Source of the DNA: Amnibacterium setariae | GTDB lineage: Bacteria; Actinomycetota; Actinomycetes; Actinomycetales; Microbacteriaceae | Assembly: GCF_003581425.1 (NCBI RefSeq) | Contig: NZ_QXTG01000002.1 | Coordinates: forward strand, 1,364,001-1,428,000 | Reading direction: 5' to 3' | Length of the DNA stretch: 64,000 bases | Translations under genes and position numbers: made by a program | Part shown: piece by piece, positions 1-64,000 of the stretch | How the letters are laid out: each line of letters opens with the position of its first letter | Position numbering within the stretch: the first letter of the stretch is position 1 | The notes under the pieces: model-generated | Seen by the model: only the letters and a program-made list of their open reading frames with translations | Told to the model about the DNA's origin: nothing | Database searches by the model: none

Positions 1-212
1 CGCGTCCAGGCGGTCTTCCCCGCCGCGCGGTCGAAGGCGACCGTGGGATCGTCAGTACCGTTCGGCGAGCCGGCTCGCTCCAGCCCATTTGGCGCAGCGT
101 GACGCGCGCGGACGGCACGGATGACAACTCGTACTGCCACAACAATGCCGACCACGCATGCCGCGATCACAATGAGCAAGGTCACAAGCGACCAGAGAGC
201 ACTCAAACTCAT
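1..212 (-). CDS. Small membrane protein, C-terminus cut by window edge
   Basis: Reading leftward from an ATG at 212 the frame stays open for 70 codons to the window edge. Residues 6-31 form one hydrophobic helix (begins LWSLVTLLIVIAACVVGIVV), followed by an Arg-rich stretch and a polar tail, so a single-pass protein with its tail in the cytoplasm is likely. No family is recognised. It has the same strand and style as the two small membrane proteins at 410-601 and 750-1130. The ribosome binding site is weak, so the start is tentative. Confidence 0.45.
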   Translation of the reverse strand, partial: MSLSALWSLVTLLIVIAACVVGIVVAVRVVIRAVRARHAAPNGLERAGSPNGTDDPTVAFDRAAGKTAWT

Positions 213-332
213 CTGCGCACTCTGGCACCCGAATCGGCATTGCGACAGTCCCCCGCCCAGCGAACCCGGTGAACCATTCATGAATCAGCAGAAGGTTCCC
301 GTCGTGGCTGGCCAGCACTGCGGAGGCAGCAA

Positions 333-425
333 GTCTCAAAGCATCAACGGGAAGCGTTTCAGCACCTGGTGGCAACACGTCTCACTCCCCTACAGGCGAG
401 ACTCCCGGCTCACTGCCGACGAGCC
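333..425 (+). repeat. 24-bp island repeat, one clear unit (379-402) with degenerate flanking units
   Basis: Positions 379-402 match GTCTCA-N3-CCCTAC-N4-GAGAC. The preceding 333-355 and 356-378 and the following 403-425 share parts of the motif at the same spacing, suggesting a decayed head-to-tail array. It overlaps the 3' end of the gene at 410-601. Confidence 0.6.
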
Positions 426-601
426 TGCGATGGGGTACTCGCGGTTCCAGCCCCGCCCGTCGACGGCTCCGGGCGAGCATCGCGGATCCCGGCGGCCACC
501 CCGCGCCGTATGACCCAGTAGAGCGCGACCAGTCCACCGACGACCAGGATCACCGGTGCCACGTAGGCCATTACGACAAGGACAAAGGCTGCGCCGTGCA
601 C
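410..601 (-). CDS. Small single-pass membrane protein (63 aa)
   Basis: A 63-residue frame with GTG start at 601. Residues 5-31 (containing AFVLVVMAYVAPVILVVGGL) form one long hydrophobic helix, followed by RR and a polar Pro/Ser/Gly tail. No domain is recognised. An in-frame ATG eleven codons in would remove half of the helix, so the GTG is preferred. It lies in a run of minus-strand small genes separated by 24-bp repeats, and its last codons run into the repeat array at 379-425. The hydrophobic pattern argues for a real gene, but coding evidence for so short a frame is limited. Confidence 0.45.
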   Translation of the reverse strand: MHGAAFVLVVMAYVAPVILVVGGLVALYWVIRRGVAAGIRDARPEPSTGGAGTASTPSQARRQ

Positions 602-696
602 GCGCGCACCTTACGGAGGGACGTGCTTCAGAGACAGTCGGGACACCCGGACTGGCGGAGGCCGACACCCGCTGGCCATGTCCCCGCTGCCTGCTC

Positions 697-720
697 GTCT
701 CAATTGCCTGCCCGTGGGAC
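697..720 (+). repeat. 24-bp island repeat unit
   Basis: The unit reads GTCTCA-N3-GCCTGC-N4-GGGAC. It sits between the genes at 410-601 and 750-1130. Positions 680-696 look like a truncated preceding unit. Confidence 0.65.
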
Positions 721-749
721 GTGGCCGCAACAGTCGGGTCGCCTCGCCC

Positions 750-1130
750 TCACACGAAACCCCAACCGAGGACCCCAAGCACGACGAAGGCGACGAGTAC
801 TCGCGATGCCACGCGCCGCGTTGCAGCGGTCTTCTCCCGGCCCCGCATCCACCGCAGGAACACCGCTGCGACCGCTACCGCGACCAAGACGAAGCCGGCT
901 CCAATCACGAGGCGTTGCCACAGAAGCAGCCCCACCTCCGCCAGCGCCACACGGACTCCCGACCCGCAAACCAGGAGGGACAGGATCAGCGGAATGGACC
1001 TTCCCGAGATCGCGGCGTTCGGCCGGCTCCGCTCTGGGTGCGACGCGGAGTAGCGGCGCTCCCAACGCCAAGCTGCAATCGTCAGGACGACGCCCACGAT
1101 CAGGATGCAGACACCGACCACAACAGCCAC
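750..1130 (-). CDS. Polytopic membrane protein, unknown function (126 aa)
   Basis: GTG start at 1130 with an AGGA-type ribosome binding site a few bases upstream. Four hydrophobic segments are visible: residues 1-21, about 45-71, 74-94 and 111-126. Short charged loops (RWERR, RWMRGREK) fall between them and would lie in the cytoplasm under the positive-inside rule. No family is recognised. Neighbours are another small membrane protein downstream and an alpha/beta hydrolase upstream, all on the minus strand. The regular alternation of hydrophobic and charged segments makes this a convincing gene. Confidence 0.65.
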   Translation of the reverse strand: MAVVVGVCILIVGVVLTIAAWRWERRYSASHPERSRPNAAISGRSIPLILSLLVCGSGVRVALAEVGLLLWQRLVIGAGFVLVAVAVAAVFLRWMRGREKTAATRRVASRVLVAFVVLGVLGWGFV

Positions 1131-1189
1131 CCTGCTGTCCTACCTCGGTTCACGCTGCCAACACGAACGATGCAGCAGCTCCTGAGCGA

Positions 1190-1261
1190 GTCCCAGCAAC
1201 CCGCTCCCGAGACGTCCCACTTCCCTGCTCATGAGACGTCTTCCTCGCCTCGATAGCGAAG
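1190..1261 (+). repeat. Tandem array of three 24-bp island repeats
   Basis: Units at 1190-1213 and 1214-1237 are exactly contiguous, both starting GTCCCA and ending GAGAC. A third decayed unit follows at 1238-1261. The array lies between the gene start at 1130 and the end of the hydrolase gene at 1306. Confidence 0.7.
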
Positions 1262-1305
1262 GCAGGGCCGGTTCGGCGCTCACGCTCGCAACGGGCGAGC
1301 CGCGC

Positions 1306-2088
1306 TCAAGCGGTGCTGTCGAGAATCAGCCTGGTCGCTTCGTGCGGTGCATCCCACTGCGGGAAATGACCACACCGATCGAACCAGTGCAGCACCGCGT
1401 CGGGGAAGAGCTCGATGGCACGCGCGGCCTGTCTCGGCACGGTCACCAGATCACGACGACCCCAACCGATCGTGACCCGGCCGGGCACCGAACCAGCCGG
1501 GGCGCCCTGCTGCTTGGGCCCCTTCGTCAGGGCGTCCATGGCAGCACCGGTCGCCGGCGAGTCGGCCAGCCCGCGCACGTCCGGCAGCACGGTCTCGCGC
1601 AAGAGCGCCCACGGCCGTGCCGACAACTGCGCAAGCAGCACGGTCCTCCCGGCAGGGTTGCTGAGCAGCGCTGGCAACACGGGTCGCAATGCTCGAACCG
1701 CAGCGATCGATGGCCGCAGCGTGGCGCCGAAGACGGCGACCTCACGGTCGCTCCAGAAGCCGCCCGGATCCAACGCCACCGTGTCACCGCCGACACCCCG
1801 CCGTGCAAGCTCGAGCACGATTCGACCGCCCATGGACTGACCGACGGTCGAGACACCGCCAAGACCCTGCTCGCGGATGAAGTCCGCGACCGAATCGGTC
1901 AAGGTGGCGATCGAGACCTCGCCGGTCAACGGTGGCGTCTCGCCGAACCCCGGCAGGTCGACAGCGATCACCTCACGGCTCTCGGCCAGTCCGTCGAGTA
2001 TCGGGGACCAAGATCGCCACCCAGCACCCAGACCGTGGACGAGCAACAGCGGACTGCCGCTCCCTCGTCTCACATGATTCAACGTCAC
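1306..2088 (-). CDS. Alpha/beta-fold hydrolase
   Basis: A 260-residue alpha/beta hydrolase of normal length for the family. Visible features are the oxyanion motif VHGLGAG (17-23), the nucleophile elbow GQSMGG with Ser85, the acid Asp213 in WGRRDLVT and the histidine His241 in CGHFPQWDAP. The substrate is probably a small ester or C-C bond substrate in the cytoplasm; it cannot be assigned further. The start is GTG at 2088; no strong ribosome binding site is seen. It is flanked on both sides by 24-bp repeats and has no obvious operon partner. Confidence 0.85.
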   Translation of the reverse strand: MTLNHVRRGSGSPLLLVHGLGAGWRSWSPILDGLAESREVIAVDLPGFGETPPLTGEVSIATLTDSVADFIREQGLGGVSTVGQSMGGRIVLELARRGVGGDTVALDPGGFWSDREVAVFGATLRPSIAAVRALRPVLPALLSNPAGRTVLLAQLSARPWALLRETVLPDVRGLADSPATGAAMDALTKGPKQQGAPAGSVPGRVTIGWGRRDLVTVPRQAARAIELFPDAVLHWFDRCGHFPQWDAPHEATRLILDSTA

Positions 2089-2361
2089 ACCATGACGCTA
2101 GCTCTCTCGAAACTCGAGGTGTTCAGTTCACACCGCATACGGATTAGCGGTCCCATTGCTCTACGAACGGCACCCGCCCCATCAACGCCATCCGCGACCG
2201 TGACGACCCCTCCGCCTGCGGGATCGAGCGACCGGCGACGGCGTCGAAGAAACCCGACTCCAGTCGCACGTCACCACCGAGCAGGCGCAACCTCCAATAA
2301 CTTCACTGTGCCAAGCGCCCCCAAGCCCGACACGTCTCACAGCCCTGCTGGCAAGACAGGG
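2089..2361. other. Intergenic stretch with one repeat unit
   Basis: No convincing gene is seen in this 273-base stretch, which is visibly less GC-rich than its surroundings. It holds only the repeat unit at 2334-2357 next to the end of the following gene. Confidence 0.5.
2334..2357 (+). repeat. 24-bp island repeat unit
   Basis: The unit reads GTCTCA-N3-CCCTGC-N4-AAGAC. It lies five bases beyond the stop codon of the gene at 2362-2607. Confidence 0.65.
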
Positions 2362-2607
2362 CTAGGCGAGCGCCTCGGGTGGCGCTGTCAGCCACACAAG
2401 GTCCACACCCTGCGGTCCGTCTATGCGCGCCGCTAGTGCGTAGCCCCTGCTGCCGCGGTGCTGTATTGCCCACAGTTGCGCCTCCGCGACTGTGGCCCTA
2501 TCGATGTTGTAGGACGTCACTCGACCCGGCTCGAGCACCGTGACGCGGAAGCCAGACGCACGCGCCTCCTGCGTCGCATCTCGCTTGTCAACCAAATGGA
2601 CGTCCAT
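2362..2607 (-). CDS. Hypothetical protein (81 aa)
   Basis: An 81-residue soluble protein with ATG at 2607. No family is recognised. The sequence has an ordinary globular composition with two possible strand-turn-strand units (FRVTVLEPGRVTSYNI and YALAARIDGPQGVDLVWL) and a helix between them (RATVAEAQLWAIQHR). It is bounded by repeat units at 2334-2357 downstream and 2640-2710 upstream, so it sits alone like a cassette. No signal peptide or membrane segment is present. Confidence 0.5.
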   Translation of the reverse strand: MDVHLVDKRDATQEARASGFRVTVLEPGRVTSYNIDRATVAEAQLWAIQHRGSRGYALAARIDGPQGVDLVWLTAPPEALA

Positions 2608-2639
2608 CGCGCAAACCTACTAACCATCAGGCGACACCC

Positions 2640-2710
2640 GTCGCAACTGCCTGCCCGCGAGACATCTCGCTTCTCTGCCGTTGAGACTTTCCACTCCCCG
2701 CTCGTGAGAC
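2640..2710 (+). repeat. Tandem array of three 24-bp island repeats
   Basis: Units at 2640-2663, 2664-2687 and 2688-2710 follow each other without gaps; the last is one base short. Each ends GAGAC. The array fills the space between the genes at 2362-2607 and 2715-3152. Confidence 0.75.
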
Positions 2711-2714
2711 GAGT

Positions 2715-3152
2715 TCAGCCGTCGAAGTCCGCTAGCGAATAGACACGGTCGTTCCACTCCACCCGGTATCGATCGCGATTCTCGACCTCGAGACCATCGC
2801 CGTGCGATCCATAAGCGAGCACGCAGTGCACTGCGAGTAACGAGACCTCGTGCTGCTGCCAGCCGGGAGGCTGCCACAGCTGCAGCCCGTCGAGTCTGTC
2901 GCGGATCCGTCCGGATGCTCCGAATTGGATCGAGCGACGCAACCACGTGGAGCCAGCCGAAGGTTCGGACTTCCCGCAAATCACGGGAACGCAGCGCCCG
3001 AACCAACTGACCGCAAAGAGGTCGGTCGGAGTGGCACCCGAGCCCCCAAGTGCTCCGGCGTAGTAGAACCCAAGGGCCCTATCCAGGTCCTCGAGCACCA
3101 GTCGAGCGCTCGGGCTCGCTCTGGCATCAGAGTCGACCTTCCGGAGTGTCAC
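2715..3152 (-). CDS. Hypothetical protein (145 aa)
   Basis: A 145-residue soluble protein with GTG start at 3152. I do not recognise the family. It is rich in aromatic residues toward the C-terminus (LWQPPGWQQHEV, RVEWNDRVYSLADF), with no signal peptide or membrane helix. Its stop lies four bases from the repeat array at 2640-2710. The gene is on the same strand as its left neighbours, but the repeat arrays between them argue against tight operon coupling. Size and location would suit an immunity-type or cassette protein, but that is only a guess. Confidence 0.5.
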   Translation of the reverse strand: MTLRKVDSDARASPSARLVLEDLDRALGFYYAGALGGSGATPTDLFAVSWFGRCVPVICGKSEPSAGSTWLRRSIQFGASGRIRDRLDGLQLWQPPGWQQHEVSLLAVHCVLAYGSHGDGLEVENRDRYRVEWNDRVYSLADFDG

Positions 3153-3200
3153 GGCTCATCCTCCGTCGCGAGCAGTCGACTGAGAGCGACGCCGCTTAGG

Positions 3201-3248
3201 CGTGTCAGATCCCGCATGTGCGATGTTCCGCTTGCCTGGTCGCGCGAC
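3201..3248 (+). repeat. Two degenerate 24-bp island repeats
   Basis: 3201-3224 and 3225-3248 keep the 24-base register and parts of the motif (TTGCCTG, final GCGAC) but have lost the perfect arms. Weaker than the other copies. Confidence 0.4.
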
Positions 3249-3295
3249 GCCCTGCCCTGCTCGTTGCCCCCTTGCAACTGGTGCAGGCTGGCGAC

Positions 3296-3589
3296 ATGAC
3301 CGACTTCCCTCAGGACGGAACAGAGCTGCCGGAAGGGTTCAGTAGTCGCTGGGCAAGCACGGTGGGCACTGAGGACGGGTTCGCCTTGGAACTGCTGAGC
3401 GACGACGAAGTCGTGCTCGAGGTGTATCGCGACGACCTACAGCAGGGCGCTTTGTTCTTGAGAACGTCCGGCCCCTCACGGGTACCCCTAGCGGCGGTCC
3501 ACTGGTTGCTCGAGACGGCTGCGCGCGAGATGCCGGCGCACGTCGCCGACGAGGATCGCGACTACGGCGAGGTTCCGCCCAAGTCGTAG
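3296..3589 (+). CDS. Hypothetical acidic protein (97 aa)
   Basis: The ATG at 3296 is chosen because the frame upstream of it runs through repeat sequence and reads as low-quality Cys/Arg-rich peptide. The product is acidic and soluble, with a beta-rich centre (FALELLSDDEVVLEVYRDD) and a helical segment VHWLLETAAREM. No family is recognised; size and acidity resemble small immunity proteins of contact-dependent toxins, but no toxin is next to it. It is the only plus-strand gene in the first 6 kb and is bordered by repeats on both sides. Confidence 0.5.
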   Translation: MTDFPQDGTELPEGFSSRWASTVGTEDGFALELLSDDEVVLEVYRDDLQQGALFLRTSGPSRVPLAAVHWLLETAAREMPAHVADEDRDYGEVPPKS

Positions 3590-3622
3590 GCGCGCGACGC
3601 GCCCTCGGCAGCATCAACGCAG

Positions 3623-3646
3623 GTCTCAGCGCCCTGCTTGTGGGAC
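3623..3646 (+). repeat. 24-bp island repeat unit
   Basis: The unit reads GTCTCA-N3-CCCTGC-N4-GGGAC. It lies in the convergent space between the genes ending at 3589 and 3707. Confidence 0.65.
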
Positions 3647-3706
3647 ACATTGCTTCCAGGGGCGGCTCCGGTAGACCCAAGAGGATGTTCGGCGCGGGCG
3701 CACGGA

Positions 3707-4402
3707 TCAGCGCGGGCGCGCGGCGCCGGCGGGAGCAGTGGGCCGGTCGAGGATGGCACGGAAAGCGCTGTGCACGTCCGCGAGGGCGTTGGCTCGGCCG
3801 TTCGCGTCGTCGCGCGCCGGGCCGAAGGTGACGACCGGCTCGAGGACCTCGAAGCCGACGAACTCGAAGATCCCACGGTGGATCGGGTAGAGGAAGCGGT
3901 CGAGGTCGCCGAACCTCCCACCTTCGGTGAAGGAGGTCTCGGAGCCGCCGGTCGTCGCGAGCACGATCGCGCGCCGGCCGTGCATCGCCGCGTCCTGGAA
4001 GAGGCCGAGCTCCCCGCCGAAGACGCCGCCGCTGACGAACACTCGGTCGACCCAGCCCTTCAGCACCGCGGGCAGCGCGAACCACCAGACCGGGAAGGAG
4101 AGCACGAGCAGGTCGGCGGCGAGCAACAGGTCCAGCTGGGGGGCGACGTCGGGCGCGAGCGTGCCGGCCGCCCAGGCCGATGCCTGCTCGGCCTGCGGCT
4201 TGAGCGGGCGGCGCGCGGCGGGGAACTCCGTGATGTCGAGCACGGGGTCGAAGCCGAGCGCGTACAGGTCGACGACGTCCACCCGGTGGCCGCTGTCGCG
4301 GAGCGCGGCCGCGGCCGCGTGCATCTGGGCGGTGCAGAACGAGTCGGGCTCCGGGTGCGCGTGCACGATCAGCGCCCGCGGGCGGGGGTCCTCAGTCGGC
4401 AT
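3707..4402 (-). CDS. NAD(P)H-dependent quinone/flavin oxidoreductase
   Basis: A 231-residue flavodoxin-fold protein of the NAD(P)H dehydrogenase (quinone) family, expected to be cytoplasmic and FMN/FAD-binding. Visible: the N-terminal nucleotide-binding strand ALIVHAHPEPDSF, the family segment FPVWWFALPAVLKGWVDRVF around residues 105-125, and ATTGGSETSF near 150. The ATG at 4402 is chosen because it places the flavodoxin strand right at the N-terminus; the open frame upstream is a shadow. It is the last gene of an apparent operon with the FAH protein (44 bp upstream) and a GntR regulator, suggesting degradation of an aromatic or quinone-forming compound. Confidence 0.85.
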   Translation of the reverse strand: MPTEDPRPRALIVHAHPEPDSFCTAQMHAAAAALRDSGHRVDVVDLYALGFDPVLDITEFPAARRPLKPQAEQASAWAAGTLAPDVAPQLDLLLAADLLVLSFPVWWFALPAVLKGWVDRVFVSGGVFGGELGLFQDAAMHGRRAIVLATTGGSETSFTEGGRFGDLDRFLYPIHRGIFEFVGFEVLEPVVTFGPARDDANGRANALADVHSAFRAILDRPTAPAGAARPR

Positions 4403-4446
4403 GTCGGGTCCTCGATCTCCTCGGAACAGGGCAGCGGGCGTCCTCG

Positions 4447-5301
4447 TCACTCGAACGTCTGAACCATCTGGCCGAGGTGCTCGATGCGGCTGACGAGTCG
4501 GTCGCCTTCGGCGAGGAACCGTCGCGGCGTGCGGCCCATGCCGACGCCCGCGGGTGTGCCGGTCAAGATCAGATCGCCGGGAAGCAGGGGCAGCACCGCA
4601 GACAGCCCGGCGATCAGGTGCGGCACGTCGACGATGAGGTCGGCGGTGGTGCCGTCCTGCACGACCTGCCCGTTCACCGCGCAGGACAGCCGCAGGGCGT
4701 CCGGGTCGGGGAGCTCGTCGGTTGTGACGAGCCACGGGCCGAGCGGCAGGAAGCCAGGGTGTGACTTGCCGAGGCTGAACTGCGGCGCCGGGCCCGCCAT
4801 CTGCAGCACCCGCTCCGACAGGTCCTGCGCCACGGTCAACCCTGCAACGTGCGCCCACGCGTCCTGCGGCGGTACGCGCCGGGCGACACGGCCGATCACG
4901 ACGGCGAGCTCGACCTCCCAGTCCACCTCGACCCGTCCGGTCGCGTCGCCGTGCGGCAGCGCGACGCGCGTGTTCGGTCCGGTGATCGCGGTGGCGAACT
5001 TCGTGAACACCGGCGGCAGGCCGGCGGGCGTCTCGAAGCCGGCTTCGGCGGCGTGGTCCCGGTAGTTCAGGCCGATGCCGAACAGCTGACGGGGCGCCGG
5101 CGTAGGCGCCCCGAGCGCCGCGGGGTCAATCTCCGCGCCGCCGTGCAGCGAGGTCCCGCTCGCCCAGGCGCGGAACTCGTCCCACCGCTCGTACACGTCC
5201 TGGACGGCGGGTCCGAACCGCCCGCCACTGACCTCGGCGACGTCGTGGGCGCGGCCGCCGTGCAGCAGCACGAGGCGTTCGTGCAGATTCGCGATGCGCA
5301 T
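4447..5301 (-). CDS. Fumarylacetoacetate hydrolase family protein
   Basis: A 284-residue protein of the FAH superfamily, whose members cleave or decarboxylate beta-keto and acylpyruvate substrates with a divalent metal. Family landmarks are present: GIGLNYRDHAAEAG (about 93-106), the metal-binding EVELAVVIG, VAQDLSER, LGKSHPGFLPLGPWLVT and [16 protein letters not shown] near the C-terminus. The ATG at 5301 has a GAGGAGAGG ribosome binding site seven bases upstream. It follows the GntR gene by 13 bp and precedes a quinone reductase, so a GntR-controlled catabolic operon is likely. A second FAH protein is encoded at 43785-44555. Confidence 0.9.
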   Translation of the reverse strand: MRIANLHERLVLLHGGRAHDVAEVSGGRFGPAVQDVYERWDEFRAWASGTSLHGGAEIDPAALGAPTPAPRQLFGIGLNYRDHAAEAGFETPAGLPPVFTKFATAITGPNTRVALPHGDATGRVEVDWEVELAVVIGRVARRVPPQDAWAHVAGLTVAQDLSERVLQMAGPAPQFSLGKSHPGFLPLGPWLVTTDELPDPDALRLSCAVNGQVVQDGTTADLIVDVPHLIAGLSAVLPLLPGDLILTGTPAGVGMGRTPRRFLAEGDRLVSRIEHLGQMVQTFE

Positions 5302-5314
5302 CAGGCGCCTCTCC

Positions 5315-6001
5315 TCAGTCGTTCGCGGGTGCCGGCCGGTCGAGCCCGGCGGCGGTGTGGCCGAGGTGCTCCGCGAGCAGCCGTTGACCGGCGTCGGCGT
5401 CGCGCTGCAGCGCGGCCCGCTCGAGCGCACGATGCTCATCCACGAAGCGGCGGTCCGGCGTGCGGTGCACCGACCAACGCCGCGCGAGCTCGGTCGCGGT
5501 CCACAACCGGTCGGACATCTCCAGCAGCACCGGGTTGCCGCAGGCCGCGAGCAGCGCGCGGTGGAAGCGGCGGTGCGCCTCGGACCAGGCATCGGAGAAG
5601 TGCGGCGACCCGTCGGAGTCGGTCAGCGGCGTTCCCTCGAGCCGATGCAGCGCGGCGCGGACCGCGGCCTCCCACTCCAGGTCGCCGTGCTCGATGGCGA
5701 GACGCAGCATCGGCGGCTCGAGCAGCTTCCGCGCCGCCGCCAGCTGCTGCCACCGCTCGTCGTCGACCGCGGGCACCTGGAACCCGCGATTCGGCAGCCG
5801 TTCCGCCAAGCCCTCGCCCACGAGCCGGAGCAGCGACTCGCGCACCACAGCCAGGCTCACCCCGCACCGGTCGGCCAGCGCCTGCGGCCTCAGCGCAGAC
5901 CGTGGCGCGACGTCGCCGCGCATGATCTCCGCGCGCAGCAGCGCGTACACCCGCTCGGAAGGGCTCCGGTGCTCCGCCTCGAGCATCACGACATCGACCA
6001 C
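5315..6001 (-). CDS. GntR-family regulator, FadR/FCD type
   Basis: A 228-residue regulator: N-terminal winged helix-turn-helix (about 10-75, with YALLRAEIMRGDVAPRSAL and CGVSLAVVRESLLRLVGEGL) and a C-terminal FCD ligand-binding domain whose metal-site histidines are visible in EAHRRFHRALL and DEHRAL. FCD regulators usually sense organic acids. It heads the operon with the FAH hydrolase and quinone reductase and is divergent from the PEBP gene. The 71-bp divergent region carries paired ATCGAT boxes that are a candidate operator, so autoregulation is likely. Confidence 0.9.
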   Translation of the reverse strand: MVDVVMLEAEHRSPSERVYALLRAEIMRGDVAPRSALRPQALADRCGVSLAVVRESLLRLVGEGLAERLPNRGFQVPAVDDERWQQLAAARKLLEPPMLRLAIEHGDLEWEAAVRAALHRLEGTPLTDSDGSPHFSDAWSEAHRRFHRALLAACGNPVLLEMSDRLWTATELARRWSVHRTPDRRFVDEHRALERAALQRDADAGQRLLAEHLGHTAAGLDRPAPAND

Positions 6002-6020
6002 GGCACCAGTATCGCCCAGA

Positions 6021-6044
6021 ATCGATTATCGTGCCATCATCGAT
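6021..6044. promoter_or_regulatory. Candidate GntR operator in divergent promoter region
   Basis: Two ATCGAT boxes separated by 12 bases (6021-6026 and 6039-6044) lie between gntR (start 6001) and the PEBP gene (start 6073). Position and symmetry fit an FCD-type GntR site; binding is inferred. Confidence 0.4.
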
Positions 6045-6072
6045 CTCATTTGATCCCCTTGAAGGAGCACGC

Positions 6073-6597
6073 ATGACCGAGAACGACCCATTCGCCCGAC
6101 TGCCCGAAGTTCCCGGCTTCACCGTCACCAGCAGCACGCTGCGGGACGGCGACGCCCTGCCGCTCGCGCAGCTGTCCGGCATCTTTGGGGTGCCCGGCGG
6201 CGGCGACGTGTCGCCCCAGCTGTCGTGGCGCGGCGCACCGCCCGAGACCCGCGGCTACGCCGTGACCATGTACGACCCCGACGCTCCGACCGGCTCGGGC
6301 TTCTGGCACTGGGCGGTCGCCGACCTGCCGGCCTCCGTCACCGAGCTGCCCGAAGGCGTCACCGACCTGCCGGGCGCGGCGTTCGCCTTGCCGAACGACG
6401 CCCGCGCCGCACGCTTCATTGGCGGCGCACCGCCCGCCGGCCACGGCCCGCACCGTTACTTCATCACGGTGCACGCGCTGGACACCGACCAGATCGGCGT
6501 GCCGGCAGACGGCACCCCGGCCTACCTCGGATTCACCATGGCCAGTCACATCCTCGCCCGCGCCACCCTGCACGCAACCGCCGAGACCCCCGCGTGA
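6073..6597 (+). CDS. YbhB/YbcL-family (PEBP) protein
   Basis: A 174-residue phosphatidylethanolamine-binding-protein/Raf-kinase-inhibitor-like protein. The two ligand-pocket motifs are present: YDPDAPTGSGFWHW (about 71-84) and GPHRYFITVHAL (about 132-143). There is no signal peptide, so it is cytoplasmic. Start ATG 6073 is preceded by a good ribosome binding site, GAAGGAG, five bases upstream. It is divergent from the GntR-FAH operon and may share its operator. The physiological role of bacterial members is poorly known. Confidence 0.9.
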   Translation: MTENDPFARLPEVPGFTVTSSTLRDGDALPLAQLSGIFGVPGGGDVSPQLSWRGAPPETRGYAVTMYDPDAPTGSGFWHWAVADLPASVTELPEGVTDLPGAAFALPNDARAARFIGGAPPAGHGPHRYFITVHALDTDQIGVPADGTPAYLGFTMASHILARATLHATAETPA

Positions 6598-6603
6598 GCG
6601 CGA

Positions 6604-6639
6604 CTCGCCCGGGAGCGGCGTGAGCCGCCCCCGGGCGAG
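6604..6639 (+). terminator. Hairpin after PEBP gene
   Basis: An inverted repeat with 16-base arms and one mismatched pair, loop GTGA, starts seven bases after the stop codon. It has no clear T-tract, as is usual in actinobacteria. Confidence 0.6.
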
Positions 6640-6749
6640 CCTTCAACTCCTCGGCAACCGGAGCGCGAGCAACACGACCGTCACCGAGGCTCTGGTGGGA
6701 GACGAGATGGAGCCGCCTACGCCCGCGTCGCCTCGAGTGGCCACCGCTG

Positions 6750-6797
6750 GTCTCACCCCCCTGCCCGTGAGACGTCCCACTCCCCTGCTCACGAAAC
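6750..6797 (+). repeat. Exact tandem pair of 24-bp island repeats
   Basis: 6750-6773 (GTCTCA...GAGAC) is followed without gap by 6774-6797 (GTCCCA...GAAAC). It lies in the convergent region between the PEBP and SnoaL-like genes. Confidence 0.75.
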
Positions 6798-6859
6798 ATT
6801 CGAGGCGCTCTTCGACACAGAGAACCCCACTGCTCCGGCCGAGGAGAGGGTGCGCATGG

Positions 6860-7318
6860 TCAGCGCGCTAGCGTGCGGGTTTCGCTCCAGTCGAGGATGA
6901 GTCGGCGGGCCGCAAAGAGCCATCGGCCGTTGATCTTGCGGAAGTCGTCGAGGTAGCGGAGTGAGGCGACCATGATTCTGCGGTCGCCGTCCTCGGTCCA
7001 GAGGTGGTGGGCGATGGTGTAGCTCTCGCCGGTTGCCGTGTCGCCGTTGAGGTTGATGCGGCTCTGCCCGTTGAAGTGCGTGGTGACGTCGTACTGCCGG
7101 AGGTCTTCGAACACGGGCATGAGCGCGTCTCGGCCGTGGAGGACGTATGTGGGGTCGGTGTCGGCGCCGGCCATGTGGACCGCGAATCGGGTGTCCTCGG
7201 TGAAGAGTGCTGCTTGCCCTTCGGCGTCTCGTCGGTCGGCGCAGTGCGCGTAGGCGTCGAAGAGGTCGCGGATGGCGAAACGATCCTCGAGAGCGGGGGT
7301 GTCTGTGGTTGAGGGCAT
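6860..7318 (-). CDS. SnoaL-like / NTF2-fold protein
   Basis: A 152-residue NTF2-superfamily protein of the SnoaL-like type, a fold used by many small cytoplasmic cyclases, isomerases and dehydratases. The N-terminal helix LEDRFAIRDLFDAYAHCADRRD, the strand pair LFTEDTRFAVHM and the C-terminal WLFAARRLILDWSETR are typical. The catalytic chemistry cannot be read. The ATG at 7318 lies 57 bp downstream of the SDR gene on the same strand, so it probably forms one transcription unit with the SDR and MFS genes under the TetR at 9472-10062. Confidence 0.85.
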   Translation of the reverse strand: MPSTTDTPALEDRFAIRDLFDAYAHCADRRDAEGQAALFTEDTRFAVHMAGADTDPTYVLHGRDALMPVFEDLRQYDVTTHFNGQSRINLNGDTATGESYTIAHHLWTEDGDRRIMVASLRYLDDFRKINGRWLFAARRLILDWSETRTLAR

Positions 7319-7375
7319 GGGGCTGTTCTCCTGCTCGACGGGCGGCTGACGCTTGGTTGGTGGTCCCGGCCGGCC

Positions 7376-8158
7376 TCAGGCGGCGGTCGTCGGGAAGGCG
7401 ACGCCGGTCAGTTGGTCGAGTTGGAGCAGCAGCCGGTCTTGGAACGCGGTGCTGCTGGCCGCCGGGTGCGCCGCTCGCTCACGCTGGTGATAGAAGTGCC
7501 GGCCGGTGACGGTGGCGGTGGCGTCGTTGCTGGTGGCGAGCCAGGTCTGGGTGCGGTGGGCTGCGTCGAGGTCGTCGGGCGCGCCGGGGCCGCCCATCTT
7601 CGTTGCGACCCAGCCGGGTTCGACCGAGTTGGAGTAGATGTCCGTCCACCTCCGAGCGACTGCGAACGCGAGGGTGGTGTCGAAGAGTTTGCTGTCGGAG
7701 TACGCCTGGACGCCGTCCCAGGAGCGAGCGGTCCAGTCGATGTCGTCGAGATCTGCTTCACCGCCTTGCTGCATGCCGCTGCTGAGGTAGATCAGGCGCT
7801 TCGGGCGTCGCATCAGCGCTGTCAGGAGGTACGGCGCGAGGACGTTGACGGCGAGGACGGCTGCGTGGCCCTCCGGTGTGGCGCCTCGTTCGTGCTGCCG
7901 GTAGCCGAGTCCGGCGTTGTGGATGACGGCGTCGAAGGGATCGAGGGCGTTCGCTTCGGCTGCCAGAGCGGTGACTTCTGCCTGGTGTCCGAGGTCGGCG
8001 ATGAGCACCTTGGTGCTGACCGGGATGTGGCGGCGCAGCTCTTGCGCACGCGTCTCGTTCCTGGCGTGGAGGACGACGTCATGTCCGTCGTCGAGGAGCT
8101 GCCGTGCGGCGTTGTATCCGAGACCGTCGGTGGAGCCGGTGATGAAGACGCGAGCCAT
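7376..8158 (-). CDS. Short-chain dehydrogenase/reductase
   Basis: A 260-residue classical SDR. NAD(P)-binding TGSTDGLG at 8-15, DAVIHNAG at 76-83, and the catalytic Tyr153-x3-Lys157 (YSDSK) are visible. The protein is cytoplasmic; the substrate is unknown. ATG 8158 follows the stop of the MFS gene (8179) by 20 bp, with a GAAAGGGAC ribosome binding site. It sits in an MFS-SDR-SnoaL unit controlled by TetR operators, consistent with modification and export of a toxic small molecule. Confidence 0.9.
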   Translation of the reverse strand: MARVFITGSTDGLGYNAARQLLDDGHDVVLHARNETRAQELRRHIPVSTKVLIADLGHQAEVTALAAEANALDPFDAVIHNAGLGYRQHERGATPEGHAAVLAVNVLAPYLLTALMRRPKRLIYLSSGMQQGGEADLDDIDWTARSWDGVQAYSDSKLFDTTLAFAVARRWTDIYSNSVEPGWVATKMGGPGAPDDLDAAHRTQTWLATSNDATATVTGRHFYHQRERAAHPAASSTAFQDRLLLQLDQLTGVAFPTTAA

Positions 8159-8178
8159 GGCGATGTCCCTTTCGGTGG

Positions 8179-9387
8179 TCAGTGGTCGGTGTCCGGCTGG
8201 TGCCGGGAGGTCGGCAGCAGCACGAGAAGGGCTGTGGCGGTGACGATGCCGCCGATGAGCACGACCGCTCCCGCTCCGGGTCCGGCGATGACCAGGCCGC
8301 CGACGAGTGCGCCGAGACCGATGGCGAGGTTGTAGGCCGAGACGTACATCGAGGTCGCGGCGTCCGCCTGCCCGCTGGCGACGGAGACGCGGAACACCCA
8401 GGTCTGCAGCACGACCGGAAGGGCGGCGTATGCCGCACCCCAAAGGACCAGGGCGACTGCGACGAGGGGGAACGACGCTCCGAATGCCGAGAGCCCGACG
8501 AGTGCGGCGGCGAGTAGCGCGACGGTGATCAGGAGTGTGCGCCGCAGCGACCGGTTCAGCAGCGGCGCGATGGCGAAGTTGCCGACGAGTCCCGCGGCGC
8601 CCCAGATGACCAGGACGAGACCGACCGATCCTCCGGGGACGCCGGTGACGTCGGTCAGGAACGGGGTGATGTAGGTGAAGGCGAGGAAGTTGCCGATCAT
8701 CGCCAGTCCGGTGACGGCGACCGCGACGCGCAGCGCCGGCAGCTTCCACACCGGCTGCTGCCGTCCTGTCGTGGTCGGCTTCGAGGCGGGGACGGATGGG
8801 ATGACGAGCAGCCCGATGAGAAGCGCGACAGTGGAGAGCGCGCCGAGTGCAGCGAAGGTGAACCGCCAGGACGTGTGTTCTCCCAGCGCAGTGCCGAGCG
8901 GGACGCCCAGTACTGAGGCGAGCGAGAGCCCACTGAGCACCAGGGAGGTCGCCCGCACGCCATGCTCGCTGCTGACGATCCGCACTGCGGTCGCGGCCCC
9001 GATGGACCAGAACACTCCGATCGCGAGGGCGATGAGCGCCCGTCCGGCGAGGAGGACGACGTAGTTGGGCGCGAGGCCGGCGATGAGGTTGCCTGCAGCG
9101 CACGCGGCCAGCAGGACAACGACGAGCAGCCGCCGGTCCATCCGGCTCGTGAGTGCGGTCATCGGGCTCGCCAGCACGCCCACGATGAAGGCGAAGCCGG
9201 TGACGAGGAACCCGGCAGTGCCGACGCTCACCCCGGTGCCGTGTGCGATCTGCGGCAGGAGACCGATCGGCATCAGCTCGGTGCTGACGAAGGCGAACAG
9301 CGCGACGGCCAACATCACGACGGCGGTCCAGGCGCGGGCAGCGGTATGTGGCGCGGTCACCGGTACGGGTGGGTTCGTGGTGGTCAT
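8179..9387 (-). CDS. MFS transporter, drug:H+ antiporter-1 type
   Basis: A 402-residue major facilitator protein with about 12 hydrophobic segments. The N-terminal half has FVSTELMPIGLLPQIA (TM1), typical of the AraJ/Cml efflux subgroup, and the loop motif SRMDRR. ATG 9387 is preferred over upstream in-frame codons because it has a TTAGGAGT ribosome binding site and because the longer frame would run into the promoter and operators (9404-9459). First gene of the MFS-SDR-SnoaL unit, repressed by the adjacent TetR in all likelihood. Confidence 0.9.
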   Translation of the reverse strand: MTTTNPPVPVTAPHTAARAWTAVVMLAVALFAFVSTELMPIGLLPQIAHGTGVSVGTAGFLVTGFAFIVGVLASPMTALTSRMDRRLLVVVLLAACAAGNLIAGLAPNYVVLLAGRALIALAIGVFWSIGAATAVRIVSSEHGVRATSLVLSGLSLASVLGVPLGTALGEHTSWRFTFAALGALSTVALLIGLLVIPSVPASKPTTTGRQQPVWKLPALRVAVAVTGLAMIGNFLAFTYITPFLTDVTGVPGGSVGLVLVIWGAAGLVGNFAIAPLLNRSLRRTLLITVALLAAALVGLSAFGASFPLVAVALVLWGAAYAALPVVLQTWVFRVSVASGQADAATSMYVSAYNLAIGLGALVGGLVIAGPGAGAVVLIGGIVTATALLVLLPTSRHQPDTDH

Positions 9388-9403
9388 GCGACTCCTAACA
9401 ACT

Positions 9404-9459
9404 CCAACGTTTGCGTTGGTAACAACGCTAGAACTTTCCCTACCCAACGTCAACGTTGG
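9404..9459 (-). promoter_or_regulatory. MFS promoter with two TetR operators
   Basis: On the minus strand, TTGACG (9448-9453), a 17-base spacer and TAGCGT (9425-9430) form a standard promoter. Two palindromes CCAACG-N4-CGTTGG lie at 9444-9459, covering the -35 box, and 9404-9419, just past the expected start of transcription. Their centres are 40 bp apart. Placement fits repression by the TetR encoded at 9472-10062. Confidence 0.75.
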
Positions 9460-9471
9460 TTCAGCGGGGTT

Positions 9472-10062
9472 TCAGGGTGCGGCGCACATCTTTCGTGCGG
9501 CGTTCGCGACCGAGGTGCGGCGGCGCTGTCGGGCACTGGAGTCGCTCGATGGGCCGCCCACCATGTGGGCCACTTGAGGCACTGCGGCCCACCAGGCCGA
9601 CAGCGCAAGGACCATGAAGACCATGTCCGCCGCGTCGATGCCGTCATCGAGGATGCCGGCGGCTTGGGCGCGGCGGAAGGCCGCGACCTTGCGCTGGTAG
9701 TGCTGGGTGCGGATCGCTTCGTCCGCGATCTCCTCGGTGCGCTCCAGCGCTTCCCAGTGCAGCAGTCGGACGAGCTCCGGATGATCGAGGTGGTAGTCGA
9801 AGCAGCGAGCAGCGAACTCGCCGACTCCGTCGGCTCCGATCGTGTCAATCGGGACGGCGCTGGCGATGCGCTCGAGCTCGTCACCGAGGACGACGGCGAA
9901 CAGGTGCTCCTTCGTGCCGTAGTTGCTGTAGACCCGTTCCTTGTTGACGCCGGCTCGAGCGGCGATCGCTTCCATCCGGGTTCCGGCGAGGCCGCGTTCG
10001 GTGAATTCGGCGGTGGCGGCGTGCAGGATCTTGCGCTTCGTCTCGGCGGGGTCGCGGACCAT
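9472..10062 (-). CDS. TetR-family repressor of the MFS unit
   Basis: A 196-residue TetR regulator: helix-turn-helix at about 25-50 (TRMEAIAARAGVNKERVYSNYGTK in sequence, first part TRMEAIAARAGV) and a divergent C-terminal ligand domain. It lies upstream of, and on the same strand as, the MFS-SDR-SnoaL genes, with its own operator copy (ACAACG-N4-CGTTGG, 10075-10090) 13 bp before the start codon. This matches the two operators at the MFS promoter, giving strong circumstantial evidence for autoregulation and control of the efflux genes. The inducer is unknown. Confidence 0.9.
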   Translation of the reverse strand: MVRDPAETKRKILHAATAEFTERGLAGTRMEAIAARAGVNKERVYSNYGTKEHLFAVVLGDELERIASAVPIDTIGADGVGEFAARCFDYHLDHPELVRLLHWEALERTEEIADEAIRTQHYQRKVAAFRRAQAAGILDDGIDAADMVFMVLALSAWWAAVPQVAHMVGGPSSDSSARQRRRTSVANAARKMCAAP

Positions 10063-10074
10063 GTGCCGAGCGTA

Positions 10075-10090
10075 ACAACGCTTCCGTTGG
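10075..10090 (-). promoter_or_regulatory. Third TetR operator, at the tetR start
   Basis: ACAACG-CTTC-CGTTGG has the same 6-4-6 design as the two sites at 9404-9459 and differs from the full palindrome at one base. It is directly upstream of the TetR start codon at 10062. Confidence 0.65.
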
Positions 10091-10117
10091 ATTGGCGGGG
10101 CAGTCCGCTCAAACGTG

Positions 10118-10672
10118 TCACGTTGGCGCTCCGGCAGTGTCCTGCAGGATCTGCCGCAGGCGGCGGAGGCCGTCCCGATAGCGGGTCCTGCTGGCGCCGG
10201 CGGCGATCTCGAGCTGGTGGGCGATCTCGACGTGGCTGAGGTCGTCGAAGTGGTGCATGAGCAGTGCGGTGCGCTGGTAGTCGCTGAGTTGCGCCAGCGC
10301 GGCCTTCAGGTGCGGTCGGTACCAGGCGAGTGCGGCGTGCTGTTCGGGTCCGTAGTCGACTTCGTGGGCTTGCCGGAGGCCGTATCCGAGGTCGCGGGTT
10401 CGGGCGGCCTGCACGCTGCGGACGCAGTCGACGGCGCGTCGGTGGGCGACCGTCCTCAGCCAGGTGCCGAAGCCGCCGCGGGTCAGGTCGACCATGTCGG
10501 GGCGTTGCCAGAGCTGGAGCCAGAGATCTTGCGCGACCTCCTCGGTGAGGTCGCGGTTGAGGGTGACGTGGTCGATGCGGGCGAGCAGCTGCGGCTGGTA
10601 GCGGGCGCGGAGCTGAGCGAGGGCGCGTTCGTCGCGGTCTCGGACGCGGGCGAGCAGGTCGTGATCATCCAT
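10118..10672 (-). CDS. ECF-type RNA polymerase sigma factor
   Basis: A 184-residue sigma-70-family protein of extracytoplasmic-function size: region 2 (about 15-75, with DLTEEVAQDLWLQLW) and region 4 (about 120-175, with LSDYQRTALLMHHF and VEIAHQLEIAAGASRTRYRDG). No anti-sigma gene is recognisable beside it. The ATG at 10672 has no purine-rich ribosome binding site, and a strong hairpin (10691-10728) ends 18 bp upstream of it. It is downstream of the lactonase-like gene; dependence on that transcript is uncertain. Confidence 0.85.
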   Translation of the reverse strand: MDDHDLLARVRDRDERALAQLRARYQPQLLARIDHVTLNRDLTEEVAQDLWLQLWQRPDMVDLTRGGFGTWLRTVAHRRAVDCVRSVQAARTRDLGYGLRQAHEVDYGPEQHAALAWYRPHLKAALAQLSDYQRTALLMHHFDDLSHVEIAHQLEIAAGASRTRYRDGLRRLRQILQDTAGAPT

Positions 10673-10690
10673 GGGGAGCAAGGAGCGAGG

Positions 10691-10728
10691 CGGGTGGTGC
10701 GGGCTGCGTGAGCGGCCCGCACCACCCG
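10691..10728 (-). terminator. Hairpin between lactonase and sigma factor genes
   Basis: A perfect 14-bp stem with a 10-base loop begins six bases after the lactonase stop codon. It likely ends or attenuates that transcript before the sigma gene. Confidence 0.65.
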
Positions 10729-10733
10729 GGTCA

Positions 10734-11873
10734 TCAGGAGGCGACGATGCCCTCGGCGCCGATGGCGCCGGGGACGGTGACGGCGCCGATGTTGCGCAGC
10801 GCACCGTTGGTGGCGACCGCGAACTCGTCGACGATGCCGGCGGCGCCGGTCTGGACGTACAGGTAGCGGCCGTCGCGTGTGGCGGCAGCGTCGACCGTGC
10901 CGGCGTCGGTGGCAGTGGTTCCCGTGCTGGTCAAGGAACCGTTGCGGCCGAGGGAGTATCCGCTGACGGTGCCACTGCCGGCGTTGGAGGCGTAGACGTG
11001 GTGGCCATCGATGACGATCCAGCAGCTGGCCTTCTGCCCGGTCGCGACGGAACTCCGCTGCGTGAGGGTGCCGTCCTGGTTGACGGTGAAGGAGGCGACG
11101 GCGTTCGGGCCGGCCTCGCTCGTGACCAGCGCGCCGCGGTGGTCGAAGGAGAACCCGAACGGCACATCGTTCGGCAGGGCTGTCACGACCGGCTTGGCGG
11201 CCAGTCCTGCGTGGCCGAAGCCGAACACGTCGAAGGCGCTGGTGTTGCCCTTGGTCGACACGACGACCTTGGAGCCGTCGGGGGTGAACGCGATCTCGGC
11301 CGGGGTGTGGGTGAACTCGGGCGTGGCGTTCGGGTCGAGCCCGAGGGTGCGGTGCCAGCTCGGCACCGCGATCAGGCGTCCGGCGTGGTGGAGGTAGCCC
11401 TGGATCGAGCCGCCGTCGCGGGCGTTGAGGACGAAGACGCGGTTGCCGTGCGCGGTGACGCTGACCGGGAACTGGCCGTGCGAGCTGACCTCGTGTCGGT
11501 GCACGAGTCGGTCGCCGCGGATAGCGAAGGACGTCACGGTGTTGCTGCCGGCGTTGACTGCGAACAGCGACGAGCCGGAGCGCACCAGCGAGCCTTCCGA
11601 GGCGGTGTGGTCGACGACCGACCCGTCCAGCGCTCCCCCGGTTCCGCCGGTGCGGTAGCTGCCGGCCGGGCGCAGCGTGCCGTTGGAGAGCCGGTCGTAG
11701 GCCACCACCGAGTTGTGCGCGGTGCTGTCGGTCTGCACGAAGACGGTGCCGGCGACGCGGTGGTGCCCGTGGAGGTCCGGGCTCGCGGTCGCTGCGTTCG
11801 CGGTTGCGGCGCCGCCGGCGACGAGCGCTGCGGCTGCGGCCGCGGCGAGGGCGATCCGGGAGGAGGTGTGCAT
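10734..11873 (-). CDS. Secreted lactonase-family beta-propeller protein
   Basis: A 379-residue protein with a clear signal peptide (Arg, then an Ala-rich core, cleavage near residue 27 after ANA) and repeated propeller blades such as NRVFVLNARDGGSIQGY, HVYASNAGSGTVSGYSLGRN and YLYVQTGAAGIVDEF. This matches the seven-bladed lactonase/cycloisomerase (YncE-like) superfamily. No catalytic residues can be verified, so it may bind rather than hydrolyse. It is divergent from the CGNR zinc-finger gene across a region with a palindrome at 11926-11950, and upstream of an ECF sigma gene. Confidence 0.8.
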   Translation of the reverse strand: MHTSSRIALAAAAAAALVAGGAATANAATASPDLHGHHRVAGTVFVQTDSTAHNSVVAYDRLSNGTLRPAGSYRTGGTGGALDGSVVDHTASEGSLVRSGSSLFAVNAGSNTVTSFAIRGDRLVHRHEVSSHGQFPVSVTAHGNRVFVLNARDGGSIQGYLHHAGRLIAVPSWHRTLGLDPNATPEFTHTPAEIAFTPDGSKVVVSTKGNTSAFDVFGFGHAGLAAKPVVTALPNDVPFGFSFDHRGALVTSEAGPNAVASFTVNQDGTLTQRSSVATGQKASCWIVIDGHHVYASNAGSGTVSGYSLGRNGSLTSTGTTATDAGTVDAAATRDGRYLYVQTGAAGIVDEFAVATNGALRNIGAVTVPGAIGAEGIVAS

Positions 11874-11925
11874 GGCGATCGGGTCCTTCGTTCTGTCGGT
11901 GCCGCGACGTCCATCACGGCGCCGT

Positions 11926-11950
11926 AACGGTAAGTGAGCGGTTTACCATT
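11926..11950. promoter_or_regulatory. Palindrome in lactonase/CGNR divergent region
   Basis: AACGGTAA and TTACCATT, nearly perfect complements, are separated by nine bases midway between the divergent genes. The form fits a dimeric regulator site; the CGNR protein itself is one candidate binder (inference). Confidence 0.45.
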
Positions 11951-12039
11951 AGCAAGTCGAGACCGAGCGAAGTACGCGGCCACCGGTTGAGCGAAGCCGC
12001 CCAAGGGGTTCCGACGAAGTGGTGAGACAGGATGAGGAC

Positions 12040-12615
12040 ATGGCCACACAGGAGCCGACGCCCGCCCCAGGCGAGGAGCTGTCGGTTGCTCTCGCGCTGG
12101 TGAACACGAAGGTGTCCGGCACGCGCGGCGTCTTCGATCGGTTGAGCGAGGCCGAGGACGCCGATCAGTGGCTGCGCCGGAACGGGCTGACCGAAACGGG
12201 ACAGGCGACCGCATCAGAGTGGTCGGATCTGGCCCAGTTGCGCGCTGACGCCCGGTCCGTGCTCGAGGCACTGGAGGCGCACCGCGCTCCGGAGGACACG
12301 GTCCTCGGCCGCCTCAACACGGTTGCAGCCGCACCAGTCCGGCCCGTGCTTCGCACGCACGGTCCGCGACTGGAGCTGCAGTGGGAGCCGACGTCGGCGG
12401 AACCGCCTGCTGCTCGGGTCGCACGGGACCTGGCGGCGTTCGCGGTCTCCGAGGCCGCCGCGAGGGTGCGGACATGTGCGGCGGACGACTGCGATCGCAT
12501 GTTCGTGCCGGATCACGGGAGGCGGATCTGGTGCTCCCCGGCCTGCGGGAACCGGATGCGCGTGCAGCGCCACGCCGCGAAAGCTCGCGCGACTCGTCTC
12601 TCTTCGGCCCGGTAG
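12040..12615 (+). CDS. CGNR zinc-finger / ABATE-domain protein
   Basis: A 191-residue protein with the two-part layout of the family: an N-terminal stress-responsive ABATE-like domain (begins ELSVALALVNTKV) and a C-terminal zinc finger with CAADDCDRMF and WCSPACGNRMRVQRH, containing the CGNR motif and four cysteines. Such proteins are thought to be DNA-binding regulators. ATG 12040 is preferred to the GTG at 12019 because an AGGA ribosome binding site lies eight bases upstream of it. Divergent from the lactonase gene; a role as local regulator is plausible. Confidence 0.85.
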   Translation: MATQEPTPAPGEELSVALALVNTKVSGTRGVFDRLSEAEDADQWLRRNGLTETGQATASEWSDLAQLRADARSVLEALEAHRAPEDTVLGRLNTVAAAPVRPVLRTHGPRLELQWEPTSAEPPAARVARDLAAFAVSEAAARVRTCAADDCDRMFVPDHGRRIWCSPACGNRMRVQRHAAKARATRLSSAR

Positions 12616-12726
12616 TCGCCCGCTCCTTCCCGAGAGGCCGGCTCCACCGCGGCGCCCGCGCTCGACAGGCGTTGCACGTCTCTCGCACGCACCCCGAGCC
12701 GAAACGACCGAAGGGTCAGCCCCGCA

Positions 12727-12759
12727 GGGCAGCGGCAGGACTGGTCCCTGCCGCTGCCC
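12727..12759. terminator. Bidirectional terminator
   Basis: A perfect 13-bp stem with a seven-base loop lies between the convergent CGNR and SDR genes. Confidence 0.7.
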
Positions 12760-12808
12760 GCACGGGCCTGGCTCCTGCCCCGCTCAGCGCGGTCGTGCCG
12801 TTGCGGGC

Positions 12809-13549
12809 TCAGACCGCGAGGCGGCCGCCGTCCACGGGCAGGACCGCGCCGTGGATGAAGGAGGAGGGGCCGGCGGCCAGGAAGACGATCGCATCGGCGA
12901 TCTCCTCGGCAGTGCCCGGACGACCTGCAGGGCCCTGGGCTGCCAGCGCGGCGAGGTCGTCTCCCATCACGGCGGTGCCTTCGGTCCTGGTCGGGCCCGG
13001 GCTGACGGCGTTCACGCGCACACCCTTCGGCCCGAACTCCGCAGCCCACGCCTTGGTCAGCAGCACCAGCGCGGCTTTGCTGGAGCCGTACAGGGCCATC
13101 CCGTCGGCGCCGAAGTCCGCCACCATCGTGGTCACGTTGACGATCGCGCCGTCGCCGCGCTGCACCATCGCCGGCGCCAGTGCGGCGACGAGGAAGTAGG
13201 GCGCTTTGACGTTGGTGGCGTAGACGCTGTCGAAGTCCGCCTCCGTCGTCGCAGGCGTCGGGCCGAACGGGAACACACCCGCGTTGTTGATCAGCACGTC
13301 GACCCGGTCGCCGGTGAGCCGCCGCGCTTCGGTGGCGACCACAGCCGCACTGGAGGCGTCGCGAAGGTCCGCCTGGATGAAGTCGGCTCGGCCGCCACGC
13401 TGACGGATGGTCTGCACGACGGCGTTGCCTCGCTCGACGCTCCGGCCGGTGATGACGACGTGCAGGCCGAGGAGCGCGAGCTTCTCGGCAGTCGCCCGTC
13501 CGATACCGCTCGTTCCGCCCGTGACGAGGGCGCTGTGGGAAGTAGCCAT
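12809..13549 (-). CDS. Short-chain dehydrogenase/reductase
   Basis: A 246-residue classical SDR: TGGTSGIG (10-17), NNAG (88-91), and catalytic Tyr154-x3-Lys158 (YGSSK), ending with the usual LPVDGGRLAV. Cytoplasmic, NAD(P)-dependent; substrate unknown. ATG 13549 places the Rossmann strand at the N-terminus; the open frame continues far upstream only as a shadow of the crotonase gene. It is divergent from the crotonase gene, and both promoters carry the CYGAACAGRTY core expected for the TetR at 14586-15155. Confidence 0.9.
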   Translation of the reverse strand: MATSHSALVTGGTSGIGRATAEKLALLGLHVVITGRSVERGNAVVQTIRQRGGRADFIQADLRDASSAAVVATEARRLTGDRVDVLINNAGVFPFGPTPATTEADFDSVYATNVKAPYFLVAALAPAMVQRGDGAIVNVTTMVADFGADGMALYGSSKAALVLLTKAWAAEFGPKGVRVNAVSPGPTRTEGTAVMGDDLAALAAQGPAGRPGTAEEIADAIVFLAAGPSSFIHGAVLPVDGGRLAV

Positions 13550-13568
13550 GAGAAGTCCTATCTGCACA

Positions 13569-13582
13569 AACCTGTTCAGGTT
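13569..13582 (-). promoter_or_regulatory. TetR operator before the SDR gene
   Basis: A perfect 14-base palindrome, AACCTGTTCAGGTT, lies 19 bp upstream of the SDR start. It contains the CTGAACAG core shared with the sites at 13665-13712 and 14559-14575. Confidence 0.65.
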
Positions 13583-13655
13583 CTCTGACCATAGCCCCCG
13601 CCTCGTCACGGTTGCGACCAGGAACACCGGCCCGTGCACCCCACCCCGACGCGAC

Positions 13656-13712
13656 TTGACAAGACCGAACAGGTCGGTACAGTTACCGATGTAGCCGAAC
13701 GGACCTGTTCGG
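13656..13712 (+). promoter_or_regulatory. Crotonase promoter with two TetR operator cores
   Basis: TTGACA (13656-13661) and TACAGT (13678-13683), 16 bases apart, form a promoter. CCGAACAGGTC sits between the boxes (13665-13675), and its reverse complement lies downstream at 13702-13712 inside the larger palindrome CCGAAC-N6-GTTCGG. This is a standard layout for repression. Confidence 0.7.
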
Positions 13713-13738
13713 TTAAGCGCACTGAGCAAGGAGCCGTC

Positions 13739-14503
13739 ATGACCACCCCCGCCTACTTCGACAAGTACCAGAACCTCGCCTTCAGCCGCGGCGAGGACGG
13801 CGTGCTGGTGATGCGGTTCCACACCGACGGCGGCCCGCTCACCTTCACCGGACAGACCCACGAGGACCTCCCCCAGGCCCTCGAGGACATCTCCCTCGAC
13901 CGGGACAACAAGGCGCTCGTGATCACCGGCACCGGCGACCAGTTCATGAAGGACATCGACGGGCCCAGCCTCGGCGAGATCTTCAAGCCCGCCGCATGGG
14001 AGAAGACCCGCGTCGAGGGCCGCAAGGTCCTCGAGCGCCTCCTCGACCTGCCGATCCCGGTCGTCGGCGTCGCCAACGGCACCGCAACCATCCACTCCGA
14101 GTACCTGCTCCTGGCCGACGTGCACATCGCCTCCGAAAAGGCCACCTACGGGGACTTCCCGCACCCCGCCTTCGGCATCACCGCCGGCGACGGCCTGCAC
14201 GTGGTCTGGGAGGAGATCGCCGGCACCGCCCGCGCGAAGTACCTCCTCTGGACCGGAGAGTCCATCGACGCGCAGACCGCGCTGCAGTGGGGCGTCGTGA
14301 GCGAGGTCGTCGAGCACGACCGCGCCCTCGAGCGCGGCCTCGAGATCGCCCGCAAGCTCGCCGCGAAGCCGGCGCTGTACCGGTCGCTGCAGAAGCAGAC
14401 GCTGAACCTCAACCTGCGCCGCCGCCTCACCCAGGACGTCCCGTTCGGCATGGCCCTCGAGGGCCTCACCGCCGCCGACCTCGCCTACCAGCAGCAGGCA
14501 TGA
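13739..14503 (+). CDS. Crotonase-superfamily enzyme, 6-oxocamphor-hydrolase-like
   Basis: A 254-residue crotonase-fold protein. The oxyanion and active-site region reads THEDLPQAL..., NGTATIHSEYLLLADVHIAS and FGITAGDGLHVVWEEIAG; it lacks the usual Gly-rich oxyanion signature of enoyl-CoA hydratases and instead resembles the 6-oxocamphor hydrolase (beta-diketone C-C hydrolase) branch, which has HSE and PGDG-type segments. A CoA substrate is therefore not assured. ATG 13739 has an AGGAG ribosome binding site. It is divergent from an SDR gene and upstream of tetR; a strong hairpin follows. Confidence 0.8.
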   Translation: MTTPAYFDKYQNLAFSRGEDGVLVMRFHTDGGPLTFTGQTHEDLPQALEDISLDRDNKALVITGTGDQFMKDIDGPSLGEIFKPAAWEKTRVEGRKVLERLLDLPIPVVGVANGTATIHSEYLLLADVHIASEKATYGDFPHPAFGITAGDGLHVVWEEIAGTARAKYLLWTGESIDAQTALQWGVVSEVVEHDRALERGLEIARKLAAKPALYRSLQKQTLNLNLRRRLTQDVPFGMALEGLTAADLAYQQQA

Positions 14504-14511
14504 CCCCGCGC

Positions 14512-14547
14512 GCGGTGGACGCCACCGGTTCCGGTGGCGTCCACCGC
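14512..14547 (+). terminator. Hairpin after crotonase gene
   Basis: A 16-bp perfect stem with a four-base loop, nine bases after the stop codon. Confidence 0.75.
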
Positions 14548-14554
14548 ACGGGCC

Positions 14555-14575
14555 TAGTCTGAACAGATCCGTTCA
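14555..14575 (+). promoter_or_regulatory. tetR promoter -10 box and operator
   Basis: TAGTCT (14555-14560) is a likely -10 box. TGAACAGATCCGTTCA (14560-14575) follows it, just before the tetR ribosome binding site, and contains CTGAACAGATC. Autoregulation is the likely meaning. Confidence 0.6.
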
Positions 14576-14585
14576 AGGAGTCCGC

Positions 14586-15155
14586 ATGGCAACCATCCCC
14601 CGCACCCGACGCCGCCCCGCCCTGGAACGCGTCGTCAAAACCGCGGACCGGCTCTTCTACGCCAACGGCATCCACGCCACCGGGGTGGACACCATCGCGG
14701 ACGAGGCGAACGTGTCCAAAGCGAGCATGTACACCTACTTCCGGACGAAGGACGATCTCGTCGGCGCCTACGTCGAAGGCCGCAGCCTCGCCTGGCGTGA
14801 CCACCTCACCGCCCAGCTCGACGCTGCAGACTTCTCCCCCGAGGCGAAGATCCTGATGGTGTTCGACCTGCTCGGACAGTGGTTCACCACCGACGAGTTC
14901 AACGGCTGCCCGTTCATCAACGCGGAAGCGGAGAGCACGAAGGACTCCCCCGCCCACGACGCGAACGTCAGCCACCGCAGCTGGATCCGCGGCCTGTTCG
15001 CCGACCTCAGCGCCCAAGCCGGCGTCACGGACCCGACCGCCACGTCGACCAGGCTCGCGATGCTGTACGACGGCGCGATGGTCGGCGCGCACACCGAACC
15101 CGCCATCGCCTGGGCCACCGAAGCCCGCGCAGCAGCAGCACTCCTGCTGCATTGA
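14586..15155 (+). CDS. TetR-family regulator of the SDR/crotonase cluster
   Basis: A 189-residue TetR regulator with helix-turn-helix around 35-60 (VDTIADEANVSKASMYTYFR) and a C-terminal ligand domain of the TetR_C_YxaF-like length containing NGCPFINAEAE. ATG 14586 follows a CAAGGAG ribosome binding site. Four copies of the core CYGAACAGRTY occur, before the SDR gene (13569), before and after the crotonase promoter (13665, 13702) and at its own start (14559), supporting control of the whole cluster. It probably forms an operon with the SDR 41 bp downstream. Confidence 0.9.
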   Translation: MATIPRTRRRPALERVVKTADRLFYANGIHATGVDTIADEANVSKASMYTYFRTKDDLVGAYVEGRSLAWRDHLTAQLDAADFSPEAKILMVFDLLGQWFTTDEFNGCPFINAEAESTKDSPAHDANVSHRSWIRGLFADLSAQAGVTDPTATSTRLAMLYDGAMVGAHTEPAIAWATEARAAAALLLH

Positions 15156-15196
15156 GCCACCGGTCGCCCGGACTAGGCGGCAGCGAAGGAACACGC

Positions 15197-16012
15197 ATGG
15201 ACCTGACCGACCGATCCGGGATCATCACCGGCGCCGGCAGCGGCATCGGACGAGAACTCGCCGTGCAACTCGCGACCAGGGGCGCCTCCCTGCTCCTCGT
15301 CGGGCGCCGGCAGGACGCGCTGAACGAGACCGCCGAACTCGTCACCGCTGCAGGCGGAATCGCCCACGTGTTCGTCGCCGATGTCACCGGCGAGAAAGCA
15401 CCCGAGGCGATTTTCGAACAGGCACGGGACCAGCTCGACACCGTGGACCTGCTGATCAACAACGCCGGCAACGTGCGCGCCGGGCGGCTGGAGGACACCG
15501 ACCCGGCCGACATCCGCGCCATGGTCGACCTCAACCTGACCGCTCCGATCCTGCTCACCCGCGCCGCTCTGCCGGAACTGCGACGCGCCGCCTCCGCCCG
15601 ACGAGCGCTCGTGGTCACCATCTCCAGCGGCATCGCCCTGGTGAACCTGCCCTTCTACACGACCTACGCCGCCACGAAGACAGGAGTCGCAGCGTTCGGG
15701 CACGCGCTGCGCCGCGAGCTCCACGGCACCGGCGTGCACGTCGCCACCGTCTATCCCGGCGCGACCGCCACCGCGATGATGGACTCCTCCCACGCCGGAG
15801 AAGCGCTCGGCTTCGGACGCCGCACTACCGCAGACGTCGTCACCGACGTGCTCGCAGCACTGGAACGGGACGAGCACGAGATCAACACCGCCCTCCCCAG
15901 CCGCCGCCGGCTGCAGGAGCTGCATGCCACCGCACCGCTGGAAGTCGACGCCGCACTGGCCCCACAGCTGGCCGACCTCGAGGCCGCCGTCCGCTCCCAC
16001 CGGAGCATCTGA
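15197..16012 (+). CDS. Short-chain dehydrogenase/reductase
   Basis: A 271-residue SDR: TGAGSGIG (11-18), LLINNAGNVR (85-94), and catalytic Tyr157-x3-Lys161 (YAATK). The C-terminal extension with LPSRRRLQELHATAP is typical of DltE-like oxidoreductases. ATG 15197 has a CGAAGGA ribosome binding site; the open frame upstream overlaps tetR and is a shadow. It follows tetR by 41 bp and is followed by a hairpin, so tetR-SDR is likely one unit, with the hydrolase downstream separately transcribed or coupled by read-through. Confidence 0.9.
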   Translation: MDLTDRSGIITGAGSGIGRELAVQLATRGASLLLVGRRQDALNETAELVTAAGGIAHVFVADVTGEKAPEAIFEQARDQLDTVDLLINNAGNVRAGRLEDTDPADIRAMVDLNLTAPILLTRAALPELRRAASARRALVVTISSGIALVNLPFYTTYAATKTGVAAFGHALRRELHGTGVHVATVYPGATATAMMDSSHAGEALGFGRRTTADVVTDVLAALERDEHEINTALPSRRRLQELHATAPLEVDAALAPQLADLEAAVRSHRSI

Positions 16013-16022
16013 CCCCTGAACC

Positions 16023-16049
16023 GGCAGCGTCGCGTGCGCCGACGCTGCC
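16023..16049 (+). terminator. Hairpin after SDR gene
   Basis: A perfect 10-bp stem with a seven-base loop, 10 bases after the stop codon. Confidence 0.6.
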
Positions 16050-16124
16050 ACTCCTGTGCCGTGCCGATCCGATCCGATCGGCGCGGCGCACCCCTGAGAG
16101 GGCGACTCGCCCGAAGGAGCTGCA

Positions 16125-16991
16125 ACGACCACCGCAACCCACCACCGCACCACCGAGATCGAGGGCCGCACCGTCGCCTACCGGGAAGCAGGCCCCGCCG
16201 ACGCTCCCGTGGTCGTGCTCCTCCACGGCTTCCCGGCCTCATCCGCCATGTTCCGCAACCTGATCCCCCAGCTCGCGGACCGGTACCACGTCATCGCACC
16301 CGACTACATCGGATTCGGGCACTCCGACGCACCTCGCATCGAGGAGTTCGAGTACACGTTCGACCACTTGACCGACGTCGTCGAGGCGCTCCTCACCCAG
16401 CTCGACGTGAAGACGTTCGCCATGTACGTGCAGGACTACGGTGCGCCCGTCGGATGGCGCCTCTACCTCCGCAACCCGGACCGGATCACCGCGATCGTGT
16501 CGCAGAACGGCAACGCCTACGAAGAAGGATTCGTCGACGACTTCTGGGCGCCGCTCTGGCGCTGGGCGAAGGACGGCAACGCGGCCGACGAAGCGATCCT
16601 GCGCAGCACCTTCACGACCGACCTCGTCCGCTGGCAGTACACCAACGGTGTCGAGGACCCCACCCTGGTCGACCCGGACACCTGGACTCGCGACGTCGCA
16701 CAGATCAACCGGCCCGGGCAGCCCGAGGTGCAGCTGGCCCTCTACCGGGACTACCCGACGAACCGACCGCTCTACCCCGTGCTCCAGCAAGCGTTCCGAA
16801 CCCACCCGAAGCCGCTTCTTGCCATCTGGGGCGAAGGCGACCAGATCTTCGGTCCCGGCGGAGCACGAGCCTTCACCAAGGACCTCCCCGACGCTCGCGT
16901 CGAACTGCTTCCCGGTGGCCACTTCCTGCTCGAGTCACAGCTCGACAACGTCGCCTCGTCCATCCGCACATTCCTCGCAGAGAACCTCTGA
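16125..16991 (+). CDS. Alpha/beta hydrolase, haloalkane-dehalogenase-like, with apparent ACG start
   Basis: A 288-residue hydrolase with HGFPASS, the nucleophile motif YVQDYGAPVG (Asp104) and PGGHFLLES containing the catalytic His. An Asp nucleophile is characteristic of haloalkane dehalogenases and epoxide hydrolases. The first in-frame conventional start is GTG at 16209, which would remove 28 residues including the first strands. A perfect GAAGGAG ribosome binding site lies at 16113-16119, five bases before ACG at 16125, and the frame from ACG reads as a normal N-terminus (TTATHHRTTEIEGRTVAYRE). The original ATG was probably changed to ACG; expression may be weak or lost. Confidence 0.8.
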   Translation, partial: TTTATHHRTTEIEGRTVAYREAGPADAPVVVLLHGFPASSAMFRNLIPQLADRYHVIAPDYIGFGHSDAPRIEEFEYTFDHLTDVVEALLTQLDVKTFAMYVQDYGAPVGWRLYLRNPDRITAIVSQNGNAYEEGFVDDFWAPLWRWAKDGNAADEAILRSTFTTDLVRWQYTNGVEDPTLVDPDTWTRDVAQINRPGQPEVQLALYRDYPTNRPLYPVLQQAFRTHPKPLLAIWGEGDQIFGPGGARAFTKDLPDARVELLPGGHFLLESQLDNVASSIRTFLAENL

Positions 16992-17004
16992 CGAACACCC
17001 CTGC

Positions 17005-17038
17005 CTGTGGGGCCCGGCAACCCGGCCGGGCCCCACAG
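17005..17038 (+). terminator. Hairpin after hydrolase gene
   Basis: A perfect 14-bp stem with a six-base loop, 13 bases after the stop codon. Confidence 0.7.
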
Positions 17039-17096
17039 ACAGGAGACTCACCCCTCTCGTCGTCGCCACTGATCGCCCGCCATAGACACAGCCGTC

Positions 17097-17144
17097 GTCT
17101 CAATTGCGAGCACGTGGGACGTCTCACTCCCCTGGCCGCGAGAC
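17097..17144 (+). repeat. Exact tandem pair of 24-bp island repeats
   Basis: 17097-17120 and 17121-17144 are contiguous; both start GTCTCA and end GGGAC and GAGAC. A decayed unit may precede them at 17062-17087. This is where the repeats reappear after a 10-kb stretch without them. Confidence 0.75.
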
Positions 17145-17211
17145 ACCTCGGCCGCGGGGTGAAGTTGGGAGGGCGCAGCACGGACCGAATTCGCCGACAT
17201 ACGCTCGGCCG

Positions 17212-17520
17212 GTGACGATCTATCCGGGCGATCCCCGTGATCGCTTCCGGAGCCGACGAAGCCTTCTTCACGGACTCGCGGGTCTCCTGTTCCTGCCCGC
17301 GCAGGGACTCTTCCTGGTTCAGGCGCTCCGGACCGGAAACGCCGCGCTCTGGGTCGCATGGGTCGTGGTGCTCGTGGCCCTGATCGCCGCCGCCATCGTC
17401 TGGCTACGCGCGGACCACCACAGAGGCGGAGCAGCAGCGCCCTGGACTCCCGGACCGCTGCTCATCATAGAAGGCGTCGCTCTCCTACTTGGCCTGCCCG
17501 TTGCCTTCCTCATGCACTGA
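17212..17520 (+). CDS. Small polytopic membrane protein (102 aa)
   Basis: A 102-residue protein with three hydrophobic segments (about 22-40, 45-64 and 82-101) joined by short basic loops (RFRSRR at the N-terminus, LRADHHRGG). GTG 17212 is the most likely start; the frame upstream passes through the repeat pair. No ribosome binding site stands out and no family is recognised. It precedes an XRE-type regulator with its own membrane segments by 180 bp. Confidence 0.6.
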   Translation: MTIYPGDPRDRFRSRRSLLHGLAGLLFLPAQGLFLVQALRTGNAALWVAWVVVLVALIAAAIVWLRADHHRGGAAAPWTPGPLLIIEGVALLLGLPVAFLMH

Positions 17521-17699
17521 CCACCCCACAGCACTGGCTGTGCGCGAGCATCCGACCCACCTGGTACCAAGTGAGTGCGCTGCCCCGGTGCGCCGGGGTT
17601 GTCATGACGGTCGTCGCCGCTGGGTGACGGGCCGGTGGCGGCCGGTTGGCGTGTCGTGGCGGGCGGCTGACGTGGTGGCCCTCGAAGGTCGGAAGAACC

Positions 17700-18239
17700 A
17701 TGAGGACCATGAATCGCATGCAGATCACGACGCTCCGCCAGAATCTGGGTTGGACGCAGGAGCGCCTTGCTACGGAAAGCGGCGTCGGAGTCCGGACCGT
17801 CCAACGCTTGGAAGCTGGTCACGACGCGAGCCTCGAGACTTTGTCGCTCGTATCTGCCGCTCTGCGAGTTCCCGTGCGCGAGCTGTTCACTGCCGTCGAG
17901 GGACACGACCTCGATCCTCGCGTGGAAGCAATGGCGCTTCGGACAGAGCTGCAGCAAGGCGCCCGCGACCGGATGATCGCCAACGGTCGCCTGCTCTTCT
18001 TCCTGGTCGGCATCGCCGTCAGCGCGATCGCTCTGTTCTCCGGTCAGTGGGGAGCACTGATCTTGCTGGCCTACTGGGGCGGCTGCTACCTGCTCGTCCG
18101 ACAGTTCCGGCGCCACGTGCTCGAGCCCCGCCTGGATGCGGCATACCCGCTCTCAAGAACCACTCTGCGACCGAACGCTCACCGACGTACGCCCGTGGGC
18201 GGCCGACTGGCTGACGATGGCACCTCGAGCGCAAGCTGA
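17700..18239 (+). CDS. XRE-family HTH protein with C-terminal membrane segments
   Basis: A 179-residue protein. Residues 7-60 form a Cro/CI-type helix-turn-helix (LRQNLGWTQERLATESGVGV and TVQRLEAG), and about residues 100-140 form two hydrophobic helices (LLFFLVGIAVSAIALFSG and GALILLAYWGGCYLLV). A DNA-binding domain tethered to the membrane is implied. Starts at 17700, 17709 and 17718 are all possible; 17700 has GGAAG upstream. The adjacent 17212-17520 membrane protein may belong to the same function. Confidence 0.8.
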   Translation: MRTMNRMQITTLRQNLGWTQERLATESGVGVRTVQRLEAGHDASLETLSLVSAALRVPVRELFTAVEGHDLDPRVEAMALRTELQQGARDRMIANGRLLFFLVGIAVSAIALFSGQWGALILLAYWGGCYLLVRQFRRHVLEPRLDAAYPLSRTTLRPNAHRRTPVGGRLADDGTSSAS

Positions 18240-18307
18240 ACCGACTACGAATCACCCCAAGCCCCTCGATCGCGCGCCCTGCCGCCCGGTCCACCTGCTC
18301 AGGTGAC

Positions 18308-18331
18308 GTCTCAGTCCCCTGCACGCGAGAC
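18308..18331 (+). repeat. 24-bp island repeat unit
   Basis: The unit reads GTCTCA-N3-CCCTGC-N4-GAGAC, matching the consensus at every fixed position. A decayed unit may precede it at 18284-18307. Convergent region between the XRE gene and the gene at 18356-19384. Confidence 0.7.
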
Positions 18332-18355
18332 GCAGGTGGATACACGTCAGCGGCG

Positions 18356-19384
18356 TCAGGTGATCCGCCAGCGCCAGTAGTCCTCGGGATCTCGGTCCCA
18401 GTGCTCGTGCTCAGGGTCAGGCGCCGCCAGGTCAGTGAGCCAGAACGTCGCGTCCGGGTCCCAACCCGCCAGGAGGGTTTGGCCGCCTTCGACCGGAAGC
18501 GGTCTGCCTGCTGTGCTCAGGTAGGCGGCCATCGTGAGGTGGATCGCGTCGTACTCAGCAGCGGCCGCAGCGAAGTCCGGCATGAACCAGCGCGTGGCCT
18601 GCCCGGTCGCACGCCACCAGTCGTGCCGCCGGCTGGCGGACACCTCCAACGGCCACCGCTCGACGAGCGCGCGCCAATCTTCTGGACAGCGGAGTTCGAG
18701 TACGGCCGCGTCCGGCGGGACGGCGCGGCTACGAGCGAGCGCACGGTCGAGGCCGTATTCGTCCTCCTCCAACCGGAATCGGATCGGCACACCGTCCGAG
18801 GAGCGGCGACAGGTCTCGACGATGGTCGAGCCACCGACCCAGGGCTTCGACCACCACTCTCCGCTCCACGGTGCCGTCAGCTCCTCGGGCCGATCACGAG
18901 CGGCCCGAGCCTCGTCCTCCTGCACGTGCAGTCGCCAGCTCTCGAGCGCCGCTGATGCAGGAGTCTGCGGCGTGAAGGTCGGCTGGCCAGTGGAGCGGGT
19001 GGCTGTCTCCACCTGCCCATCGAGCTCGATGGAAGTTCCGAGGGTCTGGAAGCCTGGCGATGCGCCCGCGGCAGCAGCGACCTCTTGCAACGCCTTCCGC
19101 AGCGGATCGCTGGCGAGCACCTCGTCATCGAGGTCCGGCTCCTGCCAGTACCGCGCGAAACCCACGGCTTCACCGAACGCGATCAGCACAGCACTCTCGT
19201 CGGAACGAGCAAGAGCCTCCAAGTCCGTCGACTCGAGCACCTGACACACCAGCTCGAGAACCTCCTCGCGCGACACCGACCACGTCGGACGCCCAATAGC
19301 TGGCGGGCAGAACGCGTACGCGAGCTCGAGAAGCCACCGGCGCCCCCGAGGGCCCCCGACGAGATCCAGATCAGCCGAAGCCAC
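18356..19384 (-). CDS. Hypothetical protein (342 aa)
   Basis: A 342-residue soluble, acidic protein with ATG at 19384. I do not recognise a family. It begins with a helical region (LLELAYAFCPPAIG, EEVLELVCQVLE), has a tryptophan-rich middle (WSGEWWSKPWVGGSTIVETC) and a C-terminal part with PEDWRALVERWPLEV, WFMPDFAAAAAEYDAIHLT and FWLTDLAAPDPEHEHWD. There is no signal peptide or membrane helix. Codon use is ordinary for the window, supporting a real gene. It lies between two 24-bp repeat units near the integrase end of the island. Confidence 0.7.
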   Translation of the reverse strand: MASADLDLVGGPRGRRWLLELAYAFCPPAIGRPTWSVSREEVLELVCQVLESTDLEALARSDESAVLIAFGEAVGFARYWQEPDLDDEVLASDPLRKALQEVAAAAGASPGFQTLGTSIELDGQVETATRSTGQPTFTPQTPASAALESWRLHVQEDEARAARDRPEELTAPWSGEWWSKPWVGGSTIVETCRRSSDGVPIRFRLEEDEYGLDRALARSRAVPPDAAVLELRCPEDWRALVERWPLEVSASRRHDWWRATGQATRWFMPDFAAAAAEYDAIHLTMAAYLSTAGRPLPVEGGQTLLAGWDPDATFWLTDLAAPDPEHEHWDRDPEDYWRWRIT

Positions 19385-19449
19385 GTCGCGACGCTAACCG
19401 TCGCGCGTTGCACCGAGTCGGATCGCCGGCCGAACGCGCACCGCTGCTG

Positions 19450-19473
19450 GTCTCAAAGCCCTGCTCGCGAGAC
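19450..19473 (+). repeat. 24-bp island repeat unit, last copy before tRNA-Glu
   Basis: The unit reads GTCTCA-N3-CCCTGC-N4-GAGAC, an exact match to the fixed positions. No further copy was found from here to 64 kb. Confidence 0.7.
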
Positions 19474-19527
19474 CGGGCAAGGAGCCAGACCAAGACGCTC
19501 GAGCGGTCGCTCCGGGAGGTGCCGCGG

Positions 19528-19825
19528 ATGATGCTCACCGTCACGTTCGAGCCCGACACCGACCTGCCAGCCGATGCCGGCGCGCTGGGGCACCTGCTGC
19601 ACAAGCACCCCGATCGTGTGCTCCCCGGGCGACGTGCACGTCTTCCACCCGGAGTCGACGCCGGAACGCTGCACGGTCGCGATGGTGCTCGAGGTCGACC
19701 CGATCGCGCTGGCGCGCAGCACGCGCTTTCGCGGGGACGCCGGGGTGCTCGGCCAACAGATCAACGACCGGCCCTACGTCGCCTCCAGCTCCAGCATGCT
19801 GGCCGTCGCCCGCGCCGCCGGCCAC
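19528..19825 (+). pseudogene. hen1: hen1 5' fragment, frameshifted (3'-terminal RNA ribose 2'-O-methyltransferase)
   Basis: From ATG 19528 (ribosome binding site GGGAGG) the frame encodes LTVTFEPDTD and GALGHLLHKHPDRV, the hallmark N-terminus of bacterial Hen1. At about 19620 the match jumps one frame and continues GDVHVFHPESTPERCTVAM, LEVDPIALAR and NDRPYVASSS, then stops matching near 19815-19840. A few residues between HKHPDRV and VHVFHPE are missing, so a small out-of-frame deletion occurred. Only the N-terminal third remains; the methyltransferase domain and the partner pnkp are absent. Non-functional. Confidence 0.8.
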
Positions 19826-20110
19826 CTGCACAACCACGTCTTCCGCAACGGTTGGTTCGACCCCGCCGCGACCGCGATCGACCTCGATGGGCTGACGCCC
19901 CACGAGCACCGGAACACTGCCGCGAGCCTCGCGGCGGGTGCCGGGGCGAACGTGAAGGCGGTGCAGCGGATGCTCGGCCACGCGTCCGCCGCGGTGACGC
20001 TCGACGTGTACGCGGACCTGTTCGACGACGACCTGGCGCAGGTGGCGAAGGCGCTCGATCACCGGGCGATGCAGACGAATGTTGCCAATCTGTTGCCACG
20101 ACGCCTCTGA
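19826..20110 (+). pseudogene. Tyrosine recombinase (integrase) C-terminal fragment
   Basis: The last 95 residues of the frame are the catalytic C-terminus of an actinobacterial phage-type integrase: LTPHEHRNTAASLA (the HxxR pair), VKAVQRMLGHAS (second His) and VTLDVYADLFDDDL (the Tyr nucleophile). The N-terminal arm/core-binding domains and the first catalytic Arg are missing, replaced by hen1 sequence in the same frame. A canonical LRH is changed to HRN here. It ends 64 bp from the 3' end of tRNA-Glu, the usual position for an integrase. Confidence 0.8.
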
Positions 20111-20137
20111 CGCGGCGGTCGCCCGACCGCAGATACG

Positions 20138-20168
20138 ACAAAACCCCCGGTTTGACCGGGGGTTTTGT
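20138..20168. terminator. Rho-independent terminator beside tRNA-Glu
   Basis: A perfect 14-bp stem with a three-base loop, with A-rich and T-rich bases in the arm ends, lies immediately downstream of tRNA-Glu on the minus strand and after the integrase fragment on the plus strand. Confidence 0.85.
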
Positions 20169-20174
20169 CCTGCG

Positions 20175-20247
20175 TGACCCCAGCGGGATTTGAACCCGCG
20201 TTACCGCCGTGAGAGGGCGACGTCCTAGGCCGCTAAACGATGGGGCC
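20175..20247 (-). tRNA. tRNA-Glu (anticodon CTC)
   Basis: The minus strand folds as a tRNA: acceptor GGCCCCA pairing with TGGGGTC, D-arm with TAGCGGCCTAGGA, anticodon stem-loop with CCCTCTCAC (anticodon CTC), and T-arm GCGGGTTCAAATCCCGC. CCA is not encoded. Its 3' end faces the island and the integrase fragment, consistent with use as attachment site. Confidence 0.95.
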
Positions 20248-20327
20248 GCATGCTCCGCTTCCGCGCAGCGGTTGAAAAGTATGCCACATCCGAAGGCCCG
20301 CTTCGAACCGGGCCGGGTCCTCCCGAT

Positions 20328-20384
20328 CGAGTCGCCACTCGATGTCGGTCAGAGGGCCGGAGAACGACGACGAGTGGCGACTCG
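20328..20384. terminator. Long-loop inverted repeat after FUSC gene
   Basis: Perfect 14-bp arms (20328-20341 and 20371-20384) enclose 29 bases and end six bases from the FUSC stop codon. Each arm is itself nearly palindromic (CGAGT...ACTCG). Likely end of the FUSC transcript. Confidence 0.5.
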
Positions 20385-20389
20385 TGCGG

Positions 20390-21643
20390 TCAGCGCCGCC
20401 GGCGGAGGCGGGCCGGGCTGAGCACGGGGATCATGCCCGTCGCGTCGGGGCGCAGGAGGTGGACGGGCGCCTCCCGCTCCAGGTCGAGCTGTTCGAGCAC
20501 GTGCTCGACCGCGGCGAGCACCGAGCCCTGCAGCATCCAGAGGTCGGGGCGCTGCCGCGGGTCGAGGTCGAGCAGGGTCAGCTCCGTGAGCACGGCGCGC
20601 GCCTCCCGCACCGAGTCGAGGGTCCGGTCCCGGGCGGACTCCCGGTCGGGCCGGGTGCCGTCGTACTCGGCCCGGACGAGGTCGCCGAAGGCGCGGAGGC
20701 CCGCCGCGACGTCCTCGAGGACGACCGCGAAGGCGCGCCGCAGCTCCACCTCGGCACCGTCGTCCTCGACGGGTCGCGACGCGGCTCGGGCGAGCACGAC
20801 CAGGAGCGCCCGCTCGGCCGCGAGGCAGCGGTCGAGCCGATCGAGGGCGCCGCGCAGCGCGGGGTGGACGGTCGCGGTGGCGAGCGCGAGCGGGTTGAGC
20901 ACGCGGGTCCGCTCGACGGTCTCGAGGGCGCTCGACGCGTCAGCGGTGTCCCGCGCGAGGTGGTCGGTCCAGTCGACCCACGCCCCGACCTCCTCCCGCG
21001 CCGGCGGCCGCGTCGCGAGCGTCTGCGCGATCTCCGCGAGCAGGGCGCCCTGCGAGCGCGCGACTCGGCTGACCGACTCCCCCGCCTGGGCGTTCGGGAT
21101 GGCGACGGGCACGACGAGCGAGAAGACGATCCCGACCGCGGTGCCGATCAGGGTGTTGACGACGCGGGTCTCCGCACCGAGGCCGGGCGACGCGACGGCG
21201 AGGATCAGCATCGCGCTGATCGGCGTCTCGAGGGACTGGTCGCCGAGGCGGAACACCTTCGCGAGCACGAGCGACGCCGCGATCACGAGCGCGAGGCTCC
21301 ACCAGGACAGCCCGGTCCAGGACGTGACCACGACGGCGACGAGCACGCCCGTCAGCACGGCGCCGACCCGCACGAGCCCCATGCGCAACGTGCCGACGGT
21401 GGAGGCCTGCACGACGAGCAGCGCCGTCAGCGGCGCCGTCAGGTCGAGCAGCCCCGGGGACACGAGGTCCGCGACGAGGTACGCGATCACCGCGGCGACG
21501 GTCAGGCGCAGGATCTGCGCGGCGCCCGGCCGCAGCCGCGCCGGCACCTCCGCCCACGTGGTCGGGAACGACGGCCAGATCCAGTCGAGCACGCGCCGGA
21601 TCCGGAGCCGCGCGCGCAGGCGGCGTCCCTCCCCCGGCCGCAT
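20390..21643 (-). CDS. FUSC-family membrane transporter (aromatic acid exporter type)
   Basis: A 417-residue protein with an N-terminal membrane block of about five to six helices (ILRLTVAAVIAYLVADLV, GLVRVGAVLTGVLVAVVVTSW, SLALVIAASLVLAKVF, PISAMLILAVAS, LIGTAVGIVFSLVVPVAI) and a long C-terminal helical cytoplasmic region (about 205-390). This is the FUSC/ArAE layout in a single-domain version. ATG 21643 begins just before the basic N-terminal stretch. It is divergent from the metallo-beta-lactamase-fold gene 60 bp away. Substrate unknown. Confidence 0.85.
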   Translation of the reverse strand: MRPGEGRRLRARLRIRRVLDWIWPSFPTTWAEVPARLRPGAAQILRLTVAAVIAYLVADLVSPGLLDLTAPLTALLVVQASTVGTLRMGLVRVGAVLTGVLVAVVVTSWTGLSWWSLALVIAASLVLAKVFRLGDQSLETPISAMLILAVASPGLGAETRVVNTLIGTAVGIVFSLVVPVAIPNAQAGESVSRVARSQGALLAEIAQTLATRPPAREEVGAWVDWTDHLARDTADASSALETVERTRVLNPLALATATVHPALRGALDRLDRCLAAERALLVVLARAASRPVEDDGAEVELRRAFAVVLEDVAAGLRAFGDLVRAEYDGTRPDRESARDRTLDSVREARAVLTELTLLDLDPRQRPDLWMLQGSVLAAVEHVLEQLDLEREAPVHLLRPDATGMIPVLSPARLRRRR

Positions 21644-21703
21644 CGTCACGCCGCCTCCCTCCTCCGCAGTGCGCGCACGGCCGTGCAGTGGTCGACTGGA
21701 CCC

Positions 21704-22342
21704 ATGCGCATCACGAAGCTCGAGCATGCCGCCCTGATCCTCGAGGAGGCGGGGCGTCGCCTCGTCGTCGACCCCGGCGGCCTCACCAACCCGATCCTCG
21801 GCGTCGACTCGGTCGACGCGGTGGTCATCACCCACGAGCACGCGGACCACTGGACCGGCGACCAGCTGAAGCGGCTCCTCGACGCCAACCCTGGCGTGCC
21901 GATCCTCGGCCCCTCCGGCGTCGCCCGCGCGGCCGAGGGCTTCGACGTCCGCGTCGTCGCCCCGGGCGAGACGGTCGAGATCGCGTCGTGGACGCTCCGC
22001 TTCTTCGGCGGCAACCACGCAGTCATCCACGCCTCCATCCCCGTGATCGAGAACGTCGGGGTCCTCGTCAACGAGCGGCTCTACTACCCCGGCGACTCCT
22101 TCTACATCCCGCTGGGCGTCGAGGTCGACACCCTGGCAGCACCCGCGGGCGCGCCCTGGCTGAAGATCTCGGAGGCGATGGACTACGTGACGCAGCTGAA
22201 GCCGAAGCGGGCGTTCGGCACCCACGACGGCGTGCTCTCCGCCGCGGGCGTCGGCCTCGTGCACGACCGCCTCAAGGCCGTGACGGAGGCGGCCGGCGGC
22301 GAGTACTTCGCGCTGAAGGCGGGCGACACGATCGACGTCTGA
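21704..22342 (+). CDS. Metallo-beta-lactamase-fold hydrolase (UlaG-like)
   Basis: A 212-residue MBL-fold protein of the short, UlaG/YycJ-like type: MRITKLEHAALILEE at the N-terminus, the metal motif THEHADHWTGD (43-53), GGNHAVIH, the aspartate in YYPGDSFY, and THDGVLS near the C-terminus carrying the last His. Cytoplasmic, probably two metal ions. Substrate is not predictable. ATG 21704 is supported by the immediate start of the fold. Divergent from FUSC; ends at a long hairpin shared with modC. Confidence 0.88.
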   Translation: MRITKLEHAALILEEAGRRLVVDPGGLTNPILGVDSVDAVVITHEHADHWTGDQLKRLLDANPGVPILGPSGVARAAEGFDVRVVAPGETVEIASWTLRFFGGNHAVIHASIPVIENVGVLVNERLYYPGDSFYIPLGVEVDTLAAPAGAPWLKISEAMDYVTQLKPKRAFGTHDGVLSAAGVGLVHDRLKAVTEAAGGEYFALKAGDTIDV

Positions 22343-22362
22343 CCCCGCTGCCGTTCCTTCCC

Positions 22363-22405
22363 AGATCCGGGGAACCGGCGTTCGCAGCGCCGGTTCCCCG
22401 GATCT
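22363..22405. terminator. 18-bp perfect hairpin, bidirectional terminator
   Basis: Perfect 18-base arms (22363-22380 and 22388-22405) with a seven-base loop lie between the convergent MBL and modC genes; the modC stop codon is inside the right arm. The core (ATCCGGGGAACCGGCG and its complement) recurs in the hairpin at 44581-44635. Confidence 0.8.
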
Positions 22406-23126
22406 AGGAGGAGACGAGTGCGGCGACGACCGGGTCCGCGGGCGCGGCGCGGAGGGCGGCCAGCGGACCGCGCTGCACCACGCGGCCGGCGTCGAGCACG
22501 ACCACCTGGTCGGCGAGCGCCTCCGCGTCCCGCACGTCGTGCGTGACGAGGAGCGCGGACCCGTGGAAGGCGGCGAGCTGCGCGCGGACCGCGTCCCGGA
22601 GCCCGGGGCGCAGCTCCGCGTCGATCGCGGCCAGCGGCTCGTCGAGCAGCACGAGCGCGGGCTCCCGGGCGAGCGTCCGGACGAGCGCGACGCGCGCTGC
22701 CTGCCCGCCGGAGAGCTGCGCGGGGCGCCGGTCGCGGAACTCCCCCAGCCCGGCGTCGGCGAGCAGCGCGTCCGCCCGCTCGCGGGCCGCGCGCCTTCCC
22801 AGGCCGCCCGTCCGCAGCCCGAACGCGACGTTGTCGCGCACGTCGAGGTGCGGGAACAGTGCGGCCTGCTGCTGGACGACGCCGACCGCCCGGTGCTCGG
22901 GCGCGGTCCAGCGACCGGTCTCGACGTCCTCCAGCACGGCGCCGTCGAGCACCACGCGCCCGGAGTCGAGCGGCACGAGCCCGCCGATCGCGCCGACCGC
23001 GGTCGACTTGCCGGCGCCGTTGCGCCCCATCAGCGCGACCACGCGACCGGCGGGCACCGCGAGGGCGGCGTCGAGCACGAAGTCGCCCCGCGCCACGCGG
23101 AGGGCCGCGTCGAGCGCCCCGTTCAC
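22404..23126 (-). CDS. modC: Molybdate ABC transporter ATP-binding protein
   Basis: A 240-residue ABC ATPase: Walker A GRNGAGKST (about 34-42), Q-loop VVQQQAALFPHL, signature LSGGQAARVALVRTL and Walker B ALVLLDEP, then LLVTHD. It lacks the C-terminal TOBE/Mop domain of the longer E. coli-type ModC; a TOBE domain is found instead in the regulator at 24719-25144. The GTG start at 23126 overlaps the modB stop by four bases (GTGA), indicating translational coupling. Powers molybdate uptake for the cofactor genes across the divergent promoter. Confidence 0.88.
   Translation of the reverse strand: MNGALDAALRVARGDFVLDAALAVPAGRVVALMGRNGAGKSTAVGAIGGLVPLDSGRVVLDGAVLEDVETGRWTAPEHRAVGVVQQQAALFPHLDVRDNVAFGLRTGGLGRRAARERADALLADAGLGEFRDRRPAQLSGGQAARVALVRTLAREPALVLLDEPLAAIDAELRPGLRDAVRAQLAAFHGSALLVTHDVRDAEALADQVVVLDAGRVVQRGPLAALRAAPADPVVAALVSS
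22856..22862. other. No separate element; coding interior of modC
   Basis: Marked only to note that the long plus-strand open frames running through this molybdenum locus are shadows of the minus-strand and plus-strand genes listed here, caused by GC-rich third positions. Confidence 0.3.
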
Positions 23127-23941
23127 CGCGCGAGCCCCTGCAGCCACCGGTCGCGCAGCGCGACGAGCACCACGAGGGCGACGACCACGAGCACGACCGA
23201 GATCGCGATCGCCGCGTCCGGGTCGCTGTTCAGGGCGAGGTAGGCGGCGACGGGCAGCGTCTGCGTGATCCGGGGCAGGCTGCCCGCGAAGGTGACCGTC
23301 GCCCCGAACTCGCCGATCGCGCGGGCGAACGCGAGCACCGCGCCGGCCGCGACGCCCGGCGCGGCGAGCGGCAGCGTCACGCGCACGAACCGCGTCCACG
23401 GCCCGGCGCCGAGCGTCGTCGCGGCGACCGCGAAGCGACGGTCCACCCCGCGCAGCGCGCCCTCCACCCCGAGCACGAGGAACGGCAGCCCGACGAAGGT
23501 CTGCGCGACGACCACGGCCGCGGTCGTGTACGGCAGCTGGAAGCCGAACGCCTGGAACATCGGCGCTCCGAGCAGCCCGACCCGGCCGAGCAGCAGCAGG
23601 AGCGCGACGCCGCCGACGACCGGCGGCAGCACGAGCGGGGTCGTCACGAGCGCGCGGGCGAGCCGGCGCAGCGGGGACGGCCAGCCGTCCACGGCGGACA
23701 GGACCACCGCGAGCGGCACGCCGAGCACCACGCAGCACCCCGTCGACGCCGCGGCGGTGCCGAGCGAGAGCCCCAGCGCGGGCAGCACGGTGCCGCCGCC
23801 GAGCAGCGCGGGCAGCTGCGCCCACGGCGCCTTCACCAGCAGCGCGACGAGCGGGCCGACGAGCAGCAGCAGGGCGAGCGCCGCGGGGACCAGGACCGCG
23901 CGCGGGATGCGCGCGAGCGGGTCCCGCCTACTGCGCCGCAA
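23123..23941 (-). CDS. modB: Molybdate ABC transporter permease
   Basis: A 272-residue inner-membrane permease with six hydrophobic segments (first VLVPAALALLLLVGPLVALL). The ModB signature is present as RFVRVTLPLAAPGVAAGAVL followed by FARAIGEFGATVTFAG, the loop that contacts ModC. The only plausible start is TTG at 23941, which overlaps the end of modA by 14 bases. It forms the operon regulator-modA-modB-modC. Confidence 0.9.
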   Translation of the reverse strand: MRRSRRDPLARIPRAVLVPAALALLLLVGPLVALLVKAPWAQLPALLGGGTVLPALGLSLGTAAASTGCCVVLGVPLAVVLSAVDGWPSPLRRLARALVTTPLVLPPVVGGVALLLLLGRVGLLGAPMFQAFGFQLPYTTAAVVVAQTFVGLPFLVLGVEGALRGVDRRFAVAATTLGAGPWTRFVRVTLPLAAPGVAAGAVLAFARAIGEFGATVTFAGSLPRITQTLPVAAYLALNSDPDAAIAISVVLVVVALVVLVALRDRWLQGLAR

Positions 23942-24722
23942 GGAACCCCGCCGCCTGCAGGTCCGACTCGTGCGCCCGCACCCAGTCGACCCAGGCGGCG
24001 GCCAGCGCCGGGTTCTTCGAGCCCTTGAGCGCGGCGATCGGGTAGTCGGTGATCGCCTTCCCGGCCTCCGGGAACGGGATCCCCTCCACCGTCGACCCGG
24101 CGCTCCGCACGTCGGTCGCGTAGACGAGGCCCGCGTCCGCGTTGTCCCCCGCGACCTTCGTCAGCACGCTCGTCACGTCGGGCTCGTAGCTGTCCGGCCT
24201 CGGGGTCACCCCTGCGAGCGCGAAGACCTGCGTCGCCGCGACCCCGCACGGGACCTCCTTCGCGCAGACGACGACGGTCTTCGCGGCGTCGCCGAAGTCC
24301 CGCAGCCCGGTGACCTTGCCGGGGTTGCCCTTCGGCACGGCGATCTCGAGCCGGTTGCGGGCGACGACGACGGGCTCGGCCGCGGTGAGCGAGGCGTCGG
24401 AGACGGTCCGCATCGTCGTCGTGCTCGCGGCGACGAACACGTCGACGGGCGCCCCGGAGACGATCGCTGCGGCGAGCGCGGAGCTGCCGCCGAAGCCGAA
24501 GGTGACGGTGGTGCCCGGGTGCTCCTGCTCGAACGACCTCGCCAGCGCGGGGAGCACCCGGTTCAGGCTCGCGGCGGCGTCGACCGTGATCGAGCCGGTG
24601 AGGGTCGGCGAGGAGGACGGCGCGGCCGAGCCGGAGGAGGCGGGCAGGTCCTGGGCGCAGCCGCCGAGCGCGAGCAGGGCCGCCCCGGCGAGCAGCGCGG
24701 CGACGGGGGCCCGGCGGCTCAT
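23928..24722 (-). CDS. modA: Molybdate-binding lipoprotein
   Basis: A 264-residue lipoprotein: signal peptide with lipobox LALGGC, so Cys22 is the predicted lipidated residue. The mature part has the ModA fold landmarks ITVDAAASLNRVLPALA, FGFGGSSALAAAI, APVDVFVAAS, and DAGLVYATDV near the C-terminus. It binds molybdate (perhaps tungstate) outside the membrane and delivers it to ModBC. ATG 24722 overlaps the stop of the upstream TOBE regulator gene by four bases (ATGA). Confidence 0.92.
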   Translation of the reverse strand: MSRRAPVAALLAGAALLALGGCAQDLPASSGSAAPSSSPTLTGSITVDAAASLNRVLPALARSFEQEHPGTTVTFGFGGSSALAAAIVSGAPVDVFVAASTTTMRTVSDASLTAAEPVVVARNRLEIAVPKGNPGKVTGLRDFGDAAKTVVVCAKEVPCGVAATQVFALAGVTPRPDSYEPDVTSVLTKVAGDNADAGLVYATDVRSAGSTVEGIPFPEAGKAITDYPIAALKGSKNPALAAAWVDWVRAHESDLQAAGFLAAQ

Positions 24723-25144
24723 CGGGCGTCCTTCCTCGCGTCGGCGTGCTCGATCACGACGGTGGTCGCCTTGACGGAGGCGGTCGCGACGACACCGGGC
24801 TCGAGACGGAGGTCGTCCGCCGCCTCCCGGCTCATCAGCGAGACGAAGCGGAAGGGGCCGGCCTGCAGCTCGACCTGCGCCATCACCGTGTCCCGCACGA
24901 CGCGCGTGACGATGCCCGTGACGCGGTTGCGGGCGGAGGAGGTGCCGCCGGCGGGGAGGAGGCGCGCGAGCGGCGACTCCGCCGCGATCTCGCTGGCGAG
25001 CGCGGCGAGCGCGGCGCCGTCCACGGTGGCGGGACCGCCGGTGCGGTCGACCGCGATGCGGCCGGCGTCGGCCCAGCGGCGGAGCGTGTCGTCGCTGACG
25101 CCGAGCAGCGCCGCCGCCTCGGTGATCCGGATCCGGTCGACCAC
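24719..25144 (-). CDS. MerR/excisionase-like HTH regulator with TOBE domain
   Basis: A 141-residue protein: residues 3-50 form a MerR/excisionase-type HTH ([20 protein letters not shown]) and about 78-138 a TOBE/Mop molybdate-binding domain ([20 protein letters not shown]). It is likely a ModE-like molybdate-responsive repressor of modABC. GTG 25144 is chosen because GGAAGGAG lies six bases upstream; an in-frame ATG at 25171 is an alternative that adds nine residues. First gene of the mod operon and divergent from moeB. Confidence 0.85.
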
Positions 25145-25227
25145 AGCCGCTCCTTCCGCATCTGCGTGCATATTGGAGCCTATCGGCCGCATCCGCGGAG
25201 GCAGGACGACGGTGGTGGGATGGAGCC

Positions 25228-26283
25228 ATGGCCGACGCACGATTCGCCCGACAGGTGCGGCTGGCGGGGTTCGGCGAGCGCGGGCAGCAGGCGCTGGAGC
25301 GCGCGCGGGTGGTCGTCGTCGGCGCGGGCGGCCTCGGCTCCGCGGTGCTGCCGGTCCTCGCCGCGTCCGGCGTCGGGGAGGTCGTGGTCGTCGACGACGA
25401 CCGCGTCGAGACGACGAACCTGCACCGCCAGACCCTCTACGGCCCGGACGACGTGGGCCGGCCGAAGGCGGAGGTCGCGGCCGCCCGGCTCACGGCCATC
25501 GGCGGCCGCGCGACCGCGGTGCTCGAGCGGGCGACCGCGGCGAACGCCGCCGCGCTCGTCGACGGCGCGGACCTCGTGATCGACGCGACGGACGACGCGG
25601 ACGCGCGGTACGCGCTCGACGACGCGACCGCCGCGACCGGCGTCGACCTCGTCTGGGGCTCCGCGATCGGCTACGCCGGACAGGTCGGCGTCGCGGCCGC
25701 CACCGGCCCGCGCTGGCGGGACCTCTTCCCCCGGCAGCCCGCGGCCGGCGGGCAGGACACGTGCGCGGTCGTCGGTGTCCTCCCGAGCCTCTGCACGACG
25801 GTCGGCGGCGCGATGGCGACCGAGGCGCTCAAGCTGCTGAGCGGCGTCGGACGCCCGCTCGCGGGCCGGGTCCTGGTCTTCGACGCGGCCGCAGCGACGG
25901 TCCGGGAGATCGCGTACGGTGCAGCCGACGAGACACACGTCGAGGAGAGCGGGGAGACCATGGCGGAGGTCCAGGAGATCTCGGCGGACGAGACGGACGC
26001 GCTGCTGCGCTCGGGCGCGGACGTGACCCTGCTCGACGTGCGGGAGCCGTGGGAGGCGGAGATCGCCGCGCTCCCCGGCGCGGTCCTGATCCCCCTCGGC
26101 GAGCTGCCGGACCGGGTGGGCGAGCTCGACCCGGACCGCGAGGTCATCGCCTACTGCCACGGCGGCGTCCGCAGCCTCCGCGCGGCCGGCGTGCTGCAGG
26201 GCGCGGGCCTGAAGGTGCGGTCGATGGCGGGCGGCATCGACGCCTGGAGCCGCACGGTCGACCCCGACGTCCCGAGGTACTGA
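25228..26283 (+). CDS. moeB: Molybdopterin-synthase adenylyltransferase with rhodanese domain (MoeB/MoeZ type)
   Basis: A 351-residue fusion. Residues 1-230 are a ThiF/MoeB/E1-like adenylation domain: [20 protein letters not shown] (ATP loop), [26 protein letters not shown] and [12 protein letters not shown]. Residues about 250-350 are a rhodanese domain with active-site Cys in YCHGGVRS. Together they activate and thiolate the MoaD C-terminus for molybdopterin synthesis, as in MoeZ(R) proteins. ATG 25228 follows a GGATGGAG ribosome binding site. It is followed at 3 bp by moeA. Confidence 0.92.
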
Positions 26284-26286
26284 GCG

Positions 26287-27477
26287 ATGGCACGCCGCCG
26301 CACCGTCGACGAGCACGCCGCCCGCATCGCCGCCCTCGTCGGCCCGAGCCTGAACCAGCGGGACGCGGAGATCGTGCCCCTCGCCGCCGCGCTCGGCCGG
26401 GTCCTGGTCGAGCCCGTGGTCACCGCGGGCCCGCTCCCGCCGTTCCGCAACGCGCAGATGGACGGCTACGCCGCCCGGCACGCCGACGTCCGGCGCACGC
26501 CGGTCGTCCTCCCCGTCGACGGCGTCCAGCCCGCGGGGCCCGCGGTGCGGACGACGCTCGAGGCGGGGCACCTGCTGAAGGTCATGACCGGCGCGCCGGT
26601 CCCCGAGGGCGCGGACTGCGTCGTCCCCGTGGAGCAGACCGCCGAGGAGGAGGGCGGCGTCCGCGTCCTCCGCACGGTCGAGCCGGGTGCCTTCGTGCGC
26701 GAGGCCGGCAGCGACGCCCTGCCCGGCACCGTCGTCGTCCCCGCGTTCACGCACCTCGCGCCGCGGCACCTCGCCGCGGCCGCGGCAGCCGGCGTGGCGG
26801 AGGTCGCCGTGCGCCGCCGGCCCCGCGTCGCCGTGATCGCGACCGGTGCCGAAGTCGTGCCGCCGGGCGCCCCGCTCGAGCTCGGCCAGGTGCACGACGT
26901 GAACGGCATCGCGCTCTCGGCGCTCGCCGCCGAGGCCGGCGCGGAGATCGTGCTCGTCGACCTGACGCCCGACGACCCGGCCGCGTTCGAGCGGTGCCTC
27001 GAGCGCGCGGTCGCCGAGTCCGACCTGGTGCTCACCGCCGGCGGCGTCTCGAAGGGCGACTTCGAGGTCGTGCGGCAGGTCCTCGAGCCGCTCGGCGCGG
27101 ACGTGACGGAGATCGCGATGCAGCCGGGCGGCCCGCAGGGGTTCGCGTCCGTCCGCGGCGTGCCCGTCGTCTGCCTCCCCGGCAACCCGGTCTCCGCGCA
27201 GGTGTCGTTCACCGTCTTCCTCCGCCCGCTGCTCCGCGCCGCGGTAGGGCTGCCGCCCGTCGCGCCGCAGGTGCTGCCGCTCGCCGCCGCCCTCCACTCG
27301 CCCAAGGGCAAGCGGCAGTGGCTGCGCGGGGTCGTGAAGCACGGCAGCGTCTACCCGGTCGGCGGTCCCGGCTCGCACCTCGTCGTCGCGATGGCGGGCG
27401 CCGATGCGCTGATCGACGTCCCCGCCGAGACCGACTTCGTGGCGGCCGGCAGCAGCGTCTCCGTCCTCCCGCTCTGA
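26287..27477 (+). CDS. moeA: Molybdopterin molybdenumtransferase
   Basis: A 396-residue MoeA/Gephyrin E-type enzyme, which inserts molybdate into adenylylated molybdopterin. Landmarks: PPFRNAQMDGYA (51-62), MTGAPVPEGADCVVPVEQ (about 100-117), VAVIATGAEVVPPG, TAGGVSKGDFEVV and CLPGNPVSAQVSF. Length and order are normal. ATG 26287 lies three bases after moeB's stop, so it is in the same operon; a GAGGTACTGAGCG stretch provides a weak ribosome binding site. Confidence 0.93.
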   Translation: MARRRTVDEHAARIAALVGPSLNQRDAEIVPLAAALGRVLVEPVVTAGPLPPFRNAQMDGYAARHADVRRTPVVLPVDGVQPAGPAVRTTLEAGHLLKVMTGAPVPEGADCVVPVEQTAEEEGGVRVLRTVEPGAFVREAGSDALPGTVVVPAFTHLAPRHLAAAAAAGVAEVAVRRRPRVAVIATGAEVVPPGAPLELGQVHDVNGIALSALAAEAGAEIVLVDLTPDDPAAFERCLERAVAESDLVLTAGGVSKGDFEVVRQVLEPLGADVTEIAMQPGGPQGFASVRGVPVVCLPGNPVSAQVSFTVFLRPLLRAAVGLPPVAPQVLPLAAALHSPKGKRQWLRGVVKHGSVYPVGGPGSHLVVAMAGADALIDVPAETDFVAAGSSVSVLPL

Positions 27478-27499
27478 CGCGCCCGACGAGAATGGCCGC

Positions 27500-28504
27500 A
27501 TGGCCGGCACATTGACCCACCTCGACGACGACGGGCGAGCCCGCATGATCGACGTCGGGGGCAAGCCGGAGACGCGTCGGGAGGCGGTCGCCCGCGGCCG
27601 GATGGTGACGACCGCGGAGGTCGTCCGCCTGCTCGTCGCGGACGGCCTGCCGAAGGCGGACGCGCTCGCGACCGTGCGCGTCGCGGGCATCGCCGGCGCG
27701 AAGCGGACCAGCGACCTGATCCCCCTCTGCCACCCGCTGCCGATCGACTCGGTGACCGTGGACCTGCGGCCGGAGGGCGACTCGGTCGTCGTCGAGGCGC
27801 GGGTCTCGACGACGGGCCGGACCGGGGTCGAGATGGAGGCGCTGACCGCCGTCGCCGTCGCCGGGCTGACCCTGCACGACATGATCAAGGCCGTCGACCC
27901 CGGCGCCACGATGACCGACGTGCAGCTCGTCGAGAAGACGGGCGGGAAGCGCGGGCACTGGACCCGCGACGCCGTCGAGCCCGCCGCCCCGCCCGCCCGC
28001 GTCCGCGGCGGCCGGGTGCTGGTCGTCTCGACCGGCGCGGCCGTCGGCACCCGCGAGGACACGACCGGCCCGCGCATCGTCGCGTGGCTCCGCGAGCAGG
28101 GGCTCGAGACGCCGGACGCGGCGGTCGTCGCGGATGCGGACGTCGCCGCCGGGCTCCGCGCCGCGCTGCAGGACGGACCGGAGGTGCTCGTCACGACCGG
28201 CGGCACGGGGCCGAGCCCGACCGACCGCACGCCGGAGGCGACGACCGCGCTGCTCGACCGGCCGTTCCCCGGCATCGCGGAGGCGCTCCGGGCACGGGCG
28301 GGCACGCCGACGGCCGCGCTCGGCCGCGGCGTCGCGGGGGTCGCCGGTCGCACGGTCGTCGTGAACCTCCCGGGCTCGACCGGCGGGGTCGACGACGGGC
28401 TGGCGGTGCTCGCCGACCTCCTCCCCCACCTCCGCCATCAGCTCCGCGGCGAGGCGGACCACGAGCACGGCGCGCACCAGTCGACGCCGCGGGGCGAGCA
28501 GTGA
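27500..28504 (+). CDS. moaCB: Fused MoaC-MoaB (cyclic pyranopterin monophosphate synthase / molybdopterin adenylyltransferase)
   Basis: A 334-residue two-domain protein. Residues 1-157 are MoaC: THLDDDGRARMIDVGGK, RVAGIAGAKRTSDLIPLCHP and GVEMEALTAVAVAGLTLHDM, with the catalytic Lys of IKAVD. Residues about 170-315 are a MoaB/Mog domain: GGRVLVVSTGAAVGTREDTT, LVTTGGTGPSPTDRTPEAT and VVNLPGSTGGV. Fusion of the two steps occurs in some actinobacteria. ATG 27500 follows moeA by 22 bp; the 3' end overlaps moaE by four bases. Confidence 0.92.
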   Translation: MAGTLTHLDDDGRARMIDVGGKPETRREAVARGRMVTTAEVVRLLVADGLPKADALATVRVAGIAGAKRTSDLIPLCHPLPIDSVTVDLRPEGDSVVVEARVSTTGRTGVEMEALTAVAVAGLTLHDMIKAVDPGATMTDVQLVEKTGGKRGHWTRDAVEPAAPPARVRGGRVLVVSTGAAVGTREDTTGPRIVAWLREQGLETPDAAVVADADVAAGLRAALQDGPEVLVTTGGTGPSPTDRTPEATTALLDRPFPGIAEALRARAGTPTAALGRGVAGVAGRTVVVNLPGSTGGVDDGLAVLADLLPHLRHQLRGEADHEHGAHQSTPRGEQ

Positions 28505-28914
28505 GCGTCGCCCTGGCCTCGGTGACGTCCGAGCCGATCGACGCCGCCGAGGTGGAGGCCGCCGTGCTGTCCGACGCGGACGGCGCGCTCCTCACCTTCC
28601 GCGGCGTGATCCGCGACCACGACTCCGGGCACGCCGTCACGCGCCTCGACTACTCGGCGCACCCCGACGCGGCCGCATTCCTCCGCGCCGCGTGCGAGCG
28701 GGTCGCGGAGGCGACCGGGCTCACCGTGGCCGCGGTGCACCGCGTCGGCGAGCTGACGATCGGCGACGTCGCGCTCGTCGCCGCGGTGAGCGCGCCGCAC
28801 CGCGCGGAGGCGTTCGCCGCCTGCAGCGACCTGGTCGACACGATCAAGGCCGAGGTCCCCATCTGGAAGCGGCAGCACTCCCCCGACGGCACCACGGAGT
28901 GGGTCGGCCTGTGA
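28501..28914 (+). CDS. moaE: Molybdopterin synthase catalytic subunit
   Basis: A 137-residue MoaE. Landmarks: GALLTFRGVIRDHDSGHAV (about 29-47), LDYSAHPDAA, HRVGELTIGDVALV, and the catalytic lysine region VPIWKRQHSPDGTTEWVG near the C-terminus. Works with MoaD (29086-29334) to add sulfur to the pterin precursor. The GTG start at 28501 overlaps the moaCB stop (GTGA). Followed by a 12-bp perfect hairpin. Confidence 0.92.
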   Translation: MSVALASVTSEPIDAAEVEAAVLSDADGALLTFRGVIRDHDSGHAVTRLDYSAHPDAAAFLRAACERVAEATGLTVAAVHRVGELTIGDVALVAAVSAPHRAEAFAACSDLVDTIKAEVPIWKRQHSPDGTTEWVGL

Positions 28915-28920
28915 TCGATG

Positions 28921-28948
28921 GCCTTCGATCCGCGAGCGGATCGAAGGC
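28921..28948. terminator. 12-bp perfect hairpin after moaE
   Basis: Arms of 12 bases with the tetraloop CGAG begin six bases past the moaE stop, in the convergent region with moaD. Confidence 0.8.
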
Positions 28949-29053
28949 TGTGCTGCGCCCTCGGCCGTGAACCGGCCTCGGGTCCGCAGCGGCCGCACTC
29001 GGGCCCTTCGTCGGTGGCGCCCGGGCGTCGTCGGCTTCGCCGGCCCCACCCGG

Positions 29054-29088
29054 TGATCGAGGTGCGAGCGGAGCGAGCCTCGAGATCA
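29054..29088. repeat. REP-like imperfect palindrome overlapping the moaD stop
   Basis: The sequence between TGATCGAGG and CCTCGAGATCA around GTGCGAGCGGAGCGAG matches the elements at 51347-51379 and 51469-51501. Its end coincides with the moaD stop codon (29086-29088). It could also act as a terminator for moaD. Confidence 0.7.
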
Positions 29089-29334
29089 GCCGCCGGCGAA
29101 GGGCGGGAGGACGTCGACCTGCGCCTTGAGCGGCCGCGCCGGGTCGCGGGTCACCGTGCCGTCGACGAGGAGGGACCCGGTGTCGAGCACGCGCTGCATC
29201 GCCGGGCCGTATCGGTCCGCGAGCCAGGAGCGCAGCGCGCCGGCGGTCGGCTCGACGGTCACGCGCTCCTCCTCGCGGCCCGCGGCCTCCGCCGCCGCCG
29301 CGAAGTAGCGCACGAGCACGGTCGTCTCAGCCAC
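29086..29334 (-). CDS. moaD: Molybdopterin synthase sulfur-carrier subunit
   Basis: An 82-residue ubiquitin-fold protein starting [16 protein letters not shown] and ending PPFAGG, with the obligatory C-terminal Gly-Gly that is adenylylated by MoeB and thiocarboxylated. The ATG at 29334 overlaps the end of moaA by eight bases, so moaA-moaD are one unit, convergent to moeB-moaE. Confidence 0.92.
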
Positions 29335-30376
29335 CGATGGCCCCCATGCTCCGCTGCGGCCGGACGAACGACGCGCGCTCCATCCCGTGCCCGGCCTGCT
29401 TGCCCCACATCGCCGCCCGCCAGCGGTCGGCGATCGCGGCGTCCTCGGCCCCGCCGCGCAGCAGCGGCGCGAGCGGGGTCTCGTCGTCCCCGAACAGGCA
29501 GGAGGCGACGGCGCCCTCCGCGGTGAGGCGGGTGCGGTCGCACTCCGCGCAGAAGGCGCGCGTGACGGAGGCGATGATCCCGACGGTCGCGTCGGTCTCG
29601 GCGACGTGCCACAGCTCGGCGGGCGCGGAGGGGTCGTCGCGCCCGATCGGCTCGAGCACGAAGCGCGTGCCGAGCACGGCCAGCAGCTCGTCCGCGTCGA
29701 CGACGGCGTCCCGGCTCCAGACGCCGTCGGCGTCGAGCGGCATCTGCTCGATGAAACGGAGGTGGACCCCGGCGTCGACGGCCCACGCGAGCAGCTCCGC
29801 GGCGTCGCCGAGCGTCTCCCGCATCAGCACCGCGTTCACCTTGACCGGGTCGAGGCCCGCGTCGCGCGCCGCGGCGATGCCGGCGAGCACCGACGGCAGG
29901 CGGTCCCGCCGCGTCAGCCGGGCGAAGTGCTCGCGGTCGACGGTGTCGAGCGAGATGTTCACCCGGTCGAGCCCGGCCGCGAGCAGGGCGGGCAGCCGCT
30001 TGTCGAGGCCGATCCCGTTCGTCGTCAGCGCCATGGGCAGCCCCGGCGCGGCGGCCCGGGTCGCCGCGAGGATGTCGGCGAGGTCCGCGCGCATCAGCGG
30101 CTCGCCGCCCGTGAACCGCACCTCCCGCACCCCGAGGTCGCGGGCCGCGATGCCGACGAGCCGGCCGATCTCCTCGGGCGTCAGCAGGTTGGCGCGCGGG
30201 ATCGCGGGCAGCCCCTCCTCCGGCATGCAGTAGGTGCAGCGGAGGGAGCACTTCTCGGTCACCGAGACGCGCAGGTCGAACGCGGTCCGGCCGAACCGGT
30301 CGACGAGGCCGGGGACAGCGGGGCGGTCGCTCGTGTCGACGGCGGCCCCGACGACCCGCGGGGTCCCGATGTTCAT
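29327..30376 (-). CDS. moaA: GTP 3',8-cyclase
   Basis: A 349-residue radical SAM enzyme for the first step of molybdenum cofactor synthesis. The SAM cluster motif is CSLRCTYC (about 44-51) with FTGGEPL; a second cluster is indicated by [14 protein letters not shown] and a later Cys in ASCLFGDDE; the C-terminus ends GAIGG, the Gly-Gly tail required for activity. ATG 30376 (MNIGT) is chosen; a GTG three codons upstream is also possible. Divergent from the sulfite-oxidase-like gene. Confidence 0.93.
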
Positions 30377-30457
30377 CGCCGTCACGGAGTCCAATCTCGC
30401 ACAGCGCGGAGGGGCGTCCGCGTGGAAGCATGGAGCCGACCAGGAAGGGGCACCACC

Positions 30458-31051
30458 ATGGCGATCTTCTCCCCCGGTTTCCGCGGCCGCCGCCGCGAGA
30501 CCAACCCCGCGCTGCCGCCCGGCCAGTACGAGGAGCACGGCTTCCCCGTGCTCACCGCCGGGCCCACCCAGCGCGTCCGGACGGACGACTGGAAGTTCAC
30601 GCTCACCACCGAGACCGGCGACGCGAAGTCCTGGTCGTGGAGCGAGCTGATGGACCTCGGCCCCGAGACGATCGACACGAACATCCACTGCGTGACGAGC
30701 TGGTCGAAGTTCGGCACGACGTGGCGCGGCGTCTCGGTCGACAAGCTGCTCGACGGCGTCGAGACGAAGGCCGGCTACGTCATGGCCGGCAGCTACGGCG
30801 GCTACACGACGAACCTGCCGATGGCGGACCTCGCGGGCGGCCAGGCCTGGATCGCGTTCGAGTTCGACGGCCGGCCGCTCGCCGCGGAGCACGGCGGCCC
30901 GGCCCGCCTGCTCGTGCCGCACCTCTACTTCTGGAAGAGCGCGAAGTGGGTCAACTCCCTCACGCTGATGGAGCGGGACAAGGCCGGCTTCTGGGAGAGC
31001 CTCGGCTACAACATGCACGGCGACCCGTGGCTGGAGGAGCGCTATTCCTGA
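30458..31051 (+). CDS. Sulfite-oxidase-like molybdopterin-dependent oxidoreductase
   Basis: A 197-residue protein that consists of just the sulfite-oxidase-type Moco-binding domain. The molybdenum-ligand cysteine is in [18 protein letters not shown] (about 81-98); [18 protein letters not shown] is the typical C-terminal region. No Tat signal or haem domain is present, so it is predicted cytoplasmic. ATG 30458 has AGGAAGGGG upstream. It is followed after 13 bp by a flavin reductase gene, which is its likely electron partner. Confidence 0.9.
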
Positions 31052-31064
31052 CGCGAACGCCTGG

Positions 31065-31775
31065 GTGACGGCGGTCGTCGTCGGGGAGACCCGCGAGACC
31101 GCGACGGCCCGGGCGCTGCGCTTCTCCGCGTCGGGGCTGCGGCCCGCGCTCGCCGGGCAGCACATCGACATCCGCCTGACCGCGGAGGACGGGTACACCG
31201 CGCAGCGGTCCTACTCCCTCTCCTCCGCCGCCGGCGCCGACCCGATCGAGGTCACCGTCGAGCGGTTCGAGGACGGGGAGGTCTCCCCCTACCTCGTGGA
31301 CGGCGTCGCCGTCGGCGACGCCGTGGAGGTGCGCGGCCCGATCGGCGGCTGGCTCGTCTGGCGCCCCTCCGACGACCGCCGCCCCGTGCAGCTGATCGCC
31401 GGCGGCTCGGGCGTCGCCCCGCTGATGTCGATGCTGCGCACGCGGGAGGCGGCGCGGTCGACCGTCCCGTTCCGGCTGCTCTACGGCGTGACCGACCCGG
31501 ACCGCGTCTACTACCGCGACGAGCTGGACCGCATCGCGGCCGACGGGGTGCAGGTGGACCTCCGCTACTCCCGACGGGTGCCGGAGGGCAGCCCGCTGCA
31601 CGCGGGGCGGCTCACCCGGGACGACCTCGCGGCCCTGGTGGTGCCGCCGGCGGAGGATCCCTCGGTCTTCGTCTGCGGTCCGACCGGGTTCGTGGAGGCG
31701 GTCTCGGACGCGCTGCTCGCGCTCGGGCACCCGGAGGAGCGGATCCGCACGGAGCGGTTCGGACCGACCAGCTAG
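31065..31775 (+). CDS. FAD/NAD(P)-binding oxidoreductase (ferredoxin-reductase-like)
   Basis: A 236-residue FNR-type flavoprotein without an iron-sulfur domain: FAD-binding [14 protein letters not shown] (about 45-58), NAD(P)-binding [18 protein letters not shown] (about 108-125) and [18 protein letters not shown]. Cytoplasmic. Start GTG 31065, 13 bp after the Moco enzyme stop; the preceding in-frame codons contain no better start. Probably transfers electrons between NAD(P)H and the adjacent Moco protein; the direction is not known. Confidence 0.88.
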
Positions 31776-31804
31776 GCCCGCCGTCCGGCGTGTCGCCGCA
31801 GGAC

Positions 31805-31834
31805 ACGCCCCCGCACCCCCGACTCTGGGGGCGT
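31805..31834 (+). terminator. Possible terminator after flavin reductase gene
   Basis: 8-bp arms (ACGCCCCC and its complement) with a 14-base loop, 30 bases after the stop codon. Modest strength. Confidence 0.4.
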
Positions 31835-31903
31835 CCCCAGGCGTGCTGCGGACCGCACCCGCACGTACCGTGGGCGTGCCGCATCCGCTCTGGGGGGACC
31901 GTC

Positions 31904-33730
31904 ATGCGCTCTGCCGCTGCACCTGCTCGTCCGCGAAGGGCCGCCCTGCGGCTCCGCCGCCGCATCCGCACCGGGGTCGCCGCGCTCGTGCTCGCCGCCG
32001 TCGCCACCACGGGAGCGCTCGTCGCGCTGCCCGCGCAGGCGGCGGAGAAGGGACCCTCGATCAAGCTCGTCCCGGGCGACCGCGTGATCACCGCCGCCTG
32101 GGGCGCGGTGCCCGGCGCGACCTCGTACACCGTGCGCCTGTCGAAGAAGAAGTCGCTCAGTCACGCCCGCGTCGTCACGACGAGGTCGCGGTCCGTGAAG
32201 CTCACGAAGACGGCGAACGGCACGAAGTACTACGTCGGCGTCACCGCGAACCGCGCCGTGATCACGCCGAGCACCGTGCGCAGCACCGTCGTCTCGGCCA
32301 AGCCCGCCAAGGGCGTGCCGTTCCCGGTCGGCAAGGTGACCGTGAAGTCGGGCCCCGCGGAGAACCAGGTCACGGTGTCCTGGACCGGCGGCGGCCGCGC
32401 GAACAAGGTCGCCGTCGTCGCGGGCTCCGAGGTGCTGACGGAGGGTCGGACGTTCCACTCCGGCTGGTACCCCGCGACCACGCGCTCCATCACGCTGACG
32501 GTGCCGGCGAAGTACCGCGCCTACGTCGGCGCGGGCACGGGCAACCCGGTCTGGGTCAAGGTCGTGCAGTCGAACGGCACGTCGAACGCCTACGGCGCCT
32601 TCTACTCCTACGCCCGCAAGTACCGCCCCTCCCCTCCGGGCACCTGGGCCTTCGCGAAGAGCGTCGTCCCGGCCGCCGACGTCGACCGCCTCACCGTCGC
32701 CGAGCTCAACACGCAGAGCGTCGGCTCGACCGACACCGCCAGCCCGGTCAACCGATGGGACCAGCGCGTCGGCCGCGTGGCGAAGCTGATCAACACGACG
32801 TCGCCGAAGATCGACCTGCTGCTGACGGCGGAGCTCGCGACGAACGTCACGGATGGCTGCGGCAACAAAGCCGTCGACCCGTACCGCTGCCGTAGCCACA
32901 CTCAGGTCGCGGACCTCGCGAAGCTCGTTCCCGGTCTGGCTCAGGCCGACTTCGACACCTACGACCGCGTGCTCGACCGAATGAACACCAAGGACCGCGC
33001 CGGTCACAAGCCTTGGGACGGCAAGGTCACGAACGGCGCTCACGTCTTCTTCAATCCCGACCGGCTGCAGCTCCTGGACTACGGCTACTACTCGCCGGCG
33101 ATGAGCCCCTCCGACCACTCGCTCGCGCGCGTCGAGGGCCTCGGCGTCTCGCCCTGGTCGGTGTCGGCCGTCGGCGCCGACCGCTGGCTGACCTGGGCGA
33201 AGCTCCAGGTGAGCTCGAGCGGCCGCGTCTTCTACGCGCTCGCCGCGCACTTCCCCGTGGGCGACTCCGCAGCCGTGCGCGCGGCGCGCGTGCAGGAGGC
33301 AGCGAAGGTCCGCGCGGCGATCGAGGCGCGGGCCGCGGGCACGCCGATCGTCTTCGGCGGGGACTTCAACTCCGACGCCACGCGCAACCCGCAGTCGGTG
33401 CAGCCGGTCTTCATCAAGGGCGGCTGGTTCGACACGGCCGCGGTGAGCGCGAAGTCGCAGCGCACCGGCATGAAGGTCAGCTCCGCGAACAGCTCGGGCC
33501 CGCAGGACTCCTCGAACCCGAAGGACTCCGGCTACAACCGCCGGCCGAACTGGCACAAGTACGAGACCAGCCGGATCGACTACATCCTGACCAAGAACAG
33601 CCCGTACACGTTCCGCTACGCGAACGTGCTGCGGCTCCACGCGGACGGCACGTTCGACAAGTCCGTGCAGGGCTCCGACCACAACATGCAGCTCGCCGAG
33701 GTGGGCATCGCGGGCACCCCGCAGCCCTAG
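31904..33730 (+). CDS. Secreted FN3-containing endonuclease/exonuclease/phosphatase-family protein
   Basis: A 608-residue exported protein. Residues 1-46 are a signal peptide with an Arg-rich start and cleavage near AQA. Residues about 50-135 look like a fibronectin type III domain and 138-240 like a second beta-sandwich. Residues about 258-605 are an EEP domain: LTVAELNTQSV, IVFGGDFNSDA, SRIDYILTK and QGSDHNMQLAEV carry the metal and catalytic Asp/Asn/His. It may be an extracellular DNase or phosphodiesterase. ATG 31904 has GGGGGGA upstream and starts the signal peptide. Confidence 0.85.
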   Translation: MRSAAAPARPRRAALRLRRRIRTGVAALVLAAVATTGALVALPAQAAEKGPSIKLVPGDRVITAAWGAVPGATSYTVRLSKKKSLSHARVVTTRSRSVKLTKTANGTKYYVGVTANRAVITPSTVRSTVVSAKPAKGVPFPVGKVTVKSGPAENQVTVSWTGGGRANKVAVVAGSEVLTEGRTFHSGWYPATTRSITLTVPAKYRAYVGAGTGNPVWVKVVQSNGTSNAYGAFYSYARKYRPSPPGTWAFAKSVVPAADVDRLTVAELNTQSVGSTDTASPVNRWDQRVGRVAKLINTTSPKIDLLLTAELATNVTDGCGNKAVDPYRCRSHTQVADLAKLVPGLAQADFDTYDRVLDRMNTKDRAGHKPWDGKVTNGAHVFFNPDRLQLLDYGYYSPAMSPSDHSLARVEGLGVSPWSVSAVGADRWLTWAKLQVSSSGRVFYALAAHFPVGDSAAVRAARVQEAAKVRAAIEARAAGTPIVFGGDFNSDATRNPQSVQPVFIKGGWFDTAAVSAKSQRTGMKVSSANSSGPQDSSNPKDSGYNRRPNWHKYETSRIDYILTKNSPYTFRYANVLRLHADGTFDKSVQGSDHNMQLAEVGIAGTPQP

Positions 33731-33742
33731 GCCCGGCCGATT

Positions 33743-33793
33743 CCGTTTTGAAGGAGTTCCTGCGCGGATCGCGCAGGAACTCCTTCAAAACGG
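33743..33793. terminator. 23-bp perfect hairpin (TTTTGAAGGAGTTCC family)
   Basis: Perfect 23-base arms with a five-base loop GGATC fill the convergent gap between the nuclease and acs genes. The arm core recurs at 47883-47941. Confidence 0.8.
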
Positions 33794-33799
33794 ATGGGG

Positions 33800-35770
33800 T
33801 CAGTCCTCGGGGGCGGCCGTCGCCATCCCGCCGCGGATCGTGTCCATGACGGTCGTGTCGGCGAGGGTCGTCACGTCGCCGACCGGCCGGTTCTCGGCGA
33901 CGTCGCGCAGCAGGCGGCGCATGATCTTGCCGGAGCGGGTCTTCGGCAGCTCGGCGACGACCAGGATCTGCCGCGGCCGCGCGATCTTGCCGATCTGCTT
34001 CGCGACCCACTCGCGCAGCTCCGTCGCGACCTCGGGACCGCCGTCGCCGGCCTCCCCGCGCAGGATCACGAACGCGACGACGGCCTGCCCGGTCGTCTCG
34101 TCGGAGGCGCCGACGACCGCGGCCTCCGCGACCTTCGGGTTCGCGACGAGCGCCGACTCGATCTCGGTGGTGGAGAGCCGGTGCCCCGCGACGTTCATCA
34201 CGTCGTCGACGCGGCCGAGCAGCCACAGGTCGCCGTCGGCGTCCTTCTTCGCGCCGTCGCCGGCGAAGTACTTGCCCGGGAACCGGGACCAGTACGTCTC
34301 CCGGTACCGCTCGGGGTCGCCCCAGATCGTGCGGAGCATGGAGGGCCACGGCTCGGTGAGCACGAGGTACCCGCCCGACCCGTCCGGCACGCTGTTCCCG
34401 GCGTCGTCCACGACGTCCGCCCCGATGCCCGGCAGCGCCTTCATCGCGGCGCCCGGCTTGCCGGCCGTGACGCCCGGCAGCGGGCTGATCATCAGGGAGC
34501 CGGTCTCGGTCTGCCACCAGGTGTCGACCACGGGCGTGCGGCCGCTCCCGATGTGCTCGCGGTACCAGACGTACGCCTCCGGGTTGATCGGCTCCCCCAC
34601 GCTGCCGATGATGCGCAGCGACGACAGGTCGTACTTCGCCGGGATGTCCGCGCCCCACTTCATGAAGGTGCGGATCGCCGTGGGCGCGCAGTAGAGGATC
34701 GAGACGCCGTAGCGCTCGACGATCTCCCACCAGCGACCCTTGTGCGGCGCGTCCGGCGCGCCCTCGTAGATGACGGAGGTCGTGGCGTTCGCGAGCGGTC
34801 CGTAGACGACGTAGGAGTGCCCGGTGACCCAGCCGATGTCGGCCGCGGTCCAGTAGACGTCGGTCTCGGGCTTCAGGTCGAAGACCTCCCACTGCGTCCA
34901 GGAGGTGCCGAGCAGGTAGCCCGCGGAGGTGTGCAGGATCCCCTTCGGCTTCCCGGTCGTGCCGGACGTGTACATGACGTAGAGGGGGTGTTCGGCGTCG
35001 AACGCCTGCGCCTCGTGGGTCCGCTCGGCGACGTCGACCGTGTCGTGCCACCAGAGGTCGCGGCCGTCGACCATCGCGACGTCGGACCCGGTCCGCTTGA
35101 CGACCACCGTGGTCCGCACGTCCGGGCAGCGCTCGAGCGCCTCGTCGACGACCGGCTTCAGCGGCACCTCGGCGCCCTTGCGCCAGCCGCCGTCCGCGGT
35201 CAGCACGACCCGAGCGTCGCAGTCGAGGATGCGCGTGGCGAGCGCGTCCGCGGAGAAGCCGCCGAACACGACGGTGTGCGGGGCGCCGATGCGCGCGCAC
35301 GCCAGCATCGCGACGACCGTCTCGAGGATCATCGGCATGTAGATCGCGACCCGGTCGCCGGCCTGCACGCCGAGCCCCTCGAGCACGTTCGCGGCCTGGC
35401 AGACCCGCTCGGTCAGCTCGCGGTAGGTGACGGAGGACCGGTCCCCGTCCGGCTCGCCCTCGAAGTGGTAGGCGACCCGGTCGCCGAGCCCGGCCTCCAC
35501 GTGCCGGTCGAGGCAGTTCACCGCGACGTTGAGCTTCCCGCCGACGAACCACTTCGCGAACGGGGCGTCGGACCAGTCGAGCACCTGCTCGAACGGCTCT
35601 GCCCAGGTCAGGCGCTTCGCCCGCTCGCCCCAGAACGCGACTCGGTCGGCGTCCGCCTCCGCGTAGATCGAGGCGTCGACGTTCGCCTGCGCGGCGAACT
35701 CGGGGCTGGGCGGGAACGTGCGGTCCTCGGAGGCGAGGTTGTCCAGCGCGGAGGTCGTGGTGTCGGTCAC
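33800..35770 (-). CDS. acs: Acetyl-CoA synthetase
   Basis: A 656-residue AMP-forming acetate:CoA ligase of normal length. Landmarks: the AMP-binding P-loop YTSGTTGKPKGILHT (about 262-276), DVYWTAADIGWVTGHSYVVY, DTWWQTETGSLMISPLPG and the acetylation-regulated lysine in KTRSGKIMRRLLRD near the C-terminus. Converts acetate, ATP and CoA to acetyl-CoA. GTG 35770 (VTDTTTSALDN) is preferred, with a GGAAGGA ribosome binding site; a longer frame to 35848 adds low-complexity residues. Confidence 0.95.
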   Translation of the reverse strand: MTDTTTSALDNLASEDRTFPPSPEFAAQANVDASIYAEADADRVAFWGERAKRLTWAEPFEQVLDWSDAPFAKWFVGGKLNVAVNCLDRHVEAGLGDRVAYHFEGEPDGDRSSVTYRELTERVCQAANVLEGLGVQAGDRVAIYMPMILETVVAMLACARIGAPHTVVFGGFSADALATRILDCDARVVLTADGGWRKGAEVPLKPVVDEALERCPDVRTTVVVKRTGSDVAMVDGRDLWWHDTVDVAERTHEAQAFDAEHPLYVMYTSGTTGKPKGILHTSAGYLLGTSWTQWEVFDLKPETDVYWTAADIGWVTGHSYVVYGPLANATTSVIYEGAPDAPHKGRWWEIVERYGVSILYCAPTAIRTFMKWGADIPAKYDLSSLRIIGSVGEPINPEAYVWYREHIGSGRTPVVDTWWQTETGSLMISPLPGVTAGKPGAAMKALPGIGADVVDDAGNSVPDGSGGYLVLTEPWPSMLRTIWGDPERYRETYWSRFPGKYFAGDGAKKDADGDLWLLGRVDDVMNVAGHRLSTTEIESALVANPKVAEAAVVGASDETTGQAVVAFVILRGEAGDGGPEVATELREWVAKQIGKIARPRQILVVAELPKTRSGKIMRRLLRDVAENRPVGDVTTLADTTVMDTIRGGMATAAPED

Positions 35771-35943
35771 GGGTGCGGCGTCCTTCCGGGCAGCGTCGAC
35801 GGCGCCCACGGCCGAATCTACGCGGAGGGCGGCCGGAGCCGCCTGCACCGCGCATCCGGAGCGCGCGGTGCGGGCGCAGCGATCCGTCGATTCGGCCGCT
35901 CGGGCGCGGCGTGATAGGCCGGAGCCGACGCGGAGGAGGCGGC

Positions 35944-37197
35944 ATGACGCGGATGGTGGTCGTCGGCGGCGGCGCGAGCGCGGTGCTGACCGCGGCGGCG
36001 GCGACGCGGCACGAGGGCGTCGAGGAGGTCGTCCTCGTCGAGCGGTCCCCGCGGCCGGGCCCGGGGCTCGCCTACGGCGCGGCCGCGCCGCACCACCGCC
36101 TCAACTCCCCAGCGGGCCGGATGAGCGCGTGGGAGGACGACCCGGCGCACTTCCTCGCCTGGTCGGCCGGGACGACGGAGCCGCAGGGCGCCGCGGACTT
36201 CTCGCCGAGGCGGTTCTACGGGGACTACCTCGAGGCGGTGCTGCGGGCGCTGCCGCGGGTCCGGGTGGTCCGCGGGGAGGCCGTCGGCCTCGAGCGCGGC
36301 GTCGACCGCGCCGACACCCGGGTGCGCCTGGCGGACGGGGACGCGCTGCGCGCCGACGCGGTCGTGCTCGCCCTCGGCAACCCGCCGCCGTCGGGGCGCG
36401 CCGCGGACCTCGCCGCCGCCGGGACCCGCGTCGTGCGCGATCCGTGGGCGCCGGGCGCGCTGGACGGGCTGGGCCGCGACGTGCTGCTGATCGGCACGGG
36501 CCTGACGACGGTCGACGTCGCGACCTCGCTGGCCCGGGCCGACCCGGCGGTGCGACTGACCGCGACGAGCCGGCACCTCCTGCTCCCCCGGGTGCACCTG
36601 GACGAGCCGCAGCCCGCGGGCCCCGGCATCGCAGGAGAGCCGCGGCGGCTCGCGGACGTGATCCACGGGTTCCGCGACCGCCTCCGCGCCGCGGAGACGG
36701 CCGGGACCGCCTGGCAGGCCGAGGTCGACGGCGTCCGCCCGCAGGTCAACCGGCTGTGGGCGGCGCTCCCGAGCGCCGACCGGGTGCGCTTCGTGCGGCA
36801 TGTGTCGCGGCACTGGGAGGTGCACCGGCACCGCATGAGCCCGGTCGTCGCGGCCGAGCTGCAGGCGCTGCTCGACGGCGGCCGGCTGGTCCTCGGTGCC
36901 CCGGTCGGCGCGTACGACGCCGTCGTCGACTGCACCGGTCCCCGACCCGTCGCCTCGCGCGGGTGGAACCCGCTCGTGGACGACCTCCTCGCGCGCGGCG
37001 CGGCCCGGCCGGACGCGCTCGGCATCGGGTTCGAAGTCGACGCCGAGGGACGGGTGCGGACGGCGTCCGGCGCGGTGGACGACCGGCTGCTGGTCGTAGG
37101 TCCCGCTCGCCGCGGGTCGCAGTGGGAGTCCACCGCGATCCCCGAGATCCGTGCCCACGCGACGGCCGTCGCGGGCGCCGTCGCCCGGCTCCGCTGA
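35944..37197 (+). CDS. FAD/NAD(P)-binding protein (YdhS-like)
   Basis: A 417-residue protein that starts with a dinucleotide-binding motif VVVGGGASAVLTAAAA and continues with GPGLAYGAAAPHHRLNSPAG, typical of the FAD-NAD(P)-binding (YdhS/HI0933-like) family. A second Rossmann motif is visible at DVLLIGTGLTTVDVATSLA, and DDRLLVVGPARRG near the C-terminus. Soluble oxidoreductase of unknown substrate. ATG 35944 follows a GGAGGCGGC ribosome binding site. Divergent from acs. Confidence 0.82.
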   Translation: MTRMVVVGGGASAVLTAAAATRHEGVEEVVLVERSPRPGPGLAYGAAAPHHRLNSPAGRMSAWEDDPAHFLAWSAGTTEPQGAADFSPRRFYGDYLEAVLRALPRVRVVRGEAVGLERGVDRADTRVRLADGDALRADAVVLALGNPPPSGRAADLAAAGTRVVRDPWAPGALDGLGRDVLLIGTGLTTVDVATSLARADPAVRLTATSRHLLLPRVHLDEPQPAGPGIAGEPRRLADVIHGFRDRLRAAETAGTAWQAEVDGVRPQVNRLWAALPSADRVRFVRHVSRHWEVHRHRMSPVVAAELQALLDGGRLVLGAPVGAYDAVVDCTGPRPVASRGWNPLVDDLLARGAARPDALGIGFEVDAEGRVRTASGAVDDRLLVVGPARRGSQWESTAIPEIRAHATAVAGAVARLR

Positions 37198-37300
37198 CCC
37201 TCCTCCGTCCCCGCACCGCGAGCGCCGCCGATCGTCGAGCGCAGGCGGAACATGCGGCTGACCAGGAGCGTTGTACTCCTTGGAGCAGAAGGAGGACCCG

Positions 37301-37558
37301 ATGAACGGTGATCGAGTCGAGGTCGTCGTCGACATGGGCGACGGCACGAGGACGTACGAGGTCGAGGCGACGCGGGCCGGCCGGCGGGTCGACGTGCGGA
37401 CCGGGCGGGGCCTGGTCGAGGTCGTCGAGGTGACGCGCGGCGGCACGCCCGTGCGGACGGCGCGGTTCATGGCGCAGCGCGTCGTGGCGATGGTGGAGCA
37501 CCCCGCCTCCGACGAGAGCGGCGCGGAGGAGGTCGTCACGCTGCACCGCGCGGCGTGA
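37301..37558 (+). CDS. Hypothetical small protein (85 aa)
   Basis: ATG 37301 is preceded by an excellent ribosome binding site, AGAAGGAGGA. The 85-residue product is beta-rich (VEVVVDMGDGTRTYEVEA, RRVDVRTGRGLVEVVEVTRG) with an acidic C-terminus; no membrane segment. The family is not recognised. It ends three bases before the convergent GPP34 gene. Confidence 0.7.
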   Translation: MNGDRVEVVVDMGDGTRTYEVEATRAGRRVDVRTGRGLVEVVEVTRGGTPVRTARFMAQRVVAMVEHPASDESGAEEVVTLHRAA

Positions 37559-37561
37559 GCC

Positions 37562-38251
37562 TCAGCTCGTCGTCGCGACCGTGGTCGTGGCGATCACCGC
37601 GGTCGTGGTGACGGCGGTCACGGCCGCCTGAACGGCCTCGCGCACGGCGGCCGCCGCCCAGTCGCTCTCCGCGAGCGCGGCGACGCGGCGCTTCGCGTCG
37701 CGGGCGCCCGCGCCGCGCAGGTCGAGCACGGGCGCGAGCCGGTCCAGGGCCCCGAGGATGCCGGCGAGCGCGACAGAGCGCTCGTCCGGCGCCGCGCCGG
37801 CGACCACGACGGCGGCCAGCCGGTCGCGCACCGCCGCCTCGTGCGTCGACGCGGTCGCGGGCCAGCGGGTCCGCGGGAAGAGCCCCAGGACCCGGTCGTC
37901 GTGGCGCTCGAGCAGCCCGCGGCCGGCGAGGCGCTCGGCGAGGCGGTCCTCGAGGCCGTCGCCGACCCGTCCGGCGAGATCGGCCGCCGTCCGCGGCTTC
38001 TCGGCGATCAGGGCGCGGGCCGTCGCGAGCACGTCGTCGTCGACGGGCACCTCGGTGACCGCGACCTTCGGCGTGCGCCAGCGACTCGTCGCGGGTTCGA
38101 CAACGACCGCTCCGCGCAGCGCGAGCTCGGCGAGCACGGCCGCGCCGAGCGGCACGCGGACGTCCACCCACATGGCGGGCGTCGTGCCCTTCTCGTCGTC
38201 GAGCAGGAGCAGCAGCAGGTCCTCGGCGATCAGCGTCTCCACGGCCCGCAC
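37562..38251 (-). CDS. GPP34 (GOLPH3)-family phosphoprotein
   Basis: A 229-residue protein beginning ETLIAEDLLLLLLDDEKGT, the N-terminal signature of the GPP34 family, followed by VLAELALRGAVVVE and LERHDDRVLGLFPRTRWPA. Eukaryotic members bind phosphatidylinositol-4-phosphate at the Golgi; the role of the common actinobacterial members is not established. GTG 38251 or GTG 38242 could be the start. The C-terminal 25 residues are a Thr/Val/Ala-rich tail. Confidence 0.85.
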   Translation of the reverse strand: MRAVETLIAEDLLLLLLDDEKGTTPAMWVDVRVPLGAAVLAELALRGAVVVEPATSRWRTPKVAVTEVPVDDDVLATARALIAEKPRTAADLAGRVGDGLEDRLAERLAGRGLLERHDDRVLGLFPRTRWPATASTHEAAVRDRLAAVVVAGAAPDERSVALAGILGALDRLAPVLDLRGAGARDAKRRVAALAESDWAAAAVREAVQAAVTAVTTTAVIATTTVATTS

Positions 38252-38298
38252 GGTAGGGCGCTCGCATCGGAGCCGACTGCGGATCGCCGAGCAGGGCC

Positions 38299-38347
38299 TT
38301 GACAGCACGACGCGAGGTTCCTAGGTTCATTGGTCAAGTAATGAACC
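38299..38347 (+). promoter_or_regulatory. YtrA-type promoter with perfect operator palindrome
   Basis: TTGACA (38299-38304), a 17-base spacer and TAGGTT (38322-38327) form a near-ideal promoter. A perfect palindrome GGTTCATT-N8-AATGAACC (38324-38347) covers the -10 box and the transcription start, the expected position for the GntR/YtrA repressor encoded just downstream. Confidence 0.85.
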
Positions 38348-38358
38348 AGGGAGGCGCG

Positions 38359-38718
38359 GTGCTCACGGACGATCGTCCGATCTTCCAGCAGATCGCGGAT
38401 CAGCTGGCCGACGGCATCCTCGCCGGCACGTACCCGCCCGGTGCGGCGGTGCCGTCGACCAACGAGCTCGCCGCGTTCCACCGCATCAATCCCGCGACCG
38501 TCGGCAAGGGCGTCAACGTCCTCGTCGACGCCGGCGTGCTCGAGAAGCGCCGCGGTCTCGGGATGTACGTCACGGAGGGCGCGCGCGAGCGCCTCCTCGC
38601 CGATCGGCGGGCGGCGTTCGCCCGCGACTTCGTCGCACCCCTGCTCGCGGAGGCCGGCTCGCTCGGCCTGCCGGTCGCCGAGGTGCACCGCATCATCGAC
38701 CAGGAAGTGGAGCAATGA
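38359..38718 (+). CDS. GntR-family regulator, YtrA type
   Basis: A 119-residue short GntR protein: winged HTH (RPIFQQIADQLADGILAG, PSTNELAAFHRINPATVGKG) and a short C-terminal helix region, without a large ligand domain, as in the YtrA subfamily that controls ABC exporters. GTG 38359 is chosen because AGGGAGG lies right upstream and the protein then starts LTDDRPIFQQ like its relatives; an ATG at 38341 is inside the operator. It overlaps the ABC ATPase gene by four bases. Confidence 0.9.
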   Translation: MLTDDRPIFQQIADQLADGILAGTYPPGAAVPSTNELAAFHRINPATVGKGVNVLVDAGVLEKRRGLGMYVTEGARERLLADRRAAFARDFVAPLLAEAGSLGLPVAEVHRIIDQEVEQ

Positions 38719-39632
38719 CCGCATCCGCGATCCGGCTGACCGGCGTGAGCCGGCGGTTCGGCAGGACGACCGCCCTCGACGACGTGACGGCGGAGGTGCC
38801 CGCGGGCGTCGTCTGCGGCCTGCTCGGCCGCAACGGCGCCGGCAAGACCACGCTCATGTCGATCCTCGCCGGGCACGACCGCCCGTCGGCCGGCACCGTC
38901 GAGGTGCTCGGCAGCGACCCGTTCGAGCACGCCGACGTGATGGGCTCGATCAGCCTCATCCGCGACAACCAGCGCTACCCGGAGGACTTCAAGCTGAAGC
39001 ACGTCCTCCGCGTCGTGCCCCGCTTCCACGAGCGGTGGGACGCGGAGCTCGCCGCCGAGCTGATCGACGCCTTCCGCCTGCCCTCCCGCACGACCGTGAA
39101 GAAGATGTCGCGCGGCCAGCAGTCGGGCCTCGGCATCGTGATCGGGCTCGCCTCCCGGGCGCCGCTCACCGTCTTCGACGAGCCCTACCTCGGGCTCGAC
39201 GCGACCGCGCGCCGCGTCTTCGCGGACCGCCTGCTCGCGGCGCGGCTCGACGATGCGGCGGCGCGCACGATCGTGCTGTCGACGCACCTGATCGACGAGA
39301 TGGAGCAGCTGCTCGACCACGTGGTCGTGCTCGACGGCGGCCGGCTGGTCCGCACGGGCACGACGGAGGAGGTGACCGCGGGCGCCCACTCGCTGAGCGG
39401 CGCGGCGGCGGCGGTCGAGCGGGTCGCCGCGGGGCGCACGCCGCTCAGCAGCCACCGCGTCGGCGGGCTGCTGTCGCTCGTGTTCGCCGGCGAGGCGCCC
39501 GCGGGGCTCGCCGAGGAGGCGGCCGCGGCCGGCGTGCAGGTCGCGCCGGTCGGGCTGCAGGAGCTGGTCGCGGCGTTCGGCGCGGGCGACGGGGCCGAGG
39601 TCCGGGCCGAGCGCGAGGGAGCGGCGGCATGA
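38715..39632 (+). CDS. ABC transporter ATP-binding protein
   Basis: A 305-residue ABC ATPase: Walker A GRNGAGKTT (about 40-48), Walker B LTVFDEPYLGLDA and the switch His in VLSTHLIDEM. The signature loop reads SRGQQSG rather than SGGQ. This divergence is common in YtrB-like exporters. A C-terminal domain of about 85 residues follows. Overlaps both its neighbours (ATGA at each side), so regulator, ATPase and first permease are translationally coupled. Confidence 0.9.
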   Translation: MTASAIRLTGVSRRFGRTTALDDVTAEVPAGVVCGLLGRNGAGKTTLMSILAGHDRPSAGTVEVLGSDPFEHADVMGSISLIRDNQRYPEDFKLKHVLRVVPRFHERWDAELAAELIDAFRLPSRTTVKKMSRGQQSGLGIVIGLASRAPLTVFDEPYLGLDATARRVFADRLLAARLDDAAARTIVLSTHLIDEMEQLLDHVVVLDGGRLVRTGTTEEVTAGAHSLSGAAAAVERVAAGRTPLSSHRVGGLLSLVFAGEAPAGLAEEAAAAGVQVAPVGLQELVAAFGAGDGAEVRAEREGAAA

Positions 39633-40342
39633 GCGCCGCGATGTCCGCGCCCGCGCGGCCGGCGTCGCCCGGCGACGTCGTGGCGCTCCAGTACGGCAAC
39701 GCCTACCGGATGCTCGGCGTACCGCTCATCATCCTCGGCGCGGTCGTCGCGCTGACGGTGGCGATCTCGGTGATCGTGCTCCGCGCCGGAGGCGACCTCG
39801 GGAGGGCGGACTTCAACGCGAGCGTGCTGTACAGCGTGCTCGGCTACACGGTCGCGATCGGGGTGCAGAACGTCTCGTCGAGCTTCCCCTTCGCCCTGGC
39901 GCTCGGGTCGACCCGCCGCACGTTCGTGCTCGGGAACCTGGTGACCGCGCTCGCGCAGTCCCTGCTCGTCGCCGTGCTCTCGGTCGCGCTGCTCGGCGTC
40001 GAGGTCGCGACGCGGGGCTGGTTCATCGGCGCCTCGGCCTTCGGCTCCGTCCTGCTCGGCGACGGGGACCCGCTCGTGCTCGGCGGCGTCGTGTTCGCGA
40101 CGATGCTCGGCGCGCTGAGCGTCGGCGGCGTCTTCGGCGCCTGCTGGATCCGCTTCGGCGCTCGCGGTCCGCTCGTGCTCTCCCTCGGGGCCGCCGTCGT
40201 GGTCGTCCTGCTGCTGCTCCCGCAAATCGTGGGCCTCGCCGCCGCCTTCCGCCCGTGGTGGATCGCCGTCGGCATCGCCGCCCTCATCGGCCTCGCCACG
40301 GTCGGCGAGTACCTGTTCCTGCGGCGCGCCAGCGTCCGCTGA
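39629..40342 (+). CDS. ABC transporter permease protein (first of two paralogues)
   Basis: A 237-residue membrane protein with six hydrophobic segments, among them MLGVPLIILGAVVALTVAIS and GLAAAFRPWWIAVGIAALIG. It is clearly paralogous to the next gene: both begin with VxALQYxNxxRM, contain FPFALALGSTRRTF/FPLALALGTTRRAF, and end with LRRAxVR. ATG 39629 overlaps the ATPase stop. The cargo is unknown; YtrA-type systems often respond to cell-envelope-active peptides. Confidence 0.85.
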   Translation: MSAAMSAPARPASPGDVVALQYGNAYRMLGVPLIILGAVVALTVAISVIVLRAGGDLGRADFNASVLYSVLGYTVAIGVQNVSSSFPFALALGSTRRTFVLGNLVTALAQSLLVAVLSVALLGVEVATRGWFIGASAFGSVLLGDGDPLVLGGVVFATMLGALSVGGVFGACWIRFGARGPLVLSLGAAVVVVLLLLPQIVGLAAAFRPWWIAVGIAALIGLATVGEYLFLRRASVR

Positions 40343-40360
40343 TCCCCGTCCGGAGTCCCC

Positions 40361-41071
40361 ATGTCCACCACCGTCGCCCGGCCGGCGTCCCCCGTCGCCG
40401 TCCTCGCCCTCCAGTACGCCAACCCGAGCCGCATGGTCTCGATTCCGCTGATGATCCTCGGCGCCGTCGTCGTGGTGACGACCGGCATCGTGGTCGTCCT
40501 GGCGCGGTCGGGCGCCGACGGCGAGCTCCAGTCGAACGGGGCGATCATCTGGAGCCTCGTCGGCTTCATCGTCGCGATCGGCGTCCAGGCGGTCGCCGTG
40601 ACCTTCCCGCTCGCCCTGGCCCTCGGCACCACCCGGCGGGCCTTCACCGCGGGCGTCCTGCTGACTGCCGTGCTCGAGTCGGCCCTGCTCACCGGGTCGG
40701 CGCTCGTCCTGCTCGGGCTGGAGGCGCTGACGGGCGGATGGTTCGTCGGCGCCCGGGTGCTCGGCGACGCGACGCTCGGCGGCGGGGACGCGCGGGCCCT
40801 CGTGGCGGTCATGTTCCTCGCCTCGCTGTCCGCGATCCTCGCCGGAGCGGCCTTCGGCGCCGCGTGGGTCCGGTTCGGCGCCCGCGGTCCGATGGTGCTG
40901 GGGCTCGCGATCGCCGCGGGCGCCGTGATCGCGCTGCTCGCGCTCGCGCCGGCCTTCGGCGCCGTGGGCGAGGCGTTCGAGCCGTGGTGGCTCGCCGTCG
41001 CGGCGGCGGTCGTCATCGCGGCGTCGACCGCGGGCACGTACCTGCTGCTCCGCCGGGCGGCCGTCCGCTGA
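40361..41071 (+). CDS. ABC transporter permease protein (second paralogue)
   Basis: A 236-residue protein with six hydrophobic segments, paralogous to the preceding permease over its full length (shared ALQYANPSRM, IVAIGVQAVAVTFPLALALG, WVRFGARGPMVLGLA). ATG 40361 follows after 18 bp. The two permeases may form a heterodimer with the single ATPase. The gene ends the YtrA operon, and the tRNA-Gln terminator follows. Confidence 0.85.
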   Translation: MSTTVARPASPVAVLALQYANPSRMVSIPLMILGAVVVVTTGIVVVLARSGADGELQSNGAIIWSLVGFIVAIGVQAVAVTFPLALALGTTRRAFTAGVLLTAVLESALLTGSALVLLGLEALTGGWFVGARVLGDATLGGGDARALVAVMFLASLSAILAGAAFGAAWVRFGARGPMVLGLAIAAGAVIALLALAPAFGAVGEAFEPWWLAVAAAVVIAASTAGTYLLLRRAAVR

Positions 41072-41097
41072 TCGTCCGGATCGTCCCGGGAACACGT

Positions 41098-41131
41098 CAG
41101 GCCCGCTGCTCCATCAGGAGCGGCGGGCCTG
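41098..41131. terminator. Terminator between permease gene and tRNA-Gln
   Basis: 15-base arms with one G-T pair and the loop ATCA, followed by a short T-containing stretch. Serves both the plus-strand operon and the minus-strand tRNA. Confidence 0.75.
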
Positions 41132-41140
41132 TTCGACGTG

Positions 41141-41212
41141 CTGGGGTACCTGGACTCGAACCAAGAACAACTGAACCAGAATCAGCCGTGTTGCCAATTA
41201 CACCATACCCCA
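41141..41212 (-). tRNA. tRNA-Gln (anticodon CTG)
   Basis: The minus strand folds as a tRNA: acceptor TGGGGTA pairing with TACCCCA, anticodon arm GCTGATTCTGGTTCAGT (anticodon CTG), T-arm with GGTTCGAGTCC, discriminator G. CCA is not encoded. Confidence 0.95.
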
Positions 41213-41300
41213 TTGCAACCATCCGGTTGCGGGTGGACCCTGGTGCCGGGGCCGGTCGAAGAGTCTACCGGACGCGGAGGGCCGCTCGCTCCGCCACGCG

Positions 41301-42254
41301 CTAGCCGCGCGGACGCGGCGCCTTCGGCGGCCGGTGGAGCACAGTGCCGGTGAGCCCGGCGACGCGGCGCACGACCGGCGGACGGAGGGCGGCGACCAGC
41401 CCGCCGGTGAGCAGCAGCGAGACGACGAAGACGACGACGCCGACCCAGCTCTCGTCGTCCCGGACCGCGTAGATGTGGTTCAGGTTCCGGACCGCGCCCG
41501 TCGCGAGCACGAGGAAGACGTGCACGGCGGTGAAGGCGACGAGGAACCACATCGTCCACCAGTGGATCGTCTTCGCGGTGCGCAGCGGGAAGCGGGCGTC
41601 GAGGAACCGCAGCCGCGCCGCGAAGCCCGGCGCCGCGCGCAGGCCCGTCAGCACGGCGATCGGCCCCGCCACGTAGACGACGGCGAAGTAGCTCAGCTGC
41701 TGCAGCGCGTTGTAGTTCACCCAGCCGTTCTCGGTCGGCCAGGCGAGGGACGCGTACTGCAGCCCCGCGGACACCGCCTGCGGCACGACGGACCAGTCCG
41801 TCGGCACGATCCGCGCCCAGTGCCCCGACGCGGCGGCGAGGACCACGAACAGCACGCCGTTCAGCACCCACAGCGTGTCCGCGACGTAGTGCGACCACAG
41901 GTCGATCGCGATCCGGATCGGCGGGTTCGCCGTACGGATGCGGCCGTCGTTGCGCCGCGTCCAGAACGTGGTCGGCCGGCCGCCGCGATGGATCCGCCAC
42001 CCGGACCGGACGGTGAAGAGGAGGAAGACGGCGTTCAGCCCGTGCTGCCACGCCGCCCAGGCGGGGAAGCCCTCCGGGGTGCCGTCGAGCCGCGGGGCCG
42101 CGCCCGGGAAGGCGCCCACGAACGCCTCCCCCGCGGGCGAGAAGCGGAGCAGCCGTGCCGCGATCACGACGAGGACGGCGAGGACCACCGCGCCCGCGAC
42201 GAGCCAGGGCAGGCGGCGCCGCGTCCGTTCAGCGGGAGGGGCGCCGGTGCTCAC
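41301..42254 (-). CDS. Cytochrome b/b6-like six-helix membrane protein
   Basis: A 317-residue membrane protein with six hydrophobic segments (about residues 14-35, 69-87, 125-145, 190-209, 232-255 and 272-294). Histidines at helix ends or inside helices ([37 protein letters not shown]) fit haem ligation as in cytochrome b561/formate-dehydrogenase gamma-type subunits. GTG 42254 overlaps the gltX stop by four bases (GTGA), so translation is coupled to gltX. The redox partner is not adjacent; the Moco enzyme at 30458-31051 is one candidate (speculative). Confidence 0.8.
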
Positions 42255-43753
42255 GCGGCGAGCGCCGTGCGCAGCTTCCGGACGCGCGCGAGCGTCTCGT
42301 CGCGGCCGAGGATCGCGAGGGACTCGAACAGCGGCGGCGAGATCCGCCGCCCGCTCGTCGCGACGCGGACGGGGCCGAACGCGACGCGCGGCTTGAGGCC
42401 CAGCTCCTCGATCAGCGCGCCCTCGAGCGCGGCGCGCACCGACTCGACGCTCCACTCCCCCGCGGCGGCGAGCGAGACCTCCGCGGCCGCGAGCACCTCC
42501 TCCGCGTTCTTCGGCAGCGCTGCCACCGCGGCCTCGTCGAAGTCGAGCCGGTCGGCGGTCGTGAAGAAGGAGGCGAGCAGCTCGGGCGCCTGCCCGAGCA
42601 GCTGCATGCGCTCCTGCACGAGCGGCGTCAGCTCCCGCAGCAGCGCGAGCTGCTCCGCGGTCGGCTCCGCCGGCAGCACGTCGTGGACCTGGAGGTAGGG
42701 CACCATCCGGCTCGCGAGGTCGCCGGGCTCGAGGCGGCGGATGTGGTCGCCGTTGATCGACTCCGCCTTCTTCAGGTCGAAGCGGGCGGGGTTCGGGTTC
42801 ACGTTCCGGATGTCGAACGCCTCGGCGAGCTCCGCCTGCGAGAACACGTCGCGGTCCGGCCCGATCGACCAGCCGAGCAGCGCCAGGTAGTTGAGCAGGC
42901 CCTCCGGGATGAAGCCCCGCTCCCGGTGGAGGAAGAGGTTCGACTCGGGGTCGCGCTTCGACAGCTTCTTCGTGCCGTCGCCGAGCACCAGCGGCATGTG
43001 GCCGAAGCGCGGCACCCACTGCGCGACGCCGATGTCGATGAGCGCGTGGTACAGCGCGATCTGGCGGGGCGTCGAGGGCAGCAGGTCCTCGCCGCGGAGC
43101 ACGTCGGTGATGCGCATGAGCGCGTCGTCGACGGGGTTGACCAGCGTGTAGAGCGGGTGGCCGCCCGGGCGGACGACGACGAAGTCGGGGAAGGACCCGG
43201 CGGCGAAGGTGATCGGGCCGCGGATCAGGTCGTCGAACGACAGGTCCTCGTCGGGCACGCGGAGGCGCAGCGCGGGCTGCCGGCCCTCGAGGGCGTGCTG
43301 CGCGCGCTCCTCCGGGTCCCGCTCCCAGTTGCCGTAGCCCTGCTGCACCGGCCGGCCCTCGGCGCGGTTCCGCGCCTCGATCTCCTCGCCGGTCATGTAC
43401 GACTCGTACAGGTGACCGGAGGCGGTGAGGCGCTCGATCACGTCGCGGTAGATCTCGCCGCGCTGCGACTGGCGGTACGGCCCGTCCGGACCGCCCTTCA
43501 GCACGCCCTCGTCCCAGTCGAGGCCGAGCCAGCCCAGCCCGTCGATGATCTGCTCGAACGACTGCTCGCTGTCGCGGGCGGCGTCCGTGTCCTCGATGCG
43601 GAAGACGAAGGTGCCGCCGGTGTGGCGCGCCTGCGCCCAGTTGAACAGGGCGGTGCGGACCAGCCCGACGTGGGGCAGACCGGTGGGCGAGGGGCAGAAG
43701 CGCACGCGGACGTCGGAGCCCGTGGCGTTCGTGAACGGATGGGCGGTCGACAT
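42251..43753 (-). CDS. gltX: Glutamyl-tRNA synthetase
   Basis: A 500-residue class I synthetase of normal length. The HIGH-type motif is in [12 protein letters not shown] (about 19-30) and the KMSKS-type motif is KKLSKRD (about 262-268); RIEDTD and the C-terminal helical anticodon-binding domain are present. As bacteria with this set often lack GlnRS, it may also charge tRNA-Gln (indirect pathway, inferred). ATG 43753. Its 3' end overlaps a cytochrome-b-like gene. Confidence 0.96.
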
Positions 43754-43784
43754 GGCGATCGCCGAGTCTACCGAGACGCCGGCG

Positions 43785-44555
43785 TCAGCCCCGGGCCCGC
43801 GTCGGGTTCACGAGCCGGCCGATGGTGCCGATCTCGATCTCCACGCGCTGCCCGGGCTCGATCTCGAGGCGGCCGAGGGGGCTGCCGGTCAGGATCAGGT
43901 CGCCGGGGAGCAGGGTCCAGACGTCGGAGACGCGCGCGACGATCTCCGGGATCGACAGCACGAGGTCCCGCGTGTGCCCGGTCGAGCGCTCCTCGCCGTC
44001 GACGACGGTGCGGATGGGCACCCCGCGCGGGTCGAGGTCCGTCTCGATGAAGGGGCCGATCGGGCAGAACGTGTCGTAGCCCTTCGCACGGGCCCACTGC
44101 CCGTCGTCGAGCATCTGGTCGATCGCGGTCACGTCGTCGGCGATCGTGTACCCGAAGATCACCTCGTCGGCGTCCTCCTCCGGCACCCGCTTGGCGACGG
44201 CGCCGATGACGATGGCGAGCTCGCCCTCGTGGATGACGCGCCCGGGCACGGGCGGCAGCTGGATCGCGTCGCCGGGGCCGACGACCGAGGTGTTCGGCTT
44301 GAGGAAGATCACCGGGTCGGTCTTCGACCCGGCGGGCAGCAGCGCCTCCACGCCCGGGTAGTTGAGGCCGATGCCGACGACCTTCGACCGCGGGATGACG
44401 GGCGCGAGCAGGCGCGCCTCGGCGAGCGGGATCCGCTCCCCCGTCGTCTCGAAGCCCTGGAACATCGGGTCGCCGGCCAGGACGACGAGGTCCTCGTCGT
44501 CGACGATGCCGAACTGCGGGTCGCTGCCCCCGGACGTGAACCGCGCGATCTTCAC
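43785..44555 (-). CDS. Fumarylacetoacetate hydrolase family protein
   Basis: A 256-residue FAH-superfamily protein: [31 protein letters not shown], the metal-binding HEGELAVVIG-like [15 protein letters not shown], and [17 protein letters not shown] 44555. It is located directly upstream of gltX (31 bp), a frequent arrangement in Microbacteriaceae. Its relation to the island paralogue at 4447-5301 is distant. Substrate unknown (oxaloacetate decarboxylase or acylpyruvase activity is typical for this size). Confidence 0.9.
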
Positions 44556-44580
44556 CCCGGAACCCTACTCAGCCCGTTCT

Positions 44581-44635
44581 CTCCCCACATCCGGGGAACC
44601 GGCGCCGCAGCGCCCGGTTCCCCGGATGCGGGGAG
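44581..44635. repeat. 22-bp near-perfect hairpin in a divergent promoter region
   Basis: Arms at 44581-44602 and 44614-44635 with one mismatch share ATCCGGGGAACCGGCG with the hairpin at 22363-22405. Here it lies between divergent genes, 26 bp from the FAH start and 62 bp from the Fpg/Nei start, so it is not a simple terminator. Confidence 0.75.
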
Positions 44636-44697
44636 GGAACCCGGGTGAACACTCCGGATCCAGCGCACGAACGGCCTGATCGGAGGAGAATCGACGC

Positions 44698-45552
44698 ATG
44701 CCCGAGATGCCGGAGGTGCACGCCCTCGCCGACGACCTCGCCGAGCGGATGGTCGGGCACGCGATCGCCCGCTTCGACGTGCTGACGTTCTCCGCGCTGA
44801 AGACGTTCGACCCGCCGGCCACCGCGGTGATCGGGCTCGAGGTGCGGGACGTGACGCACTTCGGGAAGTTCCTCGACGTCGACCTCGGCGACCTGCACGT
44901 CGTGGTCCACCTCGCGAAGGCGGGGTGGATGCGCTGGTACGACGTCCTGCCGACCGCACGGAACCGCGTGATCGCGGCTCGCATCGGGCTCGACGACGGA
45001 TCCGGGGTCCAGCTGACGGAGGCCGGGACGAAGAAGTCGCTGTCGATCTCGGTCGTGCGGAACCCGCTCGACGTGGAGCGCGTGGCCACGCTCGGCCCGG
45101 ACCCGCTCGACGACGCGTTCACCGTGGAGCGCTTCGCGGAGGTGCTCGCGGCGGCCGGGAAGGCGCAGATCAAGGGCGTGCTCCGCGACCAGGCGCGCAT
45201 CGCCGGAATCGGCAACGCCTACTCGGACGAGATCCTGCACGCCGCGAAGATGTCGCCGTTCAAGCCCGCCGCGATGCCGCCGGAGGACGTCGAGCGCCTC
45301 TACGACGCGATGCGCACGACGCTCGCCGATGCGATCCGTCGCTCGCAGGGCCTCCACATGGCGGACCTGAAGGGCGAGAAGAAGGCGGGCATGCGGGTGC
45401 ACGGCCGCACCGGCGAGGCCTGTCCCGTCTGCGGTGACACGATCCGGCAGGTGCGCTTCGCCGACAACAGCCTGCAGTACTGCCCGACCTGCCAGACCGG
45501 CGGCAAGCCGCTCGCCGACCGCGCCCTGAGCCGCCTCGGCATCACGCTCTGA
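44698..45552 (+). CDS. Formamidopyrimidine/endonuclease VIII-family DNA glycosylase
   Basis: A 284-residue Fpg/Nei protein that excises damaged bases. The N-terminus MPEMPEVHAL supplies the catalytic Pro2 and Glu3; the H2TH region is visible around DQARIAGIGNAYSDEILHAA, and a C-terminal four-Cys zinc finger reads CPVCGDTIRQ and YCPTCQTGG. ATG 44698 is fixed by the need for Pro2 and follows a GGAGGA ribosome binding site. Transcribed alone, ending at an 18-bp hairpin. Confidence 0.92.
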   Translation: MPEMPEVHALADDLAERMVGHAIARFDVLTFSALKTFDPPATAVIGLEVRDVTHFGKFLDVDLGDLHVVVHLAKAGWMRWYDVLPTARNRVIAARIGLDDGSGVQLTEAGTKKSLSISVVRNPLDVERVATLGPDPLDDAFTVERFAEVLAAAGKAQIKGVLRDQARIAGIGNAYSDEILHAAKMSPFKPAAMPPEDVERLYDAMRTTLADAIRRSQGLHMADLKGEKKAGMRVHGRTGEACPVCGDTIRQVRFADNSLQYCPTCQTGGKPLADRALSRLGITL

Positions 45553-45626
45553 TCGCGCCGGCTCGCCCCGCTGGACGAGTCGGCCGCCCGCTCCGGTGGT
45601 TGAGCCGGGCAGGGCAGGAGCACATC

Positions 45627-45677
45627 GCTCACGCTTCTGGACGCGCGCGCGGCGCTTCGGCGTCCAGAAGCGTGAGC
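45627..45677. terminator. 18-bp perfect hairpin between Fpg/Nei and ilvE genes
   Basis: Perfect 18-base arms (45627-45644 and 45660-45677) with a 15-base loop lie in a convergent gap, eight bases from the ilvE stop codon. Confidence 0.8.
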
Positions 45678-45684
45678 GGAGCTC

Positions 45685-46788
45685 TCAGGCGAGGCGGTGC
45701 ATCCAGCCGTGGTGGTCGGGGCGGCGGCCGTACTGGATGTCCGTCAGCTCCTCGCGGATGCTCATCGTCAGCGCGCCGGGCTCCGCGTCGGGGGCGCCGA
45801 TCTCGAAGTCGCGGGCCTTCAGCCGACCGATCGGCGTGATCACCGCGGCCGTGCCGCACGCGAACGCCTCGACGATCTCGCCGGACTCCACGCCGCTGCG
45901 CCACTCGTCGATCGCGAAGCGGCGCTCCTCCACGACGTGGCCGCGCTCCTCGAGCAGGCGGATCACGGAGGAGCGCGTGATGCCCTCGAGGATCGTCCCG
46001 AGCTCCGGGGTGACGACACGGCCGTCGCGGTACACGAAGAAGACGTTCATGCCGCCGAGCTCCTCGACGTACGTGCGCTCCTCCGCGTCGAGGAACAGGA
46101 CCTGCTGGCAGCCCTGCTCGTACGCCTCCGCCTGCGGCAGCAGGCTGGCGGCGTAGTTGCCACCGGTCTTCGCCGCGCCCATCCCGCCGCGCCCCGCTCG
46201 CGACCAGTCCTCCGACAGCCAGATCGAGACGGGCGCGATGCCGCCCGAGAAGTAGGCGCCGGCGGGCGACGCGATGACGTGGAAGTCGACGCCGTGCGCG
46301 GGCCGCACCCCGAGGAACGCCTCCGACGCGATCATGAACGGGCGCAGGTAGAGGCTCGTCTCGAGCGCGCCGGGCACCCACTCCTTGTCGATCCGCACGA
46401 GGTGCTCGATCGCGGCGACGAACGCGGCCTCCGGCAGCTCGGGCAGGGCGAGGCGGCGGGCGGAGCGCTGCAGCCGCTCGGCGTTCGCCTCGGGCCGGAA
46501 CGTCCAGACGGAGCCGTCGGCCCACCGGTACGCCTTGAGGCCCTCGAAGATCTCCTGCGCGTAGTGCAGCACCGCGGCGGCGGGGTCGAGGACGAGCGGG
46601 CCGTACGGCTTCACGACGGCGTCGTGCCAGCCCTCGGCCTCCGACCAGGCGATCGAGACCATGTGGTCGGTGAAGTGCTTGCCGAACCCGGGGTCGGCGA
46701 GGATCGCCTCCCGCTCCGCCTCGGCGCGCTTCGCGGGCGACGGCGTCGTGTCGAACGGGAGGGAGAAGGCGGTGGTCGTGTCGGTCAT
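45685..46788 (-). CDS. ilvE: Branched-chain amino acid aminotransferase
   Basis: A 367-residue fold-type IV PLP enzyme. The PLP lysine is in [15 protein letters not shown] (about residue 205); [14 protein letters not shown] and [14 protein letters not shown] are typical of the larger BCAT branch. Final step of valine, leucine and isoleucine synthesis. ATG 46788 overlaps the leuB stop by four bases, so leuB-ilvE are coupled. Confidence 0.95.
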
Positions 46789-47846
46789 CGGTGCTCCAGG
46801 GAGGGGAGGGCGGCGCGCACCGCGCTGCCGATCTCGGTCGTCGTCCGGGCCGCTCCGCCGCGGGCGGCGAGGTCCGCGGTGACGGCCGCGGTGATCCGGT
46901 CCGCCGCGGCGCCGAGGCCGAGGTGGTCGAGCAGCAGCGCGGTGGAGAGGATGGCGGCTGTGGGGTCGGCCTTCCCGGTGCCGGCGATGTCCGGCGCCGA
47001 GCCGTGGACCGGCTCGAACATCGAGGGGAAGGCGCCGCTCGGGTTGATGTTCCCCGATGCCGCGAGACCGATGCCGCCGCTGATCGCGCCGGCCAGATCG
47101 GTGAGGATGTCGCCGAAGAGGTTGTCCGTGACGACGACGTCGAACCTAGCAGGGTCGGTCACGAGGAAGATCGTCGCCGCGTCGACGTGGAGGTAGTCGA
47201 CCGCGACGCCCGGGAACTCGGTCGCGACCGCATCGACGGTCCGCTTCCAGAGCGAGCCGGCGAACGTCAGCACGTTCGTCTTGTGCACGAGCGTCAGCTT
47301 CGAGCGCCGGCCCGCGGCCTTCTCGAACGCGTAGCGGACCACGCGCTCCACGCCGTAGGCGGTGTTGACGCTCACCTCGTTCGCGACCTCCGCCGGCGTG
47401 CCGACGCGGATCGCGCCACCGTTGCCGACGTACGGCCCCTCGGTCCCCTCGCGCACGACGACGAAGTCGACGGCGCCCGGGTCCTTCAGCGGGCTCTCGA
47501 CGCCGGGCCAGAGCACGGTCGGCCGGAGGTTGACGTAGTGGTCGAGCGCGAAGCGGAGCTTCAGCAGCAGGCCGCGCTCGATGTTCGCGTCCTTCAGCCG
47601 CGGGTCCCCCGGCACGCCGCCGACGGCGCCGAGCAGGATCGCGTCGTGCGCCGCGATCGCGGCGAGCTCGTCGTCCGGCAGCACGTCCCCGGTCGCGAGG
47701 TACCGGTCAGCGCCGAGCGAGAACGCGGTCGTCTCGATCACGGCCTCGTCGCCGACGGCCGCGTCGAGCACCTGCAGCGCCTCCCCGATGACCTCCGGAC
47801 CGATCCCGTCGCCGCCGATGACCGCGAGACGGATGGTGCGCGCCAC
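46785..47846 (-). CDS. leuB: 3-isopropylmalate dehydrogenase
   Basis: A 353-residue beta-decarboxylating dehydrogenase of normal length: [16 protein letters not shown] (9-24), the substrate arginines in the [12 protein letters not shown] region, the metal-binding [19 protein letters not shown], and the NAD-binding [18 protein letters not shown]. Third step of leucine synthesis. ATG 47846 has a CAAGGAGTC ribosome binding site. Upstream gene of the leuB-ilvE pair. Confidence 0.95.
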
Positions 47847-47882
47847 TGAGACTCCTTGCTGCCGAGGGATCCCAGGCTACAA

Positions 47883-47941
47883 GCGTCCGTTTCGAAGGAG
47901 TTCCTGCGCGTCGACGGCAGGAACTCCTTCAAAACGGACGC
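47883..47941. terminator. 25-bp hairpin (TTTTGAAGGAGTTCC family), one mismatch
   Basis: Arms 47883-47907 and 47917-47941 with a nine-base loop lie between the APC permease stop and leuB on the same strand. They share the arm core of the 33743-33793 hairpin. Confidence 0.75.
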
Positions 47942-47944
47942 AGG

Positions 47945-49555
47945 TCAGTCGAGGACGCGGTTCGGGTCGCGGACCGGCTGCCCCTCGACGTACGGGGCGC
48001 GCGGGATGACCCGACCGCTGAAGAACGCCCGCCCGCGACGCCAGTACAGCGCGATCAGCACGAAGCCGACGAGCAGGCCGACGATGCCGACGACGGCCGT
48101 GGCGCCGATGCCGAAGATCGTCACGTTGCCGCCGTCGTCGTCCGTCAGCCAGTCCGGCAGGGCATACTGCTGCACCCCGTACACGAAGATCACCGCGAGG
48201 AAGGCCGCGCCGAGGAAGGGGAACAGGCCGCGGAACACGAAGTTCCGCGGGCTGGTCAGCAGCGTGCGGCGGTAGAACCAGACGCAGGCGAGCCCGGTGA
48301 GGCCGTAGTAGAACGCGATCATCAGGCCGAGCGAGCCGATCAGCGCGGCCAGCAGGTTCTGGCTGATCAGCGTGAACAGCAGGAAGAACGCACAGGAGGC
48401 GATCCCCATCCCGATCGTCGACCAGGTCGGCGTGAGGAACCGCGGGTGCATGCGCGCGAAGGCGGCCGGCATCGCCTTGTGGACGGCCATCGACAGCGAC
48501 GTGCGGGCGGTCGGGAGGATCGTGGTCTGCGTCGAGGCGGCCGCCGAGGTGAGGATCGTCGCGGCGAAGAGCACCTGCAGGACGTGCCCGATCGCGCTGC
48601 TGCCGAACACCTCCGGCGCCATGGCGCTGAAGACGTCGTCGACGTTGGCCGGGTTGCCGAGGCCGACGCCCTTCGTCCCGACGCCCGCGAACGAGATCGT
48701 CGCGACCGTGACGAGCAGGTAGGTCGCGAGCAGCAGCACGGTGGAGAGGACCGCGGCGCGGCCGGGCGTCCTCCCCGGGTCCTTCGTCTCCTCGTTCACC
48801 GCGACGGCGCTGTCCCAGCCCCAGTAGATGAAGATCGCGGTCAGCAGGGCCGGCGCGAGCACGTTCGCGAAGTCCATGCCCATCGGGTTGAACCAGCTCC
48901 AGTCGAACGGGATGGAGTACGACTCCCCCTGGCCGGTGCCGACGCGGATCAGCGCGGTGAGCGCGAAGACGAGCAGCAGGACGAGCTCGAAGCCGAGCAG
49001 CGCGTACTGCATGCGCGCCGAGATCTCGATGCCGCGGTAGCAGATCCAGGTCATCAGGGCGATCCACAGAAGGCCGAGGATCGTGGAGGCCCACACGTTC
49101 GCGCCGAGCGCGGCGACCGCGGGGAGGCCGAAGCCGCCGATGAACACGAACGTGTACTGGCCGGCGATGTAGGCGAGGTTCGCCATGACGATGACGTCGG
49201 CGATGATGATCGCCCAGCCGCCCATCCACCCGGTGACCGCACCGAACGCGCGCGTGGCCCACGTGAACGTGGTGCCGCAGTCCGGGTCCGTCTGGTTCAG
49301 CTCCTTGTACGCCTGCGCGATGAAGTACATCGGGATGAACGCCAGGATGATGACGGCCGGGGACTTCAGGCCGGCGAGCAGGTCGCCGCCGCCCGTCGCG
49401 ACGATGAACCCGAGGCTCGCGGCGAGGCTGTACGCCGGGGCCGTGGAGGCCGTGGCGACGACGACCGAGCCGACGAGCCCGATCGCCCCCTTCTTCAGCC
49501 CCTTGTCCCCGGCCCGGGACTCCTGCGCGACGGTGGTGATGAGCGGTTCGGACAC
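47945..49555 (-). CDS. APC-family amino acid permease
   Basis: A 536-residue transporter with about 12 helices. The amino acid/polyamine/organocation signature is visible as GLKKGAIGLVGSVVVATAST, APAYSLAASLGFIVA, then DCGTTFTWATRAFGAVTGWM in TM3. GTG 49555 is preferred because GGAGG lies seven bases upstream; it gives VSEPLITTV. Substrate is not predictable. Ends at a long hairpin before leuB. Confidence 0.9.
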   Translation of the reverse strand: MSEPLITTVAQESRAGDKGLKKGAIGLVGSVVVATASTAPAYSLAASLGFIVATGGGDLLAGLKSPAVIILAFIPMYFIAQAYKELNQTDPDCGTTFTWATRAFGAVTGWMGGWAIIIADVIVMANLAYIAGQYTFVFIGGFGLPAVAALGANVWASTILGLLWIALMTWICYRGIEISARMQYALLGFELVLLLVFALTALIRVGTGQGESYSIPFDWSWFNPMGMDFANVLAPALLTAIFIYWGWDSAVAVNEETKDPGRTPGRAAVLSTVLLLATYLLVTVATISFAGVGTKGVGLGNPANVDDVFSAMAPEVFGSSAIGHVLQVLFAATILTSAAASTQTTILPTARTSLSMAVHKAMPAAFARMHPRFLTPTWSTIGMGIASCAFFLLFTLISQNLLAALIGSLGLMIAFYYGLTGLACVWFYRRTLLTSPRNFVFRGLFPFLGAAFLAVIFVYGVQQYALPDWLTDDDGGNVTIFGIGATAVVGIVGLLVGFVLIALYWRRGRAFFSGRVIPRAPYVEGQPVRDPNRVLD

Positions 49556-49661
49556 TGCGCCTCCAAACACCCCCGGCCGCGACGATGCACCCGGGGAACG
49601 ATCCGGCGCGAGCCTAGCCCTGTCGAGGTTTCCGACGGATCACGCCACCTGGCGACCTCAT

Positions 49662-49681
49662 GACCGCCGATCCCGGCGGTC
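49662..49681 (-). terminator. Possible terminator after serA
   Basis: GACCGCC and GGCGGTC arms with a six-base loop, seven bases after the serA stop codon. Confidence 0.45.
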
Positions 49682-49687
49682 GCGGGG

Positions 49688-51280
49688 TCATTCCGCGACG
49701 AGATCGATGGCGACGAGGCGGGAGGCGTCGATGCGCGCGCGGATGTCGTCGAGCACGTCGGCCGGCGCCTCCGAGTCGATCGTCAGCACGCTGAGCGCGG
49801 TGCCGCCGGCGACGTCCCGCGCGATCTGCATCGCGGCGATGTTCACGCCGGCCTCGCCGAACGCGGAGCCGTACTGCGCGACGATGCCGGGCCGGTCCGT
49901 GTAGGTGAACACGACGTGGTGCGCGGCGATCGGCACCTCGACGTCGTAGCCCTCGATCCCCGTGATCTTCGCGACCTGCTTCGGGCCGGTCAGCGTGCCC
50001 GACACCGAGTGCGTCGCACCGGTCGTCGTGGCGCCGCGGAGGGAGATGACGTTGCGGTAGTCGGTGCTGGCCGCGTCCGTGATGAGGCGGACCTGGATCC
50101 CGCGCTCCTCCGCGAAGAGCGGGGCGTTGACGTACGAGACGTTCTCGGTGAGCGTCCGCACGAACAGGCCCTTCAGCGCCGCGAGCTTCAGGACGCTGAC
50201 GTCGTACTCGCTGAGCTCGCCGCGGACCTCGACGTCGAGGGTCGCGATCGGGCCGTCGGCGAGCGCGGCGAAGACCTGGCCGAGCTGCTCGACGAGCGGG
50301 ATGCCGGGGCGCACGTAGGGGTCGATCACGCCGCCCGCGACGTTGACCGCGTCCGGAACGAGCTCGCCGCCCAGCGCGAGGCGCACGCTGCGGGCGACCG
50401 CGACGCCCGCCTTCTCCTGAGCCTCGTCGGTCGAGGCGCCCAGGTGCGGGGTGACCTGCAGGTTCGGCTGCGCGACGAGCGCGGGGTTCTTCGGCGGCTC
50501 GGAGACGAACACGTCGAGGGCCGCGCCCGCGATCAGGCCGGCGGCGAGGGCGCGCTCGAGCGCCTCCTCGTCGATGATGCCGCCGCGGCTCGCGTTCACG
50601 ATCCGCAGCGACGGCTTCGCGACCGCGAACTCCGGGTCGCCGATCAGCCCGGTGGTCTCCGGCGTCTTCGGGATGTGCACGGTGACGAAGTCGGCCGTGC
50701 GCATCAGGTCGTCGAGCGGCAGCAGCTGGACGCCGAGCTGCTGCGCTCGCGCCGGGGTCACGTAGGGGTCGTAGGAGACGAGCGTCACGCCGAACGGGGC
50801 GAGGCGCTGCGCGACGAGGGTGCCGATGCGGCCGAGACCGACGATGCCGACCGTCTTCTCGTAGAGCTCGACGCCCGTGAACTTCGAGCGCTTCCACTCC
50901 CCCGCCTTCAGCGAGGCGTGCGCCTCGGGCAGGTGGCGAGCGAGGCCGAGGAGGTGCGCGATGGCGAGTTCCGCCGCGGAGACGACGTTCGACGTCGGCG
51001 CATTCACCACCATGACGCCCGCCTTCGTCGCGGCCGGGATGTCGACGTTGTCGAGGCCGACGCCCGCGCGGGCGACGACCTTGAGCCGGGATCCGGCGGC
51101 GATCGCCTCGGCGTCGACCTGCGTCGCGGAGCGCACGAGCAGCGCGTCCGCGTCGGCGAGCGCCGCGAGGAGCGCGGGCCGGTCGGTGCCGTCGACGTCG
51201 CGGACGTCGAAGTCGGGGCCGAGGGCGGCGACGGTGGCGGGAGAGAGCTGCTCGGCGATCAGCACGACGGGCTTGGTCAC
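49688..51280 (-). CDS. serA: D-3-phosphoglycerate dehydrogenase
   Basis: A 530-residue long-type SerA: N-terminal substrate domain, NAD-binding GIVGLGRIGTLVAQRLAPFG (about 148-167), the catalytic Arg/Glu/His in RIVNASRGGIIDEEAL and VTPHLGASTDEAQEKAG, an intervening ASB domain (about 320-450), and a C-terminal ACT domain for serine feedback (LTIDSEAPADVLDDIRA). First committed step of serine synthesis. ATG 51280 follows closely on a promoter-proximal region containing two REP-like elements further upstream. Confidence 0.96.
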   Translation of the reverse strand: MTKPVVLIAEQLSPATVAALGPDFDVRDVDGTDRPALLAALADADALLVRSATQVDAEAIAAGSRLKVVARAGVGLDNVDIPAATKAGVMVVNAPTSNVVSAAELAIAHLLGLARHLPEAHASLKAGEWKRSKFTGVELYEKTVGIVGLGRIGTLVAQRLAPFGVTLVSYDPYVTPARAQQLGVQLLPLDDLMRTADFVTVHIPKTPETTGLIGDPEFAVAKPSLRIVNASRGGIIDEEALERALAAGLIAGAALDVFVSEPPKNPALVAQPNLQVTPHLGASTDEAQEKAGVAVARSVRLALGGELVPDAVNVAGGVIDPYVRPGIPLVEQLGQVFAALADGPIATLDVEVRGELSEYDVSVLKLAALKGLFVRTLTENVSYVNAPLFAEERGIQVRLITDAASTDYRNVISLRGATTTGATHSVSGTLTGPKQVAKITGIEGYDVEVPIAAHHVVFTYTDRPGIVAQYGSAFGEAGVNIAAMQIARDVAGGTALSVLTIDSEAPADVLDDIRARIDASRLVAIDLVAE

Positions 51281-51346
51281 GGTCCAGCAGCCTAGCGACG
51301 CTCGCGCGAGGGGGCTTCGTCGTCGTCATGCGGCGACTTCGCCGCT

Positions 51347-51379
51347 GGTCGAGGTGCGAGCGGAGCGAGCCTCGAGACC
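51347..51379. repeat. REP-like imperfect palindrome
   Basis: Runs from GGTCGAGGTGCGAGC to GAGCCTCGAGACC. It lies between mtlD and serA and is nearly identical to 51469-51501 and to 29054-29088. Confidence 0.75.
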
Positions 51380-51468
51380 ACCGGGACCACGAGATCGCGC
51401 GCGATGGCTCCGACACGGGCGCGAAGCTCCCGGCTCAACCAGCGGGCTGATCCGGCGCCCGCCCCGAT

Positions 51469-51501
51469 GGTCGAGGTGCGAGCGCAGCGAGCCTCGAGAC
51501 C
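51469..51501. repeat. REP-like imperfect palindrome
   Basis: The same element as at 51347-51379 with one base changed in the loop, in the same orientation 122 bp away, 15 bp after the mtlD stop. Confidence 0.75.
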
Positions 51502-51516
51502 ACCAGCACTCGGCGG

Positions 51517-52683
51517 CTACCGCGAGGAGGCTCCCTGGAACAGCTCCAGCAGCTCCGCGAACAGCGGGTGGCCCGGCTCGACGCCCGTCACCACGGTGAC
51601 GGCGCCGTCCGGCTCCTCCTCGCGGAGGATGCGCTGCAGCTCCACGCTCTCCGGGTCCTCGGGGACGTCGAAGCGGAGCGCGACCGCGACGCCGCGGAGC
51701 AGCGCCTCGTGCGGGAGCCCGCGCTCGGCGAGCTGCGACGCGGGCCCGATGAACCGCTCGGCGCGGCTGAGCTTGCGCAGCGGGCCGCGGCCGACGCGCT
51801 CGACCGTGTCCGGCAGCTCCGGGTTGGAGAGCCGGTCGAGGATCTTCCGTCCGTAGGCCGCCTGCTCCGCCTCGTCGAGGCCGAACTTCGCCACGAGCAG
51901 GGAGCGCGTCTCGCCGATCGCCGCCTCCACCTCGCTGCGGATGGCCGGGTCGGTGATGGCGTCGGTGATGGAGCGGATGCCGCGCGCGAAGCCGTGGTAG
52001 GCCGCGGTGGCGTGCCCGGTGTTGACCGTGAAGAGCTTCCGCTCGATGAACGGCGCGAGGTCGTCGACCCAGTGCACGCCGACGATCTCCGGCGGCTCGC
52101 CGCCGAACGGGGTGCGGTCGATGACCCACTCGTGGAACGGCTCGAGCACGACGTCGAGGCCCGCGTCCGGCGCCTGCGCCGGCACGATGCGGTCGATCGC
52201 GGTGTTCGCGAAGGCGGCGACGGCGTCGAGCCGGTCGGCGTCGGCCTCGGGCAGCGCGGCGCGCACCTCCGCCTCGAGCAGGTCCGTCGCGTTGATGGCG
52301 TTCTCGCACGCGAAGACCGCGATGCGACGGCCCTCGATCGCGTCCTCGCCGATCTCGATCCGGCGCTCGATCCCGCGGGCGATCACCGGCGCGATGAACG
52401 GCAGGACGCGCGGGCCGACGGCGGTCGTGACGACGTCGGCGGTCGCGATCTCGTCGACGAGCCGCGCCTCGTCCGTCCGGCTGTTGATCGCGCGGAAGTC
52501 GGTGACGACGCTCGTCCGGCCGCCCTCGCCGATCTCCGTGACCGTGTACGAGTCGGCGGCGTCGAGCGCGTCGATCAACGCGTCGCTCACGTCCGCGAAG
52601 ACGACCTCGTACCCGCTCTCGTGCAGGAGCTCCCCGACGAAGCCGCGGCCGATGTTCCCGGCTCCGAAGTGCACCGCTTTCAT
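51517..52683 (-). CDS. mtlD: Mannitol-1-phosphate 5-dehydrogenase
   Basis: A 388-residue polyol dehydrogenase: [19 protein letters not shown] (2-20) for [20 protein letters not shown], and [33 protein letters not shown] contains the catalytic lysine region. It oxidises mannitol-1-phosphate to fructose-6-phosphate. No mannitol PTS genes lie beside it, so partners are elsewhere. ATG 52683. Confidence 0.94.
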
Positions 52684-52726
52684 GGCGCCGACGCTATCGC
52701 GCCCGGCCGCGGCGGCGCCGGGAGGA

Positions 52727-53071
52727 TCAGAGGGCGCCGATGACGCCGAGGAAGAGCGCGTACTGGCTGAGGGAGAGCGCCTCGGAGACGCAGAGCGCGA
52801 GCAGCAGCAGGAGGGCGAGCGGCAGGAGGGCGCGCCGGCGCCCGACCACGAGCGCCGCGATCCAGCCGACCACGGGGATCGCGATGCCGCCGACGAGCAG
52901 GATCCAGGCGGTCGCGGTCAGCTGGCCGCCGGCCGCGGTGGCGAGGCCGATCCACGCGAGCAGGTTCGAGATCGCGCCGAAGGCCTGCCACCCGAAGGCG
53001 AGCAGGAAGAGGGCGGCGACGAGGACCCGGGGCGCGAGCCGACCGCGCCGCACGGGCACGACGGCGCTCAC
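52727..53071 (-). CDS. Small polytopic membrane protein (114 aa)
   Basis: A 114-residue protein with three or four hydrophobic segments ([57 protein letters not shown] and [12 protein letters not shown]). GTG 53071 overlaps the upstream gene's stop by four bases (GTGA), so the two are translated together. No family is recognised. Confidence 0.75.
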
Positions 53072-53490
53072 GCGGCGGCCAGGATCGCGGGCCACGGCAC
53101 GAGCAGCAGCGCGCCGAGCAGCAGGAGGGCGAGCCGGCGGGACGGGAGGCGCACCCGCAGCGCGACGACGACGTACCAGACGAGCGGCGCGGCGATCGCG
53201 AGCACCCGCCCGGCCAGGTTGAGGACGAACGCCAGGACCTCGACCGGGGTGCCCGCCCCCGGCGTCAGCGACGCGGCGATCTGCGTCTCGAACGCGCTGC
53301 GGATCCAGAACGCCGTCTCGATCACCGCGACGCCGCCGAGCACGCCGACCAGGAGCAGGGCGAACCCGCCGCCGGACGCGGTGCGGCCGTCCTCGGCGCG
53401 GTCGTCGATCAGCGGCGCGGGGCGCCTCGGTGCGGCGAGCGCGTCGTCGCCGTCCCAGGAGAGGGCGTCCTCGTCGCTCGGATCGGTCAT
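53068..53490 (-). CDS. Membrane protein with acidic N-terminus (140 aa)
   Basis: A 140-residue protein: an acidic cytoplasmic N-terminus (TDPSDEDALSWDGDD), then hydrophobic segments at about 44-60, 82-108 and 120-140. No family is recognised. ATG 53490. Overlaps the next gene by four bases, forming a two-gene membrane unit of unknown role. The frameshifted MFS gene upstream would run into its first codons if read without correction. Confidence 0.75.
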   Translation of the reverse strand: MTDPSDEDALSWDGDDALAAPRRPAPLIDDRAEDGRTASGGGFALLLVGVLGGVAVIETAFWIRSAFETQIAASLTPGAGTPVEVLAFVLNLAGRVLAIAAPLVWYVVVALRVRLPSRRLALLLLGALLLVPWPAILAAA

Positions 53491-53532
53491 CGTCCGTCGA
53501 TCCTGCCGCATGGCCGGGGCGGCCCCGCGCGG

Positions 53533-54725
53533 TCAGGCCGTGACGGCGCGGCCCGCGCCGCGGACGCGCAGCCCGGCCGCGAACACCAGCAGGGCGAGCA
53601 GGGCGGCCCCGCTCCGGCGAGCGGGACCGCGGTCGGACCGGAGGCGAGCGCCGCGCCGCCGACGACGGGCGCGAGGCCGATCCCGATGTACATCGCCGTC
53701 GAGTACCACGACAGCACGATGCCTGCGGCGGCGGGCTCGAGGCCGACGAGTCGCGCCTGCACCGGCACGACGACCGCGAACGCGGTCACGCCCCAGAGGG
53801 CGAAGACGGGCAGGTCGAGCAGGTAGGAGGCGGCGCCGACCGCGAGCAGGCCGAGCACCAGCACCTGCCCGAGCAGCGCGCCGAGCGCCACGGGCGCGCT
53901 CCCCCGCCGGTCCGTGAGCCGGCCGGCCAGCATCGTCCCCGCGATCCCGGCGACGCCGTAGACGAGCAGCAGCAGCGCGAGGAGCACCCCGCTGCCGCCG
54001 GTCGCCGCCGCGGTGACGGCGGAGCTGTAGATGTAGACGATGTTGAAGCTGGCGGTGGCGAGCACCATGGCGCCGAGCGCGAGCAGGACGCGGCCGTCGG
54101 CGAGGGGCGCGAACCGGGCCGCGAGGCCGATCCGCGGCGGCTCGGGCAACCGGCGCACGAGGAGCGCGACGGCGCCCGCGAGCACGACGGCGAGCCCGGC
54201 GAGCACGCCGAGCGACAGCCGCCAGCTCCCGAGGGAGCTGAGGGCGGTGCCGAGCGGCGACCCCACCGCGGACGCGAGGGTGAAGCCGAGCCCGGCGATG
54301 GCGAGCGCACGGCCGCGGAACGCCGGCGGCAGCACCGAAGGTGCGGCGGCGGTCGCGGCCGGCACCAGCACGGCTCCCCCGACGCCGGCGACGTTCCGGC
54401 CGACGAGGAAGGGCGCGAACGCCGTCGCCGCGGTGGCGAGCACCGTGCCGAGCCCGACGAGCAGGATGCCCGCGCTCAGCACGGCGACCCGCGGCACGCG
54501 GGCGAGCGCGATGGACGCGGCCGGGGCTACCACGGCGACGACGATCGCGTACGCGGTGATGGAGACGCCGACCGTCTGCGGCGTCACGCCGAGGTCGTGG
54601 GCGACCTCGGGCAGCAGCCCGGCGATCACGAAGCCGTTGGTCGCGACGACGAACAGGCACGCCGCGAGGAGGCCCAGCCGGAGGCGGAGCGCGCCGGGGA
54701 TGCGGTATCGTTCGATGTCGGTCAT
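53533..54725 (-). CDS. MFS transporter with apparent C-terminal frameshift
   Basis: A major facilitator protein (about 397 residues if corrected) with 12 helices; LLAACLFVVATNGFVIAGLL is TM1 and LARVPRVAVLSAG the A-motif region. Near 53607-53610 (a run of four C on the plus strand) the frame leaves the membrane pattern and becomes CSPCWCSRPGCASAARAAPS, ending at 53487; inserting one base restores ALLALLVFAAGLRVRG and a stop at 53533. ATG 54725 appears leaderless. Controlled by the divergent ArsR protein. Confidence 0.82.
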
Positions 54726-54767
54726 ACAGTCAGCCTAGGAAACAGTTCGATCCATGTCAAACAGTTT
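54723..54767 (-). promoter_or_regulatory. Leaderless MFS promoter with ArsR sites
   Basis: On the minus strand TTGACA (54755-54760), 17 bases and TAGGCT (54732-54737) lie six bases before the MFS ATG (54725), the spacing of a leaderless transcript. Two AAACAGTT direct repeats on the plus strand (54740-54747 and 54759-54766) fall in and beside the spacer and -35 box, a likely binding site for the ArsR protein. Confidence 0.75.
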
Positions 54768-55068
54768 GCCGGAGTACCCGACGCCCGACCTCGCCGAGGT
54801 CGAGCTGGTCGACGTGCTCCGCGCGCTCGCCGACCCGATCCGCCTGCAGATGCTGCGGGTGCTGGCGGACGGCGTGCCGCACTCGAAGAGCCCCGCCGAG
54901 TGGGGCTTCGACGTGCAGAAGTCGACCATGTCGCACCACTTCCGCACGATGCGCGAGGCCGGCCTGACCGAGACGCGCATCGACGGGCGGACGCACACCA
55001 TCCGCCTGCGCCGCTCGGAGCTCGACGAGCGCTTCCCGGGCCTGGTCGCCTCGCTGCTCACCGACTGA
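54754..55068 (+). CDS. ArsR-family winged-helix regulator
   Basis: A 104-residue ArsR/SmtB-type protein: LVDVLRALADPIRLQMLRVL (about 20-39), recognition helix KSTMSHHFRTMREAGL (about 58-73) and the wing TETRIDGRTHTIRLRRSEL. No metal-binding CxC motif is seen, so the signal is probably not metal. ATG 54754 lies within the -35 region of the divergent MFS promoter, so binding upstream sites would directly block the pump gene. Good candidate repressor of the MFS gene. Confidence 0.9.
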   Translation: MSNSLPEYPTPDLAEVELVDVLRALADPIRLQMLRVLADGVPHSKSPAEWGFDVQKSTMSHHFRTMREAGLTETRIDGRTHTIRLRRSELDERFPGLVASLLTD

Positions 55069-55077
55069 ACCGGCCCG

Positions 55078-55473
55078 TCACGCGTCGGTGATCCGGAGGA
55101 CCACCTCCCCCGGCCCCTTGCCGCGGGTGAGCAGCCGCTCGACCCACCGGTAGAGCACGAACTGCACGCCGTACTTGCGGCGGTGCCCCGCGAGGAGCCG
55201 CTCCTGCTCGCCGGCGTCGTCCACGAGCTCGGCGACGCCGTGCACCACGGGGGCCCCTGGCCGCACGCGCCCGCGCACGTCGCTCTCCCGCAGCTCGACG
55301 CGCGGGTCGCGGCGCAGCCGCTTCGCCTTGCCGGTGCCCGCACCGGTGAGGACGACGAGCGCGTCGTCGGCCGGGGCGATCCAGACGGCGGTGGCGACCC
55401 CGACGCCCGACTTCCGGAAGGTGGTGAGCGAGACGTAGCGGCGGGTGCCCGCGGCGCGGAGCTCGGGACTCAT
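55078..55473 (-). CDS. PPOX-class flavin/F420-dependent protein
   Basis: A 131-residue split-barrel protein beginning with RRYVSLTTFRKSGVGVATAV and VWIAPADDALVVLTGAGTGK AKRLRRDPRV, typical of the PPOX-class F420-dependent (FDOR-B) family. Cytoplasmic; substrate unknown. ATG 55473; the open frame upstream overlaps the divergent DoxX-like gene and is a shadow. Convergent with the ArsR gene. Confidence 0.85.
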   Translation of the reverse strand: MSPELRAAGTRRYVSLTTFRKSGVGVATAVWIAPADDALVVLTGAGTGKAKRLRRDPRVELRESDVRGRVRPGAPVVHGVAELVDDAGEQERLLAGHRRKYGVQFVLYRWVERLLTRGKGPGEVVLRITDA

Positions 55474-55515
55474 GCGCTCACGGTACGCGCGGCCGGGTGT
55501 GATCGGCTGTTCGGC

Positions 55516-55911
55516 GTGATCCGACCCGCCACCGCCGTCCGCATCGTCATGGTCGGGGCGCTCTCCGGCATGGGCGCGCTGCACTTCGCGCCCCGCTCCG
55601 CGCGGACGATGGCGGCGATCGTGCCGCCGCGCCTGCGCGACCGGCCCCTGTCCGCCGAGCGCCTCGTGCAGCTGACCGGCGTGTGCGAGCTCGCGGGCGC
55701 GGCCGGCCTGGTCCTTCCCCGGACCCGGCCGGCCGCCGCCGTCGCGCTCATCGCCTTCTACGTCGCGGTCTTCCCCGCGAACGCGTACGCCGCGCGGCAC
55801 CCGGAGCGGTTCGGGCCGGTCGCCGTCCCCTTCTGGCCCCGGCTTGCGGGGCAGGTCGGCATCGCGGCCCTCACCGCGTTCGCGGCGACGGGCGGTCGCG
55901 TCAGCCGGTGA
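55516..55911 (+). CDS. DoxX-family membrane protein
   Basis: A 131-residue protein with four hydrophobic segments (AVRIVMVGALSGMGALHF, VCELAGAAGLVLP, AAAVALIAFYVAVFPANAYA and the C-terminal LAGQVGIAALTAF), the DoxX-like arrangement. GTG 55516 is the best start; the longer frame overlaps the divergent PPOX gene. Ends 11 bases inside the convergent NlpC gene region (stop-to-stop overlap). Confidence 0.8.
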   Translation: MIRPATAVRIVMVGALSGMGALHFAPRSARTMAAIVPPRLRDRPLSAERLVQLTGVCELAGAAGLVLPRTRPAAAVALIAFYVAVFPANAYAARHPERFGPVAVPFWPRLAGQVGIAALTAFAATGGRVSR

Positions 55912-56962
55912 AGCGGGCCACCACCGGCGCGAGGTCGCCGGTGCGCACGGCGATCTCGCGCACGTTCCGGCCCGGCATCGGCGCCTCGATCATGTTGCCG
56001 CTGCCGGAGTAGATGGCCACGTGGTAGTAGTCGCCGCTGCCGTAGAAGAGCAGGTCGCCCGGCTGCGCGCTGCTGTAGGGCAGGAGCAGGCCCTTGCTCG
56101 CGGCGAGCCGGTACTGCACGTTCACGCCGTGACCGCCGATGTTGCGGCCGACCGAGGCGAACGCGCCCATGGTGAGCCCGGAGCAGTCCCACGAGCTCGG
56201 GCCCGCCGCGCCGAAGACGTACGGCTCGCCGATCTGCGCGCGGGCGAAGGCGAGCACCTTCTGCGCGACGGAGGCGTCGGACGGGAGGTCCTTGTACGCC
56301 TGCTTGTTCGCGGCGTTCGAGCCGGGCGAGCGCTGCTCCTCCGCCTTCGCGACGAGCAGCCGCGCGGCGTCGGACGTCTTCTTCGCCTCGGCGTAGAGCC
56401 GCTTCGCGTCCTTCGCCTCGTTCTCGGCGTCGGTCGCGGCGAGCTCCGCCTGCTGCTGCAGGTCGTCGGCCTGGGACTGGTCGCGCTTCGCGTCCTCGGA
56501 CAGCTGGGCCGTGTCGGAGGTGAGCTCGCTCATCCGGCTGAGGTGGTAGAGCTTCTCGCTCGCACCGGTGCCCGACAGCAGCACGTCGGCGGTCTGGCCG
56601 ATGGACCCGCCCGTGCGGGCGAGCTGCGCGGCGACGGTGGCCGCCCGAGCGCGGGAGCGCTGTGCGATGACGGCGGCGCGGTGGGCGGCGTCGCCCAGGT
56701 CGTCCGCGCGGCGGTCGGCCGCGTCGCTCGCCTGCTTGGCCTTCAGGTAGGCCTCGCCGGCCTTCTCGGCGGTGCGGCCGGCGGCCTCCGCCTTGCCCCG
56801 CAGCACGGGGATGCAGGACTCGAGCGCGTGGCCCTTCAGCTTGGCGACGTCGTCGCAGCGGCCGTTCGCGGCGGATGCGGTCGTGACGCCGGAGACGGCG
56901 ATGGCGCCGGCGACGAGGGCGGTGATCGTGAGTCCTGCGGTGGTCCGGGCTCTTCTCGGCAC
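55901..56962 (-). CDS. Secreted NlpC/P60 peptidoglycan hydrolase with coiled coil
   Basis: A 353-residue exported protein: signal peptide 1-35 (RARTTAGLTITALVAGAIAV), a long Ala/Glu/Lys-rich coiled coil (about 55-225), and a C-terminal NlpC/P60 domain with catalytic Cys in SWDCSGLTMGAF and His in YYHVAIYSGSG. RipA/CwlO-like layout: the coiled coil probably autoinhibits or docks to FtsEX-like activators (inference). GTG 56962 has CAGGAGG upstream. Confidence 0.9.
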   Translation of the reverse strand: MPRRARTTAGLTITALVAGAIAVSGVTTASAANGRCDDVAKLKGHALESCIPVLRGKAEAAGRTAEKAGEAYLKAKQASDAADRRADDLGDAAHRAAVIAQRSRARAATVAAQLARTGGSIGQTADVLLSGTGASEKLYHLSRMSELTSDTAQLSEDAKRDQSQADDLQQQAELAATDAENEAKDAKRLYAEAKKTSDAARLLVAKAEEQRSPGSNAANKQAYKDLPSDASVAQKVLAFARAQIGEPYVFGAAGPSSWDCSGLTMGAFASVGRNIGGHGVNVQYRLAASKGLLLPYSSAQPGDLLFYGSGDYYHVAIYSGSGNMIEAPMPGRNVREIAVRTGDLAPVVARFTG

Positions 56963-57320
56963 GGGGGTTCCTCCTGTTGTCGCACCGCGATGGCCGTGGG
57001 GGTACGGCTCCAGGGCCCGTCGGAGCGCGCGAAGGACAGGGGTAGGCGGTGCGCGCAGCGGGACGACGGGGTGGTCGCGATGTCGTGGCCGCGCTTGGGG
57101 CGGCGGGCCGCGGGCGAAGGTAGCAGCGACGGCGGGCCGTCGCACACCCTGGGCGTTATCGGAACGTGATCCGAGCGCGGCGTGTCGGTCCCCGACGGGA
57201 GGCCATCGGTGCGCTAGTGCCCTGGAAAACCCCGGTCAGCGCGCGGATTCGTTGACGTCGCAACCGGCCGGCGAGAAGGTTCGCGCGCGAACCGCTGCGC
57301 TTCCGCTTCGCGGAAGCGCG
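56963..57320. other. Intergenic region between the two NlpC/P60 genes
   Basis: In 358 bases no gene is seen. The part next to 56962 must hold the promoter of the 55901-56962 gene; the other end holds the terminator hairpin of the following gene (57297-57319). A GTTATCGGAACGTGATCCGAG stretch near 57155-57175 contains a small imperfect palindrome around CGGAACGTGATCCG. Confidence 0.45.
57297..57319 (-). terminator. Terminator after second NlpC/P60 gene
   Basis: Perfect 9-bp arms (GCGCTTCCG and complement) with a five-base loop, directly after the stop codon at 57321. Confidence 0.7.
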
Positions 57321-58451
57321 TCAGCCGAAGTGCGCGGCGCTGCCGACGAGGTCGCCGGTGCGCACGGGCGCCTGCCGGACGGTCGAGCCCGGGTACGGGG
57401 CCTCGATCATGAGCCCGTTGCCGGCGTAGATCGTGACGTGGTACATGTCGCCGCCGCCGTCCGTGTAGAACAGCAGGTCGCCGGGCTTCGCGTCCTTCAT
57501 CGGGACGAGGTCGCCCTGGGCTGCGGCCTTCCGGTACTGCGCGGTGGCGGAGTGGATGCCGATGGAGATCCCGGCCTTCGCGTACGCGGTCAGCGTGAGG
57601 CCGGAGCAGTCGTAGGAGGAGGGCCCGGCGGCGCCGAAGACGTAGGGCTTGCCGATCTGCGACATCGCGAACCGGACGACGCGCGAGCCGACCGATCCGC
57701 CCTGCGAGGCCGCGTCGTCGGACGGCAGGCACGCGCCGACGGGCGAGGAGCCCACGTCGCCGCAGACCGCGTCGGGGTCCTCGCTCGCGCCGAGCAGCGC
57801 CCGCTGCTCGGCGAGGGCCGCCTCGACGTCCTGCTTCGCGCTCGCGGCCTCCTTCTTGGCGGCCGCGTAGGCCTTCGCCGCCTTGTCGGACGCCGTCTTC
57901 GCCGCGGTCGCCTTGTCCTCGGCGACCCCGCGGAGCCGCTCGGCCTCCGCCTGGTCGGCCTGGGCCTGGTCGAACAGCAGCTGGCTCTGCACGGACAGCT
58001 GGCTCGTGGTGGAGAGGCCGCCGAGCACACCCTGCGCGGTGCGACCGTTCAGCAGCAGGTCGAGCGGGAGGGTGCCCATGTTCGTGCGCGCGAGCTGCGC
58101 GGCGACGGCGGAGGCACGGGTCTTGGAAACCAGTGCGGTGGCGGCGGCCTCGTCGGCGGCGGCCTGCGCCTGCTCGAGCGCCTGCTGGGCGTCGTCGGCG
58201 GCGGCCTTCGCGTCGTGGGCCTTCTCCCCGGCCTTCTGCGCCGTCTCGCCCGTGGTCTCGGCGACGCGCTGGAGCGCGACGATGCGCTCCGCGAGCGCCC
58301 GCACCGCGGGGTCCGGCTTCGGGGTGGCGGTGACGGAGGGCGAGGGGGTCGGCGACGGCGGGTCGGCGAGCGCGACGGCCGGCGTGCCGAGCACCAGCGC
58401 TGCGGACAGGAGCGCGGCTGCTGCGCCGCGCGCTCGGTTCGCTGATGCCAT
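57321..58451 (-). CDS. Secreted NlpC/P60 peptidoglycan hydrolase with coiled coil (paralogue)
   Basis: A 376-residue exported protein: signal peptide 1-30, a Pro/Ser/Thr linker with SPTPSPSVTATPKPD, a long coiled coil (about 45-220), and an NlpC/P60 domain with Cys in SYDCSGLTLTAY and His in MYHVTIYAGNG. Two cysteines (AVCGDVGSS and GACLPSDD) sit before the catalytic domain and could form a disulfide. ATG 58451 has GCGGGAGGA upstream. Paralogous to 55901-56962. Confidence 0.9.
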   Translation of the reverse strand: MASANRARGAAAALLSAALVLGTPAVALADPPSPTPSPSVTATPKPDPAVRALAERIVALQRVAETTGETAQKAGEKAHDAKAAADDAQQALEQAQAAADEAAATALVSKTRASAVAAQLARTNMGTLPLDLLLNGRTAQGVLGGLSTTSQLSVQSQLLFDQAQADQAEAERLRGVAEDKATAAKTASDKAAKAYAAAKKEAASAKQDVEAALAEQRALLGASEDPDAVCGDVGSSPVGACLPSDDAASQGGSVGSRVVRFAMSQIGKPYVFGAAGPSSYDCSGLTLTAYAKAGISIGIHSATAQYRKAAAQGDLVPMKDAKPGDLLFYTDGGGDMYHVTIYAGNGLMIEAPYPGSTVRQAPVRTGDLVGSAAHFG

Positions 58452-58667
58452 CGGGAGTCCTCCCGCGGGCAGCGCGGCGCGGAGCAGGGCCCCACGCGTG
58501 CGTTCGGGGTGCCCGCGCGTGTTCATCGGCCGACGGTCGGGTGGCCGCCGATGGCGCAGACGCTAGCAACCCGGGCTGGGAACCGCGACACACCGGGGAG
58601 GATCCGGCGGATCCGGTCCCCGTCCGGGTACACCGCGTCCCCCGTCCGGCCCCGAGCGGGCCCGGAG

Positions 58668-58709
58668 ACGCCGACAGGCCCCTGGAGTCCTCCAGGGGCC
58701 TGTCGGCGT
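58668..58709 (-). terminator. 19-bp hairpin after ilvC
   Basis: Perfect 19-base arms with a four-base loop begin 26 bases after the ilvC stop codon; the end of the ilvDBNC operon. Confidence 0.8.
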
Positions 58710-58735
58710 GACGCGGGCGCGCCTCCGTGCTGGGC

Positions 58736-62228
<3,493 letters not shown>

Positions 62229-62260
62229 GGGTTCCCCTTCGCGGGAGTCGGGATCGTCCG

Positions 62261-63976
62261 TCAGCCGGTCACGGCACCGACGGCTGCGGACTGCACGAGC
62301 TTCGAGTACTTCGCGAGCACGCCACGGGTGTACCGGGGAGGGAGAGGCTCCCAGCCGTTTCGGCGGGATTCCAGCTCAGCCGGGTCGACGAGGACGTCGA
62401 GCGTGCGGGAGGCGATGTCCACCCGTATCGGGTCACCGTCTCGGAGGAAGGCGATCGGACCTGCGTCCACCGCTTCCGGCGCGATGTGGCCGATGCACAG
62501 GCCGGTTGTGCCGCCCGAGAATCTGCCGTCGGTGAGCAAGAGTACATCCTTGCCGAGGCCGGCCCCCTTGATCGCGGCGGTGATGGCGAGCATCTCGCGC
62601 ATGCCGGGGCCGCCCTTGGGGCCCTCGTAGCGGATGACGACCACGTCGCCGGCGTTGATCTCCCCGTTCGTGAGCGCGTCCATGGCGCCGCGCTCCCGCT
62701 CGAAGACGCGGGCCGGGCCCTCGAAGACGGCGGCGTCGAAGCCGGCCGTCTTCACGACCGCGCCCTCCGGCGCGAGCGAGCCCTGCAGGATCGTGAGCCC
62801 GCCGGTCTCGTGGATCGGGTTCTCGAGGGTGCGCAGCACGGTGCCGTCGAGCGGCGCGATGTCCATCTCGGCGAGGTTCTCGGCGACCGTCCTCCCGGTC
62901 ACGGTCAGGCACTCGCCGTTCAGGAGGCCCGCCTCGAGCAGCGCCTTCATCACGACCGGGACGCCGCCGACCCGGTCGACGTCGTTCATCACGAAGCGGC
63001 CGAACGGCTTGAGGTCGCCGATGTGCGGCACCTTCGAGCCGATGCGGTTGAAGTCGTCGAGCGAGAGCTCGACCTCCGCCTCGTGCGCGATGGCGAGGAG
63101 GTGCAGCACGACGTTCGTGGAACCGCCGAACGCCATGGCGACGGCGATCGCGTTCTCGAACGCGGGCTTGGTGAGGATGTCGCGGGTGGTGATCCCCTGC
63201 TTCAGGAGGTTCACCACGGCCTCGCCCGAGCGGTGCGCGAGGTAGTCGCGGCGGCGGTCCGCGCTGGGCGGGGCGGCCGAGCCGGGCAGCGCCATGCCGA
63301 GCGCCTCGGCGACGGACGCCATCGTGTTCGCGGTGTACATGCCGCCGCAGGAGCCCTCGCCGGGGGCGAAGGCGCACTCGATGCGCTTCGCGTCGGCCGC
63401 CGACATCTTCCCGGCCTTGACCGCGCCCACCGCCTCGAACGAGTCGATGATCGTGATGTCCTTCTCCGTGCCGTCGGAGAGCTTCACCCACCCGGGCGCG
63501 ATCGATCCGGAGTAGACGAAGACGGACGCGAGGTCGAGCCGCGCGGCGGCCATCAGCATCCCCGGCAGCGACTTGTCGCAGCCGGCGAGCAGCACGGAGC
63601 CGTCGAGACGCTCGGCCTGCATGACGGTCTCGACGCTGTCGGCGATGACCTCGCGGCTGACGAGCGAGAAGTGCATGCCCTCGTGGCCCATCGAGATGCC
63701 GTCGGAGACGCTGACCGTGCCGAACTGCAGCGGGTAGCCGCCACCGGAGTGCACGCCCTCCTTCGCCGCCTGCGCGAGCCGGTCGAGGCTCAGGTTGCAG
63801 GGCGTGATCTCGTTCCAGGAGGATGCGATGCCGATCTGCGGCTTGTCCCAGTCCGCGTCGCCCATGCCGACGGCGCGGAGCATGCCGCGCGACGTCATGG
63901 CCTCGATGCCGTCCGTGACGACCCTCGAGCGCGGCTTCACGTCCACGGCGGCCTCGGATCCGGGCGTTTCAGACAT
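62261..63976 (-). CDS. ilvD: Dihydroxy-acid dehydratase
   Basis: A 571-residue IlvD/Edd-family iron-sulfur enzyme: cluster cysteines in [14 protein letters not shown] and [15 protein letters not shown], and the C-terminal [20 protein letters not shown] motif. Dehydrates dihydroxy-isovalerate and -methylvalerate. ATG 63976 is at the window edge; TAAACT lies six bases upstream, suggesting a leaderless transcript. First gene of ilvDBNC. Confidence 0.97.
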
Positions 63977-63982
63977 GTGCCG

Positions 63983-63988
63983 AGTTTA
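63983..63988 (-). promoter_or_regulatory. Candidate -10 box of ilvDBNC
   Basis: TAAACT on the minus strand, six bases before the ilvD ATG, fits TAnnnT of an actinobacterial leaderless promoter. The -35 region is beyond the window edge. Confidence 0.45.
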
Positions 63989-64000
63989 TGGCCCGGGATC

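Follow-up and report, generated by a model that had tools for sequence, protein, structure and literature searches.

Direct 24-bp repeats resembling resolvase crossover sites bound putative gene cassettes in Amnibacterium

The repeat array in the window

The window is the whole analysed stretch of 64,000 nucleotides from Amnibacterium setariae, and an array of 24-bp repeats occupies its left part up to position 19473. The stretches between repeats, which appear from their sequence to behave as gene cassettes, are named as such in the list below. The gene caller used misses many of the cassette ORFs.

379..402, + strand: 24-bp crossover-type site, 27.4 bits
390..668, - strand: possible cassette ORF, 92 aa, without Pfam match
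697..720, + strand: 24-bp crossover-type site, 29.8 bits
750..1130, - strand: cassette ORF, 126 aa, nothing in Pfam above the curated cut-off
1190..1237, + strand: tandem pair of 24-bp sites (1190, 1214), 21.9 and 31.4 bits
1306..2088, - strand: cassette gene for an alpha/beta hydrolase, 260 aa; cassette common to A. kyonggiense (G001 C1:851.3-852.4k)
2334..2357, + strand: 24-bp site, in the middle of which homology to the A. kyonggiense cassette ends
2362..2607, - strand: possible cassette ORF, 81 aa, without Pfam match
2640..2710, + strand: three head-to-tail units (2640 and 2664, 24 bp; 2688, 23 bp)
2715..3152, - strand: cassette ORF, 145 aa, without Pfam match; partner at A. kyonggiense C1:1620.5-1620.8k
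3202..3248, + strand: degenerate tandem unit pair; A. kyonggiense homology fades within the second unit
3218..3589, + strand: possible cassette ORF, at most 123 aa, without Pfam match
3623..3646, + strand: 24-bp crossover-type site, 26.6 bits
6750..6797, + strand: tandem pair of 24-bp sites (6750, 6774), 31.5 and 26.8 bits
17097..17144, + strand: tandem pair of 24-bp sites (17097, 17121), 21.0 and 29.9 bits
17646..18239, + strand: cassette ORF with HTH_3 domain
18308..18331, + strand: 24-bp crossover-type site, 31.7 bits
18356..19384, - strand: cassette ORF, 342 aa, without Pfam match
19450..19473, + strand: final 24-bp site of the array, 33.9 bits
19574..20110, + strand: array border, C-terminal part of a tyrosine integrase that probably has no role at the repeats
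20174..20247, - strand: tRNA-Glu (ctc), adjoining the integrase fragment

All 15 units named in the initial annotation are present and lie on the + strand, in the one common orientation it described. Its pattern, GTCTCA-N3-CCCTGC-N4-GAGAC, matches 13 of them at up to three mismatches, against 0.40 expected, and none of 100 shuffles reached 13. The remaining two (17097 and 2688, the last unit of the 2640 array) were recovered by a weight matrix, which scores the 15 units at 20.3 to 33.9 bits. As a control, two long regions totalling 885 kb were modelled in five first-order Markov simulations, which yielded 11 matches of at least 12 bits, the highest 17.9. The reported lack of copies from 20 to 64 kb holds, as the best scores there (13.3 and 12.1 bits) are below simulated matches. 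A degenerate pair at 3202-3248 had been missed; its second unit, at 17.8 bits, is within the simulated range, yet it is backed by homology.

Across 91 sites from all fetched Amnibacterium regions, the pattern is conserved in positions 1-6, 11-15 (CCTGC) and 20-24, but not at position 10. The consensus, GTCTCANNNNCCTGCNCGYGAGAC, has arms of only 5-6 bp, and the initial annotation's view that such stems make poor terminators seems fair. Another half-site adjoins 42 of the 91 sites, and apart from these the 10-bp flanks differ from site to site. The 24-bp units follow the gapless 24-base period previously noted, but the last of the three units from 2640 onward measures 23 bp (2688-2710), and the period there is therefore not exact. 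Nor are the tandem copies identical, as had been thought; those found have diverged.

Spread of the sites and boundaries of the cassettes

The window array continues 7.5 kb to the left of the window, to G000:C2:1356541 (G000 being this genome), and further sites lie at C1:55969-57984, C1:1362397-1364525 and C1:642427. The sites are therefore not confined to one island, contrary to the earlier description. Seven genomes of the genus were compared, among them A. kyonggiense (G001) and a fragmented draft, G003, and the sites recur in other Amnibacterium genomes. Sampled genomes elsewhere in the family and order gave at most three arms-only matches each. An IMG/VR pattern scan returned no exact match to the repeat.

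Each of the ten delimited arrays (87 sites) has a single orientation, and the largest holds up to 26 sites. The 61 inter-site stretches have a median length of 1011 bp. This orientation and these gene-sized stretches speak against the REP-like mobile repeat suggested in the initial annotation. REP/BIME elements are dispersed palindromes found in both orientations and form a stable hairpin; they were rejected because each delimited array keeps one orientation and the arms are only 5-6 bp.

Evidence on breakpoints comes from only three shared or duplicated cassettes. In a pair within A. kyonggiense, the bodies are identical at 543 of 551 positions. Their upstream sites agree in the right half (11/11) but not in the left (4/11), while the downstream sites agree in the left half (11/11) and differ from the centre onward (right half 9/11); outside, the flanks are at shuffled identity. 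The hydrolase cassette shared by A. setariae and A. kyonggiense (body 990/1098) has a downstream site alike in the left half (10/11) and not in the right (5/11), again with flanks at shuffled identity; its upstream end is uninformative (left 7/11, right 9/11). Breakpoints thus lie at or next to positions 12-13 in two pairs, and in the third, with a single readable end, homology fades at about 9-10. Collectively, homology ends within the site at all four informative or partly informative ends of the three pairs, and at the repeat middle where best resolved. Among seven further homologous pairs, another cassette with sites at both ends was not found, and four cassette regions also have homologues without sites.

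Resolvase B and the array heads

The gene adjoining one G003 array encodes a small serine resolvase, B (PF00239, 2.5e-30; HTH_7, 1.4e-6), which matches the Tn3 resolvase 5cy1 at 4e-25. In their 11+2+11 layout, GTCTC arms and 24-bp length the sites agree with crossover site I of the small serine resolvases, and judged by sequence the unit looks like a site type already known from resolvase res regions, site I. This form and spacing, together with cassettes that break within the repeat, support the recombination site listed among the early suggestions. The view that the structure matches no described element stands for the array, within the literature searched, but not for the 24-bp unit.

In each of the five closest relatives of B, which are 52-42% identical, a perfect GTCTC/GAGAC inverted repeat precedes the matched region by 131-166 bp; it measures 24 bp in four of them and 26 bp in the fifth. 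Upstream of B itself are a 35-bp repeat at -43, a repeat at -110, and 24-bp units at -145 and -169, i.e., several inverted-repeat subsites, as a Tn3-type res requires. The G545 relative is similar (34 bp at -37, 24 bp at -131). GTCTC-type repeats were found upstream of 8 of 28 family resolvases versus 1 of 193 control windows. Among 44 further B homologues, none has the perfect 24-bp repeat and many lack any such repeat. Arms-only repeats at 23 resolvase loci number four on G003's own contig and 0 or 1 at the other 22, so that, in the DNA fetched, B-like resolvases of other genera have no array next to them.

Among the site-bearing genomes, B is present only in G003. In A. setariae an intact small resolvase was not found, only one resolvase-domain fragment, and no resolvases were found in G002 and G006. 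A. kyonggiense has two on contig C5, the smaller about 30% identical to B and with no GTCTC repeats around it. A tblastn search with B of 66 fetched Amnibacterium records returned two G003 genes, the 30% relative on G001:C5 and otherwise E values of 0.43 or worse. Plasmids gave no match at E<=1e-25 and IMG/VR gave none. Transposase was absent among the ORFs examined on the short G003 contig.

Besides the G003 array, one in A. setariae (C1:55856-57984) and one in A. kyonggiense start with resolvase-type accessory sites like those at B. This head motif (at most one mismatch) occurs once in each of these three genomes, always where an array begins, and is missing from the remaining four; the reversed motif, as control, matched once, in G006. 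Since each of these genomes has many sites but a single accessory motif, a full res is not present at each site. The head adjoins a serine resolvase in G003 only, and a tyrosine-integrase module in A. setariae and A. kyonggiense. Inverted repeats of 32-37 bp number 6 versus 2.8 in shuffles, three of which lie no more than 130 bp from a site; the head motif is the more telling indicator. The window array has no head.

Interpretation and comparison with known systems

We propose, with a probability of roughly 0.7, that the repeats are crossover sites of a small serine recombinase of the Tn3 resolvase family and bound mobile gene cassettes, the array being an integron-like library. A site would comprise two 11-bp half-sites around a 2-bp centre. 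The full platform, as in G003, would consist of the resolvase gene, the head of res-like accessory sites, and then alternating sites and cassettes, with all sites direct and pointing outward from the head. Double-strand cleavage by the enzyme at the central CT of two sites, followed by exchange of half-sites, would leave each cassette with the right half of its preceding site at one end and the left half of the following site at the other. Because the repeats are direct, excision and insertion would result, not inversion. We infer that the resolvase moves the cassettes, that these form free circles and that new ones are captured. Since the window array is head-less and the genome yielded no intact small resolvase, the array is probably a recombinase-less satellite or relic, perhaps of the head-bearing array at C1:55856-57984.

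Alternatively, a tyrosine recombinase, either Xer-like or the island integrase, might use the repeats as its core sites, the conserved CCTGC block serving as overlap as in pdif modules; in that case the cassettes would be real but another enzyme would act on them. Breakpoints in the conserved core also fit an overlap of 5-6 bp, and a tyrosine-integrase module with a conserved palindrome adjoins the heads in A. setariae and A. kyonggiense, with 74 bp from the end of module homology to the head motif in both. Four of eight aligned modules end in an intact or degenerate half-site, but four of the eight are of the same kind without a head. Moreover, serine resolvase genes of other genera have an excess of GTCTC half-sites in their upstream DNA, the 24-bp spacing is common to the closest relatives of B, and the G003 head adjoins a serine resolvase. 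We therefore consider a tyrosine recombinase unlikely.

The sites might instead be res remnants of many Tn3-type transposons or miniature elements without any cassette system. The unit does resemble resolvase site I, and the literature describes miniature Tn3 elements that carry resolvase modules (PMC4133298). However, the unlike 10-bp flanks, adjoining half-sites excepted, mean that no common element surrounds the sites, which makes such remnants very improbable. Still slighter is the chance that the repeats bind a regulator or nucleoid protein and that cassette breakpoints coincide with them through other rearrangements. The arms would make a dimer-type binding site and nearly half of the sites adjoin another half-site, but homology ends within the site at every informative or partly informative end and gene-sized stretches are bounded in one orientation.

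Beyond the crossover sites as such, we see about even odds that the system is a serine integron, i.e., a platform for cassette capture and storage that arose independently of integrons when a Tn3-type resolvase was recruited together with its res; it would have a head comparable to attI and head-less satellites such as the window array. In integrons, a single tyrosine recombinase family serves to accumulate single-gene cassettes. If the proposal is true, a different kind of recombinase lies behind an integron-like gene library, and cassette stockpiling can evolve from a common transposon part, the serine resolvase, convergently with integrons in an actinobacterial genus. This would be a reason to seek cassette arrays with other site sequences, and the system is open to direct tests of binding, excision and integration. 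It also raises the question of how lone 24-bp sites could be used by a resolvase that accessory sites normally restrain. For Tn3, two sites I without sites II and III gave no recombination and all subsites are called essential (PMC12217951), so lone sites would need a relaxed enzyme or the head as partner.

In the literature searched, cassette arrays based on a serine recombinase were not described, and Amnibacterium and integrons were not named together in any paper. XerC/XerD-type sites have an 11+6+11 layout. The pdif/dif modules of Acinetobacter plasmids likewise place short recombination sites around small modules, there of one or two genes between 28-bp XerC/XerD sites (PMC6449649), whereas here the sites are chromosomal, 24 bp long, in one orientation and up to 26 per array. 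In its 24-bp length with GTCTC arms the site departs from a pdif-type XerC/XerD site.

The Tn3/gamma-delta resolvase and its res share with this system, in G003 only, a small serine recombinase with a resolvase HTH, as well as several inverted-repeat subsites upstream of the gene and direct orientation. Tn3-family resolvase cuts at the central 2 bp of site I (PMC12217951). The site is 24 bp here and 28 bp there, and here sites are repeated tens of times between genes with the accessory region kept on only three arrays. Elsewhere, resolvase exchange at res reportedly shuffles modules too, as attributed to Kholodii (2001, Gene 269:121), although those are modules of transposons and not a cassette array.

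Integron arrays hold many small, mostly single-gene units between direct repeats, with one head per platform, and recombinase-less attC satellites exist. The Amnibacterium arrays are similar in that direct repeats (87 sites, 10 arrays) bound the putative cassettes, in a proposed platform with one head (one in each of three genomes, beside a serine resolvase in G003 only) and in probable recombinase-less satellites. IntI (TIGR02249) was over the cut-off in none of the seven genus genomes, with sub-threshold matches as in all 14 control genomes. The attC site is folded and has a GTTRRRY-type core, whereas the site here is short and double-armed, putatively cut at its middle, with no such core in the consensus of the 91 sites, and the cassette genes lie on either strand.

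The 24-bp site and its distribution

All 15 units named in the initial annotation were recovered on the + strand, each at the coordinate assigned to it. The pattern proposed for them, GTCTCA-N3-CCCTGC-N4-GAGAC, matches 13 times in the window at ≤3 mismatches (0.40 expected; 0 of 100 shuffles attain 13). The remaining two were picked up by a weight matrix built from the sites themselves, and unit scores are thus not independent of the training set. A first-order Markov background (five simulated copies, two long regions, 885 kb in total) gave 11 matches of at least 12 bits, the highest at 17.9. The last unit of the triple array measures 23 bp. Among the 91 sites scoring 20 bits or more, the conserved blocks are positions 1-6, 11-15 and 20-24, while position 10, included in the proposed pattern, is not conserved. 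CT occupies positions 12-13 in 78 of these sites, and 42 of the 91 adjoin another half-site, matching in at least 4 of 5 letters, on one flank or the other (background, 1.8% per flank).

The repeat had also been described as restricted to one island. The array is present in the window, but it spans G000:C2:1356541-1383473 in the A. setariae genome (G000), starting 7.5 kb to the left of the window, and further sites lie at C1:55969-57984, C1:1362397-1364525 and C1:642427. At ≤2 mismatches, six of seven Amnibacterium genomes have matches (24 in G000, 29 in A. kyonggiense, 8 in G002, 10 in G003, 1 in G005, 2 in G006 and 0 in G004). At ≤1 mismatch, four of the seven match, as do 3 of 292 other family genomes with a single match each; the backward control likewise gave single matches in three genomes. 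With an arms-only pattern (10 in G000, 18 in A. kyonggiense; backward control maximum 5, in one genome), no genome outside Amnibacterium exceeded three matches among 299 family and 396 order genomes, partly overlapping sets.

Ten arrays, delimited by hand, hold 87 sites scoring 17 bits or more, in a single orientation within each array. Eight other fetched regions with one to three such sites were excluded, among them G003:C138, which has one minus site and one weak plus site. Within the fetched stretches, sites lie downstream of and on the same strand as the nearest tRNA gene in eight of nine clusters, the window array being the single exception.

Cassettes between sites

Three pairs of related cassettes, i.e., stretches between two sites, were detected. 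A. kyonggiense carries a ~0.6-kb cassette in two copies 12.7 kb apart, with bodies identical at 543 of 551 positions. Their upstream sites agree in the right half (11/11) and not the left (4/11), whereas the downstream sites agree in the left half (11/11), have CT and TT at the centre and differ at 2/11 positions of the right half. Identity in the outer 100-bp flanks is 0.53 and 0.47 (shuffled, 0.46 and 0.49). The window hydrolase cassette also occurs in A. kyonggiense (body 990/1098). Here the downstream site agrees at 10/11 positions on the left and 5/11 on the right, the upstream end (7/11 on the left, 9/11 on the right) is uninformative, and the outer flanks give 0.45 and 0.47 against 0.49 shuffled. 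In the third pair (body 197/232), a degenerate tandem pair of sites is involved, and homology peters out around position 9-10 of its second unit. These breakpoints indicate that a cassette extends, to within a few bases, between the middles of two sites.

The ten arrays contain 61 intersite stretches of at least 100 bp (median 1011 bp). Mean GC is 0.66 in the 52 stretches below 2 kb, and flank GC is 0.74 in A. setariae and 0.69 in A. kyonggiense. A host-codon-usage model calls few cassette ORFs, and of 29 ORFs selected for a Pfam scan, 14 had no match at E≤0.001. The others include EamA and MFS transporters, an APH-fold phosphotransferase, HNH, VanZ, WYL, alcohol dehydrogenase and HTH_3 matches; the alpha/beta hydrolase match belongs to a single cassette that occurs in both species. 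Two multi-gene stretches (window 3707-6597 and 6860-16991), which the codon-usage model does call as host-like and which contain no sites, break up the cassette array.

Array heads, integrase modules and the window array

The G003 array starts with GTCTC-N25-GAGAC-N9-GAGAC followed by TGAGA, a head of res-like accessory sites. The main A. kyonggiense array has the identical layout, and the short array at G000:C1:55856 differs by N26 and one degenerate inner half-site. The head motif GTTCTGAGACANNNNNTGAGAC has one match each in G000, G001 (A. kyonggiense) and G003 at ≤1 mismatch; the other four genomes give just two matches, each with 3 mismatches, and one match came from the backward control.

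Next to the G000 and G001 heads is a tyrosine-integrase module, which carries a conserved palindrome, and we infer that this module is the vehicle carrying the island into tRNA genes. Its integrase may, less probably, act on the 24-bp sites themselves. Of eight such modules that were aligned, four terminate in a half-site, intact or degenerate, and the other four lack one there. A strongly conserved ~120-bp palindrome lies beside island tyrosine integrases at G001 C1:872809-872932 and seven similar places (fetched regions L032, L063, L065, L066, L068 and L077) in three Amnibacterium genomes. The region G001 C1:836k-887k (L063-L065), with three successive tyrosine-integrase modules ending at tRNA-Lys, is an accretion of islands.

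A tyrosine-integrase fragment and tRNA-Glu border the window array, which is most plausibly a satellite or relic: it lacks the head motif, and G000 has one resolvase-domain fragment alone, with no relative of the G003 resolvase B in its fetched regions. No site is listed at ≤2 mismatches around the corresponding A. kyonggiense tRNA-Glu (C3:554067). At window 19574-20110, a single open frame fuses a Hen1_L-like stretch (5.9e-17) to a tyrosine integrase end (6.5e-8), and looks like a decayed border. In A. kyonggiense, 48 bp of this corresponding tRNA-Glu gene recur exactly at G001 C3:529499-529546, ~24.5 kb before it, and may mark an island there.

Resolvase B and the putative cassette system

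Beside its array, G003:C32 (5.2 kb) carries two resolvase-domain genes oriented away from it. Gene B (L073:983-1618) matches PF00239 and HTH_7 and aligns with Tn3 resolvase 5cy1 at 4e-25; it has a Ser and an Arg at the positions of the active-site Ser and a neighbouring Arg of that enzyme. B was found in this single genome, a draft of 350 contigs. The second gene, A (L073 195-866, minus strand), lies behind B and has 42% identity over 185 aa to a small resolvase on G001:C5.

Small serine recombinases use sites laid out in this way, 11+2+11 with inverted arms. Of 28 family resolvases (29 fetched, one excluded), 8 have a GTCTCR/YGAGAC inverted repeat around their upstream region vs. 1 of 193 control windows, and lone GTCTC/GAGAC words number 2.96 per 360 bp there vs. 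0.84. Among 49 homologues of B, each of the five closest (52, 47, 46, 46 and 42%) carries a perfect repeat, 131-166 bp ahead of the matched region, of 24 bp in four and 26 bp in one. In none of the other 44 is a 24-bp repeat perfect: two homologues at 40% carry one with a single mismatch (-144 and -146), and the perfect repeats present in eight span 22-32 bp. Upstream of B itself lie 24-bp units at -169, -145 and -110 together with a 35-bp repeat at -43; the 47% relative shows a 34-bp repeat at -37. The 24-mer thus lies at the position that site I takes in B's relatives. G340 and G670, from other genera, each hold three identical copies of a 24-bp GTCTC/GAGAC repeat, possibly the res sites of a multicopy transposon.

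PMC12217951 reports that Tn3 sites I by themselves gave no recombination, so that lone 24-bp sites would require a relaxed enzyme or a partner head. Two findings count slightly against the explanation given below: four cassette regions also have site-free homologues, and one breakpoint falls a few bases off centre. Judged by site likeness and gene neighbourhood, the 24-bp sites are probably crossover sites of a serine resolvase, and the arrays would then form an integron-like cassette system built on an enzyme of the Tn3-resolvase family.
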